Positions 1-50,601 of a DNA stretch of 50,601 nucleotides are shown here, piece after piece; within the stretch, counting starts at the first letter, position 1; each line of letters begins with the position of its first letter. The position numbers and the translations under genes are program-made. Below the pieces are notes generated by a model. That model was not told the DNA's origin, made no database searches, and worked only from the letters and a program-made list of their open reading frames with translations. Source of the DNA: Actinotignum schaalii. GTDB taxonomy: Bacteria; Actinomycetota; Actinomycetes; Actinomycetales; Actinomycetaceae. The stretch lies in contig NZ_JARBHJ010000013.1 in NCBI RefSeq assembly GCF_028864145.1, forward strand, positions 1 through 50,601, in the 5' to 3' direction.

Positions 1-105
1 AGCGGCAAGGTTACGCCCGGTATCCTTTTCGAACCCGGTAGCTAAGGTTGTTTGCGCTGATGGTACTGCACTCGGTGGGGTGTGGGAGAGTAGGTTGCTG
101 CCGCC
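1..105 (+). rRNA. rrf: 5S ribosomal RNA, 3' part (cut by the window edge)
   Basis: The sequence carries the conserved 5S core: the CGAACCCGG..AGCTAAG block near 31-46, then GATGGTACTGCACTCGG and GGGAGAGTAGG near 59-93. The 5' part lies before the window, so this is the end of an rRNA operon whose 16S and 23S genes should be upstream. The 3' end is placed near 105 by comparison with typical 5S ends and could be off by a few bases. A strong terminator follows directly. Confidence 0.93.
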
Positions 106-116
106 ATGTTTTTTAG

Positions 117-172
117 AGTGTGGGGTGTGTTTATGTCTTTTTGGTAGGCATAGTACACACCCCACACTTTTT
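117..172 (+). terminator. Intrinsic terminator of the rRNA operon
   Basis: A perfect 14-bp inverted repeat: AGTGTGGGGTGTGT at 117-130 pairs with ACACACCCCACACT at 155-168 across a 24-nt loop, followed by a T run at 168-172. It sits about 12 nt after the 5S rRNA, where an rRNA operon terminator is expected. Confidence 0.92.
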
Positions 173-278
173 AATCTCTGCGCGCCAAAAATTCAATGCT
201 CAGCGCGCGGCCGAGCTGGAGTCGGCCTAAAATAAGCACAGCATCGTGATTCTTAACAATCGAACTGCGAGGAATGAA

Positions 279-2003
279 ATGTCTGACCACGAAGAGTGGA
301 GCCAAGAGCGCTCCGAAGACGATCGTCCGAAAGGACAATGGCGGTCCGCGCGGCAACGGCGCGAACCCTCGCAGCACGATGGAGAGGGCGGCGCGACCCG
401 CGATTCGGGCGATCCCCGCGATGCCTGGAATGACCGCCGCGGAGGCCCACGGCGTCGGGATAATCGAGAAGAAAACTGGAACCGTCACCAAGGGGATCGA
501 CGTGGTGGCCGTCGTTACGATCGCGGCCACGACCGTGACTCCTGGGAATCGCGAGATTCCCGTGGCGGGCGCGATGGTGGTTCCCGGCGCTCTTCGTGGA
601 ACCGTCAGGGTGAATTCCATGATGGTAGCGGCGAACGGGGACAGAAGGGTGGATTCCACAACCGACGTGACCGTGACAACCATCGTGGATACCGGCGCGA
701 TTGGAATGACAGGGATTCGAGTGAATCGCGCGAATCCCGAGGCTCCTGGGATCGCGGCGGTGAAGGCCGCTACGACCGGCGCGGCGGACGCGGTGGCCAG
801 TGGCGCGATAATCGCCGGGGCCAGGACAGGCGATTCGGGGAGCGGCGTGATGATCGTTATAATGAGCGTTCCGGGCGCGAAGATCGTCGTCGTACCAACG
901 AAAACGAACCCCGTGATAATAACAACTACGGGCGCCGCGACCAGTATGACGACAAGCAGCAGTTTGATCGCGGTGAGCGCCGGCGTGACAACCACCGGCA
1001 GGATGACCGGCGCCGTGATGAGCGCCGTCGCGATAGCAACAGGCGTGACGAACGTGGTGGACATCGCGAAGAAGATAAACGCCGGCGTGATGACCGCCGC
1101 AGCCGCGGCGTGAAAGATCCCTTTATTCCGGAAACGGTTAATGCACAGGATCTCGCGGCGGAATCGCGTCGTAAACTCAAGGTTCTTGCGCCAGCGGTGT
1201 CCGAGAACGTGGCACGGCATCTGGTTTATGCCGGATCCATGATGGATCAGAACCCGGAACTCGCCTACGAGCACGCGAAAGCAGCCTACCGGCACGCCGC
1301 GCGCATCGACATCGTGCGTGAGGCACTGGGATTGACGTCCTACTTGACCGGCCGGTACTCCGAAGCTCTGCGTGAGCTGCGCACCTATCGGCGCATGACC
1401 GATGATTACTCGCATGTGGCCCTTGAGGCTGATTCCGAGCGCGGATTGGGGCGGCCTGAAAAGGCTCTTGCCTTTATTGCCGAAATTCCGCTCAAGCGGC
1501 TCAATACCGCCACCACGTTGGAATTGGCGCTGGTGACCTCCGGCGCCCGTGCGGACGCGGGGGATTCCGAGGCCGGACTGGCCGTCCTGGAGAAAATCAA
1601 GGTTGAGAACCTTGATGAAGAATTACGCGCCCGCGTTGAGCTCATTAAGGCAGATCGTCTCGAAGAACTAGGACGCGTGGAGGAGGCCGAAGATCTGCGT
1701 GCGCGCTGGAATCCGGTCTACAATGCAGAAGGCGAAGTCGAGCTTTTCACCGCGGACGAGCCTGAGTCCGAGACAACAGACGTGCCCGATTTTGAAACCG
1801 AGACGAACGAAGACGCGGAAACGGAAGCGGAACAGGCATCGGAGGCAGAGCATGAGCCTGCGGCACTTGCCGAGTCTGATGCGGAATCCGAGAGTGAACC
1901 GACGTGTGCAGCCGAAGCCGGACCTGAACTGGCGCACGAAGCTGAGGCCGAGGCGCAGGTAAACTCGGAGACGGACTCCGAGCAGGAATCAGAAGAAGAG
2001 TAA
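279..2003 (+). CDS. Disordered Arg/Asp/Gly-rich protein with TPR-like core and acidic tail (Rv1691-like position)
   Basis: Function unknown. Three parts can be read. Residues 1 to about 280 are an R/D/G/E/N-rich low-complexity region with many RRD, RGG and DRR repeats, probably disordered. Residues about 285-490 are helical with tetratricopeptide-like spacing (for example AYEHAKAAYRHAARID and ALRELRTYRRM). The last ~75 residues are an E/A/S-rich acidic tail. By position it corresponds to the TPR protein Rv1691, which precedes the HAD phosphatase and tlyA in mycobacteria; the N-terminal region is an added feature. The ATG at 279 is chosen because GAGGA (269-273) lies 5 nt before it; an in-frame GTG at 246 lacks this. 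The stop overlaps the next ATG (TAATG). RNA or nucleoprotein binding by the RGG-like part is inference. Confidence 0.75.
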   Translation: MSDHEEWSQERSEDDRPKGQWRSARQRREPSQHDGEGGATRDSGDPRDAWNDRRGGPRRRDNREENWNRHQGDRRGGRRYDRGHDRDSWESRDSRGGRDGGSRRSSWNRQGEFHDGSGERGQKGGFHNRRDRDNHRGYRRDWNDRDSSESRESRGSWDRGGEGRYDRRGGRGGQWRDNRRGQDRRFGERRDDRYNERSGREDRRRTNENEPRDNNNYGRRDQYDDKQQFDRGERRRDNHRQDDRRRDERRRDSNRRDERGGHREEDKRRRDDRRSRGVKDPFIPETVNAQDLAAESRRKLKVLAPAVSENVARHLVYAGSMMDQNPELAYEHAKAAYRHAARIDIVREALGLTSYLTGRYSEALRELRTYRRMTDDYSHVALEADSERGLGRPEKALAFIAEIPLKRLNTATTLELALVTSGARADAGDSEAGLAVLEKIKVENLDEELRARVELIKADRLEELGRVEEAEDLRARWNPVYNAEGEVELFTADEPESETTDVPDFETETNEDAETEAEQASEAEHEPAALAESDAESESEPTCAAEAGPELAHEAEAEAQVNSETDSEQESEEE

Positions 2004-3019
2004 TGGTGAGCCTGATATCGCATTTTGACGGCGCGATTTTCGATCTGGACGGTGTCGTTTACCTCGGCACCGATCCGGCCCCTCACGCTGCCGATGCCTA
2101 CGGACGCGCCATCGCTGCTGGTATGCGCCCGCTTTTCCTCACCAATAATGCCTCGCGCACCCAGGAAGAAGTCGCCGCGCACCTCGCGACAGTGGGAATA
2201 TCAGCCCCGGCTTCAACGGTGCTTACCTCTGCAATGGCAAGTACGCAGCTCGCCGTGTCGCAGGTGCCGGCCGGAGCAAAAGCACTGGTCATCGGGGGTA
2301 ACGGTCTGCATCGTGCGGTGAGTGAAACTAGCCTTGTCCCGGTATCATCCGCGGATGATAACCCCGACGTGGTCATTATGGGGTTTTACCCGACAATTGA
2401 CTGGGCAGCGCTTTCAGAAGTTGCCCTGGCCATTCGCCGCGGCGCCCTTTTCGTGGCCACGAACCTCGATGCCACCCTCCCCATGGAGCGTGGATTTATG
2501 GTCGGCTGCGGATCACTCGTGGCCGCGGTAGTTAATGCCACCGGGGTGCAACCACTCTCCGCGGGCAAACCCGATCCTGCGATTTTTGCCATTGGGATGG
2601 ATATGCTCGGCGCCAGCCATCCTCTCGCTATTGGTGACCGGCTCAATACCGATATTCGTGGAGCGCGTGCCGCAGGGATCGCCAGTCTCCACGTGCTTAC
2701 CGGAGTGAGTTCTGCTCGCGATATTATGCTGGCTGCACAGGAAGAACGCCCCGATTATCTCGGTGATGATCTGCGGGTCCTCAACGAGGACTACCCGGAG
2801 ATTCATCGGGAAGGTGAACGCTGGGTGGCAGGCACATCCTGGGCACAGGTTGAGGAGGGACACGACGGCGCAGCGGCCCGCTTGGTCACCTCCGATGGAT
2901 GCGGGCCACATTTGGGGCTGGATACTTACCGGGCCGCGGTGCACGCGATATGGGAGGCCCGAGATCGCGGGCTGAAGGCGAACGTCACGCTCGAGGAGAT
3001 CATCGTGGAGCGGCGATGA
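2003..3019 (+). CDS. HAD-IIA family phosphatase (Rv1692-like)
   Basis: HAD superfamily, subclass IIA (NagD/phosphoglycolate-phosphatase type). Motif I is FDLDGVVY with Asp14 and Asp16; motif II is FLTNNAS near residue 46; the motif III Lys lies in SAGKPDP; motif IV is IGDRLNTDI near 217. The capping region sits between motifs II and III. At 338 residues it is longer than NagD because of a ~70-residue C-terminal extension, which also fits the Rv1692 type. Rv1692 has been reported as a glycerol-3-phosphate phosphatase in phospholipid recycling; that substrate is inferred here from family and gene order. It is translationally coupled upstream (TAATG) and downstream (ATGA). Confidence 0.88.
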   Translation: MVSLISHFDGAIFDLDGVVYLGTDPAPHAADAYGRAIAAGMRPLFLTNNASRTQEEVAAHLATVGISAPASTVLTSAMASTQLAVSQVPAGAKALVIGGNGLHRAVSETSLVPVSSADDNPDVVIMGFYPTIDWAALSEVALAIRRGALFVATNLDATLPMERGFMVGCGSLVAAVVNATGVQPLSAGKPDPAIFAIGMDMLGASHPLAIGDRLNTDIRGARAAGIASLHVLTGVSSARDIMLAAQEERPDYLGDDLRVLNEDYPEIHREGERWVAGTSWAQVEEGHDGAAARLVTSDGCGPHLGLDTYRAAVHAIWEARDRGLKANVTLEEIIVERR

Positions 3020-3192
3020 CGGACCAGGAAAAAGCCACGGCACCGGAGGCAACGGTACCGTTGCCGAGTGCTCCGCTCAATATTGAAGCCGCCTTGGAGA
3101 ATCTCGACGAACTCGATCTGCCCGAACAGATTGAACAGTTGGAGGCGATTCACACCGAACTCGGTCGGCGCTTATCCCGGGCGCGGCTCTAA
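3016..3192 (+). CDS. Small conserved protein between HAD phosphatase and tlyA (Rv1693-like)
   Basis: A 58-residue protein: about 20 residues of Pro/Ala-rich N-terminus, then an amphipathic acidic helix region (residues 21-58) rich in Leu and Glu. The ATG at 3016 overlaps the preceding TGA, so it is coupled to the HAD gene. A small ORF sits in this slot in mycobacteria (Rv1693) and other actinobacteria. Function unknown; no motif seen. Confidence 0.7.
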   Translation: MTDQEKATAPEATVPLPSAPLNIEAALENLDELDLPEQIEQLEAIHTELGRRLSRARL

Positions 3193-3209
3193 ATCAGAAA
3201 GGCGAGCCT

Positions 3210-4046
3210 ATGGGGCGTTTAAGGCGCGTTGATGCGGAACTTGTCCGGCGCGGGCTCGCGCGCTCCCGCCAGGATGCTGCGGTGCTCATCCGTGAAGGTC
3301 AGGTATTCCTTGACGGAGCTGAGGTAACGAAACCCGCTCGACAGATGGATCCGGCACAGGCGCTTCTTGTGAAAGAAGCAGCTCAGGATCGTTACGTCTC
3401 CCGCGGAGCATATAAACTCCTGGGAGCCCTCGATTATCTCGGAGATGCCGGCCCACGCGTGGAAGGAGTCCGTGCCCTGGATGCGGGAGCTTCCACGGGT
3501 GGATTTACCGATGTGCTGTTGCGGCGCGGTGCTGCCCACGTGGTTGCCGTGGATGTTGGCTACGGCCAACTGGCCTGGAAGCTCCGTGAAGACCCTCGTG
3601 TCACCGTGCTGGAACGCACGAATGTGCGCACCCTGGATCCCGCGGCGGTCGCCCCCGCGCCTGATCTGGTTGTGGGGGATCTATCTTTTATTTCTTTGCG
3701 GCTCCTCGTTGCACCGCTCGCTGCGGCGAGTTCGCCAACGGCCGATTTTTTGCTTATGGTCAAGCCTCAATTCGAGGTGGGTCGGGAGAAAATCGGTGCG
3801 CACGGGGTGGTACGAAACCCGGAGTACCACGTGGAGGCGGTATGCGACGTCGCCCTTTCCGCCCGTGCCGCAGGGCTGGGCCTGCAAGCGATCGCGCCTT
3901 CGCCCCTTCCTGGACCGGCGGGGAACGTTGAATACTTTCTTTATATGAAGAAAAATGCTATTGATCAGCTTGGCGAGAACCTCGAAGAAAGTGTCCGGGC
4001 CGCGGTGAAAGCTGGACCAGCGGGGCAAGGACGGCCAGCGCGGTAG
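3210..4046 (+). CDS. tlyA: TlyA rRNA 2'-O-methyltransferase
   Basis: TlyA family: 2'-O-methylation of cytidine in 16S and/or 23S rRNA; in mycobacteria this modification gives capreomycin and viomycin sensitivity. An S4 RNA-binding domain spans about residues 3-65 (VDAELVRRGLARSR..., FLDGAEVTKPARQ), followed by an RrmJ/FtsJ-type SAM domain with the glycine-rich motif ALDAGASTGGFTDVLL near residue 90 and a Lys in the SRGAYKL region. Length 278 aa is typical. The start has GAAAGGCGAG 5' of the ATG. The tlyA-NAD kinase-recN order is a conserved actinobacterial cluster. Confidence 0.95.
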   Translation: MGRLRRVDAELVRRGLARSRQDAAVLIREGQVFLDGAEVTKPARQMDPAQALLVKEAAQDRYVSRGAYKLLGALDYLGDAGPRVEGVRALDAGASTGGFTDVLLRRGAAHVVAVDVGYGQLAWKLREDPRVTVLERTNVRTLDPAAVAPAPDLVVGDLSFISLRLLVAPLAAASSPTADFLLMVKPQFEVGREKIGAHGVVRNPEYHVEAVCDVALSARAAGLGLQAIAPSPLPGPAGNVEYFLYMKKNAIDQLGENLEESVRAAVKAGPAGQGRPAR

Positions 4047-4080
4047 CGGGGTAGGATACCTGGGAGAGGGGAGGCATTCG

Positions 4081-4926
4081 ATGGCAGAACCAAAAGTCGC
4101 CCTGGTCGTCAATCGCACGTTACCACCGCAGATGGAGCGCGCCGCTCACGATGCGATTGTTGCCCTAGAAGACCGCGGCGTACGGGTGGATACCAGTGAA
4201 ACTCTGGCGGGTGCCCGCAATGCGGATCTCATCCTCGTCATGGGTGGGGACGGCACGATTTTGCGCGGGGCTGAGTTAGGACGTAGTACCGGCGTGCCCA
4301 TCCTCGGTATTAACTACGGGCATATGGGTTTTCTTTCCGAAGCTCAACCTGATGAGCTCCCTGCCGTCGTGGAAAGGATTGCCGCGCGCGATTGGGTTAT
4401 TTCCGAACGAATGACCATTGATGTGCATGTGCAGCGCCCGGATGGCTCCTGTAACGTCCAGTGGGCCCTCAACGAAGTATCGGTGGAAAAGGCTTTTAAT
4501 TCACGTCTCATCGAAGCTTCTATCGGTGTGGACGGGCGCGAAATCTCTGCTTTCAAAGCCGACGCGGTGCTACTCTCCACGCCCACCGGTTCTACTGCCT
4601 ACAATTTTTCGGCGGGTGGACCGGTGGTATGGCCCAGCGTGGAAGCACTTCTTCTCACCCCGGTGGCCGCTCACGCGCTTTTCACCCGTCCTCTGGTGGT
4701 GAGCCCCTACTCAACCTTGGAAGTACGGGTTTTGCGTGATGAGGCGATGGTTTCCTGTGATTCACGGCGCCGGCTCGTAGCACCTGAAGGGACCGTGATT
4801 ACCGCGGTGCGGGGGGAGCGTCCCGTCAAGCTCGCCCGACTGAATGAAACCCCTTTCTCCGGGCGTCTGGTGGCGCGCTTCCACCTGCCGGTGCGCGGCT
4901 GGCGCGAGCGTGAGGTACGGGAATGA
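4081..4926 (+). CDS. nadK: NAD kinase
   Basis: Phosphorylates NAD to NADP. The family-defining GGDGT motif is at residues 55-59, NYGHMGFLSEA follows near 79, and the NE/D motif region ALNEVSVEKA and the STPTGSTAYNFSAGGP segment are present. Length 281 aa is normal. GGGAGG lies 6 nt before the ATG. A TAGGAT hexamer at about 4050-4055 could be an internal -10, but the gene is also well placed for readthrough from tlyA. It overlaps recN by 4 nt (ATGA). Confidence 0.96.
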   Translation: MAEPKVALVVNRTLPPQMERAAHDAIVALEDRGVRVDTSETLAGARNADLILVMGGDGTILRGAELGRSTGVPILGINYGHMGFLSEAQPDELPAVVERIAARDWVISERMTIDVHVQRPDGSCNVQWALNEVSVEKAFNSRLIEASIGVDGREISAFKADAVLLSTPTGSTAYNFSAGGPVVWPSVEALLLTPVAAHALFTRPLVVSPYSTLEVRVLRDEAMVSCDSRRRLVAPEGTVITAVRGERPVKLARLNETPFSGRLVARFHLPVRGWREREVRE

Positions 4927-6638
4927 TCGAACAGGTACGTATCCGCAATCTCGGTGTTATCGCGGAAGCCGAGCTTAATCTATCTCGCGGGCTCACCGCA
5001 CTAACGGGGGAAACCGGGGCGGGAAAAACTATGGCGGTGACCTCCCTTACGTTGCTTCTCGGAGCTAAAGCGAATCCCGCACGGGTGCGGGCCGGGGCCG
5101 TCCAAGCGGAAGTGGAAGGAACGTTTCTCGTGGACGCCGCTTCTCCGCTTCTGGAACGCATCACCGAGGCCGGGGGGCGGTACGACGTGGACGGCGATAC
5201 CGCCGCCGTGATTATTGCCCGGCATATTCCCGCGAAAGGGCGTTCCCGTGCCTTCGTCGGGGGGCGCTCGGTTCCCACGGCGGTACTCACCGATATCGCG
5301 GCCGAACTTGTGACCGTGCACGGCCAATCCGATCAGATTCGGCTGGGTAACCCCAGCCAGCAGCGCGCGGCGGTTGATGAATTCGGAGGCGAAGCCGTTA
5401 CGCGGGCGAAAAAAACGTGGGAACAGGCATGGAAAAACTACGGGGAAGCCCGGGAAGCTCGCGATGCCTTTCGGGCCGGGGCGCAGCGTGCTGCGCAACA
5501 GCGTTTAGCCTACCGAGCCTTGCTTGACAAAGTTGAGGCGGTCGATCCTCAGCCCGGTGAGGAAGAAGCCCTGCGGGCGCGCGCCCGGGTGCTCGAAAAT
5601 GCGGTGGAAATGTACGGGGCCTACTCCGCGGCTGCTGAAGCCCTGAGCGGGAGCGATACCGAAAACGGAGCCATATCCGCGCTGGGTAGTGCGGGTGCGC
5701 AACTCGAACGCGTCCTTGAGCTCAGCGGCCCGGATGTGCCGAATACGAAGCTCGGAGAGCTCCGAGAACGCCTGGAAAGCGCCGAAGCCGATATCACGGA
5801 TATCCACACCGAGATTGCGGAACTGGCACGTTGCACCCAAGCCCAACCCGAGGAGCTCTCCACCATTTATTCGCGTCGTTCTGAACTGGCCGGGCTGCGC
5901 AAACAACTGGGAATGAGCGGCGAAGAAATCCTGCGGGCTGCCGCTGAGGCCCGAGCTGGCCTAGAAAATCTCGATGACCCGGCAGCTACCGTGGAACGTC
6001 TTGAAAAAGAGCTTTCGCAAGCTCACACTGCCTTGGAACAAGCCGGAGCAGCCCTGCGGGCGGTGCGTACCGCTGCCGGGGAAGAACTCGCCCGCGCGGT
6101 GGAAACGGAACTTCCCGAACTCTCTTTGCCCGATGCGCGTTTCACCGTGGCTGTGAGCGCCGCGGATCCCGGTCCAAGCGGTGCGGATTCCGTCACTTTT
6201 TTGCTTGCCGCTCACCGCGGTGCTCCGCTCTCTTCGCTCGCATCGGGCGCTTCGGGTGGTGAGCTCTCGCGCGTTATGCTCGCCCTCGAAGTGGGATTGG
6301 CGGCGCGGCGCGCTCAGCGCGGCCACACCTTCCTTTTCGACGAAGTTGATGCCGGGATTGGGGGCCGTGCCGCCACCGCGGTCGGGAAAAGACTGGCAAA
6401 ACTGGCCGGCAGCGCCCAGGTTATTGTTGTTACCCACCTCGCCCAGGTCGCGGCCTGTGCCGAGCACCAACTCGTCGTCGTGAAACAACTTGAAGAAAGT
6501 GCCGCACGCACGGAGCTGCGTGACGTCACCGGGCCGCAACGCGAAGCGGAACTGGCGCGCATGCTTTCGGGCAGCGATACCGATGTGGCACGCGCGCACG
6601 CCGCTGAGCTACTTAAGGCCGCGAGTGTGGCACTATAA
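4923..6638 (+). CDS. recN: DNA repair protein RecN
   Basis: SMC-like ATPase of double-strand-break repair. The N-terminal half has the Walker A motif GETGAGKT (residues 29-36) within LTALTGETGAGKTMAVTSLTLLLG-like sequence; the middle is an Ala/Glu-rich coiled coil (about residues 155-370); the C-terminal half carries the ABC signature ASGGELSRVMLAL and Walker B FLFDEVDAGIGGRAA. Length 571 aa is typical. No LexA box is visible just upstream, because the start lies inside the NAD kinase gene. The gene begins with ATGA overlap and leads into steA after 5 nt. Confidence 0.96.
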   Translation: MIEQVRIRNLGVIAEAELNLSRGLTALTGETGAGKTMAVTSLTLLLGAKANPARVRAGAVQAEVEGTFLVDAASPLLERITEAGGRYDVDGDTAAVIIARHIPAKGRSRAFVGGRSVPTAVLTDIAAELVTVHGQSDQIRLGNPSQQRAAVDEFGGEAVTRAKKTWEQAWKNYGEAREARDAFRAGAQRAAQQRLAYRALLDKVEAVDPQPGEEEALRARARVLENAVEMYGAYSAAAEALSGSDTENGAISALGSAGAQLERVLELSGPDVPNTKLGELRERLESAEADITDIHTEIAELARCTQAQPEELSTIYSRRSELAGLRKQLGMSGEEILRAAAEARAGLENLDDPAATVERLEKELSQAHTALEQAGAALRAVRTAAGEELARAVETELPELSLPDARFTVAVSAADPGPSGADSVTFLLAAHRGAPLSSLASGASGGELSRVMLALEVGLAARRAQRGHTFLFDEVDAGIGGRAATAVGKRLAKLAGSAQVIVVTHLAQVAACAEHQLVVVKQLEESAARTELRDVTGPQREAELARMLSGSDTDVARAHAAELLKAASVAL

Positions 6639-6643
6639 AGCTT

Positions 6644-7819
6644 GTGGCATCGAAGTTATGGCGAAAAAAGAAGGTCGTTGCGGAAGGAACCCTGGCCGGT
6701 CCGGCCCGGGTGGACGCGCGCACCAAAAATCTCACTCGTCGTCTCCAAGCCGGCGATGTAGCGATTATTAACCACACAGATCTGGATAGGGTTGCGGCGG
6801 AAAACCTCGTGGCCGCGCAGCCCGTTGCCGTGCTCAATGCCGCGAAGTCTATCTCGGGGCGCTACCCGAATCTTGGCCCGGCTATTCTGGAAGAAGCCGG
6901 TATTCCGCTTATCGATGACCTCGGCCCAGAAATTATGGATATCTCCGAGGGCCAGTGGGTCGATATTGACGGGGCGCGCGTGGTGGCAGGCGGGCGCGTT
7001 ATTGCGGAGGGCACCTTGCAAACCGCGCAGAGCATCGCTCGTGATAGCGAGGCCGCCCGCGCGGGTATGACCGTGCAACTGCGTGCTTTTGCCGCCAATA
7101 CCCTCGAATATCTCAACGAGGAACAGGGTCTTATCCTTGACGGGGTGGGAATTCCCGATATCCGTACGTCCATGGAGCACCGCCACGTGCTCGTGGTGGT
7201 GCGCGGCTACGACTACCGTGAAGACCTGCGCGCCCTGCGCCCCTATATCCGGGAAAATCGCCCGCTTATGATCGGGGTGGACGGCGGGGCCGATGCGCTT
7301 CTGGAACTTGGCTACACTCCGGATATTATCGTGGGCGATATGGATTCGGTTTCCGATAAAGCCTTGCGCTGCGGTGCTGAGGTAGTGGTGCACGCCTATC
7401 GCGATGGGCGCGCACCGGGTAAGAAGCGGGTGGAGGATCTGGGAGTGGATCACGTGGTCTTCCCGGCTACCGGAACCTCCGAAGATGTTGCCATGCTGCT
7501 GGCTGATTCCAAAGGTGCCAAGCTCATTGTGGCGGTGGGCACGCACAATACGATTCTTGAATTCCTCGATAAAGGCCGGGCGGGAATGGCATCCACTTTC
7601 CTTACCCGTCTGGTGGTGGGGGGCAAGCTCATTGACGCGAAAGGAGTTTCGCGCCTCTACCGCTCCTCGATCTCGAATTGGATGCTCGTCGCCCTCATTC
7701 TTGCGGGAGTCTTTGCGCTCTTCGCTGCCCTGGCCGTCACCGGTGCGGGCCAAACCTTCCTGTCCGTGCTCACCACTCGCCTCGGGGATCTTGCCGAGTG
7801 GTTCCGTAATCTCTTCTAG
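6644..7819 (+). CDS. steA: SteA-like cytokinetic/envelope protein with thiamine pyrophosphokinase-like fold
   Basis: Matches the actinobacterial SteA family (Rv1697 type). The central part has a thiamine-pyrophosphokinase-like segment, GVDGGADALLELGY followed by DIIVGDMDSVSD, near residues 205-235. A single transmembrane helix lies near the C-terminus (WMLVALILAGVFALFAAL, about 346-365). In Corynebacterium, SteA and SteB form a complex at the division site that affects peptidoglycan hydrolase activity; this role is transferred by homology. The GTG at 6644 is chosen because the N-terminal charged segment fits the family; no strong Shine-Dalgarno is seen, and the start is 6 nt after the recN stop. 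SteB follows at 13 nt. Confidence 0.88.
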   Translation: MASKLWRKKKVVAEGTLAGPARVDARTKNLTRRLQAGDVAIINHTDLDRVAAENLVAAQPVAVLNAAKSISGRYPNLGPAILEEAGIPLIDDLGPEIMDISEGQWVDIDGARVVAGGRVIAEGTLQTAQSIARDSEAARAGMTVQLRAFAANTLEYLNEEQGLILDGVGIPDIRTSMEHRHVLVVVRGYDYREDLRALRPYIRENRPLMIGVDGGADALLELGYTPDIIVGDMDSVSDKALRCGAEVVVHAYRDGRAPGKKRVEDLGVDHVVFPATGTSEDVAMLLADSKGAKLIVAVGTHNTILEFLDKGRAGMASTFLTRLVVGGKLIDAKGVSRLYRSSISNWMLVALILAGVFALFAALAVTGAGQTFLSVLTTRLGDLAEWFRNLF

Positions 7820-7831
7820 GAAAGTTAGCTG

Positions 7832-8878
7832 ATGGTTGATTTTAGGTATCATCTCGTTTCCCTGGTTTCGGTGTTTTTGGCGCTTGCCATCGGAGTGATT
7901 CTCGGGGCCGGACCGCTGCAAAATTCCATCGCGCACGGGCTCACCGGCCAGGTGGATTCCTTGCGTGAATCGCGTGACAAGATGCGCGTGGAGCTTGATC
8001 AACGCGGGGCGCAGCTCGATGCGGCGTCGACGGCGCTGCTCGGTGCCGGCGAACAACTCAATGCTGGAACGCTGACCAACCGGCGCGTTGCTATCGTGGC
8101 GGCGGCCGGCGCGGACGGAGCTATCGTGGAGAAGACCCGGCAGAGCCTGACCGCGGCCGGGGCGCGTATCACGGGTGAAATCACTTTGGCTCCAGCTTTT
8201 ACGGATACCGAATACGCCACCTACCGTTCCACCCTTTCCGGTAACCTCGGCTCTTATGTCAAGGACTTGCCGGCCGGTGGTTCCGCGGATGCGATTCTCG
8301 GGGCGGCCGTGGATACCGTGGTACGCTCTGCTCCGGAAGATGCGGGGGCGACGACGCTCATCACTCTTCTCACCTCTCCGGAAAATAAGCTGATTGACGT
8401 GGCGGTTGCTCCGAGTGAAGCCGCGGAGGTGGTTGTTTTCATCACCTCGGATCCGGCTGAGACCGCACCGGTTCCCGCCGATAAGGCGACCACTTCGCCG
8501 CATATCACGGATACCTACCAGGCTGCCTTTGCGGCTATTGCCGGGCGGGGCCCGGCCGTGGCCGTCGGTGCGGGAACAGACGGAAACTCGGTGTTGGGAG
8601 CCGTGCGTTCAGCAAAAAACGGATCCACGGTGGATTCTGCGCAAACCGCGCTTGGTGATGTCAATATTCCCATGGCGGCAGCTGCCGAATTGCATGAACG
8701 CCACGTACACCTCGGGGTAGCGCCCGGAGCTGATAGTGCGATTGGAGAGCGCCAAAGTGCCTCCGCACCCGCGCAAACAGCGCCCGCTCCGCAGCCTGAA
8801 CAGGCTCCTGCTCCGGCCCCCGCACCCGCGGAAGGCGGGCAAGCTCCCGAAGGCGGGCAGGCCCCGGCTGGGCAGTAA
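7832..8878 (+). CDS. steB: SteB/MctB-like membrane-anchored protein
   Basis: Belongs to the family annotated as mycobacterial copper transport protein MctB or as SteB. It starts VDFRYHLVSLVSVFLALAIG, a single N-terminal transmembrane helix (about residues 5-28) followed by an extracytoplasmic coiled coil (about 33-75) and a globular part with an Ala-rich sequence. The C-terminal ~45 residues are a Pro/Ala/Gln-rich tail with two GGQAP repeats, likely unstructured. GGAAAG precedes the ATG. Adjacency to steA supports the SteAB interpretation over a copper role; the sequence cannot separate them. Confidence 0.85.
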   Translation: MVDFRYHLVSLVSVFLALAIGVILGAGPLQNSIAHGLTGQVDSLRESRDKMRVELDQRGAQLDAASTALLGAGEQLNAGTLTNRRVAIVAAAGADGAIVEKTRQSLTAAGARITGEITLAPAFTDTEYATYRSTLSGNLGSYVKDLPAGGSADAILGAAVDTVVRSAPEDAGATTLITLLTSPENKLIDVAVAPSEAAEVVVFITSDPAETAPVPADKATTSPHITDTYQAAFAAIAGRGPAVAVGAGTDGNSVLGAVRSAKNGSTVDSAQTALGDVNIPMAAAAELHERHVHLGVAPGADSAIGERQSASAPAQTAPAPQPEQAPAPAPAPAEGGQAPEGGQAPAGQ

Positions 8879-8881
8879 CGG

Positions 8882-8887
8882 TACCAT
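8882..8887 (+). promoter_or_regulatory. Candidate -10 box (leaderless type)
   Basis: TACCAT, then the 6 nt GGGTGC, then ATG 8894. It fits the TANNNT-N6-start pattern seen at nine other genes here. It competes with a Shine-Dalgarno-led GTG at 8924. Confidence 0.45.
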
Positions 8888-8893
8888 GGGTGC

Positions 8894-9766
8894 ATGACCC
8901 TTTCTGCTTTCTGGAGGAATCAAGTGCGCCTGGGCGTTGCCGCACTGGCCGGATTCGCCGCGGCCCGCGCAGCCGAGAAGCTGCTCGCCCGGCGCGCCGC
9001 GCCCGCCTGGCAGCGTACTGCTAAGGACCGGCGTACTGTGAGTTTGCGGGAAGGCCCGGTTGCGGTAGCAGGCACGGTTACCGGAGGCGCGGTGGGTGCT
9101 CTACTCTCCGGAGGCACGAGCTCGGCTGGTTCGGTGATCGCGGCGCTCAGCGGAGGACTGGCCGGTTATATTGACGATTTTTACGAAGGTGCATTTTCAC
9201 GTACCTCCAAAGGGCTACGCGGCCACCTCGGTGCACTTTCCCGGGGCCATCTGACCTCCGGGGCTCTGAAAATAGTCATTATTGGGGCCGGTGCGGCCCT
9301 GGCCTCATGCGTCCCGGTTACTGTGGACGGCTCTCGTAGTAGTGGTTCTTGCGCGCGGCAGCTCGCGCTGCGCGGCGAACGCACCATTCTCATCGCTGCT
9401 ACCGCGAATCTTATTAATCTCCTTGACCTCGCGCCGGGCCGGGCCTGGAAAGGAACGCTCATAGCCGCGGCTCCCTTCTCCCTGGTCAGCTACCCGCCGG
9501 CAGGTCCCATTGCCGCGGCTCTCGTGGGTACTGGCACAGCCTGCCTGCCTGAGGACCTCGCGGGTAGGGTCATGCTCGGCGATACCGGGGCAAATGCGCT
9601 GGGAGCGGCACTGGGCTGGACGCTCGCCAGCCGTGGTCCTTGGGTGCGGCGCGGGGCGCTGGGCATCGTCGTCGCCCTGAATATCGCGAGCGAAAAAATA
9701 TCATTTTCGCGGGTTATCGCAACCCACCCGTGGCTGCGCGCTCTCGACCAGGCAGGCCGGGCATGA
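8894..9766 (+). CDS. MraY/WecA-like integral membrane glycosyl-phosphotransferase homolog
   Basis: Looks like a divergent member of the polyprenyl-phosphate sugar-1-phosphate transferase (MraY/WecA, GT4) family. GGLAGYIDDFYE carries the paired Asp motif, ANLINLLDL resembles the NxxNxxD loop, and MLGDTGANALGAALGW matches the GDxGS/LG motif. Several hydrophobic segments are present. At 290 residues it is shorter than MraY (~350). It ends in ATGA overlap with murJ, so a lipid-linked envelope precursor role is suggested by context. Two starts compete: ATG 8894 sits 6 nt after a TACCAT hexamer (leaderless pattern); GTG 8924 has GGAGG at 8913-8917 with 6-nt spacing. Substrate and activity are unknown. 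Confidence 0.72.
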   Translation: MTLSAFWRNQVRLGVAALAGFAAARAAEKLLARRAAPAWQRTAKDRRTVSLREGPVAVAGTVTGGAVGALLSGGTSSAGSVIAALSGGLAGYIDDFYEGAFSRTSKGLRGHLGALSRGHLTSGALKIVIIGAGAALASCVPVTVDGSRSSGSCARQLALRGERTILIAATANLINLLDLAPGRAWKGTLIAAAPFSLVSYPPAGPIAAALVGTGTACLPEDLAGRVMLGDTGANALGAALGWTLASRGPWVRRGALGIVVALNIASEKISFSRVIATHPWLRALDQAGRA

Positions 9767-11403
9767 AAAAAGTTCTTGGAACTGCACTTGGAGCAGCCGG
9801 AACCATAGCGATTCTTACCCTGCTCTCGCGTGCCATGGGCTTCGTGCGGGCCTGGGTGCAAAATGGGGCGTTGGGAGATTCCCTCGCCGGGGAGGCGTAT
9901 TCGACGGCGAATACCGTCCCTAATGTGCTTTTTGAAATCGCGGCCGGCGGTGCCTTGGCTGCCGCGGTCATCCCGTTGGTCTCCGGATTCCTAGCGAAGG
10001 CACTGGCCGCGGAAGTATCCCGCACTGCCTCGGCCTTGTTCACTTGGGTACTTGCCATCGGAATTCCGGTTGCGGGGATTGTTACCCTGGGTGCCCGGCC
10101 GATTATGGACGTGCTCCTGGGGGAGGGCTCGCCGGCAGCCAGCGTGGATTTCGCCGCCACCCTCCTCCGGATTTTCGCCTGGCAAATCCCCCTCTACGGA
10201 TTGTCGGTGGTGTGCACGGGACTTTTGCAGGCGCATAAAAAATTTGTGCTTCCCGCTCTCGCCCCACTGCTCTCGTCGGTCACGGTTATTATTACTTTCG
10301 TTATTTTCACGCAGCTCGCCGGGGGTAATCAGCACGATCCGGCACGGATTTCTCGGGCGGCCCTCTATGTGCTGGCCTGGGGAACCACGGCGGGGGTCGC
10401 GGTCTTCTCCCTACCCCAGCTTATCCCGGTGCTACGCCGCATCAGCTTGCGACCTACATTCCGTTTCCCGCCGGGGGTAGGGCGCCGTGCGCTACGGTTA
10501 AGCGCGGCGGGGCTGGCCGGCCTGCTCGCTCAACAGATCCAAATCATCGCGGTCATGCTTTTTGCCAATGCCCGCGGTGATGTGGGAACCTACCCGATTT
10601 TCACTTTCGCGAACCAGCTCTATATGGTGCCCTACGCCGTGCTGGCTGTTCCGATCGCCACCGCGGTTTTCCCACGCCTCGCAGAAGCCGCCGCGATCCC
10701 CGGGCGCCCGGGTCTGGCTCGGATCACCGCTCGCTCTTCCCGTCTCGTTTTTGATATTGGACTGCTCTGCGTGGCACTGCTGGTGGCGGTTGCAGAGCCT
10801 GCCCAGGCACTCTTCGCGGTGGCGCGTCCGGTGGCTCATATGGATATTGCCATGTTGGCTATGGCGCCCGCACTCCTCGGCTATGCCTTTATTTACCATG
10901 GGTCGCGGGTTCTCTACGCAGTGGAGGCAGCTCGTGCGGTTATTATTGTCAATTCGGCGGCGTGGCTGATGGTCGTTGTGGTTCTTATCGGGGCGGCGGG
11001 CCTGGGGGTGCACGGACGCACCGAAGTGCTCATCAGCATCGGTGTGGCGATGTCCACGGGAATGACCGTTGGAGGTATTGGCCATATCTTCGCGATCCGG
11101 CGCGCGGTAGGCCCCGGGGCGCTGCGCGGTGTCGGTTACTCCCTGCGGATCGTGCTGCCTGCCGCTGTAGTAGCTGGCACGGTCGGATATACCAGCGGGC
11201 GCGGGATACTACGCTGGTGGGGGGAAGGCGCCCTGGGTGCCCTGGGAGCAACTGCCGTGGCCGGTGCACTCACCCTCGCGATCGGGGGAGTGGCGCTCTA
11301 CTTCGTTGACCGACGGGCGCTGCGGCTGGCGCGTGACGCGGAGGCGCCGTCGACCCAAGAAATGCCCGCTATTGCCGTGGCTTTCGACGAAGCGAATGCA
11401 TAA
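9763..11403 (+). CDS. murJ: MurJ/MviN-family lipid II flippase
   Basis: Polytopic membrane protein of the MOP superfamily that flips lipid II for peptidoglycan synthesis. The sequence shows 13-14 hydrophobic segments and family features: an N-terminal LLSRAMGFVR helix, NTVPNVLFEIAAGGALAAAVIPL near residue 50, and NQLYMVPYAVLAVPIATAVFPRLAEAA in the middle. The product is 546 aa, normal for the core flippase, without the long cytoplasmic pseudokinase extension of mycobacterial MviN. The ATG at 9763 overlaps the upstream TGA. Confidence 0.92.
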   Translation: MKKVLGTALGAAGTIAILTLLSRAMGFVRAWVQNGALGDSLAGEAYSTANTVPNVLFEIAAGGALAAAVIPLVSGFLAKALAAEVSRTASALFTWVLAIGIPVAGIVTLGARPIMDVLLGEGSPAASVDFAATLLRIFAWQIPLYGLSVVCTGLLQAHKKFVLPALAPLLSSVTVIITFVIFTQLAGGNQHDPARISRAALYVLAWGTTAGVAVFSLPQLIPVLRRISLRPTFRFPPGVGRRALRLSAAGLAGLLAQQIQIIAVMLFANARGDVGTYPIFTFANQLYMVPYAVLAVPIATAVFPRLAEAAAIPGRPGLARITARSSRLVFDIGLLCVALLVAVAEPAQALFAVARPVAHMDIAMLAMAPALLGYAFIYHGSRVLYAVEAARAVIIVNSAAWLMVVVVLIGAAGLGVHGRTEVLISIGVAMSTGMTVGGIGHIFAIRRAVGPGALRGVGYSLRIVLPAAVVAGTVGYTSGRGILRWWGEGALGALGATAVAGALTLAIGGVALYFVDRRALRLARDAEAPSTQEMPAIAVAFDEANA

Positions 11404-11451
11404 AACTTGGTCTGCGGCCTGCACGCCCGCGCAGGTGGGAAAGGAAATTTT

Positions 11452-12042
11452 ATGTACAACGGTCTGAGTGATGAGTACTGCCCCGAGCATATGCGGCTCC
11501 TGGAGCGGCGCAACGTGCTCACGTCTCCGTTCATTAACGTGTACGAGGATACGGTGGAACTGCCCAGCGTAGGAGCGCGAATGGATCGTTACTGGGTGGA
11601 GCACCGCGATGCGGTGGCCGTGCTTGCGGTACGGGGCAGTGGCGACGGCGCACCTGAGGAAGTACTGCTTATCCGGCAGTATCGGATTCCGGTTCGCTCG
11701 CTCCTGTGGGAAATTCCGGCTGGCATCCTCGATATAGAGGGTGAGGATCCGATGGAGGCCGCTCGCCGGGAACTGCGCGAAGAAACCGATTATGCCGCCG
11801 GGGAACTGGAGTTTCTTACCCGTTTCTACACCTCGCCCGGTTTCACTAACGAGCAGCTCACGGTCTATCTCACTCGTAATCCCGAGCCAGCCGCGGCAGC
11901 TTTTGCTCGCGAGGATGAAGAGGCCGAAATTGAGGTGCGGTGGGTGCCGCTAGCCCTGGTGCGGGAGGCAATTATGACCGGGCGAGTTGCTAATCCGCAA
12001 CTGGTGGCAGCGGTACTTGCTTACCTGGCGCGTAGCTCTTAA
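11452..12042 (+). CDS. Nudix hydrolase, ADP-ribose pyrophosphatase type
   Basis: Nudix hydrolase resembling ADP-ribose diphosphatases (Rv1700 type), which cleave ADP-ribose to AMP and ribose-5-phosphate. The Nudix box is in AARRELREETDY, with the E-X7-REL-X-EE core intact, an upstream Gly in PAGILD one residue further away than canonical, and Asp where the terminal Gly is usual. The downstream TRFYTSPGFTNEQLTVYL segment is typical of ADP-ribose pyrophosphatases. The ATG at 11452 is chosen over an upstream GTG because GGAAAGGA lies about 6 nt before it. 196 aa. The gene closes the steA-murJ block. Confidence 0.88.
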   Translation: MYNGLSDEYCPEHMRLLERRNVLTSPFINVYEDTVELPSVGARMDRYWVEHRDAVAVLAVRGSGDGAPEEVLLIRQYRIPVRSLLWEIPAGILDIEGEDPMEAARRELREETDYAAGELEFLTRFYTSPGFTNEQLTVYLTRNPEPAAAAFAREDEEAEIEVRWVPLALVREAIMTGRVANPQLVAAVLAYLARSS

Positions 12043-12373
12043 CGACTAGGAGGGTCCGGGCCGATCGCTGTTGCGGTTCAACGGCTGTTTAACAGCGGTT
12101 CTACGGCGGTTCTGCACCGCTCTTAGCCACGAGCGTAACTCGTGTGGGCGTGTGGACCCGCGCCGGTAACAACGGTCCTTTTTCCGTCCGGTTAGGCTGT
12201 CCAAACTAGATTACGCAACGTTGGTGTTGTTTAATTGGGAGGCGAGGTCCTAGATATGGTCGACCACCGCGTGGTAAGTGGCGGTGCTCAATTCGAAAGA
12301 ACCTGCGGTCGTGGTCCGGGCGCGCATACGTGCTTGGCGAGGATGTAGAACTGTAACGGGGGTGGTGTTCCAA
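12043..12373 (+). promoter_or_regulatory. Gene-free region upstream of sufR with phased repeats and palindromes
   Basis: No convincing ORF. It holds three GCGGTTC heptamers (12073-12079, 12095-12101, 12106-12112; starts 22 and 11 bp apart, on one DNA face), a GCTGTT-T-AACAGC palindrome (12084-12096), and a CACGAG-N5-CTCGTG palindrome (12128-12144). A TAGATT hexamer at 12207-12212 is a possible -10. It most likely holds the suf operon promoter and operator; which element SufR binds cannot be told from sequence alone. Confidence 0.55.
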
Positions 12374-13063
12374 GTGTCCGAAGATGAAGGCGCAAAGATC
12401 CGCCCCCGTGAAGAAACAACCCGCGAAGGTATTCTGCGTCTCATTATGGAACGCGGACCCATTAGCGCCACGGAACTTGCCCGCTTAGCTATCCTTACTC
12501 CAGCTGGGGTGCGGCGCCATCTTGTGGCGCTCGAAGATGCGGGTGCTATTACCGAATGTGAGAAACCCGGGCAGCGTGAGGCGCGGGCCGGGCGGCCAGC
12601 ACGCTACTACGTGGCAACGGATGCCGGGCAGAATGCCGGGGCAACCTCTTATCACACCATGGCGAATGCAGCTCTTGATTTTCTGCGTGAAAATCTGGGG
12701 GAGGCCGGAGTGGCGGAATTTGCGCGCCGCCGCGAGCGTGCTTTGGTCGCTCGTTACCGCGATGTGCTTGGGGATACGGAAAATTCGGTGGAACGGTTGC
12801 GCCGTCTGGCGCGAGCCCTCACCCAAGATGGTTATGCCGCTTCGGTTCGCGATGTTCCGGGTACCCAGGATGGGCCGCGGCAGATGATCCAGTTGTGTCA
12901 GGGGCGCTGCCCCCTGCGCGACGTCGCCACACAGAATAACTTTTTATGCGCGGCGGAAACCCGCGCTTTTCACGAACTACTCGGGGTTCCCGTGCAGCGG
13001 TTGGCAACCATTGCATCGGGGAGTCACGTGTGCACGGTGACGCTGCACGCTAACAGCGTTTAA
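12374..13063 (+). CDS. sufR: SufR, Fe-S-cluster-containing repressor of the suf operon
   Basis: DeoR/ArsR-like winged-helix regulator of SUF Fe-S assembly. The helix-turn-helix is in residues about 15-65 (GILRLIMERGPISATELA..., TPAGVRRHLVALEDAG). The C-terminal part has the cluster-ligand cysteines with spacing C-X12-C-X27-C (GRC, FLC, HVC), the spacing I recall for mycobacterial SufR (Rv1460), plus one extra Cys just upstream (QLCQGRC). The start is uncertain: GTG 12374 gives MSEDEGAK and a normal length (229 aa); GTGs at 12362 and 12365 and a far one at 12278 are in frame. It sits directly before sufB and probably represses its own operon when the cluster is bound. Confidence 0.9.
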   Translation: MSEDEGAKIRPREETTREGILRLIMERGPISATELARLAILTPAGVRRHLVALEDAGAITECEKPGQREARAGRPARYYVATDAGQNAGATSYHTMANAALDFLRENLGEAGVAEFARRRERALVARYRDVLGDTENSVERLRRLARALTQDGYAASVRDVPGTQDGPRQMIQLCQGRCPLRDVATQNNFLCAAETRAFHELLGVPVQRLATIASGSHVCTVTLHANSV

Positions 13064-13078
13064 ATCGGGAGGAAACAC

Positions 13079-14530
13079 ATGGCACAAACACGGCACGAGG
13101 CAGCAATTGCGGAGGCCGTGGCGCAGCAGGAACACGTTATTGCGAACCTGTCTGGCGCCTATGAATTTGGGTGGCACGATACCGATACCGCCGGGGCTCA
13201 CGCGCGCCGCGGTCTAGATGAAGGTGTCGTGCGCGCGATTAGCGCGGCGAAGGAAGAACCGGAATGGATGCTCAAACGGCGCCTGCGCGCTTTGCGCCTT
13301 TTTGAGAAACGCCCCATGCCCACGTGGGGAGCTGATCTTTCCGGTATCAACTTTGATGACTTCAAATACTTCGTGCGTGCCACCGACCGTCAGGTGACCG
13401 ATTGGAACGACCTTCCCCCGGAGATCAAAAACACCTATGATCGGCTCGGCATTCCGGAAGCTGAAAAAGAACGCCTGGTAGCCGGGGTGGCTGCCCAGTA
13501 CGAATCCGAGGTGGTCTACAACTCGATTCGCGCGGATTTGGAAGAACAGGGCGTTATTTTCGTGGATACCGATACCGCCCTGCGTGAGCACGAGGACCTG
13601 GTGCGGGAATACTTCGGTACCGTTATTCCGGCCGGTGATAATAAATTCGCATCCCTCAATACCGCGGTATGGTCGGGTGGCTCTTTCATTTATGTCCCGA
13701 AGAACGTCCACGTGGATATTCCCTTGCAGGCGTACTTCCGTATCAACACCCAGGCAATGGGGCAGTTTGAACGTACGCTCATTATTTGTGATGAAGGCTC
13801 CTACGTGCACTACGTGGAAGGCTGTACCGCCCCGATCTACTCTGAGGACTCCCTCCACGCCGCCATCGTAGAAATCATTGTGAAAAAGAACGCCCACTGC
13901 CGTTACACCACGATCCAGAATTGGTCGAATAACGTGCTCAACCTCGTCACCCAGCGTGCGACCGTAGCAGAGGGGGCCACGATGGAATGGGTGGACGGTA
14001 ATATCGGTTCACGTCTCAATATGAAATACCCGGCTTGTGTGCTCCTGGGTGAACACGCGCACGGGGAAGCGCTTTCCGCGGCTTTCTCCGGCCCCGGCCA
14101 GCATCAGGATACCGGCGCGAAAATGCAGCACCTGGCGCCCAATACCACCTCCTCGATTGTCTCGAAGTCGATTTCGCGCGGGGGCGGGCGCTCCTCCTAT
14201 CGCGGTCTCGTGCAGGTTTCGGAAGATGCTCGTGGCTCGAAATCTAATGTGGTCTGCGATGCGCTGCTCGTAGACGATATTTCCCGCACGGATACCTACC
14301 CGTACGTGGACGTACGCACGGACGACGTCGAGATGGGGCACGAAGCCACCGTGACGAAGGTGAGCGAGGAACAGCTCTTCTATCTCATGCAACGTGGCCT
14401 ATCCGAGCAGGAAGCCATGGGTATGATCGTGCGCGGTTTCGTAGAGCCCATCGCTCGGGAACTGCCTATGGAATACGCACTGGAACTCAATCGTCTTATT
14501 GATCTGCAAATGGAAGGGAGTGTGGGCTAA
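13079..14530 (+). CDS. sufB: SufB, Fe-S cluster scaffold subunit
   Basis: Core scaffold of the SufBCD complex. It contains the family segments [49 protein letters not shown] and [30 protein letters not shown]-type C-terminal sequence with the conserved Cys and His around residue 405. Length 483 aa is full size. No intein is present, unlike M. tuberculosis SufB. GGGAGG lies 8 nt before the ATG. The stop overlaps the sufD start (TAATG). Confidence 0.97.
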
Positions 14531-15711
14531 TGGTCAGTACTGATCATTCCCAGGCGGTGCTGGCAGATGAAGGATTCCATACCGCGCACGCCGACCGCTC
14601 GGATCGCTTCGCCTCCTTTAATCCGGAGGAGTTCCCGATTCCGCGCGGAACCGGAGAGGAAGAAGATTGGCGTTTTACGCCGATGGATCGGGTAGCCCCG
14701 TTCATTAAGGACGTGGAGGGGGTGCGAGATGCCACCGTCACCGCCACCGTCGTGGGCGGTGCCTGTGTGGAAGAAGTGGACCGCAGCGATCCGCGCTTAG
14801 GTACAGTCGGGAAACCCGACGACCGCGCGGCGGCCCTCGCCTGGTCCGCTTTTAGGCGTGCGCATATCGTCACCCTCGATGGAAGCGAGCACGCGGACGT
14901 CGTCGCCATTATCAACGGGGAAGGAAAGCTGAGCGTTGCCCACACCCTTATTACCGCGGCCCCGGAGGCTAGCGGCACCGTAGTGCTCGAGCACACCGGT
15001 AGCGGCAACCTCACCGAAACCGTGGAAATTGAGGTGGGGGCGCATGCGGATCTCACCGTTGTTTCCGTGCAGGAACAGGAACGCTGTGCTTCCCAACATT
15101 CCGCCCAGCGGATCCGAGTGGGAGAAGGCGCAAAATTCCGGCATATCGTGGTGACCATCGGTGGGGATCTCATCCGCATGACCACCGCGTGCGAGTTGGA
15201 AGGAGAGCGTTCCGATAGCGAGCTGCTGGGTGCCTATATCACCGAAAGCCACCAGCATCACGAGCACCGCATTTTCGTGGATCACGTGGCCCCGCACTGC
15301 AAATCTCGCGCTACCTACAAGGGTGCGCTCCAGGGCGATGAGGCGCATTCGGTGTGGATCGGGGATGTGCTCATCCGGGCTCAGGCCGCCCAGACCGATA
15401 CGTATGAACTCAACCGCAACCTGGTACTCACCGAGGGAGCCAAGGCCGATTCGGTGCCTAACCTGGAGATTCTCACCGGAGATATCGCTGGGGCTGGGCA
15501 TGCCTCAGCAACGGGCCGTTTTGATGATGAACAACTCTTCTACCTCATGGCACGGGGCATTCCCGCCGATGTGGCGCGCCGCCTGGTAGTGCGCGGTTTC
15601 TTCGCCGAATTGGTGGAGCAGATCGAAGTGGATTCGGTGCGTATCAAGCTCATGGATGCCATCGAACGGGAACTCGATTTAGCCGATGCTGGAAACGGGG
15701 AGGATGCATGA
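14530..15711 (+). CDS. sufD: SufD, Fe-S assembly scaffold subunit
   Basis: Paralogue of SufB that pairs with it and with SufC. The C-terminal region has the shared beta-helix signature: HRIFVDHVAPHCKSRATYKGAL and ILTGDIAGAGHASATGRFDDEQLFYLMARG, with the conserved His in GHASATG. The N-terminal part is divergent, as usual for SufD. 393 aa. It overlaps sufB (TAATG) and the Rieske gene (ATGA). Confidence 0.95.
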   Translation: MVSTDHSQAVLADEGFHTAHADRSDRFASFNPEEFPIPRGTGEEEDWRFTPMDRVAPFIKDVEGVRDATVTATVVGGACVEEVDRSDPRLGTVGKPDDRAAALAWSAFRRAHIVTLDGSEHADVVAIINGEGKLSVAHTLITAAPEASGTVVLEHTGSGNLTETVEIEVGAHADLTVVSVQEQERCASQHSAQRIRVGEGAKFRHIVVTIGGDLIRMTTACELEGERSDSELLGAYITESHQHHEHRIFVDHVAPHCKSRATYKGALQGDEAHSVWIGDVLIRAQAAQTDTYELNRNLVLTEGAKADSVPNLEILTGDIAGAGHASATGRFDDEQLFYLMARGIPADVARRLVVRGFFAELVEQIEVDSVRIKLMDAIERELDLADAGNGEDA

Positions 15712-16055
15712 GCTGGCAGCAGGTGTGTACCACCGCGGATCTCGAGCCGGAAAGCGCCCTGAGCGTGGAAGTCCGCGCTGCGAACGGCGCCGTCGTACCG
15801 GTATGCATCGCACGCGACTGCCACGGCACCTGGCATGCCGTGGGCGATATCTGCACTCACGAAGACGTCAATCTCAGCGACGGCGAAGTTTTTGATACCA
15901 CAATTGAATGTCCCAAACACGGTGCGGAATTCGACCTGTGTTCCGGGCGTGCGCTCACGCTCCCGGCGGTCACACCCGTGCCCGTCTACCCCTTGACCTG
16001 CGATAACGACGGCCGCGTTTTTATTGACGTGGACACAAGACCTGAGGAGAAGTAA
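15708..16055 (+). CDS. Rieske-type [2Fe-2S] ferredoxin in the suf operon
   Basis: A 115-residue single-domain Rieske protein. The 2Fe-2S motifs are CTH (C-X-H, near residue 49) and CPKH (C-X2-H, near residue 68). It resembles the ferredoxin subunits of non-heme dioxygenases, but its place between sufD and sufC, coupled on both sides (ATGA and TAATG), suggests a role in electron supply or as a client of the Suf machinery. This insertion is common in actinobacterial suf operons but its function is not settled. Confidence 0.92.
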   Translation: MSWQQVCTTADLEPESALSVEVRAANGAVVPVCIARDCHGTWHAVGDICTHEDVNLSDGEVFDTTIECPKHGAEFDLCSGRALTLPAVTPVPVYPLTCDNDGRVFIDVDTRPEEK

Positions 16056-16816
16056 TGGCTACTCTCGATATTATTGATCTGCACGCCTCGGTGATCACTC
16101 CCGAAGGCCCCAAACCGATTCTGCACGGTGTCAACTTGCATATCGGTGATAATGAGATCCACGCGATTATGGGCCCGAACGGTTCGGGTAAATCGACCAC
16201 GGCGTACGCGCTGGCCGGGCACCCTTCCTATGAGATCACCTCCGGCCAGGTGCTGCTCGACGGCGTGGATATTACGGATATGACCGCTGATGAACGCGCC
16301 CGCGAGGGACTTTTCCTCGCCATGCAGTACCCGGTTGAAGTGCCGGGGGTATCTGTCTCGAATTTCTTGCGCACCGCGAAAACCGCGATTGATGGAGAAG
16401 CTCCGAAACTGCGTGAATGGTCCCAGGCATTGCGCAAGGTCACGGAGAAATTGCGCGTGGATGCTGATTTCATTAAGCGTGATCTCAATGTGGGCTTCTC
16501 CGGTGGGGAGAAGAAACGCACCGAAGTGCTCCAGATGGAATTACTGGAACCCAAGATCGCCGTGCTGGATGAAACGGATTCCGGGCTGGACGTGGACGCG
16601 CTGCGCGTGGTCTCTGAAGGGATCGTCGATGTGCATGAACGCACCGGTAATTCGCTGCTGCTCATCACCCACTACAACCGAATTTTGCAGTACGTCAAAC
16701 CCGATTACGTCCACGTTTTCGCCGGCGGCAAGATTGTGCGCACCGGCGGACCGGATCTGGCCAGCGAACTGGAAGCTTCCGGTTACGACAGCTACATCGA
16801 AGCGGAGGCGAAGTAG
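16055..16816 (+). CDS. sufC: SufC, Fe-S assembly ATPase
   Basis: ABC-type ATPase that drives SufBCD. Walker A is GPNGSGKST near residues 36-44, signature FSGGEKKRTEVLQM, Walker B IAVLDETDSGLDVDAL with the SufC-characteristic DETDSGLD, and the H-loop ITHYNRIL. 253 aa, full length. One-nucleotide overlap with the Rieske gene; sufS begins directly after the stop. Confidence 0.97.
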   Translation: MATLDIIDLHASVITPEGPKPILHGVNLHIGDNEIHAIMGPNGSGKSTTAYALAGHPSYEITSGQVLLDGVDITDMTADERAREGLFLAMQYPVEVPGVSVSNFLRTAKTAIDGEAPKLREWSQALRKVTEKLRVDADFIKRDLNVGFSGGEKKRTEVLQMELLEPKIAVLDETDSGLDVDALRVVSEGIVDVHERTGNSLLLITHYNRILQYVKPDYVHVFAGGKIVRTGGPDLASELEASGYDSYIEAEAK

Positions 16817-18088
16817 GTGAGCGCCGTGCGCCCGCTGGTGGCGCGGGAAGATTTCCCGATCCTCGCCCGCCCGATGCGCGCCGGCCAGGCCCTCGTGTAC
16901 TTAGATTCTGGGGCGACGGCGCAGCGTCCGCGCGCCGTTCTGGACGCGATGGTGGATTTCGATACGCGCTCCAACGGAGCGGTCAAACGCGGCAGCCACC
17001 TTCTCGCGGAGGAATCTACCGTGGCTTACGAAGAAGCCCGCGCGAAAGTGGCGGCCTTTATCGGGGCGGCGCCCCAGGAAATCGTGTGGACCAGCGGGAG
17101 CACCCAGTCCCTCAATCTCCTCGCCTACGCGATCTCGAATGCCACGGCGGGACGCGGATGGGGTAATGCGGATCGTTTTCTGCTGCGTGCCGGTGACGAC
17201 ATTGTGGTCACCCGGGCCGAACACCACGCGAATCTGCTGCCTTGGCAAGAGCTGTGCGAACGTACCGGTGCCCGACTCACGTGGCTTGATCTGGATAGCG
17301 AAGGAAGAATTGACCCGGCTAGTCTCGGGGTTATCGGGCGGCGCACTCGTATCGTTGCTTTCACCCACGTTTCGAATGTGACCGGGGCGGTATCTCCGGT
17401 AGCGCAGATCGTGGAAGCTGCCCGCGCGGTGGGTGCTTTTACGGTTCTGGATGCCTGTCAATCGGTGCCGCACCTGCCCGTGAATGTCCGGGAATTGGAC
17501 GTGGATTTCGCTGCTTTTTCAGGACATAAAATGTACGGGCCCACCGGTGTGGGTGCGCTGTACGGGCGTGAAGAACTCCTCGCGGATCTGCCGCCTTACC
17601 AATTCGGTGGCTCGATGATCGAACGGGTGACGATGGAAAAAACGCGCTATGCGCGTCCGCCGGCCCGTTTTGAGGCGGGAAGTCAGCCGGTCACCCAGAT
17701 TGTGGGCCTTGCGCATGCGGTTGATTACCTCAGCGCTATCGGCATGGAGAAGGTGGCACGCTATGAAGATGCGCTGACGGTCCAGCTCCTTGAAGGCCTC
17801 GGGCAGATCCCGGGGATTCGGGTGCTCGGACCACGCGGGGGAATTGGTCGCACCGGGATCGCGGCTTTTACCGTTGACGGTGTGCACCCGCATGACGTGG
17901 GGCAATTCTTGGATGCGCGCGGTATTGCCGTGCGGGTGGGGCACCATTGTGCCCAGCCCATCCACGATTTCTTCGGGGTGCCTGCCTCGGTGCGTGCCTC
18001 CGTGGGGATATATACAACAAGCTCGGATATCGACGTGTTTCTGGAGGCGTTGAGCCAGGTCCGCGGCTATTTCCGGGCGGAAGGATAG
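16817..18088 (+). CDS. sufS: SufS, cysteine desulfurase (class II)
   Basis: PLP enzyme that takes sulfur from cysteine to form a persulfide for Fe-S assembly. The PLP Lys is in FSGHKMYGPTGVGALYG, substrate/PLP residues are in VTRAEHHANLLPW and DACQSVPH, and the catalytic Cys is in VRVGHHCAQPIHDFFG near residue 380. 423 aa. GTG start directly after the sufC stop. SufU, its sulfur acceptor, follows after 4 nt. Confidence 0.96.
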   Translation: MSAVRPLVAREDFPILARPMRAGQALVYLDSGATAQRPRAVLDAMVDFDTRSNGAVKRGSHLLAEESTVAYEEARAKVAAFIGAAPQEIVWTSGSTQSLNLLAYAISNATAGRGWGNADRFLLRAGDDIVVTRAEHHANLLPWQELCERTGARLTWLDLDSEGRIDPASLGVIGRRTRIVAFTHVSNVTGAVSPVAQIVEAARAVGAFTVLDACQSVPHLPVNVRELDVDFAAFSGHKMYGPTGVGALYGREELLADLPPYQFGGSMIERVTMEKTRYARPPARFEAGSQPVTQIVGLAHAVDYLSAIGMEKVARYEDALTVQLLEGLGQIPGIRVLGPRGGIGRTGIAAFTVDGVHPHDVGQFLDARGIAVRVGHHCAQPIHDFFGVPASVRASVGIYTTSSDIDVFLEALSQVRGYFRAEG

Positions 18089-18092
18089 GTAC

Positions 18093-18698
18093 GTGAGCGA
18101 ACTCGATGAGCTCTACCAGCAGATTATTCTTGACGCGGCGCGTGAACGTCACGGGGAAGGCGAGCTGGCGCCGGTGGGAGCCGGCGCGGGTGCGGCTACC
18201 GAGGGCAACGCGGCTGACGCGGCCCTGCAGGCCGGGCCGCATGGGGAGTCCACCCAGGTCAATCCCATGTGCGGGGATGAAGTGACCCTTGAGGTGCGCC
18301 TGTCCCCGGATGGGGAGAAGATCGCCGAACTTGCTTGGCGAGGGCAGGGGTGTTCTATTTCCCAGGCCTCGATTTCCATTATGAATGACCTGGTCGCCGG
18401 GCAGTCTATCGAACATCTCGCCGCGCTCTACACTTATTTCCGCGAGATGATGGATAGCCGCGGGGCGGAGCTGTCGGAGGCGGCCGCGGATGCGCTGGAA
18501 GATGCCGCCGCTTTTCACGGTGTCGCGCGGTTCCCCATGCGTATCAAATGCGCGCTGCTCGGCTGGATGGCGGTCCGCGAAGCAACTGACGAAGCTCTTC
18601 AGCATCTCGGCAATTCCAACGGGCAGGAGAGCATCTCCGCGACGAAGGATGTCGCGGGACATATGCCGCAGAACACGAAGGAGACCCCGGAACAATGA
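18093..18698 (+). CDS. sufU: SufU, zinc-dependent sulfur acceptor of SufS
   Basis: SufU family: accepts persulfide sulfur from SufS. The zinc/active-site ligands are NPMCGDEV (Cys and Asp), WRGQGCSISQAS and MRIKCALLGW. An Ala/Gly-rich segment of about 30 residues sits between the N-terminal helix (LYQQIILDAARERHG) and the first Cys, where compact homologues are shorter, and a ~30-residue polar C-terminal tail follows the domain. 201 aa versus ~150 usual. GTG start, coupled to sufT by ATGA. Confidence 0.93.
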   Translation: MSELDELYQQIILDAARERHGEGELAPVGAGAGAATEGNAADAALQAGPHGESTQVNPMCGDEVTLEVRLSPDGEKIAELAWRGQGCSISQASISIMNDLVAGQSIEHLAALYTYFREMMDSRGAELSEAAADALEDAAAFHGVARFPMRIKCALLGWMAVREATDEALQHLGNSNGQESISATKDVAGHMPQNTKETPEQ

Positions 18699-19153
18699 CG
18701 GAGAAGGACACAACCTCGCCGGTACCCGAGGCCACAGTGCCCGTAGCGGAAACCTTGAGCGCGACGAGCATTCCTCAAGCGACTCCGACCGCGGCCGAGG
18801 AACATATTGGTGAAGTTATTTACACGGATGGCGATAGCCCGGTGGACGACGTCGACCCTTACCTCGTCCTCGAGGCGATGAAAGATGTTATCGATCCGGA
18901 GCTGGGCGTCAATATCGTCGACCTCGGCCTGGTCTACGGCGTGACCACGAACGGCCGCCACCTCCACCTCGATATGACTCTCACTTCGCCGGCCTGCCCG
19001 CTTACAGATGCCATTACTGATGGCATCATTATCGCCACGGAGGATCTTGTTGACGACGTGGATATTAACTGGGTGTGGCTACCGCCGTGGGGCCCCGAAC
19101 GCATTACCGAAGACGGCCGCGATGACCTGCGCGCCCTCGGTTTCAATATTTAG
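18695..19153 (+). CDS. sufT: SufT/MIP18-family (DUF59) Fe-S maturation protein
   Basis: DUF59/MIP18 domain protein ending the suf operon. The family sequence DPELGVNIVDLGLVYGV and SPACPLTDAITDGI with the conserved Cys lies in the C-terminal ~100 residues; the first ~45 residues are a Thr/Ala/Pro-rich leader. Homologues act in Fe-S maturation. 152 aa. A strong hairpin follows. Confidence 0.93.
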   Translation: MTEKDTTSPVPEATVPVAETLSATSIPQATPTAAEEHIGEVIYTDGDSPVDDVDPYLVLEAMKDVIDPELGVNIVDLGLVYGVTTNGRHLHLDMTLTSPACPLTDAITDGIIIATEDLVDDVDINWVWLPPWGPERITEDGRDDLRALGFNI

Positions 19154-19165
19154 TACGACGACGCC

Positions 19166-19193
19166 CGTGCGCCCAGAAAACTCTGGGCGCACG
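19166..19193. terminator. Hairpin between convergent sufT and zinc peptidase genes
   Basis: Twelve-bp stem: CGTGCGCCCAGA at 19166-19177 pairs with TCTGGGCGCACG at 19182-19193 around an AAAC loop. No T run on either side. It lies between convergent genes and may serve both strands. Confidence 0.72.
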
Positions 19194-19213
19194 TCGCTTC
19201 CGCCAGCGCCCCT

Positions 19214-20107
19214 TTAGCGCCAGGTATTGCAGGCATAGAAATCGCCTGTTTCATAGCCGGTTGTCAGTGCATCCATCCGCTGGGCAGATGACCCATGGGA
19301 GAATTTTTCCGGGCTGACATCCATCCCGGCGCTTTCTTGGATATGGTCATCGCCGATCGCTGCCGCGGCATCAATCGCGCTGGCGAGCTGCTCACGGGTG
19401 GGGGCCTTGAGAATCGGGATCCCGCTGGCCGGATCCACCGTACTTGCAGCGTGATGCAGCCAGAGGCCAGCGAAGCAATCAGCTTGCAACTCCGAGCGTA
19501 CCTGCGAAGAATCAGGGCCGGTATCACGCGGATTAATACGTTCGAATACCCCGGTGAGATTTTGGATATGATGCCCGAATTCGTGGGCTACCACATAGGC
19601 CTGTACCAGGGTGGTGTTCTCTGCCCCAAAATTAGCTTCTAGCTCGTCAAAAAAGGTGGTGTCGAGGTAGACGGTTGCATCGGCGGGGCAGTAGAAGGGA
19701 CCCACCTGACTGGAGGCATTCCCACATCCGGTGCTCACTCCCTCGGAAAAGAGCGCGAATCCGGGAAGTTCATAAGCGGTGCGCGCCGCGCGGGGTAGTT
19801 CCTTGTCCCAAAACGCATCGAGGGATTGAGCTATCGCCACCATAAAGCACTCGGTGGAGGCATTGGCATCCGCCCCGGTACGGCACTTGTCCGCAAAATC
19901 GGAGGTGGTGGATTGCTGTGCGGAGCTGCCCTGAGGGGAGGCGCCCTGGGTAATGGTCGCCGGCGGGGGAGTGCCGGTTACGATGTACCACACCAGGGCA
20001 ATAATGATGCCGGTCACGCCCATGCCGCCGCCAACCATGGCACCGCGTCCGCGGCCGCGATTTTGTACTCTCGCCCCGTCGAGGCGCACGCCGTCGTTAA
20101 CACTCAT
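19214..20107 (-). CDS. Neutral zinc metallopeptidase (YpfJ/KPN_02809 family)
   Basis: Membrane-anchored putative zinc peptidase. The HExxH-type motif is VVAHEFGHHIQNLTG near residue 170, and the downstream ELQADCFAGLW region supplies the third ligand. The N-terminus is short and cytoplasmic (DGARVQNRGRGRGAMVGGG), then one transmembrane helix (GVTGIIIALVWYIVTG, about 29-46). 297 aa, typical. Substrate unknown. The ATG at 20107 is exactly 6 nt after a TAGGCT hexamer on the minus strand, so it may be leaderless. Confidence 0.9.
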   Translation of the reverse strand: MSVNDGVRLDGARVQNRGRGRGAMVGGGMGVTGIIIALVWYIVTGTPPPATITQGASPQGSSAQQSTTSDFADKCRTGADANASTECFMVAIAQSLDAFWDKELPRAARTAYELPGFALFSEGVSTGCGNASSQVGPFYCPADATVYLDTTFFDELEANFGAENTTLVQAYVVAHEFGHHIQNLTGVFERINPRDTGPDSSQVRSELQADCFAGLWLHHAASTVDPASGIPILKAPTREQLASAIDAAAAIGDDHIQESAGMDVSPEKFSHGSSAQRMDALTTGYETGDFYACNTWR

Positions 20108-20113
20108 GCTTCG

Positions 20114-20119
20114 AGCCTA
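20114..20119 (-). promoter_or_regulatory. Candidate -10 box of the zinc peptidase gene
   Basis: TAGGCT on the minus strand, 6 nt (CGAAGC) before ATG 20107. Confidence 0.5.
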
Positions 20120-20161
20120 CCCTTCTGCTTCGCACCTCGTACCCGTTTCCGCAACCGCGGG

Positions 20162-20482
20162 TCAGTATTGCGCGATGGCGTATCCGAGGGGGAGCGCGGC
20201 TACGATCACACAAAGGACACAAGCGAGGAAACTCCATCCGGCTGCCCTGCGGAACCGTAGTTGTCCGGGAGTAGCGCGCTGTTCGCGCGAGAGGGTGACG
20301 GCGGTGAGTACTAGGCCTGCCACGGTGCCGAGCCAGGCGAGGAGTTGGACGAGCAGGCGACCGTGTCCGAGAAATACGCAGGCGGCAGCGCAGACGGATA
20401 TCATCACGGGTAGCACATAGGTGGCGTGGCTCTCCGGCTGTTCGCCGGGATTCGAATCGGGGGCGGAAGATGCTGTCGTCAC
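20162..20482 (-). CDS. Small membrane protein, three predicted helices
   Basis: Not recognised. It has a polar N-terminus (about 20 residues, Ser/Pro/Glu-rich) followed by three hydrophobic segments: YVLPVMISVCAAACVFL, LLVQLLAWLGTVAGLVLTAV and FLACVLCVIVAALPLGYAI. The frame is open to 20557, but the Cys/His-rich upstream part looks non-coding. GTG 20482 is preferred because GACAAT, which keeps the conserved A and T of a -10 box, lies exactly 6 nt upstream. It is followed after 54 nt by the zinc peptidase gene on the same strand. Confidence 0.6.
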   Translation of the reverse strand: MTTASSAPDSNPGEQPESHATYVLPVMISVCAAACVFLGHGRLLVQLLAWLGTVAGLVLTAVTLSREQRATPGQLRFRRAAGWSFLACVLCVIVAALPLGYAIAQY

Positions 20483-20608
20483 CTTTCTATTGTCCCGCGT
20501 GCGAGCTACGTGCACCAGTGGTGCGTTGCCGTGACAGCATATGCAGGCCGGGGTCACCGGTGGCGCGCTGACGTGATGAGCAATGCGGCTCGGAGATGGT
20601 TTTCTCGG

Positions 20609-20614
20609 TAAAGT
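20609..20614 (+). promoter_or_regulatory. Candidate -10 box of the ABC-F gene
   Basis: TAAAGT, 8 nt before GTG 20623. No Shine-Dalgarno is present, so a very short leader or a leaderless start is likely. Confidence 0.45.
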
Positions 20615-20622
20615 AGGCCCTT

Positions 20623-22236
20623 GTGATTACGGCTTCTGATCTCACGATCCGCATCGGCACGCGTGAACTTGTCCAGCACGCCAGTTTTCAGGTCCACAAG
20701 GGTATGCGCGTGGGCCTCGTGGGGCGCAATGGCGCCGGCAAAACCACGATGACTCGCCTGCTGGCGGGTGAGGGCACCACGTCGGATGCCGTTGACTACG
20801 AAGGAACCCTGCACCGCAGCGGTACCATCGCCTACCTCCCGCAAGATACCCATGATGGGGACCCGAACCAGATAGCTCGGGATCGTATCCTGGAAGCCCG
20901 CGGAATTGACGCCACGATTCGCCGGATTCGCAAAGCGGAAAAGGATATGGCGGAATGTACCGGAACGCGCCAGCAAAAAGCTATGGAACGCTACGTGCGC
21001 CTGGATCAGGAGTTCACCGCGGCTGGGGGCTGGGCTGCGAATGCGCAGGCCTCTCAGATGGCTGCCGCGCTGGGCTTGGATGAGCGGATTCTCAACCAAC
21101 CGCTGGGGACACTTTCAGGTGGGCAGCGCCGGCGCGTTGATTTGGCACGGGTGCTCTTTTCCCAGGCAGATACGCTGCTTTTAGATGAACCGACCAATCA
21201 CCTCGACCATGATTCTCTGCTGTGGCTGCGCGATTACCTCTCCACATATTCGGGTGGCTTTGTGGTGATTTCCCACTCGGTGGATTTGCTAGAAGAAACG
21301 GTGACGGCGGTGTGGCATTTGGATGCCAACCGTGCGGCTCTTGACCAGTACGCGATGGGTTGGTCGGCCTATCTCAAACAGCGCGAAACCGATGAACGCC
21401 GACGCCGGCAGATGCGTGCCAATGCCGAAAAGAAAGCGGATCAGCTACTGGCGCAGGCTAATAAGATGCGCGCGAAGGCCACGAAGGCGGTGGCCGCCCA
21501 AAATATGGCGAAACGCGCGGAGAAGCTGCTTGAGGGGCTGGAAGAAGAACGCTCGGATGATAAGGTCGCAGCGCTGCGTTTCCCGGAGCCGGCCCCCTGC
21601 GGAAAAACACCGTTGCGGGCCCGCGGCCTGTCGAAATCCTACGGTTCGCTGGAGGTTTTCACCGGTGTTGATCTGGCAATTGATCGCGGTTCGCGCGTCG
21701 TCGTTCTGGGCCTCAACGGCGCGGGTAAAACTACACTTTTGCGTTTACTGTACGGAACGGAAACTCCGGATACCGGCGAAATAATCCCGGGGCACGGTCT
21801 CAAGCTGGGCTATTACGCACAGGAACACGATTTTATCGATACCGATAAAACTGTGGTGGATAATTTGCGCTATGTCGCCCCCGAGTTCGATGAAACAGGC
21901 TTACGTACCGTTCTCGGTTCGTTTTTGTTTTCGGGCGACGACGCCGATAAGCCCGCACGTGTCCTTTCGGGCGGTGAAAAGACCCGTTTAGCGCTGGCCA
22001 TGCTGGTCGTCTCGCGCGCCAACGTGCTGTTGCTGGACGAACCGACGAATAATCTTGACCCGGCATCTCGAGAGAAAATCCTGGGTGCCCTGGGTAAATA
22101 TGAGGGAGCCGTCGTGCTGGTCACGCACGACGAAGGTGCCGTGACCGCACTTGATCCCGAGCGGGTGCTTCTCCTCCCAGACGGGGATGAAGACTTGTGG
22201 AGCGACGACTATCTGGAGTTGGTCTCCCTCGCCTAG
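20623..22236 (+). CDS. ABC-F family ATPase (translation factor type)
   Basis: Two ABC domains in one soluble chain, no membrane segments. First domain: Walker A GRNGAGKTT (about residues 34-42), signature LSGGQRRRVDLARVLF, Walker B TLLLDEPTNHLD. Second domain: GLNGAGKTT, LSGGEKTRLALAMLV, VLLLDEPTNNLD. A Lys/Arg/Ala-rich helical linker (about 245-310, QRETDERRRRQMRANAEKKADQ-like) joins them. ABC-F proteins act on ribosomes (EttA-like roles or antibiotic protection); the subgroup cannot be set from sequence alone. 537 aa. Confidence 0.93.
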   Translation: MITASDLTIRIGTRELVQHASFQVHKGMRVGLVGRNGAGKTTMTRLLAGEGTTSDAVDYEGTLHRSGTIAYLPQDTHDGDPNQIARDRILEARGIDATIRRIRKAEKDMAECTGTRQQKAMERYVRLDQEFTAAGGWAANAQASQMAAALGLDERILNQPLGTLSGGQRRRVDLARVLFSQADTLLLDEPTNHLDHDSLLWLRDYLSTYSGGFVVISHSVDLLEETVTAVWHLDANRAALDQYAMGWSAYLKQRETDERRRRQMRANAEKKADQLLAQANKMRAKATKAVAAQNMAKRAEKLLEGLEEERSDDKVAALRFPEPAPCGKTPLRARGLSKSYGSLEVFTGVDLAIDRGSRVVVLGLNGAGKTTLLRLLYGTETPDTGEIIPGHGLKLGYYAQEHDFIDTDKTVVDNLRYVAPEFDETGLRTVLGSFLFSGDDADKPARVLSGGEKTRLALAMLVVSRANVLLLDEPTNNLDPASREKILGALGKYEGAVVLVTHDEGAVTALDPERVLLLPDGDEDLWSDDYLELVSLA

Positions 22237-22292
22237 GTGCCGGTGAGCATTCGCGGAGCTGTCACGCGGGAAAAATCTGGCTGCGGGTACGC

Positions 22293-22327
22293 CTGTGCCC
22301 GGTACCGGAAACCGATACCGGGCACAG
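22293..22327. terminator. Hairpin between convergent ABC-F and glgC genes
   Basis: CTGTGCCCGGTA at 22293-22304 pairs with TACCGGGCACAG at 22316-22327 (12 bp); CGG/CCG inside can pair too. No T run. Likely bidirectional. Confidence 0.7.
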
Positions 22328-22378
22328 ATACTGGTTTGCGGCTAGCCGCCCAGGGTGCGTGCCGAGCAATTCACGTGC

Positions 22379-23629
22379 TTAGCGGCGCACCACCGCATTC
22401 TTGGGAACCACAACCACGCCGCCTTCGGAAACATAGAAACCGCGTTCGCGATCATAATCGTGATTGACACCCAGCTGCGCGCCTTCTTCGATCTGGACGT
22501 TCTTATCCACGATGGCGCGGATAACGGTGGCATTGCGGCCAACGTTCACCCCGTCCAGCAGCACCGATTCGCGCACCGAGGACCAGGAATTCACCCGCAC
22601 CCCGGGGGAGAGTACCGATCCGATCACTTCGCCACCGGAGACGATCACCCCGGGGGAAACGATGGAATCCAGGGCGTGTCCGAGACGTTCGTGATGCCCG
22701 TACACGAATTTTGCGGGCGGTAACCCGGTGTAGCCGGTCAGGATGGGCCAGCGCTCGTTGTACAGGTTGAAATCCGGGGTAACTGAAATAAGATCCATAT
22801 TTGCCGCGTAGTAGGCATCAATGGTACCCACATCACGCCAGTAGTCCTTATCGCGTTCACCCTCACCGGGGATGCGGTTGTAGGTGAAATCGTAGACACC
22901 GCAATTACCGGCTTCCACGAACCTCGGAACAATGCTTCCGCCCATATCATGGGCGGAACTGGGATCCGCGGCGTCATTCTGGAGAGCCTCAACCAGCGCG
23001 TCAGTATTGAAAATGTAGTTCCCCATGGACGCCAGGAACTGGTCCGGAGCTTCTTCCAGACCTAGACCGGTAGTATCCTGCGGTTTTTCTAGGAACCGGG
23101 AAACCTTTTGGTGGTTTTTCTCATCCACATCGATAACACCGAAGGAGGGTGCCAGTTCCAGCGGCTGGCGGATACCGGCGATGGTTAGGTCAAAACCGGA
23201 TTCCACGTGCTGGTCCATCATCTGGGAAAAGTCCATGCGGTAGATATTGTCGGCACCGGTCACGAGCACAACATCGGGCCGTTCATCATCGATGACGTTC
23301 ATGGACTGATAGATGGCATCCGCACTTCCGGAGAACCAGCCCTTGCCGCGCCGCTGCTGGGCGGGAACCGGGGCCACATAATTGCCCAAGAGGTTGGACA
23401 TACGCCAGGTTCTTGTAATGTGGCGGTCCAGCGAATGTGACTTGTACTGGGTAAGCACGATGATCTGGAGGTATCCAGAATTCACGATGTTACTCAACGC
23501 AAAGTCGATCAACCGGTAAATGCCCCCGAAAGGAACCGCGGGTTTCGCTCGATCTTCAGTGAGCGGCATTAGACGCTTGCCTTCGCCTCCCGCAAGGACG
23601 ATGGCCAGAACGCGTAAATCTCTCCTCAT
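22379..23629 (-). CDS. glgC: Glucose-1-phosphate adenylyltransferase
   Basis: Makes ADP-glucose for glycogen and maltosyl-glucan synthesis. The N-terminal nucleotide motif is [26 protein letters not shown]-like (residues ~7-32), followed by [14 protein letters not shown], the glucose-1-P region SGSADAIYQ and a C-terminal left-handed beta-helix. ATG 23629 gives 416 aa and the expected [11 protein letters not shown] start; the frame is open further upstream but that part is not family-like. TACGCT lies 6 nt upstream of the ATG, so the mRNA may be leaderless. It is divergent from glgA, as in mycobacteria. Confidence 0.95.
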
Positions 23630-23635
23630 GCCTAC

Positions 23636-23641
23636 AGCGTA
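23636..23641 (-). promoter_or_regulatory. Candidate -10 box of glgC
   Basis: TACGCT on the minus strand, 6 nt (GTAGGC) before ATG 23629. Confidence 0.5.
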
Positions 23642-23660
23642 CCGTAAAACGTGAAGTTGA

Positions 23661-23684
23661 ACACCCACCTCTCGAGGTGAGTGT
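23661..23684. promoter_or_regulatory. Palindrome in the glgC/glgA divergent promoter region
   Basis: A 24-bp imperfect palindrome: ACAC-c-CACCTC at 23661-23671, TC centre, GAGGTG-a-GTGT at 23674-23684, with one mismatched pair. It covers the place expected for the -35 of glgC, about 20 bp upstream of the glgC -10. A transcription factor operator is likely; the factor is unknown. Confidence 0.6.
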
Positions 23685-23754
23685 GGACAAGGTGAGCGTC
23701 GGTCCACGCTGTGGATAGATGAGCGCCACGGCTGTGTTTCCCCGTGCGGTGGGA

Positions 23755-23760
23755 TACCCT
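23755..23760 (+). promoter_or_regulatory. Possible -10 box of glgA
   Basis: TACCCT, about 69 nt before ATG 23829. No clear -35 is seen. Weak. Confidence 0.3.
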
Positions 23761-23828
23761 TGAGGTAGTACGCACGCATGATTCGCTTCGTGGGGAAGCG
23801 GACGGCGGCGAAGAAGCCGGAGGCAGCC

Positions 23829-25076
23829 ATGCGCATTGATTTACTGACTCGCGAATACCCCCCGCATGTGTACGGAGGCGCGGGAGTTCACGTTACGGAG
23901 CTTTCTCGTGTTCTCGCCCAGCACGCTGATATTCACGTGCGTGCTTTTGATGGTCCGCGTGCCCCCGCGGAGAACAACGATGTTCCCGCGGGTGTGGCGC
24001 TGCAAGGCTATGACTACCTCACGGAACTCGAGGGGGCTAATGCGGCTGTGCGCACCATGGGCGTTGATCTCGCGATGGTCACGGATGTTGAGGGAGCGGA
24101 TCTGGTGCACTCCCATACCTGGTACGCGAATTTCGCCGGGCATATCGCCTCGATTCTTTACGGAATTCCGCACGTGATTTCGGCTCACTCGCTCGAACCG
24201 CTGCGCCCGTGGAAGCGCGAACAGCTCGGGGGCGGCTATCACTTGAGCTCCTGGGTGGAAAAGACCGCGTATGAATCCGCGGCCGGAATCGTGGCGGTAT
24301 CTCACGCGATGCGTTCCGATATTTTGCGCTGCTACCCGAATATTGCCCCCGAACGGGTGCGGGTGATCCACAACGGTATTGATTTGAACGCGTGGAAAGC
24401 TCCGGAAACCACCGCAGAGAAGGAAGATGCCCGCCGGTATTTCGCCAGCTACGGTCTGGATCCGGACCAGCCTACCATTATGTTCGTCGGGCGTATCACT
24501 CGTCAGAAGGGGGTGCCGGGCCTGCTGCGTGCCCTCCGCCAGGTAGATAAGGGGATCCAGGTGGTACTGTGTGCCGGGGCTCCCGATACTCCTGAAATTC
24601 TGGAGGAAACAAAGGAACTCGTGGCCGAGCTGCAGGCCGAACGCGAAGGCGTGGTGTGGATTGACGATATGCTCAGTCAGGATCGTATTGTTGCCCTGGA
24701 ATCATGCTGCACCACTTTCGTTACCCCCTCCATTTATGAGCCCCTCGGCATTGTCAATCTCGAGGCTATGGCGGTGGGGTTACCGGTGGTTGGCACCGAA
24801 ACCGGGGGGATTCCCGATTGCATTGTCCACGGAGCCACCGGGCTCCTCGTTCCCATCGAACAAGCCCAGGACGGTACGGGTACTCCGCTCAACCCCGAGC
24901 AATTCGAGGCAGATCTGGCTGAGGCTCTCAACGAGGTGTGCTCCGATCCGGAACGGGCCGCGCAGATGGGAGCTGCGGGCAGGCGCCGGGTGGAAGATCA
25001 TTTCTCCTGGGAAGCTATTGGCGAAAAAACTATGGAGTTCTACCGTGAACTCGTGGATAACTATCCGCGGCGCTAA
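23829..25076 (+). CDS. glgA: GT4 glycogen synthase / alpha-maltose-1-phosphate synthase
   Basis: Retaining GT4 glycosyltransferase using ADP-glucose. N-terminal [16 protein letters not shown] (acceptor/ADP loop), middle [13 protein letters not shown] and [16 protein letters not shown], and the E-X7-E motif in [16 protein letters not shown] near residue 300. The mycobacterial orthologue Rv1212c, also divergent from glgC, is GlgM, which makes maltose-1-phosphate; the same activity is likely here but not proven. ATG 23829 has GGAGG 5 nt upstream and starts [13 protein letters not shown] as expected; the frame extends to 23778. 415 aa. Confidence 0.93.
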
Positions 25077-25099
25077 CTCGACCTGTCGCAGCAGCACGC

Positions 25100-25105
25100 T
25101 ATTCT
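25100..25105 (+). promoter_or_regulatory. Candidate -10 box of the ABC ATPase gene
   Basis: TATTCT, 6 nt (AGAACC) before ATG 25112. No Shine-Dalgarno is seen. Confidence 0.55.
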
Positions 25106-25111
25106 AGAACC

Positions 25112-25897
25112 ATGGGTGACGTGCTGTCGTTGAAAGATGTAACGCTACGCCGCGGGGCCACGGAAATTCTCCGCTCGGTATCCTGGGATGTTAATTCCGG
25201 GGAACGCTGGGTGATTTTCGGGCCGAATGGTGCCGGGAAAACCACGCTTATACAGGTGGCTGCCGCGCGACTCTTCCCCAGTTCGGGAAGCGTAGAGCTC
25301 ATGGGCGAACGCCTCGGCACGGTGGACGTGCGGGAGCTGCGCAGCGCCGTGGGCGTAACCTCGGCCGGGATTGATGATCGTATTCCCGGTGGGGAAACGG
25401 TTTTCCAGGCGGTGCGCAGCGCTGCGTATGGGCACCTAGCCGCGTGGAATGAAGAGTACGACGCCGCAGATGACTCCCGCGCCCGTGCCATGTTGCGCCG
25501 GCTCGGTTTGCGTGACCTTGAGGAACGCAAGGTCACGCACCTATCCTCCGGGGAACGTAAGCGCTTAGGGATTGCGCGGGCCCTCATGCCCAATCCGGAA
25601 GTCCTCATTTTGGATGAACCAACCTCGGGCCTGGATCTGGGCGGGCGCGAACGCCTGCTGGCTACCCTGTCGCGGCTGGCCGGGGAAGTATACGCCCCGG
25701 CCATGCTTCTGGTCACCCACCACGTGGAGGAAATCCCGGTCGGATTTACCCATATGCTGCTTCTTAAAGCGGGCAATGTTGTGGCGGCCGGGCCGCTAGC
25801 GGAGGTTTTAACCTCCGCGCGCCTCTCGGATACTTTTGATTACCCGCTGCAGGTGGAGGAAAACGCGGGTCGGTATACCGCGCGCGCTGCCCGCTAA
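25112..25897 (+). CDS. Orphan ABC transporter-type ATP-binding protein
   Basis: Single ABC domain: Walker A GPNGAGKTT (about residues 36-44), signature LSSGERKRLGIARAL, Walker B VLILDEPTSGLDLGG, H-loop VTHHVEEIP. The sequence resembles ModF/iron-type ABC ATPases. No permease gene lies next to it, so its partner or role is unknown. 261 aa. Leaderless-type start. Confidence 0.88.
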   Translation: MGDVLSLKDVTLRRGATEILRSVSWDVNSGERWVIFGPNGAGKTTLIQVAAARLFPSSGSVELMGERLGTVDVRELRSAVGVTSAGIDDRIPGGETVFQAVRSAAYGHLAAWNEEYDAADDSRARAMLRRLGLRDLEERKVTHLSSGERKRLGIARALMPNPEVLILDEPTSGLDLGGRERLLATLSRLAGEVYAPAMLLVTHHVEEIPVGFTHMLLLKAGNVVAAGPLAEVLTSARLSDTFDYPLQVEENAGRYTARAAR

Positions 25898-26013
25898 GGG
25901 ATCGGGCGCTCGGTATATCCGAGGCACAGTGCGTCCGGTAGCATGGCACCAGAGGACGAAGAGGCCCGGAGTCGGAGAACCGGCGGTACGGAACTCTCAG
26001 GAAAGGGAGAACA

Positions 26014-26436
26014 ATGACGTGGCAAATTTGGGTCATAGCCGGGTTGGCACTCGCAATTGTTGAGATGTTTACCCTCGATTTCACTTTCCTTATGCTGGGA
26101 CTATCTGCCCTGGCTACCGCGGGTGTGGCCCTGGGAACAGAGATTCTGTGGATTCAGATTGTGGCCTACGGGGTTTTCGCTCTTATTCTCTTGCTTTTCG
26201 CGCGCCCCTGGGCGCGCCGTCACGTCAATCCGCGCGGAGCTGCCGTCGGCAATGTGGAAGCGCAGGTGGGTCGGCGGGCATACGCGCTCACGGAAATTAA
26301 CGAGCGCAGCGGGCGCGTGAAAATTGGCGGAGATGAATGGAGTGCGCGGACCGCTGCGGGGCGCATCCCGGAGGGCGGCGTCGTACTTGTACAAGCAATT
26401 GACGGTGCTACCGCAATCGTGACACCAGAATCGTAA
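26014..26436 (+). CDS. NfeD-family membrane protein
   Basis: Two or three hydrophobic segments (WVIAGLALAIVEMF, FLMLGLSALATAGVALG, IQIVAYGVFALILLLFARPWA) followed by a C-terminal OB-fold soluble domain (about residues 85-138: VGRRAYALTEINERSGRVKIGGDEW). NfeD short forms pair with SPFH/stomatin proteins, and such a gene follows after 64 nt. GGGAGAAC precedes the ATG. 140 aa. Confidence 0.9.
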   Translation: MTWQIWVIAGLALAIVEMFTLDFTFLMLGLSALATAGVALGTEILWIQIVAYGVFALILLLFARPWARRHVNPRGAAVGNVEAQVGRRAYALTEINERSGRVKIGGDEWSARTAAGRIPEGGVVLVQAIDGATAIVTPES

Positions 26437-26500
26437 ATTGTATCTACTCACGTATCACCGAAAAGTCACCGAGGCCGCCTAGCGGCACAAAGGAACAATC

Positions 26501-27592
26501 ATGGATGTTGATCTCAACGCGAGCACGATTATTGGCGTGCTCCTGCTCTTACTCCTTCTCCTTGTGGTGGTGGCGGTGTTCCGTTCCGTCATCAAGGTGC
26601 AGCAAGGCTACCAGGTAGTGGTGGAACGCCTGGGGCGCTACCACTCCGTGCTGCAACCGGGGCTGCACTTCTTGGTGCCGTTCTTCGACGCGGTACGCCA
26701 ACGCATCGATATGCGTGAGCAAGTGGTGCCTTTCCCGCCCCAGCCGGTTATTACCTCCGATAACATCAACGTCTCCATTGACACGGTTATCTACTACCAG
26801 GTGACGAACGCTTATTCCGCAACCTACGAAATTGCCGACCCGATGACGGGTATTGAGCAGCTGGCCGTCACCACCTTGCGTAATATCATCGGCACGATGG
26901 ATATGGAACAGGCCCTCACCGGTCGTGACCGTATTAATGATCAGCTCCGCAGCGTACTTGATGATGCGACCGGGCGTTGGGGCATTCGTGTCTCGCGCGT
27001 GGAATTGAAGGCGATTGATCCGCCGGCCACGGTCCAGGGTGCGATGGAGCAGCAGATGAAGGCGGAACGTGACCGCCGCGCCGCAATCCTCACCGCGGAA
27101 GGCATTAAGCAATCTCAGATTTTGACCGCTGAGGGTGAGAAGCAATCGGCTATTCTCAAGGCTGAAGGTCAAGCTCAGGCCACTGTTCTCAAGGCTCAGG
27201 GTGAGTCCCGCGCTATCCTCCAAGTCTTCGACGCTATCCACAAGGGCAATGCTGATCCGAAGCTGCTCTCCTACGAATACATCAAGACGCTGCCGCAGAT
27301 CGCTAATTCGCAGTCTTCGAAGCTGTGGATTGTTCCTACCGAGCTCACCGCCGCGCTCGATGCGGTGCAGAAGGGTTTCGGCGGCGGCCGTAGCAGCGGG
27401 GGAGACGAACCCAGCCCGACAGGGCCCACCGGGGTCGATTTTGAGAACGCGGCCGATGTAGCGGATGTTCTCAAGGAAACAACCCTCCCCGATATTGATT
27501 CGGCGCTGGCAGATGCGCGCGGAGAAGCTAATCGCGCTGTTGACGATGCGCGCGGTTCCGTTTCCGATCCCACCCAGATCCCGAAGAACTAA
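26501..27592 (+). CDS. SPFH/Band 7 (stomatin/QmcA-like) membrane protein
   Basis: N-terminal transmembrane helix (IIGVLLLLLLLLVVVAVF, residues ~10-28), then the SPFH domain: QGYQVVVERLGRYHSVLQPGLHFLVPFFD and RNIIGTMDMEQALTGRDRIN. A helical repeat with ILTAEGIKQSQILTAEGEKQ-like heptads follows (about 180-235). The C-terminal ~75 residues are Gly/Asp/Ala-rich and likely disordered. 363 aa. With NfeD it forms the usual membrane microdomain pair. A small GCCGC-CTA-GCGGC hairpin (26474-26486) sits just before the AAAGGA ribosome binding site. Confidence 0.93.
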   Translation: MDVDLNASTIIGVLLLLLLLLVVVAVFRSVIKVQQGYQVVVERLGRYHSVLQPGLHFLVPFFDAVRQRIDMREQVVPFPPQPVITSDNINVSIDTVIYYQVTNAYSATYEIADPMTGIEQLAVTTLRNIIGTMDMEQALTGRDRINDQLRSVLDDATGRWGIRVSRVELKAIDPPATVQGAMEQQMKAERDRRAAILTAEGIKQSQILTAEGEKQSAILKAEGQAQATVLKAQGESRAILQVFDAIHKGNADPKLLSYEYIKTLPQIANSQSSKLWIVPTELTAALDAVQKGFGGGRSSGGDEPSPTGPTGVDFENAADVADVLKETTLPDIDSALADARGEANRAVDDARGSVSDPTQIPKN

Positions 27593-27729
27593 GCGAAAAA
27601 GAAGGCTCACCGGCGTGTGGAGTCGCGGAGCTTGAATAACGATAAATGACCGGGGCTGACCCTGTGCACAACGCGCGGTGCGGCCCCGGTGATTTGTATC
27701 CGGTACCGACGCGGTGGCACGCTTGCTAT

Positions 27730-28587
27730 GTGTTGATTTACCTCGATAACGTTGCCGCTCCCGAACTCGATGATTATTTCCGGCTCACCGATGTGCACCT
27801 GCGCCGCTTACTCGAGCCTGAGCGTGGGGTGTATATGGCCGAATCGACGAAAGTTATTGAGCGTGCGTTGCAGGCCGGCCATCAGCCGCGCTCTTTTCTC
27901 ACCTCCCCCCGCTGGCTCCCGGATTTGCAATCCTGCTTGGAACGCTGCGGTTGGGAGGCAGACGGAGCGGCGGCGCCCATCTACGTGGGTACCGATGAGA
28001 TGCTCCAGGCAGTAACCGGCTTCAAAGTTCATCGGGGTGCCCTGGCCGCGATGCACCGCCCGGAATTGGCCGATGTGGCAACCCTGCTATCGCAGGCACG
28101 CGAGGGGCGCGGGGCACGGCGCGTCGTCGTTCTAGAAGGCCTGGTGGACCACACAAATGTGGGCGCTATTTTTCGTTCCTGCGCCGGACTCGGGGTCGAT
28201 GCGGTGCTGGTGACCGATACCTGTGCCGATCCGCTGTATCGCCGCTCGGTCCGAGTATCCATGGGGACCGTGTTCCAGGTGCCGTGGACGCGAATCCACG
28301 AATGGCCGCGCAGTATCGAAAAATTGCACGGTCTCGGTTTCCTCACGGCCGCACTAGCTTTGGAGGACGACGCCGAAACTCTGGACGATTTTGCGAACCG
28401 AGCTGATGTGTTGGCCCCGGATTCGCGGGTCGCGCTTATTCTCGGAACGGAAGGGGACGGCCTGAGCTCACGCACTGTCGCGAGCGCGGATACCCGGGTC
28501 ATTATTCCCATGGCCGGGCACGTGGACTCCCTCAATGTGGCTGCCGCGAGCGCGGTGGCCTGCTGGGCGCTGCGCCCCCGCAACTGA
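27730..28587 (+). CDS. SpoU/TrmH-family RNA 2'-O-methyltransferase
   Basis: SPOUT-class methyltransferase. The SpoU motifs are GLVDHTNVGAIFRSCAGLGVDAV (motif 1), LILGTEGDGLSS (motif 2) and IPMAGHVDSLNVAAASAV (motif 3, knot and SAM site). The N-terminal substrate-binding part is RLTDVHLRRLLEPERGVYMAESTKVIERAL. The start is uncertain: GTG 27730 gives MLIYLDN, which looks like homologues, with CACGCT 6 nt upstream; ATG 27646 adds a 28-residue, Cys-containing leader without a ribosome site. The rRNA or tRNA target is unknown. Confidence 0.88.
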   Translation: MLIYLDNVAAPELDDYFRLTDVHLRRLLEPERGVYMAESTKVIERALQAGHQPRSFLTSPRWLPDLQSCLERCGWEADGAAAPIYVGTDEMLQAVTGFKVHRGALAAMHRPELADVATLLSQAREGRGARRVVVLEGLVDHTNVGAIFRSCAGLGVDAVLVTDTCADPLYRRSVRVSMGTVFQVPWTRIHEWPRSIEKLHGLGFLTAALALEDDAETLDDFANRADVLAPDSRVALILGTEGDGLSSRTVASADTRVIIPMAGHVDSLNVAAASAVACWALRPRN

Positions 28588-28619
28588 GGCAGAAGCAGCG
28601 GGCGCGTGCTGATACTGCC
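28588..28619 (+). terminator. Possible hairpin after the SpoU methyltransferase gene
   Basis: GGCAG (28588-28592) can pair with CTGCC (28615-28619), with CAGC/GCTG pairing inside an internal loop. It begins right after the stop codon; no T run. Weak. Confidence 0.35.
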
Positions 28620-28704
28620 CCGGGGTGGAAGCGTCACTGAGAGAAGCGGAGCGTAACGAAGCGGCATGTAGAGCGGCTAATTGAGAAAATAATTACTGTT
28701 AATG

Positions 28705-28718
28705 CCGGGTATACCCGG
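28705..28718. promoter_or_regulatory. Perfect 14-bp palindrome upstream of the XRE regulator
   Basis: CCGGGTATACCCGG is exactly self-complementary. It ends 36 nt before GTG 28755 and just upstream of the expected -35, following an AT-rich stretch (28676-28703). Palindromes of this size are typical XRE-family operators, so autoregulation is likely. Confidence 0.65.
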
Positions 28719-28742
28719 TGGAAAGAAGGTGCTACGCACGAC

Positions 28743-28748
28743 GAAAGT
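28743..28748 (+). promoter_or_regulatory. Weak candidate -10 box of the XRE gene
   Basis: GAAAGT, 6 nt (GGAAGG) before GTG 28755. It keeps A and T at the key positions but not the first T. Confidence 0.3.
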
Positions 28749-28754
28749 GGAAGG

Positions 28755-29051
28755 GTGCAGGACAGTTCCCGAATTGATTCGCTCGTCGCGTGGCGCTTGG
28801 CGAAAACAGTACGTGACCGGCGTGAAAGCCTGGGAATGTCGCAAGAAGATCTCGCTTTGCGCGCCAATCTCAACCGCACCACGTTGCAATCGCTAGAAAG
28901 TGGGCGCTCCGATCATAAAACCGGAAAGCCATCTAATCCGCAGCTGCGCACACTGCTCCAATTGGCCCGAGCGCTCGAAATGTCCGCCGGGGAACTCCTC
29001 GGTGAAGCCGAGCGCCTCTACGATCAGGCGCTTCGTGAGGAGGGCTTGTAG
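28755..29051 (+). CDS. XRE-family helix-turn-helix regulator
   Basis: A 98-residue DNA-binding protein made almost entirely of one HTH_XRE domain: VAWRLAKTVRDRRESLGMSQEDLALRANLNRTTLQSLESGR-like (residues ~11-52), then LRTLLQLARALEMSAGELL, the usual fourth and fifth helices. A nine-residue insert (SDHKTGKPS) follows the recognition helix. There is no effector domain, so it may act as a simple repressor. The perfect palindrome 36 nt upstream is the obvious candidate site. Regulon unknown. Confidence 0.85.
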   Translation: MQDSSRIDSLVAWRLAKTVRDRRESLGMSQEDLALRANLNRTTLQSLESGRSDHKTGKPSNPQLRTLLQLARALEMSAGELLGEAERLYDQALREEGL

Positions 29052-29141
29052 CCTGAGCCCTGGCCAGCGTTGGTGTGAGGTAGTTTGATACACCGGACAT
29101 AAGGCGCGGGCCATCGCACTGAGATGGGCCAGTGAAATACC

Positions 29142-29615
29142 TTAGGAAAATTGGGCGGCGCCGGGGTATCCGAGCTGACGCCAGGCTTCGTAAACGGCGA
29201 TGGATGCCGCATTAGCAAGATTAAGAGATCGTAGGTGGGGGAGCATTGGTATGCGCACCGCCGCGGTGATACGTTCGTGGGCGACGACGCGCGCGGGCAA
29301 GCCGGTTGGTTCCGGCCCGAAAAGGAGATAGTCGTTGGGCTGGTAGGAGACTTCGGCGAAGTTGTTTTGGGTGTGTCCGGTAAAAGCAAAGATGCGAGCA
29401 TCGGGTGCGCTGGTGAGAAACTCCTCAAAATTCGGGTGAATAACGAGGCTGGCGAGGTCGTGGTAGTCCAAGCCGGCGCGTTTGAGATGCGCGTCAGAGA
29501 AATCGAAACCGAGGGGCTCAATCAGGTGCAAGGTGGCGCCGGTGCACGCCGCTAGGCGAATGGCCGCGCCGGTATTACCAGGAATGCGCGGCTCGAAGAA
29601 AACAATATGAAGCAC
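29142..29615 (-). CDS. trmL: tRNA (cytidine/uridine-34)-2'-O-methyltransferase
   Basis: TrmL family SPOUT enzyme acting on the wobble base of tRNA-Leu. Motifs: FFEPRIPGNTGAAIRLAACTG (start), LLFGPEPTGLP and RIPMLPHLRSLNLANAASIAVYE (knot). 157 aa, full length. The GTG at 29615 lies exactly 6 nt after TACCCT on the minus strand. It is divergent from the mutasome cassette. Confidence 0.93.
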   Translation of the reverse strand: MLHIVFFEPRIPGNTGAAIRLAACTGATLHLIEPLGFDFSDAHLKRAGLDYHDLASLVIHPNFEEFLTSAPDARIFAFTGHTQNNFAEVSYQPNDYLLFGPEPTGLPARVVAHERITAAVRIPMLPHLRSLNLANAASIAVYEAWRQLGYPGAAQFS

Positions 29616-29621
29616 CCATCT

Positions 29622-29627
29622 AGGGTA
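29622..29627 (-). promoter_or_regulatory. Candidate -10 box of trmL
   Basis: TACCCT on the minus strand, 6 nt (AGATGG) before GTG 29615. Confidence 0.5.
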
Positions 29628-29696
29628 CTAGCCTGAGAATTTCGCGCGCGATTTTTGTGTCGTATCCCTTCGGTAGAGTAAAGCCGTACCGTAAAA

Positions 29697-29712
29697 TCGA
29701 ACATGCGTTCTA
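29697..29712. promoter_or_regulatory. LexA (SOS) box of the mutasome operon
   Basis: TCGAACATGCGTTCTA agrees with the Gram-positive/actinobacterial LexA consensus TCGAACN4GTTCGA except for one base in the right half. It lies 19 nt before the imuA' ATG and overlaps a TAATGT hexamer (29711-29716) that may be the -10. Confidence 0.9.
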
Positions 29713-29731
29713 ATGTGTTGTGGGGGGTGCT

Positions 29732-30493
29732 ATGGGTGCGCAGAAATTAGCGGCCGCGCGGGCCGCACTTGCCCGGGCGGAATCCGCGGTGGGATTAGCC
29801 GGCTCGCAACCGCAAGTACAACCGCAGTCGGGCGGGAAAGGCTGGGATCTTCCCCCGGAACTTTCTCCGCTTTTTCCGCGGGGCCTCGCCCCGGGAATGA
29901 CGCTCGGAGTCAGCGGTTCGCGTATTGCACTGGCCTTGGTGGCCTCCCTGGTGAGCGCACAAGGCGCGTGGTGCATCTACTTGGGTATGCCTGATATGGG
30001 CTGGGAGGCCTGCGTCGGGTTAGGCAGTGATCTCAATCGGATTGTTACTATTCCCTACCTCCCGCCGGCGCGGAGCGGGGCAGCCCTTTCAGCCGCTATT
30101 GATCTTTTTGACGTGGTGATTGTGGGGAGTGCGCTGCGCCTAGATACGCGGGAGCAGCGCCGGCTTGCACAGCGGGCACGTAACCGGGAAACGCTTCTTA
30201 TTGCGGAAAATTGGCAGGTTCGGGATCGGGTGAATGCGCGCTATGAATCGGTGAGGGGCCCGGCTAACGGAAGCGGGCATATAGCGTATATCACTGTGGA
30301 GCTTCGCTCCGGGCACGGTGCGCGCCTGCGTATTGAATGGGATGCTACTGGCTGGCATCCAGCCGCGGGCCTGCGTGCGGTGCCATCTGTACGCGAAGCT
30401 ACTCCGGCACACCGGGTTCCGCGCGGGCAGGTTACCGGGGGCGGGCTCCGTTTGGTACCCGTCAACGGTACGCGGGGGAGGGGTGAAAAATAA
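29732..30493 (+). CDS. imuA': ImuA'-like RecA-fold mutasome protein
   Basis: First gene of the damage-inducible translesion cassette. Residues ~45-175 have a RecA-like layout, but the Walker A position reads GVSGSRIALALVA, without GKT/S, so ATP binding is doubtful, as in actinobacterial ImuA'. The DVVIVGSALRL strand occupies the Walker B place. The C-terminal part is Arg/Gly/Pro-rich. ATG 29732 is preferred because a GGGGGG run lies about 4 nt upstream and the LexA box is 19 nt away; a GTG at 29720 is in frame. The stop overlaps the imuB start (TAATG). Role: links ImuB to DnaE2 in induced mutagenesis (from mycobacteria). Confidence 0.85.
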   Translation: MGAQKLAAARAALARAESAVGLAGSQPQVQPQSGGKGWDLPPELSPLFPRGLAPGMTLGVSGSRIALALVASLVSAQGAWCIYLGMPDMGWEACVGLGSDLNRIVTIPYLPPARSGAALSAAIDLFDVVIVGSALRLDTREQRRLAQRARNRETLLIAENWQVRDRVNARYESVRGPANGSGHIAYITVELRSGHGARLRIEWDATGWHPAAGLRAVPSVREATPAHRVPRGQVTGGGLRLVPVNGTRGRGEK

Positions 30494-32187
30494 TGCGCCA
30501 GGCAACGGTATGGGTTCCTAACTGGCCCATTATCGCGGCGGAAATGGCAGGGATCGTTAGTAGAGAAATTCCCGTAGCTGTTGTGGAACATCATCGGGTG
30601 GCCAGTCTCAATATCTGGGCCTGGCAGCAAGGCGCCCGGGTGGATATGTCTACCCGGCAGCTGCAATCTCTCGTACCTCAATGCCAGGTTATCCAACGTG
30701 ATGGGGCGCGTGAACTGCGTTTCTTCGATCCGGTGCTGCGTGCTATCTCCACTAGAGTGGCGCGTTTTTCGCTGGTGGAACCGGGGGTGGTTATCTTTTC
30801 AGCGGCGGGGCCGGCGCGTACCGAAGGGGGAGAAGAACGCCTGTGTGAAAACCTCGTGGGAGATATTGTTGATGCCGCCGGGTGCGAAGTCCGGGTTGGA
30901 ATCGCGGAAGGAACTCTTCCTAGCTTGTGGGCAGCTCGCACTTCGCGCATTATTGCTCCGGGTGCTTCGGAACAGGCGCTGGCCAGCCAACCGATCTCAC
31001 TTTTTCTTCTTGCCGCGACACCAGCAACACGCCCCGCGCTTCGCGATTGTGTGGAGTTACTTCATGATCTGGGTATCACTACTATCGCTGATGCTATCGG
31101 GCTGGGGCAGCGTTCCCTTGTCACGCGTTTCGGCAATATGGGGCAATACCTGTGGGACCTGGCTACAGCGCGCACCCTGACAGCTCGTGAGGCGACTCCG
31201 GATACTCGTGATATATCCGTGGTTGCCACTTTTGATCCGCCTTTGAGTCACGCGGAACACGCGGCTTTTGCCGCGCGTAATCTCGCCGGGCAGCTCGAAA
31301 CAAAAATGCGTGCCGGTGCGGCTGGCTCAGCTCGCTTGGATATTCGGGCGAGTGCCGCACACGGCGAAGTGATGACACGCAGCTGGCACCTCGAGCTCCT
31401 CACCCAAGAAGATGTGGTGGATCGGGTGCGGTGGCAAATATCCGCTTGGATAGCACGGCGGCATGATGCCAGCGAAGCTCCAGCGGAAACCCGCGGAGGT
31501 ATTACTCAATTAGAGCTGATAGCTCGAGATATTACTCCCGCTGGCAACCATCCGGTGCCTCTCTGGGGTACGCGCATCGCCAGCGATGCGGCGGCAGCTC
31601 GTGGGGCTCACCGCCTCCAAAGTCTCCTCGGTGAAGAATACGTGCGGGTACCCCGCAGGGTGGGCGGGCGCCTCCCCGAAGAAGATATACAAGAAATTCC
31701 CTGGGGCCAGGCGGTAGATACCTCCCGGGCTCAGCTTCCCTGGCCGGGCCGGCTGCCCGAACCCGCTCCGGTACAACTCCTGCGCACACCCTATCCCGTG
31801 ACTGTACTGTGTGCCTGCGGGCAACCACTTGCCATTACAGCAACCACCGCGCTGCAGTGCCCGGGGGAGTGCTGGCATCCCTTTCCCGTTACTGTCCGTG
31901 CGGCTTTACCCGCGGAACATGCCGCTCCAGGTGTCGGAAGTGTTGCTGTATTCGGCGGTGTCACCTCAGCTACGGGTAGAACCAGACCTCCCACCGCATC
32001 GCTCCACCCTCTTTTCGGTGCGGAAGGTTTCCTCAGGGTGCTCGACTACGCCGGTCCCTGGGTTAGCGAACAGCGCTGGTGGGCGCGCCCCACCCGGCGC
32101 GCCTATATTCAAGCAGTCACCACCACCGGGGCTGTACTTCTCTATAGAGAACAGGAGCGCTGGTACCTTGCTGCCAGCTATATCTAG
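30493..32187 (+). CDS. imuB: ImuB, Y-family polymerase-like mutasome hub
   Basis: Y-family DNA polymerase fold without the catalytic acidic residues: the N-terminus is VWVPNWPIIAAEM where active Pol IV has DMDxFFA, and no SxDE motif follows. The thumb/HhH region (LLHDLGITTIADAIGLGQRSLVTRFGNMG) and little-finger region are present. Near residue 355, HPVPLWG corresponds to the QLPLWG beta-clamp-binding motif of mycobacterial ImuB, with two changed residues. 564 aa. ImuB bridges clamp, ImuA' and DnaE2. dnaE2 begins 2 nt after the stop. Confidence 0.93.
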   Translation: MRQATVWVPNWPIIAAEMAGIVSREIPVAVVEHHRVASLNIWAWQQGARVDMSTRQLQSLVPQCQVIQRDGARELRFFDPVLRAISTRVARFSLVEPGVVIFSAAGPARTEGGEERLCENLVGDIVDAAGCEVRVGIAEGTLPSLWAARTSRIIAPGASEQALASQPISLFLLAATPATRPALRDCVELLHDLGITTIADAIGLGQRSLVTRFGNMGQYLWDLATARTLTAREATPDTRDISVVATFDPPLSHAEHAAFAARNLAGQLETKMRAGAAGSARLDIRASAAHGEVMTRSWHLELLTQEDVVDRVRWQISAWIARRHDASEAPAETRGGITQLELIARDITPAGNHPVPLWGTRIASDAAAARGAHRLQSLLGEEYVRVPRRVGGRLPEEDIQEIPWGQAVDTSRAQLPWPGRLPEPAPVQLLRTPYPVTVLCACGQPLAITATTALQCPGECWHPFPVTVRAALPAEHAAPGVGSVAVFGGVTSATGRTRPPTASLHPLFGAEGFLRVLDYAGPWVSEQRWWARPTRRAYIQAVTTTGAVLLYREQERWYLAASYI

Positions 32188-32189
32188 TC

Positions 32190-35100
32190 ATGACCACTCT
32201 TATCAGCAGCCCTCCCTATATTCCGTATGCGGAACTGCATACCCACTCGGCTTTCAGTTTTCTTGACGGAGCCAGCCTGCCCGAAGACCTCGTGCAAGGC
32301 TGCCTGGATCTGCGTATCGAAGCCCTCGCGCTCACCGACCACGATGGTTTTCCCGGCGTCATGCAGCTCGCGCAAGCCGGGCGAGAGACCGGCTTACCCA
32401 CCATTACCGGCACCGAAATAACACTGGATAGCACCCAGCCACGCGAAGGCCCGGATCTGGAAGGTGACCATCTTGTTTTCCTTGCCCGCACCCCGGCCGG
32501 ATATCAGCACCTCTCCCGCGCTATCGGAACAGCCATGCTCACCAGCGGTGCAAAAGGAATCGCACACCATACTCTGGCTCAGCTTGCACGCAATAATGGC
32601 GATATTCTCGTCCTCACCGGCGGCTGCCGTAAAAGCGCCCTCCGACGAATTCTTGATACCCAGCGCGGCAGTGGGGCCCGCCGCGCGGCCCGGCAAGAAC
32701 TTGATCTTCTTATCGACACCTTCGGGAAAGATAACGTCGTCGTGGAACTCACCTCCCATGCCGGGCCTCTTGATGCGCAGCGATGTGACCTTCTCGAAGA
32801 ACTAGCCCGGGAAGCTGGGGTTCGCGCGGCGGTCACCGGAAACATCCACTATGCGCGTCCCGCGGACCGTCCGATTGCCGATATATTCGCGGCCACCCGG
32901 GCCCGCCGCACTCTCGATGAGATAGATCCCTACCTGCCCGCCGCCGGAGCCTATCTGCGCTCCGGTCACGCCTTGCGTATTCTGCACCGCGGGCGTGAAC
33001 GCTACCTGGAAGCCGCGGCTCGCATCGCAGCGGAATGTGCCTTTGACCTCTCCCTCGTCGCGCCGAATCTTCCACCTTTCCCAGTCCCGGAAGGATATAC
33101 CGAAGCCACGTGGCTGAGGGAACTGGTGATGCGTAAAGCCCGCGAACGCTACGGAACACCCGCGCAATACCCGCGGGCTTGGGAAGTGATTGAGCACGAA
33201 CTCGAGGTTATTACCAACCTGGGTTTCCCCGGATACTTCCTTATCGTGGAAGAAATAGTGTCCTTTTGCCACTCGCGTGACATTTGGTGCCAGGGGCGCG
33301 GCTCGGCCGCGAACTCTGCCGTCTGTTTCGCCCTGGGAATCACCGCGGTAGATGCCGTGAAACATGCCATGCTTTTTGAACGATTTTTATCCCCGGGGCG
33401 CTCGGGACCACCCGATATTGATATTGATATCGAATCCTCACGCCGCGAAGAAGTCATCCAGCATGTGTACGAACGGTACGGACGCTCCCGCGCTGCCCAG
33501 GTCGCCAATGTTATCTCCTATCGGCCCCGCTCTGCTCTCCGCGATGTGGCTCGGGCTTTCGGATATCCGGAGGGCCGTATCGACCAGTGGGCATCAGCAT
33601 TCCACCATCGCAGTATCAGCTCGGGCAGTGGCGCACAGCTCCAGCCAGCCGGGATGCCCGAACGTGTTGCCACGTTGGCTAACCGGATACAGCGGCTCCC
33701 GCGGCATCTTAGTATTCATTCCTCCGGAATGGTGCTCTGTGACCGCCCGGTCATTGATGTTTGCCCGGTAGGTTGGGCCTCCAAACCGGGAAGAACAGTA
33801 CTGCAATGGGATAAAGACGATTGCGCTACCGCAGGGCTCGTGAAATTCGATCTTCTCGGACTCGGAATGCTCACCGCCTTGCGTATCAGCTTCACCGAAC
33901 TCGCGCACCGCGGAATTCTGGCTCCTAATGGCCACCCCCTCAGCTTGCACAATGTGCCGGCAGAAGATCCGGACGTTTATAAGCTCCTCCAAGCAGCCGA
34001 TACCGTCGGAGTGTTCCAGGTGGAATCTCGCGCGCAAATCGCCACCCTGCCGCGCCTGAAACCCGAATGCTTCTATGATCTTGTTATCGAGGTGGCTCTC
34101 ATCCGACCCGGACCTATTCAAGGTGGATCCGTCAACCCGTATATTCGGCGTAAACAAGGCAAAGAAAAAGTTACCTATCCCCATCCACTCCTGAAAAACG
34201 CGCTGGAAAAAACCCTGGGGGTGCCGCTTTTCCAAGAACAGCTCATGCATATTGCCATTGACGCCGCGGGCTTCACCCCCGCGCAGGCCGATCAACTCCG
34301 CAAAGCCATGGGCTCCAAACGCTCAGCTGCCCGCATGGAACGCCTGCGCGGCCAACTCATGGAAGGCATGGAAAAACAGGGGATAGCTGATCCGGTGGTG
34401 CGCGCAGAAATCTATGAGAAACTCGCCGCCTTCGCCGAATTCGGTTTCCCCGAATCACACGCCTTTTCCTTCGCCTACCTCGTTTATGCTTCCGCCTGGC
34501 TCAAAGTTCACCACCCGGAAGAGTTCTATATGGGTTTGCTGAATGCGCAACCGATGGGCTTTTACTCCCCGCAATCCCTCGTTGCCGATGCGCGGCGGCA
34601 TCACCTCGTGGTGCGGCGGGCGGATGTCACGCGTTCGCAAGAACACGCAAGTGTGGAAAAACTGTGCGATACGGAGCTGCATCAGAAACGGGAACATCCG
34701 CGTGTCCACGTGGATAGCCAGCGCTACCTCCAGCTCGGGCTCACTAGCATCAAAGGCCTCGGGAACGCAGCAGTCCAGCGAATTCTCGCGGCACGCTCCC
34801 ACGCGCCTTTCCGTGACCTCGCGGATCTGGCGCAGCGAGCCCGGCTAAAAACAGCGGATATTGAAATTCTCTCCCGCGCCGGAGCCACGGATAGTCTGGG
34901 GCTGAGCCGACGGGCAGGTGTCTGGATTGCCCAAGTCGTGAGCAATGCTGATATCGCACGGGGCACCACATATCAGCCCGCGATTCCCGGAACCGAACCT
35001 TTCGGAGCGGTACCGGAGTTCCCGGAACTCACCGCCGTGGAACAAGCTCATGCGGATCTGCGCGCCACCGGTATTTCTCCCGACTCCTACCCGACGGAAT

Positions 35101-35441
35101 TTATTCGCCCAGCTCTTAGCGCGCGTGGAATTCTTACGGTTGCCGCAGCGTCCACGCATCCGGAAAAAAGCCGGTGCAAAGTGGCCGGGCTTGTTACTCA
35201 CCGCCAGCGTCCCCATACCGCGAAAGGCATCACCTTCCTCAACCTCGAGGACGAAACCGGGATGCTCAACGTCCTCATCACTCCGCAGCTGTGGGAACGA
35301 TACCGGGAGATTGCGCGCACCTCGAACACCCTGGTCATCCGCGGGATGATTGAACGCGATGGCGGAGCCGCTGTTTTCCACGCGGATGGAATCGAAGCTA
35401 TCCCGCTCGGGATCAGCCTGCCTTCCCGGGATTTTCGCTAG
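32190..35441 (+). CDS. dnaE2: DnaE2, error-prone DNA polymerase III alpha subunit
   Basis: C-family polymerase of the DnaE2 type for damage-induced translesion synthesis. N-terminal PHP domain with YAELHTHSAFSFLDGAS and ALTDHDGFPG; palm motif GPPDIDIDIESSRREEVI with catalytic Asp residues near 408-412; finger region with VFQVESRAQIATLPRLKP and GPIQGGSVNPYIRRKQG; C-terminal OB region GLVTHRQRPHTAKGITFLNLEDETG. It lacks the tau-binding tail of DnaE1. 1083 aa, normal for DnaE2. Here it is contiguous with imuA'-imuB, while in M. tuberculosis it is elsewhere. Confidence 0.96.
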   Translation: MTTLISSPPYIPYAELHTHSAFSFLDGASLPEDLVQGCLDLRIEALALTDHDGFPGVMQLAQAGRETGLPTITGTEITLDSTQPREGPDLEGDHLVFLARTPAGYQHLSRAIGTAMLTSGAKGIAHHTLAQLARNNGDILVLTGGCRKSALRRILDTQRGSGARRAARQELDLLIDTFGKDNVVVELTSHAGPLDAQRCDLLEELAREAGVRAAVTGNIHYARPADRPIADIFAATRARRTLDEIDPYLPAAGAYLRSGHALRILHRGRERYLEAAARIAAECAFDLSLVAPNLPPFPVPEGYTEATWLRELVMRKARERYGTPAQYPRAWEVIEHELEVITNLGFPGYFLIVEEIVSFCHSRDIWCQGRGSAANSAVCFALGITAVDAVKHAMLFERFLSPGRSGPPDIDIDIESSRREEVIQHVYERYGRSRAAQVANVISYRPRSALRDVARAFGYPEGRIDQWASAFHHRSISSGSGAQLQPAGMPERVATLANRIQRLPRHLSIHSSGMVLCDRPVIDVCPVGWASKPGRTVLQWDKDDCATAGLVKFDLLGLGMLTALRISFTELAHRGILAPNGHPLSLHNVPAEDPDVYKLLQAADTVGVFQVESRAQIATLPRLKPECFYDLVIEVALIRPGPIQGGSVNPYIRRKQGKEKVTYPHPLLKNALEKTLGVPLFQEQLMHIAIDAAGFTPAQADQLRKAMGSKRSAARMERLRGQLMEGMEKQGIADPVVRAEIYEKLAAFAEFGFPESHAFSFAYLVYASAWLKVHHPEEFYMGLLNAQPMGFYSPQSLVADARRHHLVVRRADVTRSQEHASVEKLCDTELHQKREHPRVHVDSQRYLQLGLTSIKGLGNAAVQRILAARSHAPFRDLADLAQRARLKTADIEILSRAGATDSLGLSRRAGVWIAQVVSNADIARGTTYQPAIPGTEPFGAVPEFPELTAVEQAHADLRATGISPDSYPTEFIRPALSARGILTVAAASTHPEKSRCKVAGLVTHRQRPHTAKGITFLNLEDETGMLNVLITPQLWERYREIARTSNTLVIRGMIERDGGAAVFHADGIEAIPLGISLPSRDFR

Positions 35442-35594
35442 CCGCGCGATAGGGCCGGTGGCGAAAGTGCGGCGTCGTCGTAGCTTAAAACCTCTTAGCG
35501 AAAAGAACGCAACCAGCCGTGAACAATCGATACGATAACTGAAGTTGCTCCCTACCCGGAGCATCACCCGCACAGAATCTGGAGGCACAAGGTA

Positions 35595-36131
35595 ATGGGT
35601 AAATATCGGGCACTGTTGCGGCTTGCGCGTCGGATCGGCCCCGCCATCGTTTTCGTGATCACGCGCTACGGACCGCAACTACGCGCCCTCATCCGCGAGA
35701 ATCCGCAAATTGTGTCCAAACTCCAGAATCGTATGCATCAGCTTGCCGGGAAAAACCCAAACGAGCGGGAATCGCACAGCCTGAGCGGCCGCATCGAGAT
35801 CCTCAAAGAGCAGGTCACCTATCTCTACGCCTCGGCTAACACTCCGGAAATTGCCGAAAAAGCTGCGGCCTGGCGTGCGGAACTCGATTCTATTGACCGG
35901 GCGATCCCCGTCCTTGATGCGATGGCCCGCACCCAGCGGCTCAGCGAGCAGCGCAAGCTCTCCAAGCGGATCGACGCGCTATCCCAGAGCATTCTTTCCG
36001 CCAGCCTCAGCGATTACATTGAAGACGCCATTATTGACGACGACGCAGCTGCCCCCGGGAACGCGGCGCCGGGTGACGACGCTACTCCCGGCGCCCCCGA
36101 AACTGACAGCCCCGGAACGAATCGCCATTAG
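35595..36131 (+). CDS. Hypothetical protein, helical, basic N-terminus and acidic tail
   Basis: Not recognised. Residues 1-40 hold a hydrophobic stretch among Arg residues (LLRLARRIGPAIVFVITRYG), perhaps a peripheral membrane helix. Residues 60-140 are strongly helical, probably coiled coil (RIEILKEQVTYLY, RAELDSIDRAI, LSEQRKLSKRIDAL). The last 40 are Ala/Pro/Asp-rich. GGAGGCACAAGG precedes the ATG. Its stop codon overlaps that of the convergent GNAT-MazG gene (TTAG), with no terminator between them. Confidence 0.75.
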   Translation: MGKYRALLRLARRIGPAIVFVITRYGPQLRALIRENPQIVSKLQNRMHQLAGKNPNERESHSLSGRIEILKEQVTYLYASANTPEIAEKAAAWRAELDSIDRAIPVLDAMARTQRLSEQRKLSKRIDALSQSILSASLSDYIEDAIIDDDAAAPGNAAPGDDATPGAPETDSPGTNRH

Positions 36132-37198
36132 CGCGAGTGCTCCGCAGAATTGTGCGGGGCCAGTCCCAAAACACGCGGGATATCCGGGTTGAAGAAATGT
36201 GGGCCCTTGAGAACTTTGCCGTCCTCCCGATAGATCGGCCGCCCGTCCGCCCCAAGCTTCGATAGATTCGAAGCCTGTACCTCGGCAAGCACATCGGCCA
36301 TCGGAATACCCAGCTCTAAAGCCATCCCGTAAATGACATACACCAAATCCGCGAGCGCATCCGAAATCTCAACGATATCGCGGCTCTCATCATCAAGATC
36401 AACAGCGCGCTCAAAAGCTGCGCTGATCTGCTCACCAGCCGCCTTACCGTAGGCAGCGGTCACCAATTCGGTGAATTCCTCAGCGATAAGGGACATACGC
36501 ATCGGCAGGCGCGGCCGATGCGCATTCGGCCCGTCGGTGACGATGGGAAGGGCGTACGTTTCGTGGAATTGCCGTACCAGATCCTCCGGGCGGCGCGGAT
36601 CGGAAAAAGCCGGATGCTTTTCACTGGGCCCAAACCAAGCGTGCGCGGGCTCCATGGCCTCCCCGCGCTGGAGAGTTGCTTGGAATAAACCGTAGACCTC
36701 GCCCTTATTTACCGTGACCGCCGGGCGAATACCAAGGAAGGAAAAGCCGAGCTTCCACGCGATCTTTGCCGAAGCCCAATTAATATCTGAACCTTGCACT
36801 TCACAATCCCAATGCATGGCGGCAAGATCGGTTTTATCAAAGAAATATTCCAGCGCTGCGCGAACGGCTTCCGTCACCATGCCGGTGTTACGGGCCTCTT
36901 TGGCGGCCCAAAAGCCGAGCCGGCCGATGCGTCCGTTTCCCGTTACATCTACCTGAACGCATCCCAGCGGCGCGGATTGAGAGGTGTGGCGGATCAACCA
37001 CACCGGTGAACCTTCGGCCCATTTCCGCGGCGCGAACTCCGTGACGAAAGCTTCGGCATCAGAGCGCGAATACCCGGCCGGAATCGTGGTCCAGCGTTGA
37101 ATATCCGGATCTGCGCATATCGTCGCTAGTGCGGGAACATCCGCGGGGCGCGGAGCGCTGAGAAAGTACGACGGCGTGGTTAGTGTGAACTCCTGCAT
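36128..37198 (-). CDS. Fusion of GNAT acetyltransferase and MazG-like NTP pyrophosphohydrolase
   Basis: Two enzymes in one 356-residue chain. Residues ~10-175 are a RimJ/RimL-type GNAT domain: LRPADVPALATICADPDIQRWTTIP-like start, LGFWAAKEARNTGMVTEAVRAALEYFF (acetyl-CoA loop) and ASAKIAWKLGFSFLGI. Residues ~205-345 are an all-alpha NTP pyrophosphohydrolase with the metal motifs EEFTE (AEEFTELVTAAYG) and EISD within DIVEISDALADLVYVIYG, plus KVLKGPHFFNPDI at the end. Protein or metabolite modification combined with nucleotide house-cleaning is the simplest reading; substrates unknown. The ATG at 37198 lies 6 nt after TACACT. Confidence 0.85.
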   Translation of the reverse strand: MQEFTLTTPSYFLSAPRPADVPALATICADPDIQRWTTIPAGYSRSDAEAFVTEFAPRKWAEGSPVWLIRHTSQSAPLGCVQVDVTGNGRIGRLGFWAAKEARNTGMVTEAVRAALEYFFDKTDLAAMHWDCEVQGSDINWASAKIAWKLGFSFLGIRPAVTVNKGEVYGLFQATLQRGEAMEPAHAWFGPSEKHPAFSDPRRPEDLVRQFHETYALPIVTDGPNAHRPRLPMRMSLIAEEFTELVTAAYGKAAGEQISAAFERAVDLDDESRDIVEISDALADLVYVIYGMALELGIPMADVLAEVQASNLSKLGADGRPIYREDGKVLKGPHFFNPDIPRVLGLAPHNSAEHSR

Positions 37199-37204
37199 GG
37201 CTTT

Positions 37205-37210
37205 AGTGTA
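37205..37210 (-). promoter_or_regulatory. Candidate -10 box of the GNAT-MazG gene
   Basis: TACACT on the minus strand, 6 nt (AAAGCC) before ATG 37198. Confidence 0.55.
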
Positions 37211-37229
37211 CGCAGGCCAGCAAGCCTAC

Positions 37230-37271
37230 AAAAACGCGAGGCCCGAACCGCCACACAGTTCGGGCCTCGCG
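37230..37271 (-). terminator. Intrinsic terminator of the M3 peptidase gene
   Basis: A 14-bp perfect stem: CGCGAGGCCCGAAC at 37235-37248 with GTTCGGGCCTCGCG at 37258-37271, loop 9 nt. On the minus strand it is followed by five T residues (37234-37230). It ends M3 peptidase transcription before the GNAT-MazG promoter. Confidence 0.9.
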
Positions 37272-37332
37272 CCAACCCTCGCGCTCTTCGCGGAATCTCA
37301 GAAGAACCGCAAGAAGCAGCTAACCTCAGGGC

Positions 37333-39357
37333 TTAGGCTTCCACCAGGCCGTGCCGCTTGAGCAGCGCGGTGGCATCCACGTCCCGCCCCAGGAGCGCCG
37401 CGAAGGACTCCTTCGGATCACGTGAATTACCCCGCGAGAGGACCTCGCGGCGCAACTTCTCGCCAGCCTCGCGATTGAGGCCCAGATCGCCCTCCCGCGC
37501 GGCGTCGTTCTGGAACCACGCCACCGTATCCGCATCCAGGGCTTCACACCAGGTGTAAGAGTAGTATCCGGCAGAATATCCACCGGAGAAAACATGGTTG
37601 AAGTAGGCGCTGCGGTACCGGGGCGGCACCAGCTCATGCTGGACACCCGTGGCCCGCAAAGCCTTCTCCTCGAAAGCTTCGAAGTCGGCGGGGCTTGCCG
37701 GGACTTCGGCTTCGCTGAGCCGATGCCATGCCTGATCGAGAAGCACCGCCTGCTCGATTTCGCACATGCGGAAGCCAGCACCGTAGCCGCGCGAGGCAAC
37801 GAGGGCCTCAGTTTGGGCGGCGGGAAGGACTTCCCCGGTCTGGTAGTGGCGAGCGTAGCGTGCGAGTACCTCCGGATGCCGGGCCCAAATCTCGTTGACC
37901 TGGGAGGGGTACTCCACAAAATCACGCGGAACATTCGTTCCGGCCACCGAGGGCCAGCGCACGTCGGAGAGGAAACCGTGCAAGGCGTGCCCGAATTCGT
38001 GGAAAGCAGTTTCCACTTCGTCCCAGCTCAGCAAGGTGGGCTCGCCGGGAGCCGGCTTGGTGATATTGAGGTTATTGCAGATAACCGAAGCGGGGGATCC
38101 CTCCGCGGATTTTTGCACGATGGCGTGCATCCACGCGCCCCCGCGCTTACCGGGCCGCGCATAGTAATCACCGAGGAAGTAGCCAAGGAAGGTGCCGTCT
38201 TCTTCAGCAACCTCCCACACGACCACGTCATCGGTGTACCCGTGCTCTTCGGTCCGGGTGAAGGTCAGCCCGTAGAGCTTATTCGCCGCGTAGAAAACAC
38301 CCTTTTCCAGCACGTTATCGAGTTCGAGGTACGGGGTGAGGGCCTCGTCATCAATGCTGAACTTTTCGGCGCGCGCCTGATTCTGGGCCCGCACCCAATC
38401 GCTGGCGGTGAAGGTGTCCTTACCCCAGCGTTCCTTGACGAAAGCGGCCAGCTCCTCAGCTTCGGCAGCAACGTTGCGGGCGATGGGCGCCATCATGGGG
38501 GAGAGAAGCGCATCGATGTTCTCGAGCGTCCCGGCCGAAGAATTCGCGGCCACGTAGGCGGCGTGGTTCGGGTAGCCGAGCAGCTTGGCGGCCCGAGCCC
38601 GCAGCCGCACCAGTTCCAAAATGGATTCGCGGGTATCGGTTGCCGCGTCGTGGCCGTCGCAGCGCCGCAGGGATGCCTCCAGGAGGCGAGCGCGAGCCGC
38701 GGCGTCGTCCAAATTATCCAGCAGCGGCTGCTGCGTGGGAAGACGCAGCGTGGCGAGATAGGCGGCCGAGCTATCAGCCGCGGCGGCCTCCCCGGCCAGC
38801 CCCTCCCGCTGGGAAGCGGAAAGGCCGCTGAGCTCGGCTTCGGTGAATTCCACTGCGTCATCCAGACCGGCCTGTACGATACGCTGACCGATCTCGGTAG
38901 AGAGTTCGGCCATGCGGTTATTGATAGCCGCCAGTTCGCCCCGCGCTGCCTCAGCGAGCCCGGCACCGGACTGCTGGCAGCGCTTGAGGTGTTCGCGGGC
39001 GGTATAGGCGGTTTCGGGATCCAGGTCCGCCTCGCATAGCTGTTCAAAACGCCGGTACAACCGCGGATCCATATAGAGCGCGTCCTCGTGCGCGGTCATC
39101 TTCGGGCTGAGCTCGGCCTCCACGCGATCCCAATCAGCCCCGCCAATCGAGGAACAATAGGTGTAGAAAATCGAAGCTTCCACCTCGAGCTGCGCTCCGG
39201 AGAGCTCAAAGGGGCGCAGGAAATTATCAACGGTTGGCGCATCCGTCACCTCGAGAAGAGAGGCGACGACGCCGCGCTGGTGCTCCATCAAATCAAGGAC
39301 CGTGGCAAGTTGGGATGCCGGGGTCACATGCGAAAAATCAGGTAAGAGAGTACTCAT
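37333..39357 (-). CDS. M3-family zinc metallopeptidase (oligopeptidase, Dcp/PrlC-like)
   Basis: Cytosolic thimet-type oligopeptidase. The zinc site is AFHEFGHALHGFL (HExxH) near residue 460, with the downstream Glu in FVEYPSQVNEIWARHPEVL. The C-terminal FSGGYSAGYYSYTWCEALDAD segment is the family's substrate-binding Tyr region. 674 aa is typical for Dcp. ATG 39357 (MSTLLPDFSH) is preferred over the open frame to 39432, whose extra part is Cys/Arg-rich. TACCGT lies 7 nt upstream, with no Shine-Dalgarno, so a leaderless start is possible. Confidence 0.93.
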   Translation of the reverse strand: MSTLLPDFSHVTPASQLATVLDLMEHQRGVVASLLEVTDAPTVDNFLRPFELSGAQLEVEASIFYTYCSSIGGADWDRVEAELSPKMTAHEDALYMDPRLYRRFEQLCEADLDPETAYTAREHLKRCQQSGAGLAEAARGELAAINNRMAELSTEIGQRIVQAGLDDAVEFTEAELSGLSASQREGLAGEAAAADSSAAYLATLRLPTQQPLLDNLDDAAARARLLEASLRRCDGHDAATDTRESILELVRLRARAAKLLGYPNHAAYVAANSSAGTLENIDALLSPMMAPIARNVAAEAEELAAFVKERWGKDTFTASDWVRAQNQARAEKFSIDDEALTPYLELDNVLEKGVFYAANKLYGLTFTRTEEHGYTDDVVVWEVAEEDGTFLGYFLGDYYARPGKRGGAWMHAIVQKSAEGSPASVICNNLNITKPAPGEPTLLSWDEVETAFHEFGHALHGFLSDVRWPSVAGTNVPRDFVEYPSQVNEIWARHPEVLARYARHYQTGEVLPAAQTEALVASRGYGAGFRMCEIEQAVLLDQAWHRLSEAEVPASPADFEAFEEKALRATGVQHELVPPRYRSAYFNHVFSGGYSAGYYSYTWCEALDADTVAWFQNDAAREGDLGLNREAGEKLRREVLSRGNSRDPKESFAALLGRDVDATALLKRHGLVEA

Positions 39358-39364
39358 AGGCTTA

Positions 39365-39370
39365 ACGGTA
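39365..39370 (-). promoter_or_regulatory. Candidate -10 box of the M3 peptidase gene
   Basis: TACCGT on the minus strand, 7 nt before ATG 39357. Confidence 0.4.
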
Positions 39371-39475
39371 GCGGGCCGGGCCGAACAAGTACCAGCACGG
39401 CTCGCACGACAAGTACCGGCGTGGCCAGGCATAATCAGGCGTAAGTGGAATCACACCTCTGCGCGGGCCTGCGAT

Positions 39476-39505
39476 TTGAAAAAGCAGGCGCGGGCCTGGT
39501 AGATT
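39476..39505 (+). promoter_or_regulatory. Promoter of tRNA-Leu
   Basis: -35 TTGAAA (39476-39481), 18-nt spacer, -10 TAGATT (39500-39505). Transcription should begin near 39512, about 35 nt before the tRNA. One of the few promoters here with a good -35. Confidence 0.75.
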
Positions 39506-39546
39506 CTTCTCTGTTGCTCAGCACGGCGTGCTGAATGGCAATCACC

Positions 39547-39631
39547 GCGCGGGTGGCGGAATAGGCAGACGCGCTAGCTTGAGGTGCTAGTCCTCGTATA
39601 GAGGGTGGGGGTTCAAGTCCCCCTCCGCGCA
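39547..39631 (+). tRNA. tRNA-Leu (anticodon GAG)
   Basis: Class II tRNA with a long variable arm. The acceptor stem GCGCGGG (39547-39553) pairs with TCCGCGC before discriminator A 39631. The D arm carries GGCGGAATAGGCAGACG, the anticodon loop is TTGAGGT with anticodon GAG at 39581-39583, and the T arm is GGGGGTTCAAGTCCCCC. CCA is not encoded. It reads CUC and CUU codons. Confidence 0.96.
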
Positions 39632-39638
39632 CGGTGAG

Positions 39639-39671
39639 AAAGCCCCGGAAAACACAAATTCCGGGGCTTTT
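39639..39671 (+). terminator. Intrinsic terminator of tRNA-Leu
   Basis: AAAGCCCCGGAA (39639-39650) pairs with TTCCGGGGCTTT (39659-39670), 8-nt loop, ending in TTTT (39668-39671). It lies 7 nt after the tRNA. Confidence 0.9.
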
Positions 39672-39750
39672 CGCATGGCTGGGGTTCCCCGGCCCGGCCT
39701 GGGGAGAGGCTCGGCGCCGAAGAAGTTAGCGAATCGCGTGCCTTTCGGGG

Positions 39751-39756
39751 TATTCT
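39751..39756 (+). promoter_or_regulatory. Candidate -10 box of the Asp-rich protein gene
   Basis: TATTCT, 6 nt (AGGGCC) before ATG 39763. Confidence 0.5.
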
Positions 39757-39762
39757 AGGGCC

Positions 39763-40140
39763 ATGGCTACGAATCCGCGCGCTGCGCTTGACCGTCTCAT
39801 CGGTGCTTTCGAGGATTTCCACCAGGCGGCTACTACCGCTGATGACCCGGAAGCTCCGGCGGTGCTGGAAGCCGCCGATAAGCTGGCGGATGCTTACACC
39901 ATTTACGATGACGTCATCTTCACGAATTTTGATGTCGAAACACCGCTGGATGTCTTCGATAGCGATAGCGAAGATTTTTACGAGGATGACGATTCAGAGG
40001 ATTACCTCTACGACACCGATGATTACGACGATCTGGACGACGATGATGACGATTCAGACGATGATTACGATGACGATGATGAGGATTACCCCGGTCTCGA
40101 TGACGAAGAAGACGACGACGCCCCCGCATCCCGTTCCTAA
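39763..40140 (+). CDS. Small protein with helical N-terminus and Asp/Glu-rich tail
   Basis: Function unknown. Residues 1-50 form an ordinary helical domain (ALDRLIGAFEDFHQAATT, APAVLEAADKLADAYTIYDDVIFT). Residues ~65-120 are almost only Asp, Glu, Tyr and Ser, with runs of consecutive Asp, giving an extremely acidic disordered tail. Proteins of this design can mimic nucleic acid or bind basic proteins or metal ions, but nothing here shows which. 125 aa. Its stop codon interlocks with that of the convergent aldo/keto reductase-like gene (CTAA). Leaderless-type start. Confidence 0.8.
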   Translation: MATNPRAALDRLIGAFEDFHQAATTADDPEAPAVLEAADKLADAYTIYDDVIFTNFDVETPLDVFDSDSEDFYEDDDSEDYLYDTDDYDDLDDDDDDSDDDYDDDDEDYPGLDDEEDDDAPASRS

Positions 40141-41093
40141 GAAATATCGTTGAGCGCCTCGATCACCAGATCGGGAAGTTCTTCACCACCCGCGAGGGTT
40201 CCTCCCAGCAGGCTTGTTAATTGACTGGCGGTACGTGCGCCCACCAGCGCCGCGCTTACGGGGGTGGATAGGAGCCAACCCAGCGCAACTTCTGCGGGAT
40301 TCCAGTTCAAGCCGTCAGCGGCTTTCGCCACGGCCTCCACGATCCGGCGCGGTCCTTCGCTCAAATAGGGGGCCACAAAAGCAGCCAGGTGATCGGAGGC
40401 AGCCCGCGAGGTGGCGGGAATAGAATGCCGGTATTTCCCGGTGAGCACCCCGCGGCCGAGTGCTGAGGTGGCGAGCACCCCGATCCCCATAGCTTCACAC
40501 ATGGGAAGAGTGGATCTTTCTACACTGCGCTCCACCAGCGAGTATTCTTCTTCCACCACGGTCAGCGGAGGCAGATGGCGTTCCCGCAGCATAGTTTGCA
40601 TAGCCGCCACCCGCCAGGGTTCATACCCCGATACTCCGATGTAGCGTGCTTTACCGCGGGTCACCAGCCCGGCCAGGGCTAGTGCGGTTTCCTCATCCGG
40701 GGTCACGCCATCGGGGCCACCGGCTACGGCGATATCTACGGTCTCGATAGCGAGCCGGGAGAGCGAGGCGGCGAGGGAACGTTCAATACCGGCCCGCGAC
40801 ACGCTATAGCTCGGACCGCTCGGATTATCGAGGAAACCTACGCGGGTGCAGATGGTGAGCTGGGAGCGAGCGGCGTCGTCGCCAAAAAAAGAGCCGAGCA
40901 AGGAGCCGAGCAGTGCTTCTGCCGCGCCATCACCGAAAGCCGGTGAGGTATCTACGAGGGTGCCGCCCGCGTCGAGGAAAGCGCGCAACTGCCCGCGGGC
41001 CTCCTCCTCATCGGTATCGCGACCCCACGTGAGCGTTCCCAAGCCGAGAGCGGATACAAGAAGCCCGCTGGCACCAACCGCACGATAATCCAT
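40137..41093 (-). CDS. Aldo/keto reductase-fold protein lacking catalytic residues
   Basis: The overall sequence is a clear AKR: GLLVSALGLGTLTWGRDTDEEEA, AGGTLVDTSPAFGDGAAEALLG, ARYIGVSGYEPWRVAAM, and a C-terminal NADPH-binding part (ALGWLLSTPVSAALVGARTASQL). The tetrad is broken, though. Asp48 is kept, but the Tyr position is Phe53 (DTSPAFG), the Lys position is Arg84 (CTRVGF), and the His position is Gly125 (VDIAVAGGPD). It may bind NADPH without reductase activity, or act in another way. 318 aa, full length with no frameshift, so it is not an obvious pseudogene. The ATG is 6 nt after TAGAGT. Confidence 0.85.
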   Translation of the reverse strand: MDYRAVGASGLLVSALGLGTLTWGRDTDEEEARGQLRAFLDAGGTLVDTSPAFGDGAAEALLGSLLGSFFGDDAARSQLTICTRVGFLDNPSGPSYSVSRAGIERSLAASLSRLAIETVDIAVAGGPDGVTPDEETALALAGLVTRGKARYIGVSGYEPWRVAAMQTMLRERHLPPLTVVEEEYSLVERSVERSTLPMCEAMGIGVLATSALGRGVLTGKYRHSIPATSRAASDHLAAFVAPYLSEGPRRIVEAVAKAADGLNWNPAEVALGWLLSTPVSAALVGARTASQLTSLLGGTLAGGEELPDLVIEALNDIS

Positions 41094-41099
41094 AGCTCC

Positions 41100-41105
41100 A
41101 CTCTA
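41100..41105 (-). promoter_or_regulatory. Candidate -10 box of the aldo/keto reductase-like gene
   Basis: TAGAGT on the minus strand, 6 nt (GGAGCT) before ATG 41093. The spacer also resembles a Shine-Dalgarno but is too close to the ATG to be typical. Confidence 0.5.
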
Positions 41106-41154
41106 AACCACTGTGTCAGCCGGACACCTCACCGCGCGCGCACGCCCCGCCCGC

Positions 41155-41160
41155 TATGCT
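41155..41160 (+). promoter_or_regulatory. Candidate -10 box of uppP
   Basis: TATGCT, 8 nt before GTG 41169. No ribosome site lies between them. Confidence 0.45.
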
Positions 41161-41168
41161 TAGGCCCC

Positions 41169-41990
41169 GTGGGTTATCTAGAAGCAGCCATTCTTGGCTT
41201 TGTGCAAGCGCTAACGGAATTCTTGCCGATTTCTTCCTCGGCGCACATCCGGATTGTCGGTGATCTTTTCGGGTGGGGAGATCCGGGTGCGGCGTTCACC
41301 GCGATTATTCAACTGGGTACCGAAGCAGCGGTACTCTGCTATTTCTGGAAAGATATCGTGCGCATTATCCGGAAGTGGTTGTGTTCGTGGACCGGGCGGG
41401 TGGCGCGCACGAACGCGGATGTACGCATGGGCTGGGTGGTCATTATCGGCACGCTTCCCATTGGCATTCTCGGCCTTCTTTTCGCGGACACGATTGAAAC
41501 ATCGCTGCGCAATCTTTATATCACCGCGGCTGTGCTGGCGCTGTTCGCGATTTTCCTCGGGCTGGCGGATCGCTGGGCCAGCCAGCGCAAAGAGCTGCGC
41601 GATATGAGCTACCGCGACGGCTTGCTTCTCGGTTGCGGGCAGGCTCTCGCGCTTATTCCGGGGGTGTCTCGTTCGGGTGGAACGATTACCACCGGCCTGC
41701 TCCTCGGCTACACGCGCGAAGCTGCCGCGCGGGTCTCTTTCCTTATGGCGGTGCCCGCGGTGCTGCTCTCCGGTTTCTACCAGCTGGTCAAATACGCCGG
41801 AGACGCCTCGATTCCGGCCGGGCCCACGATTCTTGCCACGGTGATTTCTTTCGTTCTGGGGTACGCGGTGATCGTGTGGTTCTTGCGTTTGGTCTCCACG
41901 CGTTCGTACCTGCCCTTCGTGATCTACCGTCTTGGATTGGCGCTACTCGTGGTGGTGCTCTTGGGCACCGGTACGCTCTCTGTTTTTTAA
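41169..41990 (+). CDS. uppP: Undecaprenyl-diphosphatase (BacA/UppP)
   Basis: Integral membrane phosphatase that recycles undecaprenyl diphosphate for cell wall synthesis. The family signatures are LTEFLPISSSAH (residues ~15-26) and LIPGVSRSGGTITTGLLLG (~165-183), with seven or eight hydrophobic helices. Overproduction gives bacitracin resistance in other bacteria. 273 aa, normal. The uppP-mshC neighbourhood is conserved in actinobacteria (Rv2136c-Rv2130c). Confidence 0.95.
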   Translation: MGYLEAAILGFVQALTEFLPISSSAHIRIVGDLFGWGDPGAAFTAIIQLGTEAAVLCYFWKDIVRIIRKWLCSWTGRVARTNADVRMGWVVIIGTLPIGILGLLFADTIETSLRNLYITAAVLALFAIFLGLADRWASQRKELRDMSYRDGLLLGCGQALALIPGVSRSGGTITTGLLLGYTREAAARVSFLMAVPAVLLSGFYQLVKYAGDASIPAGPTILATVISFVLGYAVIVWFLRLVSTRSYLPFVIYRLGLALLVVVLLGTGTLSVF

Positions 41991-42113
41991 CGACGACGCC
42001 GCGATGGCTCGCCTTGCACCGGTGTTCTCTGAGAGCTAGCGGCGTACTGGGTAAACTGTGCTTGAGTTCCTCACGCGGAGGACTCGCGACGTAGGAGACT
42101 AACGGATAACCAG

Positions 42114-43397
42114 ATGGAGACTTGGACACGCCCGGAGGTACCACCACTGGGATTCACCCCGGACCTCAACCTTTACGATTCCGATAATGAGGAAATCTGC
42201 CGGGTAGAAACTCGGCAACCTACCCTCTATACCTGCGGTATCACACCCTACGATGCCACTCACCTGGGGCACGCTTTTACCTATGTGAGCGCCGATACCT
42301 TGGTGCGGTACTGGATGGCGGCTGGCCTTCCGGTTCGCTACGCCCAAAACATTACGGATATTGACGATCCGCTTTTCGAACGCGCCGAGCAAACGCGGGT
42401 GGATTGGCGCGAACTTGCCAATTCTCAAATAGCGCTTTTCCGTTCCGATATGGATGCGCTGCGAGTTGTCCCGCCCGGGAACTGGGTTGCGGTGTCCGAG
42501 GTGCTGGACGAGGTGGAGGCGGTCGTCCGCGATTTTGAAGCTCGCGGTCTCACGTACCGACTTCCCAATGGGGATGGCTCGGAAGATATCTATGTTGATC
42601 TCACCCGCGATCCGAGTTTTGCCGCCGCGCCGGTATTTGAGTATTTGGATCTCGAGCAGATTTTTGACGAGCACGGTGGCGACTCAACTCGCCCCGGCAA
42701 ACGCCGCACCCTGGACCCGCTGGTGTGGAAGGGTGTGCGTGGCAATGACTTCCGGCCCGCGGGGGAGAAGCCCGGGTTCTGGCGGCCGGGCTGGCATGTG
42801 GAATGCGCGCTGATAGCCCGTACCTACCTGGGGGAACATATCACCGTGCAGGCCGGCGGGCGTGATCTGCTGTTCCCGCACCATGAAATGAGTGAGAGTC
42901 ATCTGCGGGAGATGACCGATGATCGCGGCCGGGTAGATATCCACTTCCACGTGGGCATGGTGGCCTACCAGGGCGAAAAAATGTCCAAGTCGCTGGGCAA
43001 TCTGGTTCGAGTTTCAGAGCTGACCGCGGCAGGTGCGCACCCGAGTGCTATTCGCCTGGTTCTTTTGGCCAATCATTACCGCTCCGATTGGGAATACGAG
43101 GCGAGTGCGCTCCGGCGTGCCGAAGCCCGCCTGGAATGCTGGCAGCAGGCAGCCCGCAGTGCGCTTGCAAAGCCCGCGGCCGCTGCGAGCGCATCCGAAA
43201 CTTCCGCTGCGCCAGGCACAACACCCGCGGAGTTAGCTCCAACGTGCCGGGCACTTATTGACGCTATTTCCGATGATCTGGATACTCCGCAGGCACTGCG
43301 CATCCTGGATGACTGGGCGGCAGCCGGGGCACCTGATACGGAACAGGTGGCCCGCGCCGTTGATGCACTCCTGGGGATTCGGCTTCTTACCCACTAA
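42114..43397 (+). CDS. mshC: MshC, cysteine:1D-myo-inosityl-GlcN ligase (mycothiol synthesis)
   Basis: Class I cysteinyl-tRNA-synthetase paralogue that ligates Cys to GlcN-Ins in mycothiol synthesis. LYTCGITPYDATHLGHAFTYV carries the zinc Cys and HIGH-like motif (near residue 40), WHVECALIAR and FPHHEMSESH complete the zinc site, and GEKMSKSLGNLV is the KMSKS loop. MshC is favoured over CysS by the short C-terminal part without an anticodon-binding domain and by the uppP neighbourhood. An Ala/Pro-rich insert (about residues 350-375) lies before the last helices. TAAACT (42052-42057) may be the -10. 427 aa. Confidence 0.92.
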   Translation: METWTRPEVPPLGFTPDLNLYDSDNEEICRVETRQPTLYTCGITPYDATHLGHAFTYVSADTLVRYWMAAGLPVRYAQNITDIDDPLFERAEQTRVDWRELANSQIALFRSDMDALRVVPPGNWVAVSEVLDEVEAVVRDFEARGLTYRLPNGDGSEDIYVDLTRDPSFAAAPVFEYLDLEQIFDEHGGDSTRPGKRRTLDPLVWKGVRGNDFRPAGEKPGFWRPGWHVECALIARTYLGEHITVQAGGRDLLFPHHEMSESHLREMTDDRGRVDIHFHVGMVAYQGEKMSKSLGNLVRVSELTAAGAHPSAIRLVLLANHYRSDWEYEASALRRAEARLECWQQAARSALAKPAAAASASETSAAPGTTPAELAPTCRALIDAISDDLDTPQALRILDDWAAAGAPDTEQVARAVDALLGIRLLTH

Positions 43398-43422
43398 CCG
43401 CAGAACAGGGGCCAGGTGTTCG

Positions 43423-43462
43423 AGGCACCACACCTGAGGCAGATGGCTCAGGTGTGGTGCCT
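43423..43462. terminator. Long hairpin between convergent mshC and RecB-family genes
   Basis: A perfect 16-bp stem: AGGCACCACACCTGAG (43423-43438) with CTCAGGTGTGGTGCCT (43447-43462), 8-nt loop. No T run. Likely a bidirectional terminator. Confidence 0.78.
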
Positions 43463-43510
43463 GAGGGCGGGCCTGGTGCCCGAGGGCAGCACGGGCGATG
43501 CGGCACGGCG

Positions 43511-44332
43511 TTAACTATGTGCAGTGCGCATCTGCTCCACCCCCTCACTGCTGAGCTGCGGGGGAGTACCGCCGAAGGCCGGGCAGATCTGCTGGAAATA
43601 GCACCAATCGCACAGCCGGGAGGTACGCGGTTCGAATTCCCCCGAATCCAGGCGTGCGGCGATGGCCCGCCAGGTTTCCTCTAAATCCATGGCAATGCGC
43701 CGGGTATCTTCCGGGAGCGGATCATAGGTGAGGGTGCGTCCATCTTTGAGGTAGACAAGTTGGGTGCGAGCCGGGCGCTGCCCTTCCGTCAGCTCTAAAA
43801 GCAGCGCATAAAAGCGCATCTGGTACAGCGCTTCGTTCTGGTAGCGCGGGTGTGGTGACTTCCCCGTTTTGTAGTCAACCACGCGCAAGGCTCCATCGGG
43901 TGCCGCGTCAATTCGATCCACGATTCCGCGCAGCGCTAAACCGGACGGCAGGCGGGCATTGATGAACTTCTCCCGATCCCGCGGCGCCAAAAAACGCGGA
44001 TTCTCCATATGGAAATAGTTACTAATAAGAGCGCGGGCCTGCTCCAGCCATTGCGAGAGTGCATCCGCGGATTCGAAAAGATCGGCATCCTGAGGGGACT
44101 TTTCCAGGTGGGCTTCCCAGCGCGGCAGCAGGAGGGACTGGGCATATTCCTCGGTGCGTTCGTGCTGCGGTGCGGCGTACAGGTACTCCAAAACAGAATG
44201 CACGAGAGTGCCGCGTAGCGCGGCGAGGGAAGGCGCTTCGGGAAGGTGATCGACGCTCCGGAAACGGAAGAGTAGCGGGCACTGCTTGAAATCTTTGGCA
44301 CGTGATGGTGATAGTGCGGCGTGACGAGTCAT
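43511..44332 (-). CDS. RecB-family PD-(D/E)XK exonuclease with Fe-S-type cysteines
   Basis: Nuclease domain of the RecB/AddB family. Active-site motifs: Asp in GIVDRIDAAPDG and DYKTGK (VVDYKTGKSP). One Cys near the N-terminus (FKQCPLLFRFR) and three near the C-terminus (LCDWCYFQQICPAF) match the four-Cys [4Fe-4S] clamp of AddB-like nucleases. 273 aa, stand-alone. The ATG at 44332 lies 6 nt after TAAAGT and has no Shine-Dalgarno. It shares its promoter region with trmI; see that entry for a DNA-damage-type motif. Confidence 0.9.
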   Translation of the reverse strand: MTRHAALSPSRAKDFKQCPLLFRFRSVDHLPEAPSLAALRGTLVHSVLEYLYAAPQHERTEEYAQSLLLPRWEAHLEKSPQDADLFESADALSQWLEQARALISNYFHMENPRFLAPRDREKFINARLPSGLALRGIVDRIDAAPDGALRVVDYKTGKSPHPRYQNEALYQMRFYALLLELTEGQRPARTQLVYLKDGRTLTYDPLPEDTRRIAMDLEETWRAIAARLDSGEFEPRTSRLCDWCYFQQICPAFGGTPPQLSSEGVEQMRTAHS

Positions 44333-44338
44333 GATTCC

Positions 44339-44390
44339 ACTTTAACAACTCGCTGCGACAGAAAAATCTGTCGCACGGACAAACTACACT
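44339..44390. promoter_or_regulatory. Divergent recB-like/trmI promoters with shared palindrome
   Basis: The minus-strand -10 is TAAAGT (44344-44339), 6 nt before ATG 44332; the plus-strand -10 is TACACT (44385-44390), 6 nt before ATG 44397. Between them is a 9-bp perfect inverted repeat: TGCGACAGA (44354-44362), AAAA, TCTGTCGCA (44367-44375). Each arm places CTGTCGCAC or CTGTCGCAG exactly 8 nt upstream of its own -10. This is the layout of the PafBC/RecA-independent promoter (TTGTCRGTG-N8-TANNNT), with only the TGTCR core matching. Confidence 0.65.
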
Positions 44391-44396
44391 GGAGGA

Positions 44397-45512
44397 ATGA
44401 CACTACGACGAGGCCCCTTCCGCCCCGGTGAACGCGTGCAACTCACCGATCCTAAAGGGCGGCATTACACCATCAACCTCACGGTTGATGGCTATTTCCA
44501 GTCCACGCGCGGTTCCTTCCGCCACAGCGAACTTATTGGACAAGAGGAAGGCAGCCTCATCACCACCCAGGAGGGCCGCGAATTCCTTGCGCTGCGCCCG
44601 CTCCTGAGCGATTACGTGCTCTCCATGCCCCGCGGTGCCACCATTGTGTACCCGAAAGATGCGGCGCAAATCATCCACGCCGCGGATATCTATCCGGGTG
44701 CGCGAGTTTTTGAAGCCGGGGTGGGCTCCGGCGCGCTCTCCATTTCGCTGCTCCAGGCGGTCGGCACCGAAGGTTTTCTTCTGAGCGCGGAACGCCGCCC
44801 GGAATTCGCGGAGATAGCGCAGGCCAATCTGGTGTCCTGGTGGGGGAAGCACCCGGATAACTGGCGGGTGGAATGCGGGGAGGCCGCTGATATTTTGGCT
44901 GCTCACCCGGCAGGTTTTGATCGCGTTATCCTCGATATGCTCGCTCCCTGGGAAATCATTCCGGCGGCCGCGCAGGCTCTGGTGCCCGGCGGGGTTTTCC
45001 TCGCCTACGTTGCAACGACGACGCAGCTCTCCCGCTGCGCCGAAGATCTCAAAGCCACCGGACTTTTCACCGGCCCCGAGGCCAGTGAAACTCTGGTGCG
45101 TACCTGGCACTTAGAGGGACTCGCGGTGCGTCCCGATCACCGGATGGTCGCGCATACCGGCTTCCTCATTTTGGCGCGTCGGCTAGCCGGGCCCACCCGG
45201 CTAACTCCGGCATCCCGCCCGGCCAAGGGCGCCTACGCCGAACCTATGCCCTGGGAAAATAGCGCAGCTGCACCACTTCAAGAACGCCCGATTGCAGAAA
45301 AGAAACTGCGTAAAGTCCGCCGTGACCTGGCACACCGAGCCGACGTAGAAGAAAGCGGGGTATCTACCCCGGGGGAACATTCTCGCAAGATAGCTGAGAA
45401 AATCGCGGCGGAAATCGCCGTCCGCGAAGCCGAAAAACAGCGGCAAGCAGAGGAACTCCGGCACGCGGAAACACAAGGGCAGGTGGAGGAATCCCGCCAG
45501 GTAGAGGACTAG
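44397..45512 (+). CDS. trmI: tRNA (adenine-58-N1)-methyltransferase TrmI
   Basis: Makes m1A58 in the T loop of tRNA. N-terminal beta domain RRGPFRPGERVQLTDPKGRHYTI, then a Rossmann domain with motif I VFEAGVGSGALSISLLQAVG (near residue 102), AERRPEFAEIAQANL and FDRVILDMLAPW. Residues ~280-371 are a charged Glu/Arg/Gln-rich helical extension not found in the compact enzyme. GGAGGA abuts the ATG with no spacing while TACACT lies 6 nt upstream, so the mRNA is probably leaderless and the GGAGGA accidental. Confidence 0.94.
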   Translation: MTLRRGPFRPGERVQLTDPKGRHYTINLTVDGYFQSTRGSFRHSELIGQEEGSLITTQEGREFLALRPLLSDYVLSMPRGATIVYPKDAAQIIHAADIYPGARVFEAGVGSGALSISLLQAVGTEGFLLSAERRPEFAEIAQANLVSWWGKHPDNWRVECGEAADILAAHPAGFDRVILDMLAPWEIIPAAAQALVPGGVFLAYVATTTQLSRCAEDLKATGLFTGPEASETLVRTWHLEGLAVRPDHRMVAHTGFLILARRLAGPTRLTPASRPAKGAYAEPMPWENSAAAPLQERPIAEKKLRKVRRDLAHRADVEESGVSTPGEHSRKIAEKIAAEIAVREAEKQRQAEELRHAETQGQVEESRQVED

Positions 45513-45576
45513 TGGCCTAGCTTCGGGAGCGCCGGGGATGCTATATCCCGGGGTGGGCGGTAAGGTTGGCCTGTCC

Positions 45577-45582
45577 TAGAAT
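45577..45582 (+). promoter_or_regulatory. Candidate -10 box of the pupylation operon
   Basis: TAGAAT, 24 nt before ATG 45607, with GAAAGGAAG as ribosome site between them. No good -35 is seen. Confidence 0.45.
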
Positions 45583-45606
45583 AAAGGGACGATCAGAAAG
45601 GAAGCC

Positions 45607-47235
45607 ATGAGCACATCGGAGTCGAGCGCGGCTCTTGCCGAAATCGCGTCCTTGCGTGAGAAAAATGAACGGCTTTCCACCTCGCTGGTCGCCGCCCGCA
45701 AACGGATCCAGGAATTGGGGGAGAAACTCGATTCCCTTTCCCGGCCGCCGGCTACTTTCGCCACCTTTATTCGCGGGCATTCTTCTGATCATTCCATTGA
45801 CGCCCTCGTAGGCGGCCGAAAAATGAATGTGGCTGTGTCCCCGTATGTCGCCTTGGAACAATTACGCCCCGGCCAAGAAGTACGCCTGAATGAAGAACTC
45901 GTGGTGGTCGGCATCGGCGGCTACGAAAATACCGGGCAACTTGTGGCCGTGGAGCTTGTCCTGGATCCCCAGCGGGTGCTCGTGCGAGTGCACGCGGATG
46001 AAACAAAGGTGCTGCGCATCGGCGGGAAACTCTCAGCCTCTAGCCTGCGGGTGGGAGATACCTGCATGGCGGATCTGAAAACCGGGTTCCTGGTTGAAAA
46101 AGTGGAACGGCCGGATGTCGAACACCTCTTACTCGAAGAGGTGCCGGATGTTTCTTACGCGGATATTGGCGGTCTGGATGCCCAGATTGAGGAAATTCGT
46201 GACAGTATCGAATTACCCTTCCAGCAACCCGAACTCTACCGAGAGCACGGCCTGCGCCCACCCAAGGGAATTTTGCTCTACGGGCCTCCGGGAACCGGGA
46301 AAACAATGATCGCGAAAGCGGTGGCCACCTCCCTCGCGGAGAATGCTGCGCGCGCCCAGGGGGTAGCCAAGGCATCCTCGTACTTCCTCAATATCAAGGG
46401 CCCGCAGCTTCTCGATAAATACGTGGGGGAAACCGAACGCCAGATCCGCGAAATCTTTTCGCGGGCCCGGGACCGGGCCTCCTCGGGTATTCCCGTTGTT
46501 ATTTTCTTCGACGAAATGGAAGCCCTCTTCCGCACCCGCGGCTCAGGGGTTTCTTCCGATGTGGAAACAACCGTGGTGCCCCAACTTCTTGCCGAAATTG
46601 ACGGGGTGGAACAACTTTCTAACGTCATTGTTATCGGCGCCTCCAACCGGGAAGATATGATCGACCCGGCTATCTTGCGGCCCGGCCGACTCGACGTGAA
46701 AATTCGGGTAGAACGCCCCGATTACGCGGGAAGCGTGGATATTCTCTCCAAGTACCTCACTCCGGATTTGCCCTACGCTCCGGCTGATATCGAAGCCTAC
46801 GGTGGCGGGGCCGGAGCTGCTGCCCATCTGGCTCGCCTCATCGCGGATAGCGTTTTCGAGGCATCCCCGGAGAATCGATTTGTTGATGTCACCTACGCCT
46901 CGGGGCGGAAAGAAACTCTTTACCTTGCCGATTTTGTATCTGGGGCGCTGCTGGCAGGCATTGTTGATCGCGCGAAAAAGGCAGCTATCAAAACATATTT
47001 GACGAGCGGTGTGCGCGGCATTACCGCGGAACACGCCGTGGCCGCGGTCCACGCTGAAGCGCGTGATAGCTCGGAACTGGATCAGATCTCCAACCCGGAT
47101 GAATGGGCCAAAGTCAACGGTAAAAACCGCGGGGAGCGAATCGTGGCGGTGCGGCCGCGCCAGGTTGATCCGGCATGCCAGGCCGACGCAAGTGCGCAGC
47201 CCGCACGCAACACAACGGGGAAGGAGTCACGGTGA
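45607..47235 (+). CDS. arc: ARC/Mpa AAA ATPase (proteasome-associated type) without docking tail
   Basis: Hexameric AAA unfoldase that recognises Pup. N-terminal coiled coil (residues ~8-45, ALAEIASLREKNERLSTSL...), two OB subdomains (~55-165), AAA module with Walker A GPPGTGKT near residue 228, Walker B VIFFDEMEALF and sensor ASNREDMIDPAIL, then a C-terminal domain. Proteasome-coupled Mpa ends in GQYL; this protein ends GKESR, so it cannot dock on a 20S core by that route. 542 aa. The stop overlaps the dop start (GTGA). The name ARC is used because of the missing tail. Confidence 0.94.
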   Translation: MSTSESSAALAEIASLREKNERLSTSLVAARKRIQELGEKLDSLSRPPATFATFIRGHSSDHSIDALVGGRKMNVAVSPYVALEQLRPGQEVRLNEELVVVGIGGYENTGQLVAVELVLDPQRVLVRVHADETKVLRIGGKLSASSLRVGDTCMADLKTGFLVEKVERPDVEHLLLEEVPDVSYADIGGLDAQIEEIRDSIELPFQQPELYREHGLRPPKGILLYGPPGTGKTMIAKAVATSLAENAARAQGVAKASSYFLNIKGPQLLDKYVGETERQIREIFSRARDRASSGIPVVIFFDEMEALFRTRGSGVSSDVETTVVPQLLAEIDGVEQLSNVIVIGASNREDMIDPAILRPGRLDVKIRVERPDYAGSVDILSKYLTPDLPYAPADIEAYGGGAGAAAHLARLIADSVFEASPENRFVDVTYASGRKETLYLADFVSGALLAGIVDRAKKAAIKTYLTSGVRGITAEHAVAAVHAEARDSSELDQISNPDEWAKVNGKNRGERIVAVRPRQVDPACQADASAQPARNTTGKESR

Positions 47236-48821
47236 CAGCACGTCGAGTCATCGGCCTGGAAACAGAATTTGGGATTATGGAACCCGCTGCGCCGCGGGCA
47301 AATCCCGTGGTGCTCTCGGCCGATTTTGTAGAAAGCTACGGGCAGGGCGGGGAAGGAGCCGGCGCGCATGGCCCGGTGGCCTGGGACTACACCGGGGAAG
47401 ACCCCCTCAATGACGCGCGCGGTTTCCGGATGAGCCGGGAGGAGGCGGATCCCTCTCAGCTCACCGATGACCCCGAACATCCCGCCCCGCCCGCTGGCGT
47501 CGTCGTCGTACCTAGTACGGAAGATGACGCAGAGCTGCGCCGCCCGCGCGCCGCCAACGCGGTCCTCACCAACGGCGGACGCCTCTACGTTGATCATGCC
47601 CACCCGGAATATTCGGCGCCGGAAACCGCAACTCCACGGCAAGCGGTGCTGTGGGACCGCGCGGGTGAACTCATCGCGCGGCGCGGCATGGAATTGTTGC
47701 GCGAGCGCGGGCGAGAATTTGCGATCTACAAAAACAATGTGGACGGAAAAGGCGCGGCCTACGGTTCCCACGAAAACTACCTGGTGGATCGGGCGCTACC
47801 TTTTACGGAAATCATCCGCTACCTCATTCCATTTTTCGTGACCCGGCCGATTCTGTGCGGCACCGGGCGCGTGGGGCTCGGCCCGCGCTCCGAACAACCC
47901 GGATTCCAAATCTCGCAACGCGCTGACTACGTGGAAAATGACGTCGGGCTGGAAACTACTTTCAACCGGCCCATTATCAATACCCGCGATGAACCCCATG
48001 CGGCCGCGCAGCGGTTCCGGCGCCTGCACGTCATCGGGGGAGATGCCAACCAATTCGACGTGTCTATCCTGCTCAAGGTCGGCACCACCTCGCTGGTGCT
48101 GTGGATGCTAGAACAGGATGCGGTGCCGCTCGGGCTGGAATCCGTCATCATGGATAATCCCGTGCCCCTCACGTGGACGGTATCCCAGGATCCCACCCTC
48201 TCCACCAAACTCGAAGTACACGAAGGCGAACCGCGCACCGCCCTGGAGATTCAGCAGATCTACCTCGATGCGGTGCGCGATGCGCTGGCCGAACACGGTG
48301 AGGTAGACCCGGATACCGCCGAGATTCTCGAACGCTGGCAAAACATTCTTGACCTGCTCTCCCGTGATATTTTTTCCGCCGCACCCCAGGTGGAATGGGT
48401 AGCGAAATACCAGATCCTCAACGAATTACGCGAACGCGGTGGGGGAAGCTGGGATTCGGATAAGCTGCGTGCCCTCGATGTCCAATGGCACGACCTGCGC
48501 CCCGAGCGCTCCATCGTAGCGAAGCTCCGGGCCGCGGGCCGGGTGGAGGAGCTGTTCTCGGAGGCGGAGATCGCCCACGCTGCCCGGCAGGCCCCGGGCT
48601 CCACCCGCGCGTATCTCCGCGGGCAGCTCATCTCCCGTTTTTCCGATCACGTGGCTGCAGCCAGCTGGTCGAGCGTGCTGCTACGCGATAGCACCGGCCA
48701 GCTTCATCGCCTCAACTTGCCCAATCCGAACGCCGCGAACGAAGCCGCACTGGGAGCTACCCTGACCGCCGCACACACGATAGACGACGTTATAGCCGCG
48801 CTCACCGCGGCGGGTTCCTAG
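47232..48821 (+). CDS. dop: Dop, Pup deamidase/depupylase
   Basis: Converts the C-terminal Gln of Pup to Glu and removes Pup from substrates. The N-terminal RRVIGLETEFGIM has the metal-binding Glu; YVDHAHPEYSAPE carries the catalytic Asp. The Dop-specific insertion (VAWDYTGEDPLNDARGF and the following acidic loop) lies between them and separates Dop from PafA. NNVDGKGAAYGSHENYLV and INTRDEPHA are shared ATP-site segments. GTG 47232 is chosen (VTARRVIGLETEFG) with AAGGAG 5 nt upstream; the frame extends to 47175. 529 aa. Confidence 0.95.
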   Translation: MTARRVIGLETEFGIMEPAAPRANPVVLSADFVESYGQGGEGAGAHGPVAWDYTGEDPLNDARGFRMSREEADPSQLTDDPEHPAPPAGVVVVPSTEDDAELRRPRAANAVLTNGGRLYVDHAHPEYSAPETATPRQAVLWDRAGELIARRGMELLRERGREFAIYKNNVDGKGAAYGSHENYLVDRALPFTEIIRYLIPFFVTRPILCGTGRVGLGPRSEQPGFQISQRADYVENDVGLETTFNRPIINTRDEPHAAAQRFRRLHVIGGDANQFDVSILLKVGTTSLVLWMLEQDAVPLGLESVIMDNPVPLTWTVSQDPTLSTKLEVHEGEPRTALEIQQIYLDAVRDALAEHGEVDPDTAEILERWQNILDLLSRDIFSAAPQVEWVAKYQILNELRERGGGSWDSDKLRALDVQWHDLRPERSIVAKLRAAGRVEELFSEAEIAHAARQAPGSTRAYLRGQLISRFSDHVAAASWSSVLLRDSTGQLHRLNLPNPNAANEAALGATLTAAHTIDDVIAALTAAGS

Positions 48822-48932
48822 GCGAAGTCGCGCCACCGCGCCCGGACCGGCACCCTGCCCCGCCCGCGCACTCGGCCCGCAGCACCCGGCCACCCGTGCG
48901 CATATCACTACCAGAGAAGAGGAAAGGAAGAA

Positions 48933-49112
48933 ATGTCCAGTCAAGAATTCCTGCAGCCCCAACGCCGCCAGGAAGAACACCCCGAAGTGGAGGCCCCGCA
49001 GGCACAGAACCAAGATTTTGGTATTGATGCGCTGCTCGACGATATCGACGCCGTGCTGGAAAGCAATGCGTCCTCCTTCGTGCAAGGATTCGTACAGAAA
49101 GGCGGACAGTGA
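48933..49112 (+). CDS. pup: Pup, prokaryotic ubiquitin-like protein
   Basis: A 59-residue protein translated directly from the sequence. The C-terminal half is the Pup helix (ALLDDIDAVLESNASSFVQGF) ending VQKGGQ, so it needs Dop deamidation before ligation. The N-terminal half is polar and disordered (SSQEFLQPQRRQEEH). It is slightly shorter than M. tuberculosis Pup (64 aa) and has no Lys before the C-terminal one. GGAAAGGAAG precedes the ATG. The TGA overlaps the pafA GTG (GTGA), where prcB and prcA would follow in M. tuberculosis. Confidence 0.96.
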   Translation: MSSQEFLQPQRRQEEHPEVEAPQAQNQDFGIDALLDDIDAVLESNASSFVQGFVQKGGQ

Positions 49113-50497
49113 TACCCCGTCGCGTTATGGGCATTGAGACCGAGTACGGGATCACCTGCGCGGCGCAGCGCGGTACACGCCCACCGCTGGACGCCGAAGA
49201 ATCCGCACAGCGACTCTTCGCGCCGGTAGTTGCCGTGCATCGGTCCACGAACACTTTTCTAGAAAACGGGTCACGTCTCTACCTGGACGTGGGTGCACAC
49301 CCGGAATATGCCACGGCCGAATGTGACAACATTGACGATCTCCTCGCGCATGACCGCGCCGGCGAACTCATTTTTGCGCGGCTCGCGAAACGCGCCAATG
49401 AAAAACTACAGGACGACGGCGTACCTGGGGCTATCCACCTCCTGAAAAACAATGTTGATTCAGAGGGGCATTCTTTCGGCTGCCACGAAAACTACATGGT
49501 GCACCGGCGCCCTGACTACCGCCAGCGCATTGCTCGGCTCATCCCCTTCTTCGTGACCAGGCAGATCGTAGCGGGAGCCGGTAGCCTGCACCGCGGGGAA
49601 GACGGGCAGGTTCGCTATGAGTTCTCCCAGCGCTCCCACCAAATGTGGGAGGCTATCTCTTCGGCATCCACGCGGTCCCGACCCATGATCAACACCCGCG
49701 ATGAACCCCACGCTGATGCGGAACTCTATCGGCGCATGCACGTCATCGTGGGGGATTCCAATATCTCCCAGGCAACAACCGGCCTCAAAGTTGCGGCCAC
49801 CGAAGCTCTCCTCACCCTCGTGGAAGAAGGAGCTATCCTTCCGGACCTGGAGCTCGCCGACCCCATGCACGCCATCCGGATCACGGGCGCGGACCTATCA
49901 GGGCGGGCGAATCTGGAACTGGCCAGCGGCGGATTGACCGATCCGATTTCGGTACAGCAGCGGATGTACGAGGCCGCGCTGAACCACCTGGATCGGAAAG
50001 GATACCTGGCGGAGCTCGACCCCACCCGGCGCTATCTCCTCGAGCTGTGGGAGCGCGCCATTGACGCGGTGGAACGCCGTGATCCGAGCGCTATTGCCAC
50101 CGAAATCGACTGGGCTGCCAAACTTGCCCTCCTCACCCGCTACCGGGAACGCACCGGGGCGAAACTCTGCGATACCCGCGTGGCACGCCTGGATTTGGCA
50201 TATCACGATATTACCGAAGGAGGTCTGCGCGACCGGATGGAAGAATCCGGGCTCCTGCGCCGGGTTATCGCGCCCGCACGCGCCACCGCAGCGATGACGA
50301 CTCCGCCGCAAACCACCCGAGCCGCACTGCGGGGGCGTTTCCTGGCCGCGGCACGGCAAGCCCGGCGCGATGTGGCGGTGGACTGGTCCACCCTGCGCCT
50401 TATGGAAGCCAATGGGAATTCCAGTGCGGTCCTCAACGACCCACTCGCCACTGAAAACCCCGAGGTCGAGGCGCTTATCGAGGAGATCACCGCGTGA
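49109..50497 (+). CDS. pafA: PafA, Pup ligase
   Basis: Glutamine-synthetase-like enzyme that links Pup Glu to substrate Lys. RRVMGIETEYGITC holds the metal-binding Glu, YLDVGAHPEYATAECDN the catalytic Asp, LLKNNVDSEGHSFGCHENYMV and MINTRDEPHADAE the ATP site; it lacks the Dop loop. 462 aa, close to the family norm. It overlaps pup by 4 nt and the next start by 4 nt (GTGA). Confidence 0.96.
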   Translation: MIPRRVMGIETEYGITCAAQRGTRPPLDAEESAQRLFAPVVAVHRSTNTFLENGSRLYLDVGAHPEYATAECDNIDDLLAHDRAGELIFARLAKRANEKLQDDGVPGAIHLLKNNVDSEGHSFGCHENYMVHRRPDYRQRIARLIPFFVTRQIVAGAGSLHRGEDGQVRYEFSQRSHQMWEAISSASTRSRPMINTRDEPHADAELYRRMHVIVGDSNISQATTGLKVAATEALLTLVEEGAILPDLELADPMHAIRITGADLSGRANLELASGGLTDPISVQQRMYEAALNHLDRKGYLAELDPTRRYLLELWERAIDAVERRDPSAIATEIDWAAKLALLTRYRERTGAKLCDTRVARLDLAYHDITEGGLRDRMEESGLLRRVIAPARATAAMTTPPQTTRAALRGRFLAAARQARRDVAVDWSTLRLMEANGNSSAVLNDPLATENPEVEALIEEITA

Positions 50498-50562
50498 ACT
50501 ACCCCGTGCGATACCGAGCTATCTTGGCGGGCCTCGCGGTGGCCGCTACCGCGCTAGCGGGC
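50494..50562 (+). CDS. Partial gene after pafA, N-terminal signal/membrane segment only
   Basis: A GTG at 50494 overlaps the pafA stop and opens 23 codons before the adapter: a short charged start (NYPVRYR), then AILAGLAVAATALAG, a signal-peptide or lipoprotein leader. In related genomes an FKBP-type peptidyl-prolyl isomerase lipoprotein often follows pafA; that identity is only a guess from context. Confidence 0.5.
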
Positions 50563-50601
50563 CTGTCTCTTATACACATCTGACGCTGCCGACGAAATTG
50601 C
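50563..50601 (+). other. Illumina Nextera adapter (sequencing artefact)
   Basis: The 19-base Tn5 mosaic end CTGTCTCTTATACACATCT (50563-50581) is followed at once by GACGCTGCCGACGA (50582-50595), the read-side Nextera adapter. The last six bases (AATTGC) could be the start of an index. None of this is genomic. Confidence 0.97.

Follow-up and report, generated by a model that had tools for sequence, protein, structure and literature searches.

A probable leaderless gene arrangement behind TANNNT boxes in Actinotignum, and a PafBC-type element upstream of part of the class

In the window, a stretch of 50,601 nucleotides (C4:1-50601) from an Actinotignum genome of 2.2 Mb in 77 contigs, ten start codons on both strands follow a TANNNT hexamer at a distance of exactly 6 nt. 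Do such pairs mark genes whose transcription begins on the start codon itself, and how far does the arrangement reach beyond this locus? On the plus strand, the hexamers at 8882..8887, 25100..25105, 39751..39756 and 44385..44390 stand before ATG codons at 8894, 25112 (ABC transporter ATPase), 39763 (a protein of 125 aa) and 44397 (TrmI-like methyltransferase). On the minus strand, those at 20114..20119, 23636..23641, 37205..37210, 41100..41105 and 44339..44344 stand before ATG codons at 20107 (Zn_peptidase), 23629 (glgC), 37198 (GNAT / PRA-PH protein), 41093 (aldo/keto reductase) and 44332 (a RecB-like PD-(D/E)XK nuclease), and the hexamer at 29622..29627 precedes a GTG at 29615 (SpoU methylase). 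Every one of the ten pairs of hexamer and start codon lies where the original prediction placed it, and so do its near variants, with spacings of 7 nt at 39357 and 8 nt at 20623 and 41169.

The start codons themselves differ in how well they are backed. A caller based on coding score agrees with seven of the ten and differs at 8894, 23629 and 44397. Begun at 23629, the glgC protein aligns to TIGR02091 from residue 7, and the SpoU methylase begun at GTG 29615 aligns to its Pfam family from residue 2. For the site at 8894, the case for a transcription-unit start is weak, since 15 nt separate it from the gene before it, and conservation is no test there because the upstream DNA is nearly unchanged in the three relatives found. 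The 125-aa protein (39763-40140) has no Pfam or NCBIfam match; it is also found in Actinotignum relatives and in the genome G012, with the leaderless arrangement there.

Counting the motif alone says little. TANNNT-N6-RTG occurs 19 times over the whole window (shuffle mean 18.63), and the genome-wide count of 354, vs 296 for the reversed motif, is uninformative. Since the motif is unenriched over the whole window, only its anchoring to gene starts counts. We therefore measured the distance from TANNNT to candidate ATG/GTG starts in a genome sample of 831,601 bases, made up of 40 stretches and the window. A self-trained hexamer model called 674 genes in this sample, 645 of them with an upstream neighbour in their own stretch; 635 of the 645 have a candidate ATG/GTG start and were split into 441 non-operon genes, with no same-strand gene ending 40 nt or less upstream, and 194 operonic genes. 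Starts were taken from our own gene caller together with a pick among the candidates. Picking one start among several raises the background, which was countered by comparing distances, with the mean over distances 12-47 as the reference.

In the window, 9 of 27 non-operon genes have a candidate ATG or GTG 6 nt after TANNNT, against a mean background of 0.61 (Poisson P 2e-8). The start at 25112, which is 35 nt behind a same-strand gene, was classed as operonic and so is outside the nine. Across the sample, the proposed count gave a sharp peak at 6 nt: 58 of the 441 non-operon genes have TANNNT exactly there, vs a mean of 9.6 and a maximum of 18 at distances 12-47, and the counts at 5, 7 and 8 nt are 1, 23 and 7. 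Just short of the peak, TANNNT falls below background in the sample (4 genes at 4 nt and 1 at 5 nt, vs the mean of 9.6). Among operonic genes, 8 of 194 have the hexamer at 6 nt (background 2.2). When starts were set by coding score alone, the peak persisted: of the 214 genes that have a divergent neighbour, 25 had the box at 6 nt and six at 7 nt, with 0-4 at each remaining distance from 0 to 39. The window is denser in 6-nt sites than the remaining sample (9/27 vs 49/414, P 0.004).

The logo of the 58 sites reads TAgaCT-GG-A..C|RTG, and no TTGACA-like -35 box rose above shuffles upstream of them. Shine-Dalgarno-like sequences, scored as at least four of six matches to AGGAGG, precede 29% of the 6-nt genes, which is the background level (31% at a control position); as had been proposed, operon-internal genes are richer in them, at 73% by the same measure.

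The distance is also conserved between species. In each of the close relatives G001, G004 and G005, TANNNT lies 6-7 nt before the start at ten of ten sites; the box of the Zn_peptidase gene is at 7 nt in three relatives. In the more distant relative G002, which matches A. urinale, the distance is kept at six of eight sites despite diverged flanks, for which the chance probability is about 2e-7. At the G002 relative of the 37198 gene, the box is absent and a GAGGAAAG stretch is in its place; at the position aligned to 44397, there is neither a start codon nor a box. The nuclease arrangement at 44332 is further kept in G006, G009, Flaviflexus and G017, while five other relatives have no start codon at the aligned position and hence were not judged. 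For the TrmI gene at 44397, close Actinotignum alone retain the arrangement; 13 more distant relatives have no start codon at the aligned position, and G014 has one that lacks a box.

Four observations together make it very probable that the ten sites, as a class, are promoters of leaderless mRNAs, a reading drawn from DNA sequence throughout: the distance is fixed, it is concentrated in first genes, Shine-Dalgarno sites are not enriched, and the distance is conserved between species. RNA polymerase would melt the TANNNT sequence as a -10 box, and transcription would begin 6-7 nt downstream of it, on the A or G of the start codon. Initiation on the start codon would therefore yield an mRNA with neither a 5´ leader nor a Shine-Dalgarno sequence, which would be translated by the leaderless route. 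A rather improbable alternative is that the hexamers are -10 boxes from which transcription begins a few nucleotides before the start codon, or that an upstream promoter produces the main, leadered mRNA. Boxes at 7 nt and 8 nt could indeed leave leaders of 1-2 nt, and the GAGGAAAG stretch that replaces the box of the 37198 gene in G002 is also in favour of this alternative; a peak at exactly 6 nt with a single gene at 5 nt, Shine-Dalgarno matches at background, and purines as the usual start base (PMC3898074) all speak against starts before the codon. That the ten sites are chance matches of a common motif picked by eye is hardly credible, even though shuffled sequence yields TANNNT-N6-RTG about as often as the window does and the window is richer in sites than its surroundings, given the positional peak in 831 kb and the G002 conservation amid diverged flanks; the peak rules out chance for the whole set, and single sites such as 8894 may be chance.

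Widespread leaderless transcription is thus strongly supported by the positional peak, the background-level Shine-Dalgarno matches and the conserved box-to-start distance. The further proposal that leaderless mRNAs are the default for single genes went too far. Strict TANNNT boxes at 6-7 nt are in excess by 40 (19%) among the 212 genes that lie behind a divergent neighbour; adding NANNNT boxes with another first base brings the excess to about 67 of 212 (31%), and adding all one-mismatch boxes that show a positive excess brings it to about 34%. The best reading is that leaderless genes are a large minority of first genes, from about 19% with the strict box to about 31% with the relaxed one. 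For Mycobacterium tuberculosis, a leaderless share of 22-26% of genes with a primary start has been reported (PMC3898074). The M. tuberculosis transcriptome has in common with the Actinotignum sites the TANNNT box, the lack of a conserved -35 and a frequent C at -1; its leaderless share, roughly one quarter, was measured by 5´-end sequencing, whereas that of Actinotignum is inferred from sequence (PMC3898074). The comparison with mycobacteria made in the original prediction was correct and too narrow. In samples of 100-140 kb from eight other genomes of the order, with 46-77 first genes each, the 6-nt count exceeds every background distance in six, one of which (G013) is even higher at 8 nt; the excess is weak in G012 (1, 2 and 3 genes at 6, 7 and 8 nt) and G014 (4, equal to the background maximum).

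In Actinobacteria, leaderless genes that have TANNNT some 12 bp ahead of their start codons have been described since 2011 (PMC3160421), so the trait is already well known, and Actinotignum represents an extension of it. The main text of that paper names neither Actinomyces, Arcanobacterium nor Mobiluncus, and the terms 'DNA repair' and 'recA' are absent from it (PMC3160421). Among papers on Actinotignum promoters, judged by title, we found none on start sites. A practical consequence is that the arrangement helps to fix start codons in Actinotignum annotation.

The part of the analysis that we consider weightier was not foreseen. Upstream of the 58 boxes, G is found at -27 in 60% and at -24 in 50% of sites, and the most enriched tetramer is TGTC at -28 (9 observed, 0.15 expected). 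At 9 of the 58 sample sites and at three of the ten in the window, TGTCR precedes TANNNT at a spacing of exactly 11 nt. Unexpectedly, then, a share of the leaderless promoters carries an element that other actinobacteria use to activate DNA-repair genes. PafBC mediates a DNA-damage response that is independent of RecA. Its published motif is given as tTGTCRgtg-8 nt-TannnT (PMC5656591) or TGTCGG-10N-TA-3N-T (PMC8151990), and after binding single-stranded DNA, PafBC is reported to replace the -35 contact at a -26 motif (PMC11804915). The Actinotignum sites share with this PafBC / RecA-NDp promoter the TGTCR-11 nt-TANNNT arrangement, the presence of recA and repair genes downstream, and the -26 position of the motif (PMC5656591, PMC8151990, PMC11804915).

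Spacing sets these sites apart. Counted over spacings from 4 to 25 in the intergenic DNA sampled, TGTCR-TANNNT pairs peak at 22 for a spacing of 11 and number 2-8 at each of the rest, and coding DNA holds seven pairs at spacing 11. Genome-wide, TGTCR-N11-TANNNT is present at 64 sites, vs 39 reversed; 62 lie within the sampled stretches, and 44 of these are intergenic with a called gene downstream. A start follows at 6 or 7 nt after 22 of the 44. The leaderless distance is seen at 21 of 36 TGTCG sites and one of eight TGTCA sites, and the share at TGTCG sites exceeds that among genes with a divergent neighbour (50/212, P 8e-5). In a sample not selected by the motif, starts at 6-7 nt follow 11 of 17 sites with spacing 11, vs 3 of 28 with other spacings between 5 and 21 (P 0.0005). 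Not every site is of this kind: the plus-strand TGTCG-N11-TANNNT at 29658..29679 has its gene start 40 or 52 nt downstream, at 29720 or 29732, and that gene would hence have a leader. The window element on the plus strand at 25084..25088, a TGTCG 11 nt upstream of the box at 25100, is kept in G001, G004 and G005 and absent in G002.

The full composite, TGTCG-N11-TANNNT-N6-RTG, occurs 15 times in the host genome and not once reversed. Over 59 genomes of the order the count is 377, somewhat inflated by repeats, vs 35 reversed, 23 with the upstream spacing changed to 10 and 46 with the box placed 5 nt from the start. It exceeds the reversed control in 48 of the 59 genomes and shows no excess in 11; in 79 genomes of the class the totals are 527 vs 61, with 73 genomes above control. 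In G033, one identical TGTCG-N11-TANNNT-N6-ATG sequence is listed in five copies on contigs C1, C15, C16 and C17, as though a repeated gene family had carried a damage promoter along. In the smaller samples of the eight other genomes, G005 and G009 show the spacing-11 peak of TGTCR with 5 sites each, and the other six, with 0-2 sites, do not.

The genes downstream fit a damage response in part. From the 44 rows we removed one duplicate (window 43514-44332) and one 35-aa frame, leaving 42 genes, of which nine belong to repair, recombination or replication, vs 0-1 of 30 controls picked randomly out of the 42 leaderless genes that lack the TGTCR element; the enrichment is modest (P 0.038 if a control SNF2 helicase is counted, 0.008 otherwise). 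The nine include recA, radA, sbcD, uvrD and dnaX, together with an AdnA-like protein combining UvrD and PD-(D/E)XK, two RNase_T-type exonucleases and the PD-(D/E)XK nuclease of the window. Thymidylate synthase, NrdD, a phosphoribosyltransferase and SHMT are also among the 42. The other 33 are not repair genes, and this remainder includes tRNA ligases, peptidases, transporters and unknowns.

Does the host have the regulator? An operon-like gene pair at C33:70167-72394 is followed by a helicase gene. The first protein of the pair scores over the Pfam cut-off for a WYL domain and matches PafBC (PDB 6sj9) at 2.4e-7 in a profile search; on these matches, the host genome has a pafB-like gene. The second protein has no match of its own in Pfam or PDB, a profile search of PDB gave only E 0.11, and a PafB-PafC profile comparison was unsuccessful in establishing its identity. 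Its sole WYL support is an A. urinale relative, 34% identical, with a WYL domain over the cut-off; by its position and through this relative, it is a likely PafC candidate.

We think it likely that the TGTCG/TGTCA subset (9/58 in the sample, 3/10 in the window) is activated by PafBC, a view that leans on motif, spacing and gene content. Upon DNA damage, PafBC loaded with single-stranded DNA would engage the -26 element and sigma region 4, replacing the -35 box, and nuclease, repair and nucleotide genes would thereby be switched on as leaderless mRNAs. The element might instead be the site of another regulator or be read by an alternative sigma factor, which we regard as unlikely. PafC is poorly identified in the host genome; the motif continues as TGTCGTAG in Actinotignum and as TGTCRGTG in the published motif (PMC5656591); and in M. 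smegmatis, ClgR reportedly recognises the same P1 promoter (PMC5656591). Eight of the 11 genomes without motif excess have WYL hits (the four of family f6, and G022, G030, G063 and G064), and family f6 (G017, G035, G050, G065) has 2 motifs vs 7 reversed despite its WYL hits. A WYL hit need not be PafBC. Against another reader stand the spacing, which equals that of the published PafBC motif, recA and other repair genes downstream, the pafB-like gene, and the three genomes of the order without any WYL hit (G014, G046, G061), which show no motif excess (4 vs 10).

We put forward a broader proposal tentatively and hold it to be somewhat doubtful: across Actinomycetes, the PafBC DNA-damage promoter may be built preferentially onto leaderless genes as one composite unit, TGTCG-N11-TANNNT-N6-start, such that the damage response would select leaderless translation as well. 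If so, the leaderless route may remain open when ordinary initiation drops under stress. Half of the Actinotignum sites (22 of 44) lie at leaderless distance, a feature for which we found no statement on the PafBC promoter in PMC5656591, PMC8151990 and PMC11804915. In the literature we searched, we found no link between PafBC and leaderless genes, which is weak evidence of absence, since most subscription papers fell outside its scope. In M. tuberculosis, lexA is reported to be leaderless (PMC2897130), and for the RecA-NDp gene Rv1955, about 50 nt separate the mapped 5´ end from the start codon downstream of it (PMC2897130); this leader makes Rv1955 a case against any strict rule that PafBC genes are leaderless. 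Whether the damage response makes purposeful use of leaderless translation is a testable question, and the composite signature of promoter and start could predict DNA-damage regulons in bacteria in which they have never been tested.

In the window, the divergent nuclease (44332) and TrmI (44397) genes each have the leaderless arrangement. Between them, an inverted repeat at 44354..44375, TGCGACAG-AAAAAT-CTGTCGCA, holds in its arms two divergent TGTCG elements of the PafBC type at the -26 position, that of the nuclease gene at 44356..44360 on the minus strand and that of the TrmI side at 44369..44373 on the plus strand. Among Actinotignum relatives the nuclease element is absent in G002 and kept in the others, at spacing 11 in G001, G004 and G005; by eye, also at spacing 11, G006 has TGTCG and G017 has TGTCA. 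The TrmI-like protein of the window shares 99% identity with its Actinotignum sanguinis counterpart and 92% with those of A. schaalii and A. timonense. The TGTCG on its side is kept in A. sanguinis and G003 and missing in A. schaalii, A. timonense and G005, so that PafBC control of the proteasome operon, if real, would be lineage-specific. TrmI is likely the first gene of a TrmI-ARC-Dop-Pup-PafA operon, with the genes for the proteasome ATPase (ARC), Dop, Pup and PafA at 45607..50497 on the plus strand and the end of the window just past pafA. Unlike in the known PafBC system, the pafB-like gene of Actinotignum is not in an operon with pafA; in the relative G004, it lies about 95 kb from the TrmI / Pup-proteasome locus.
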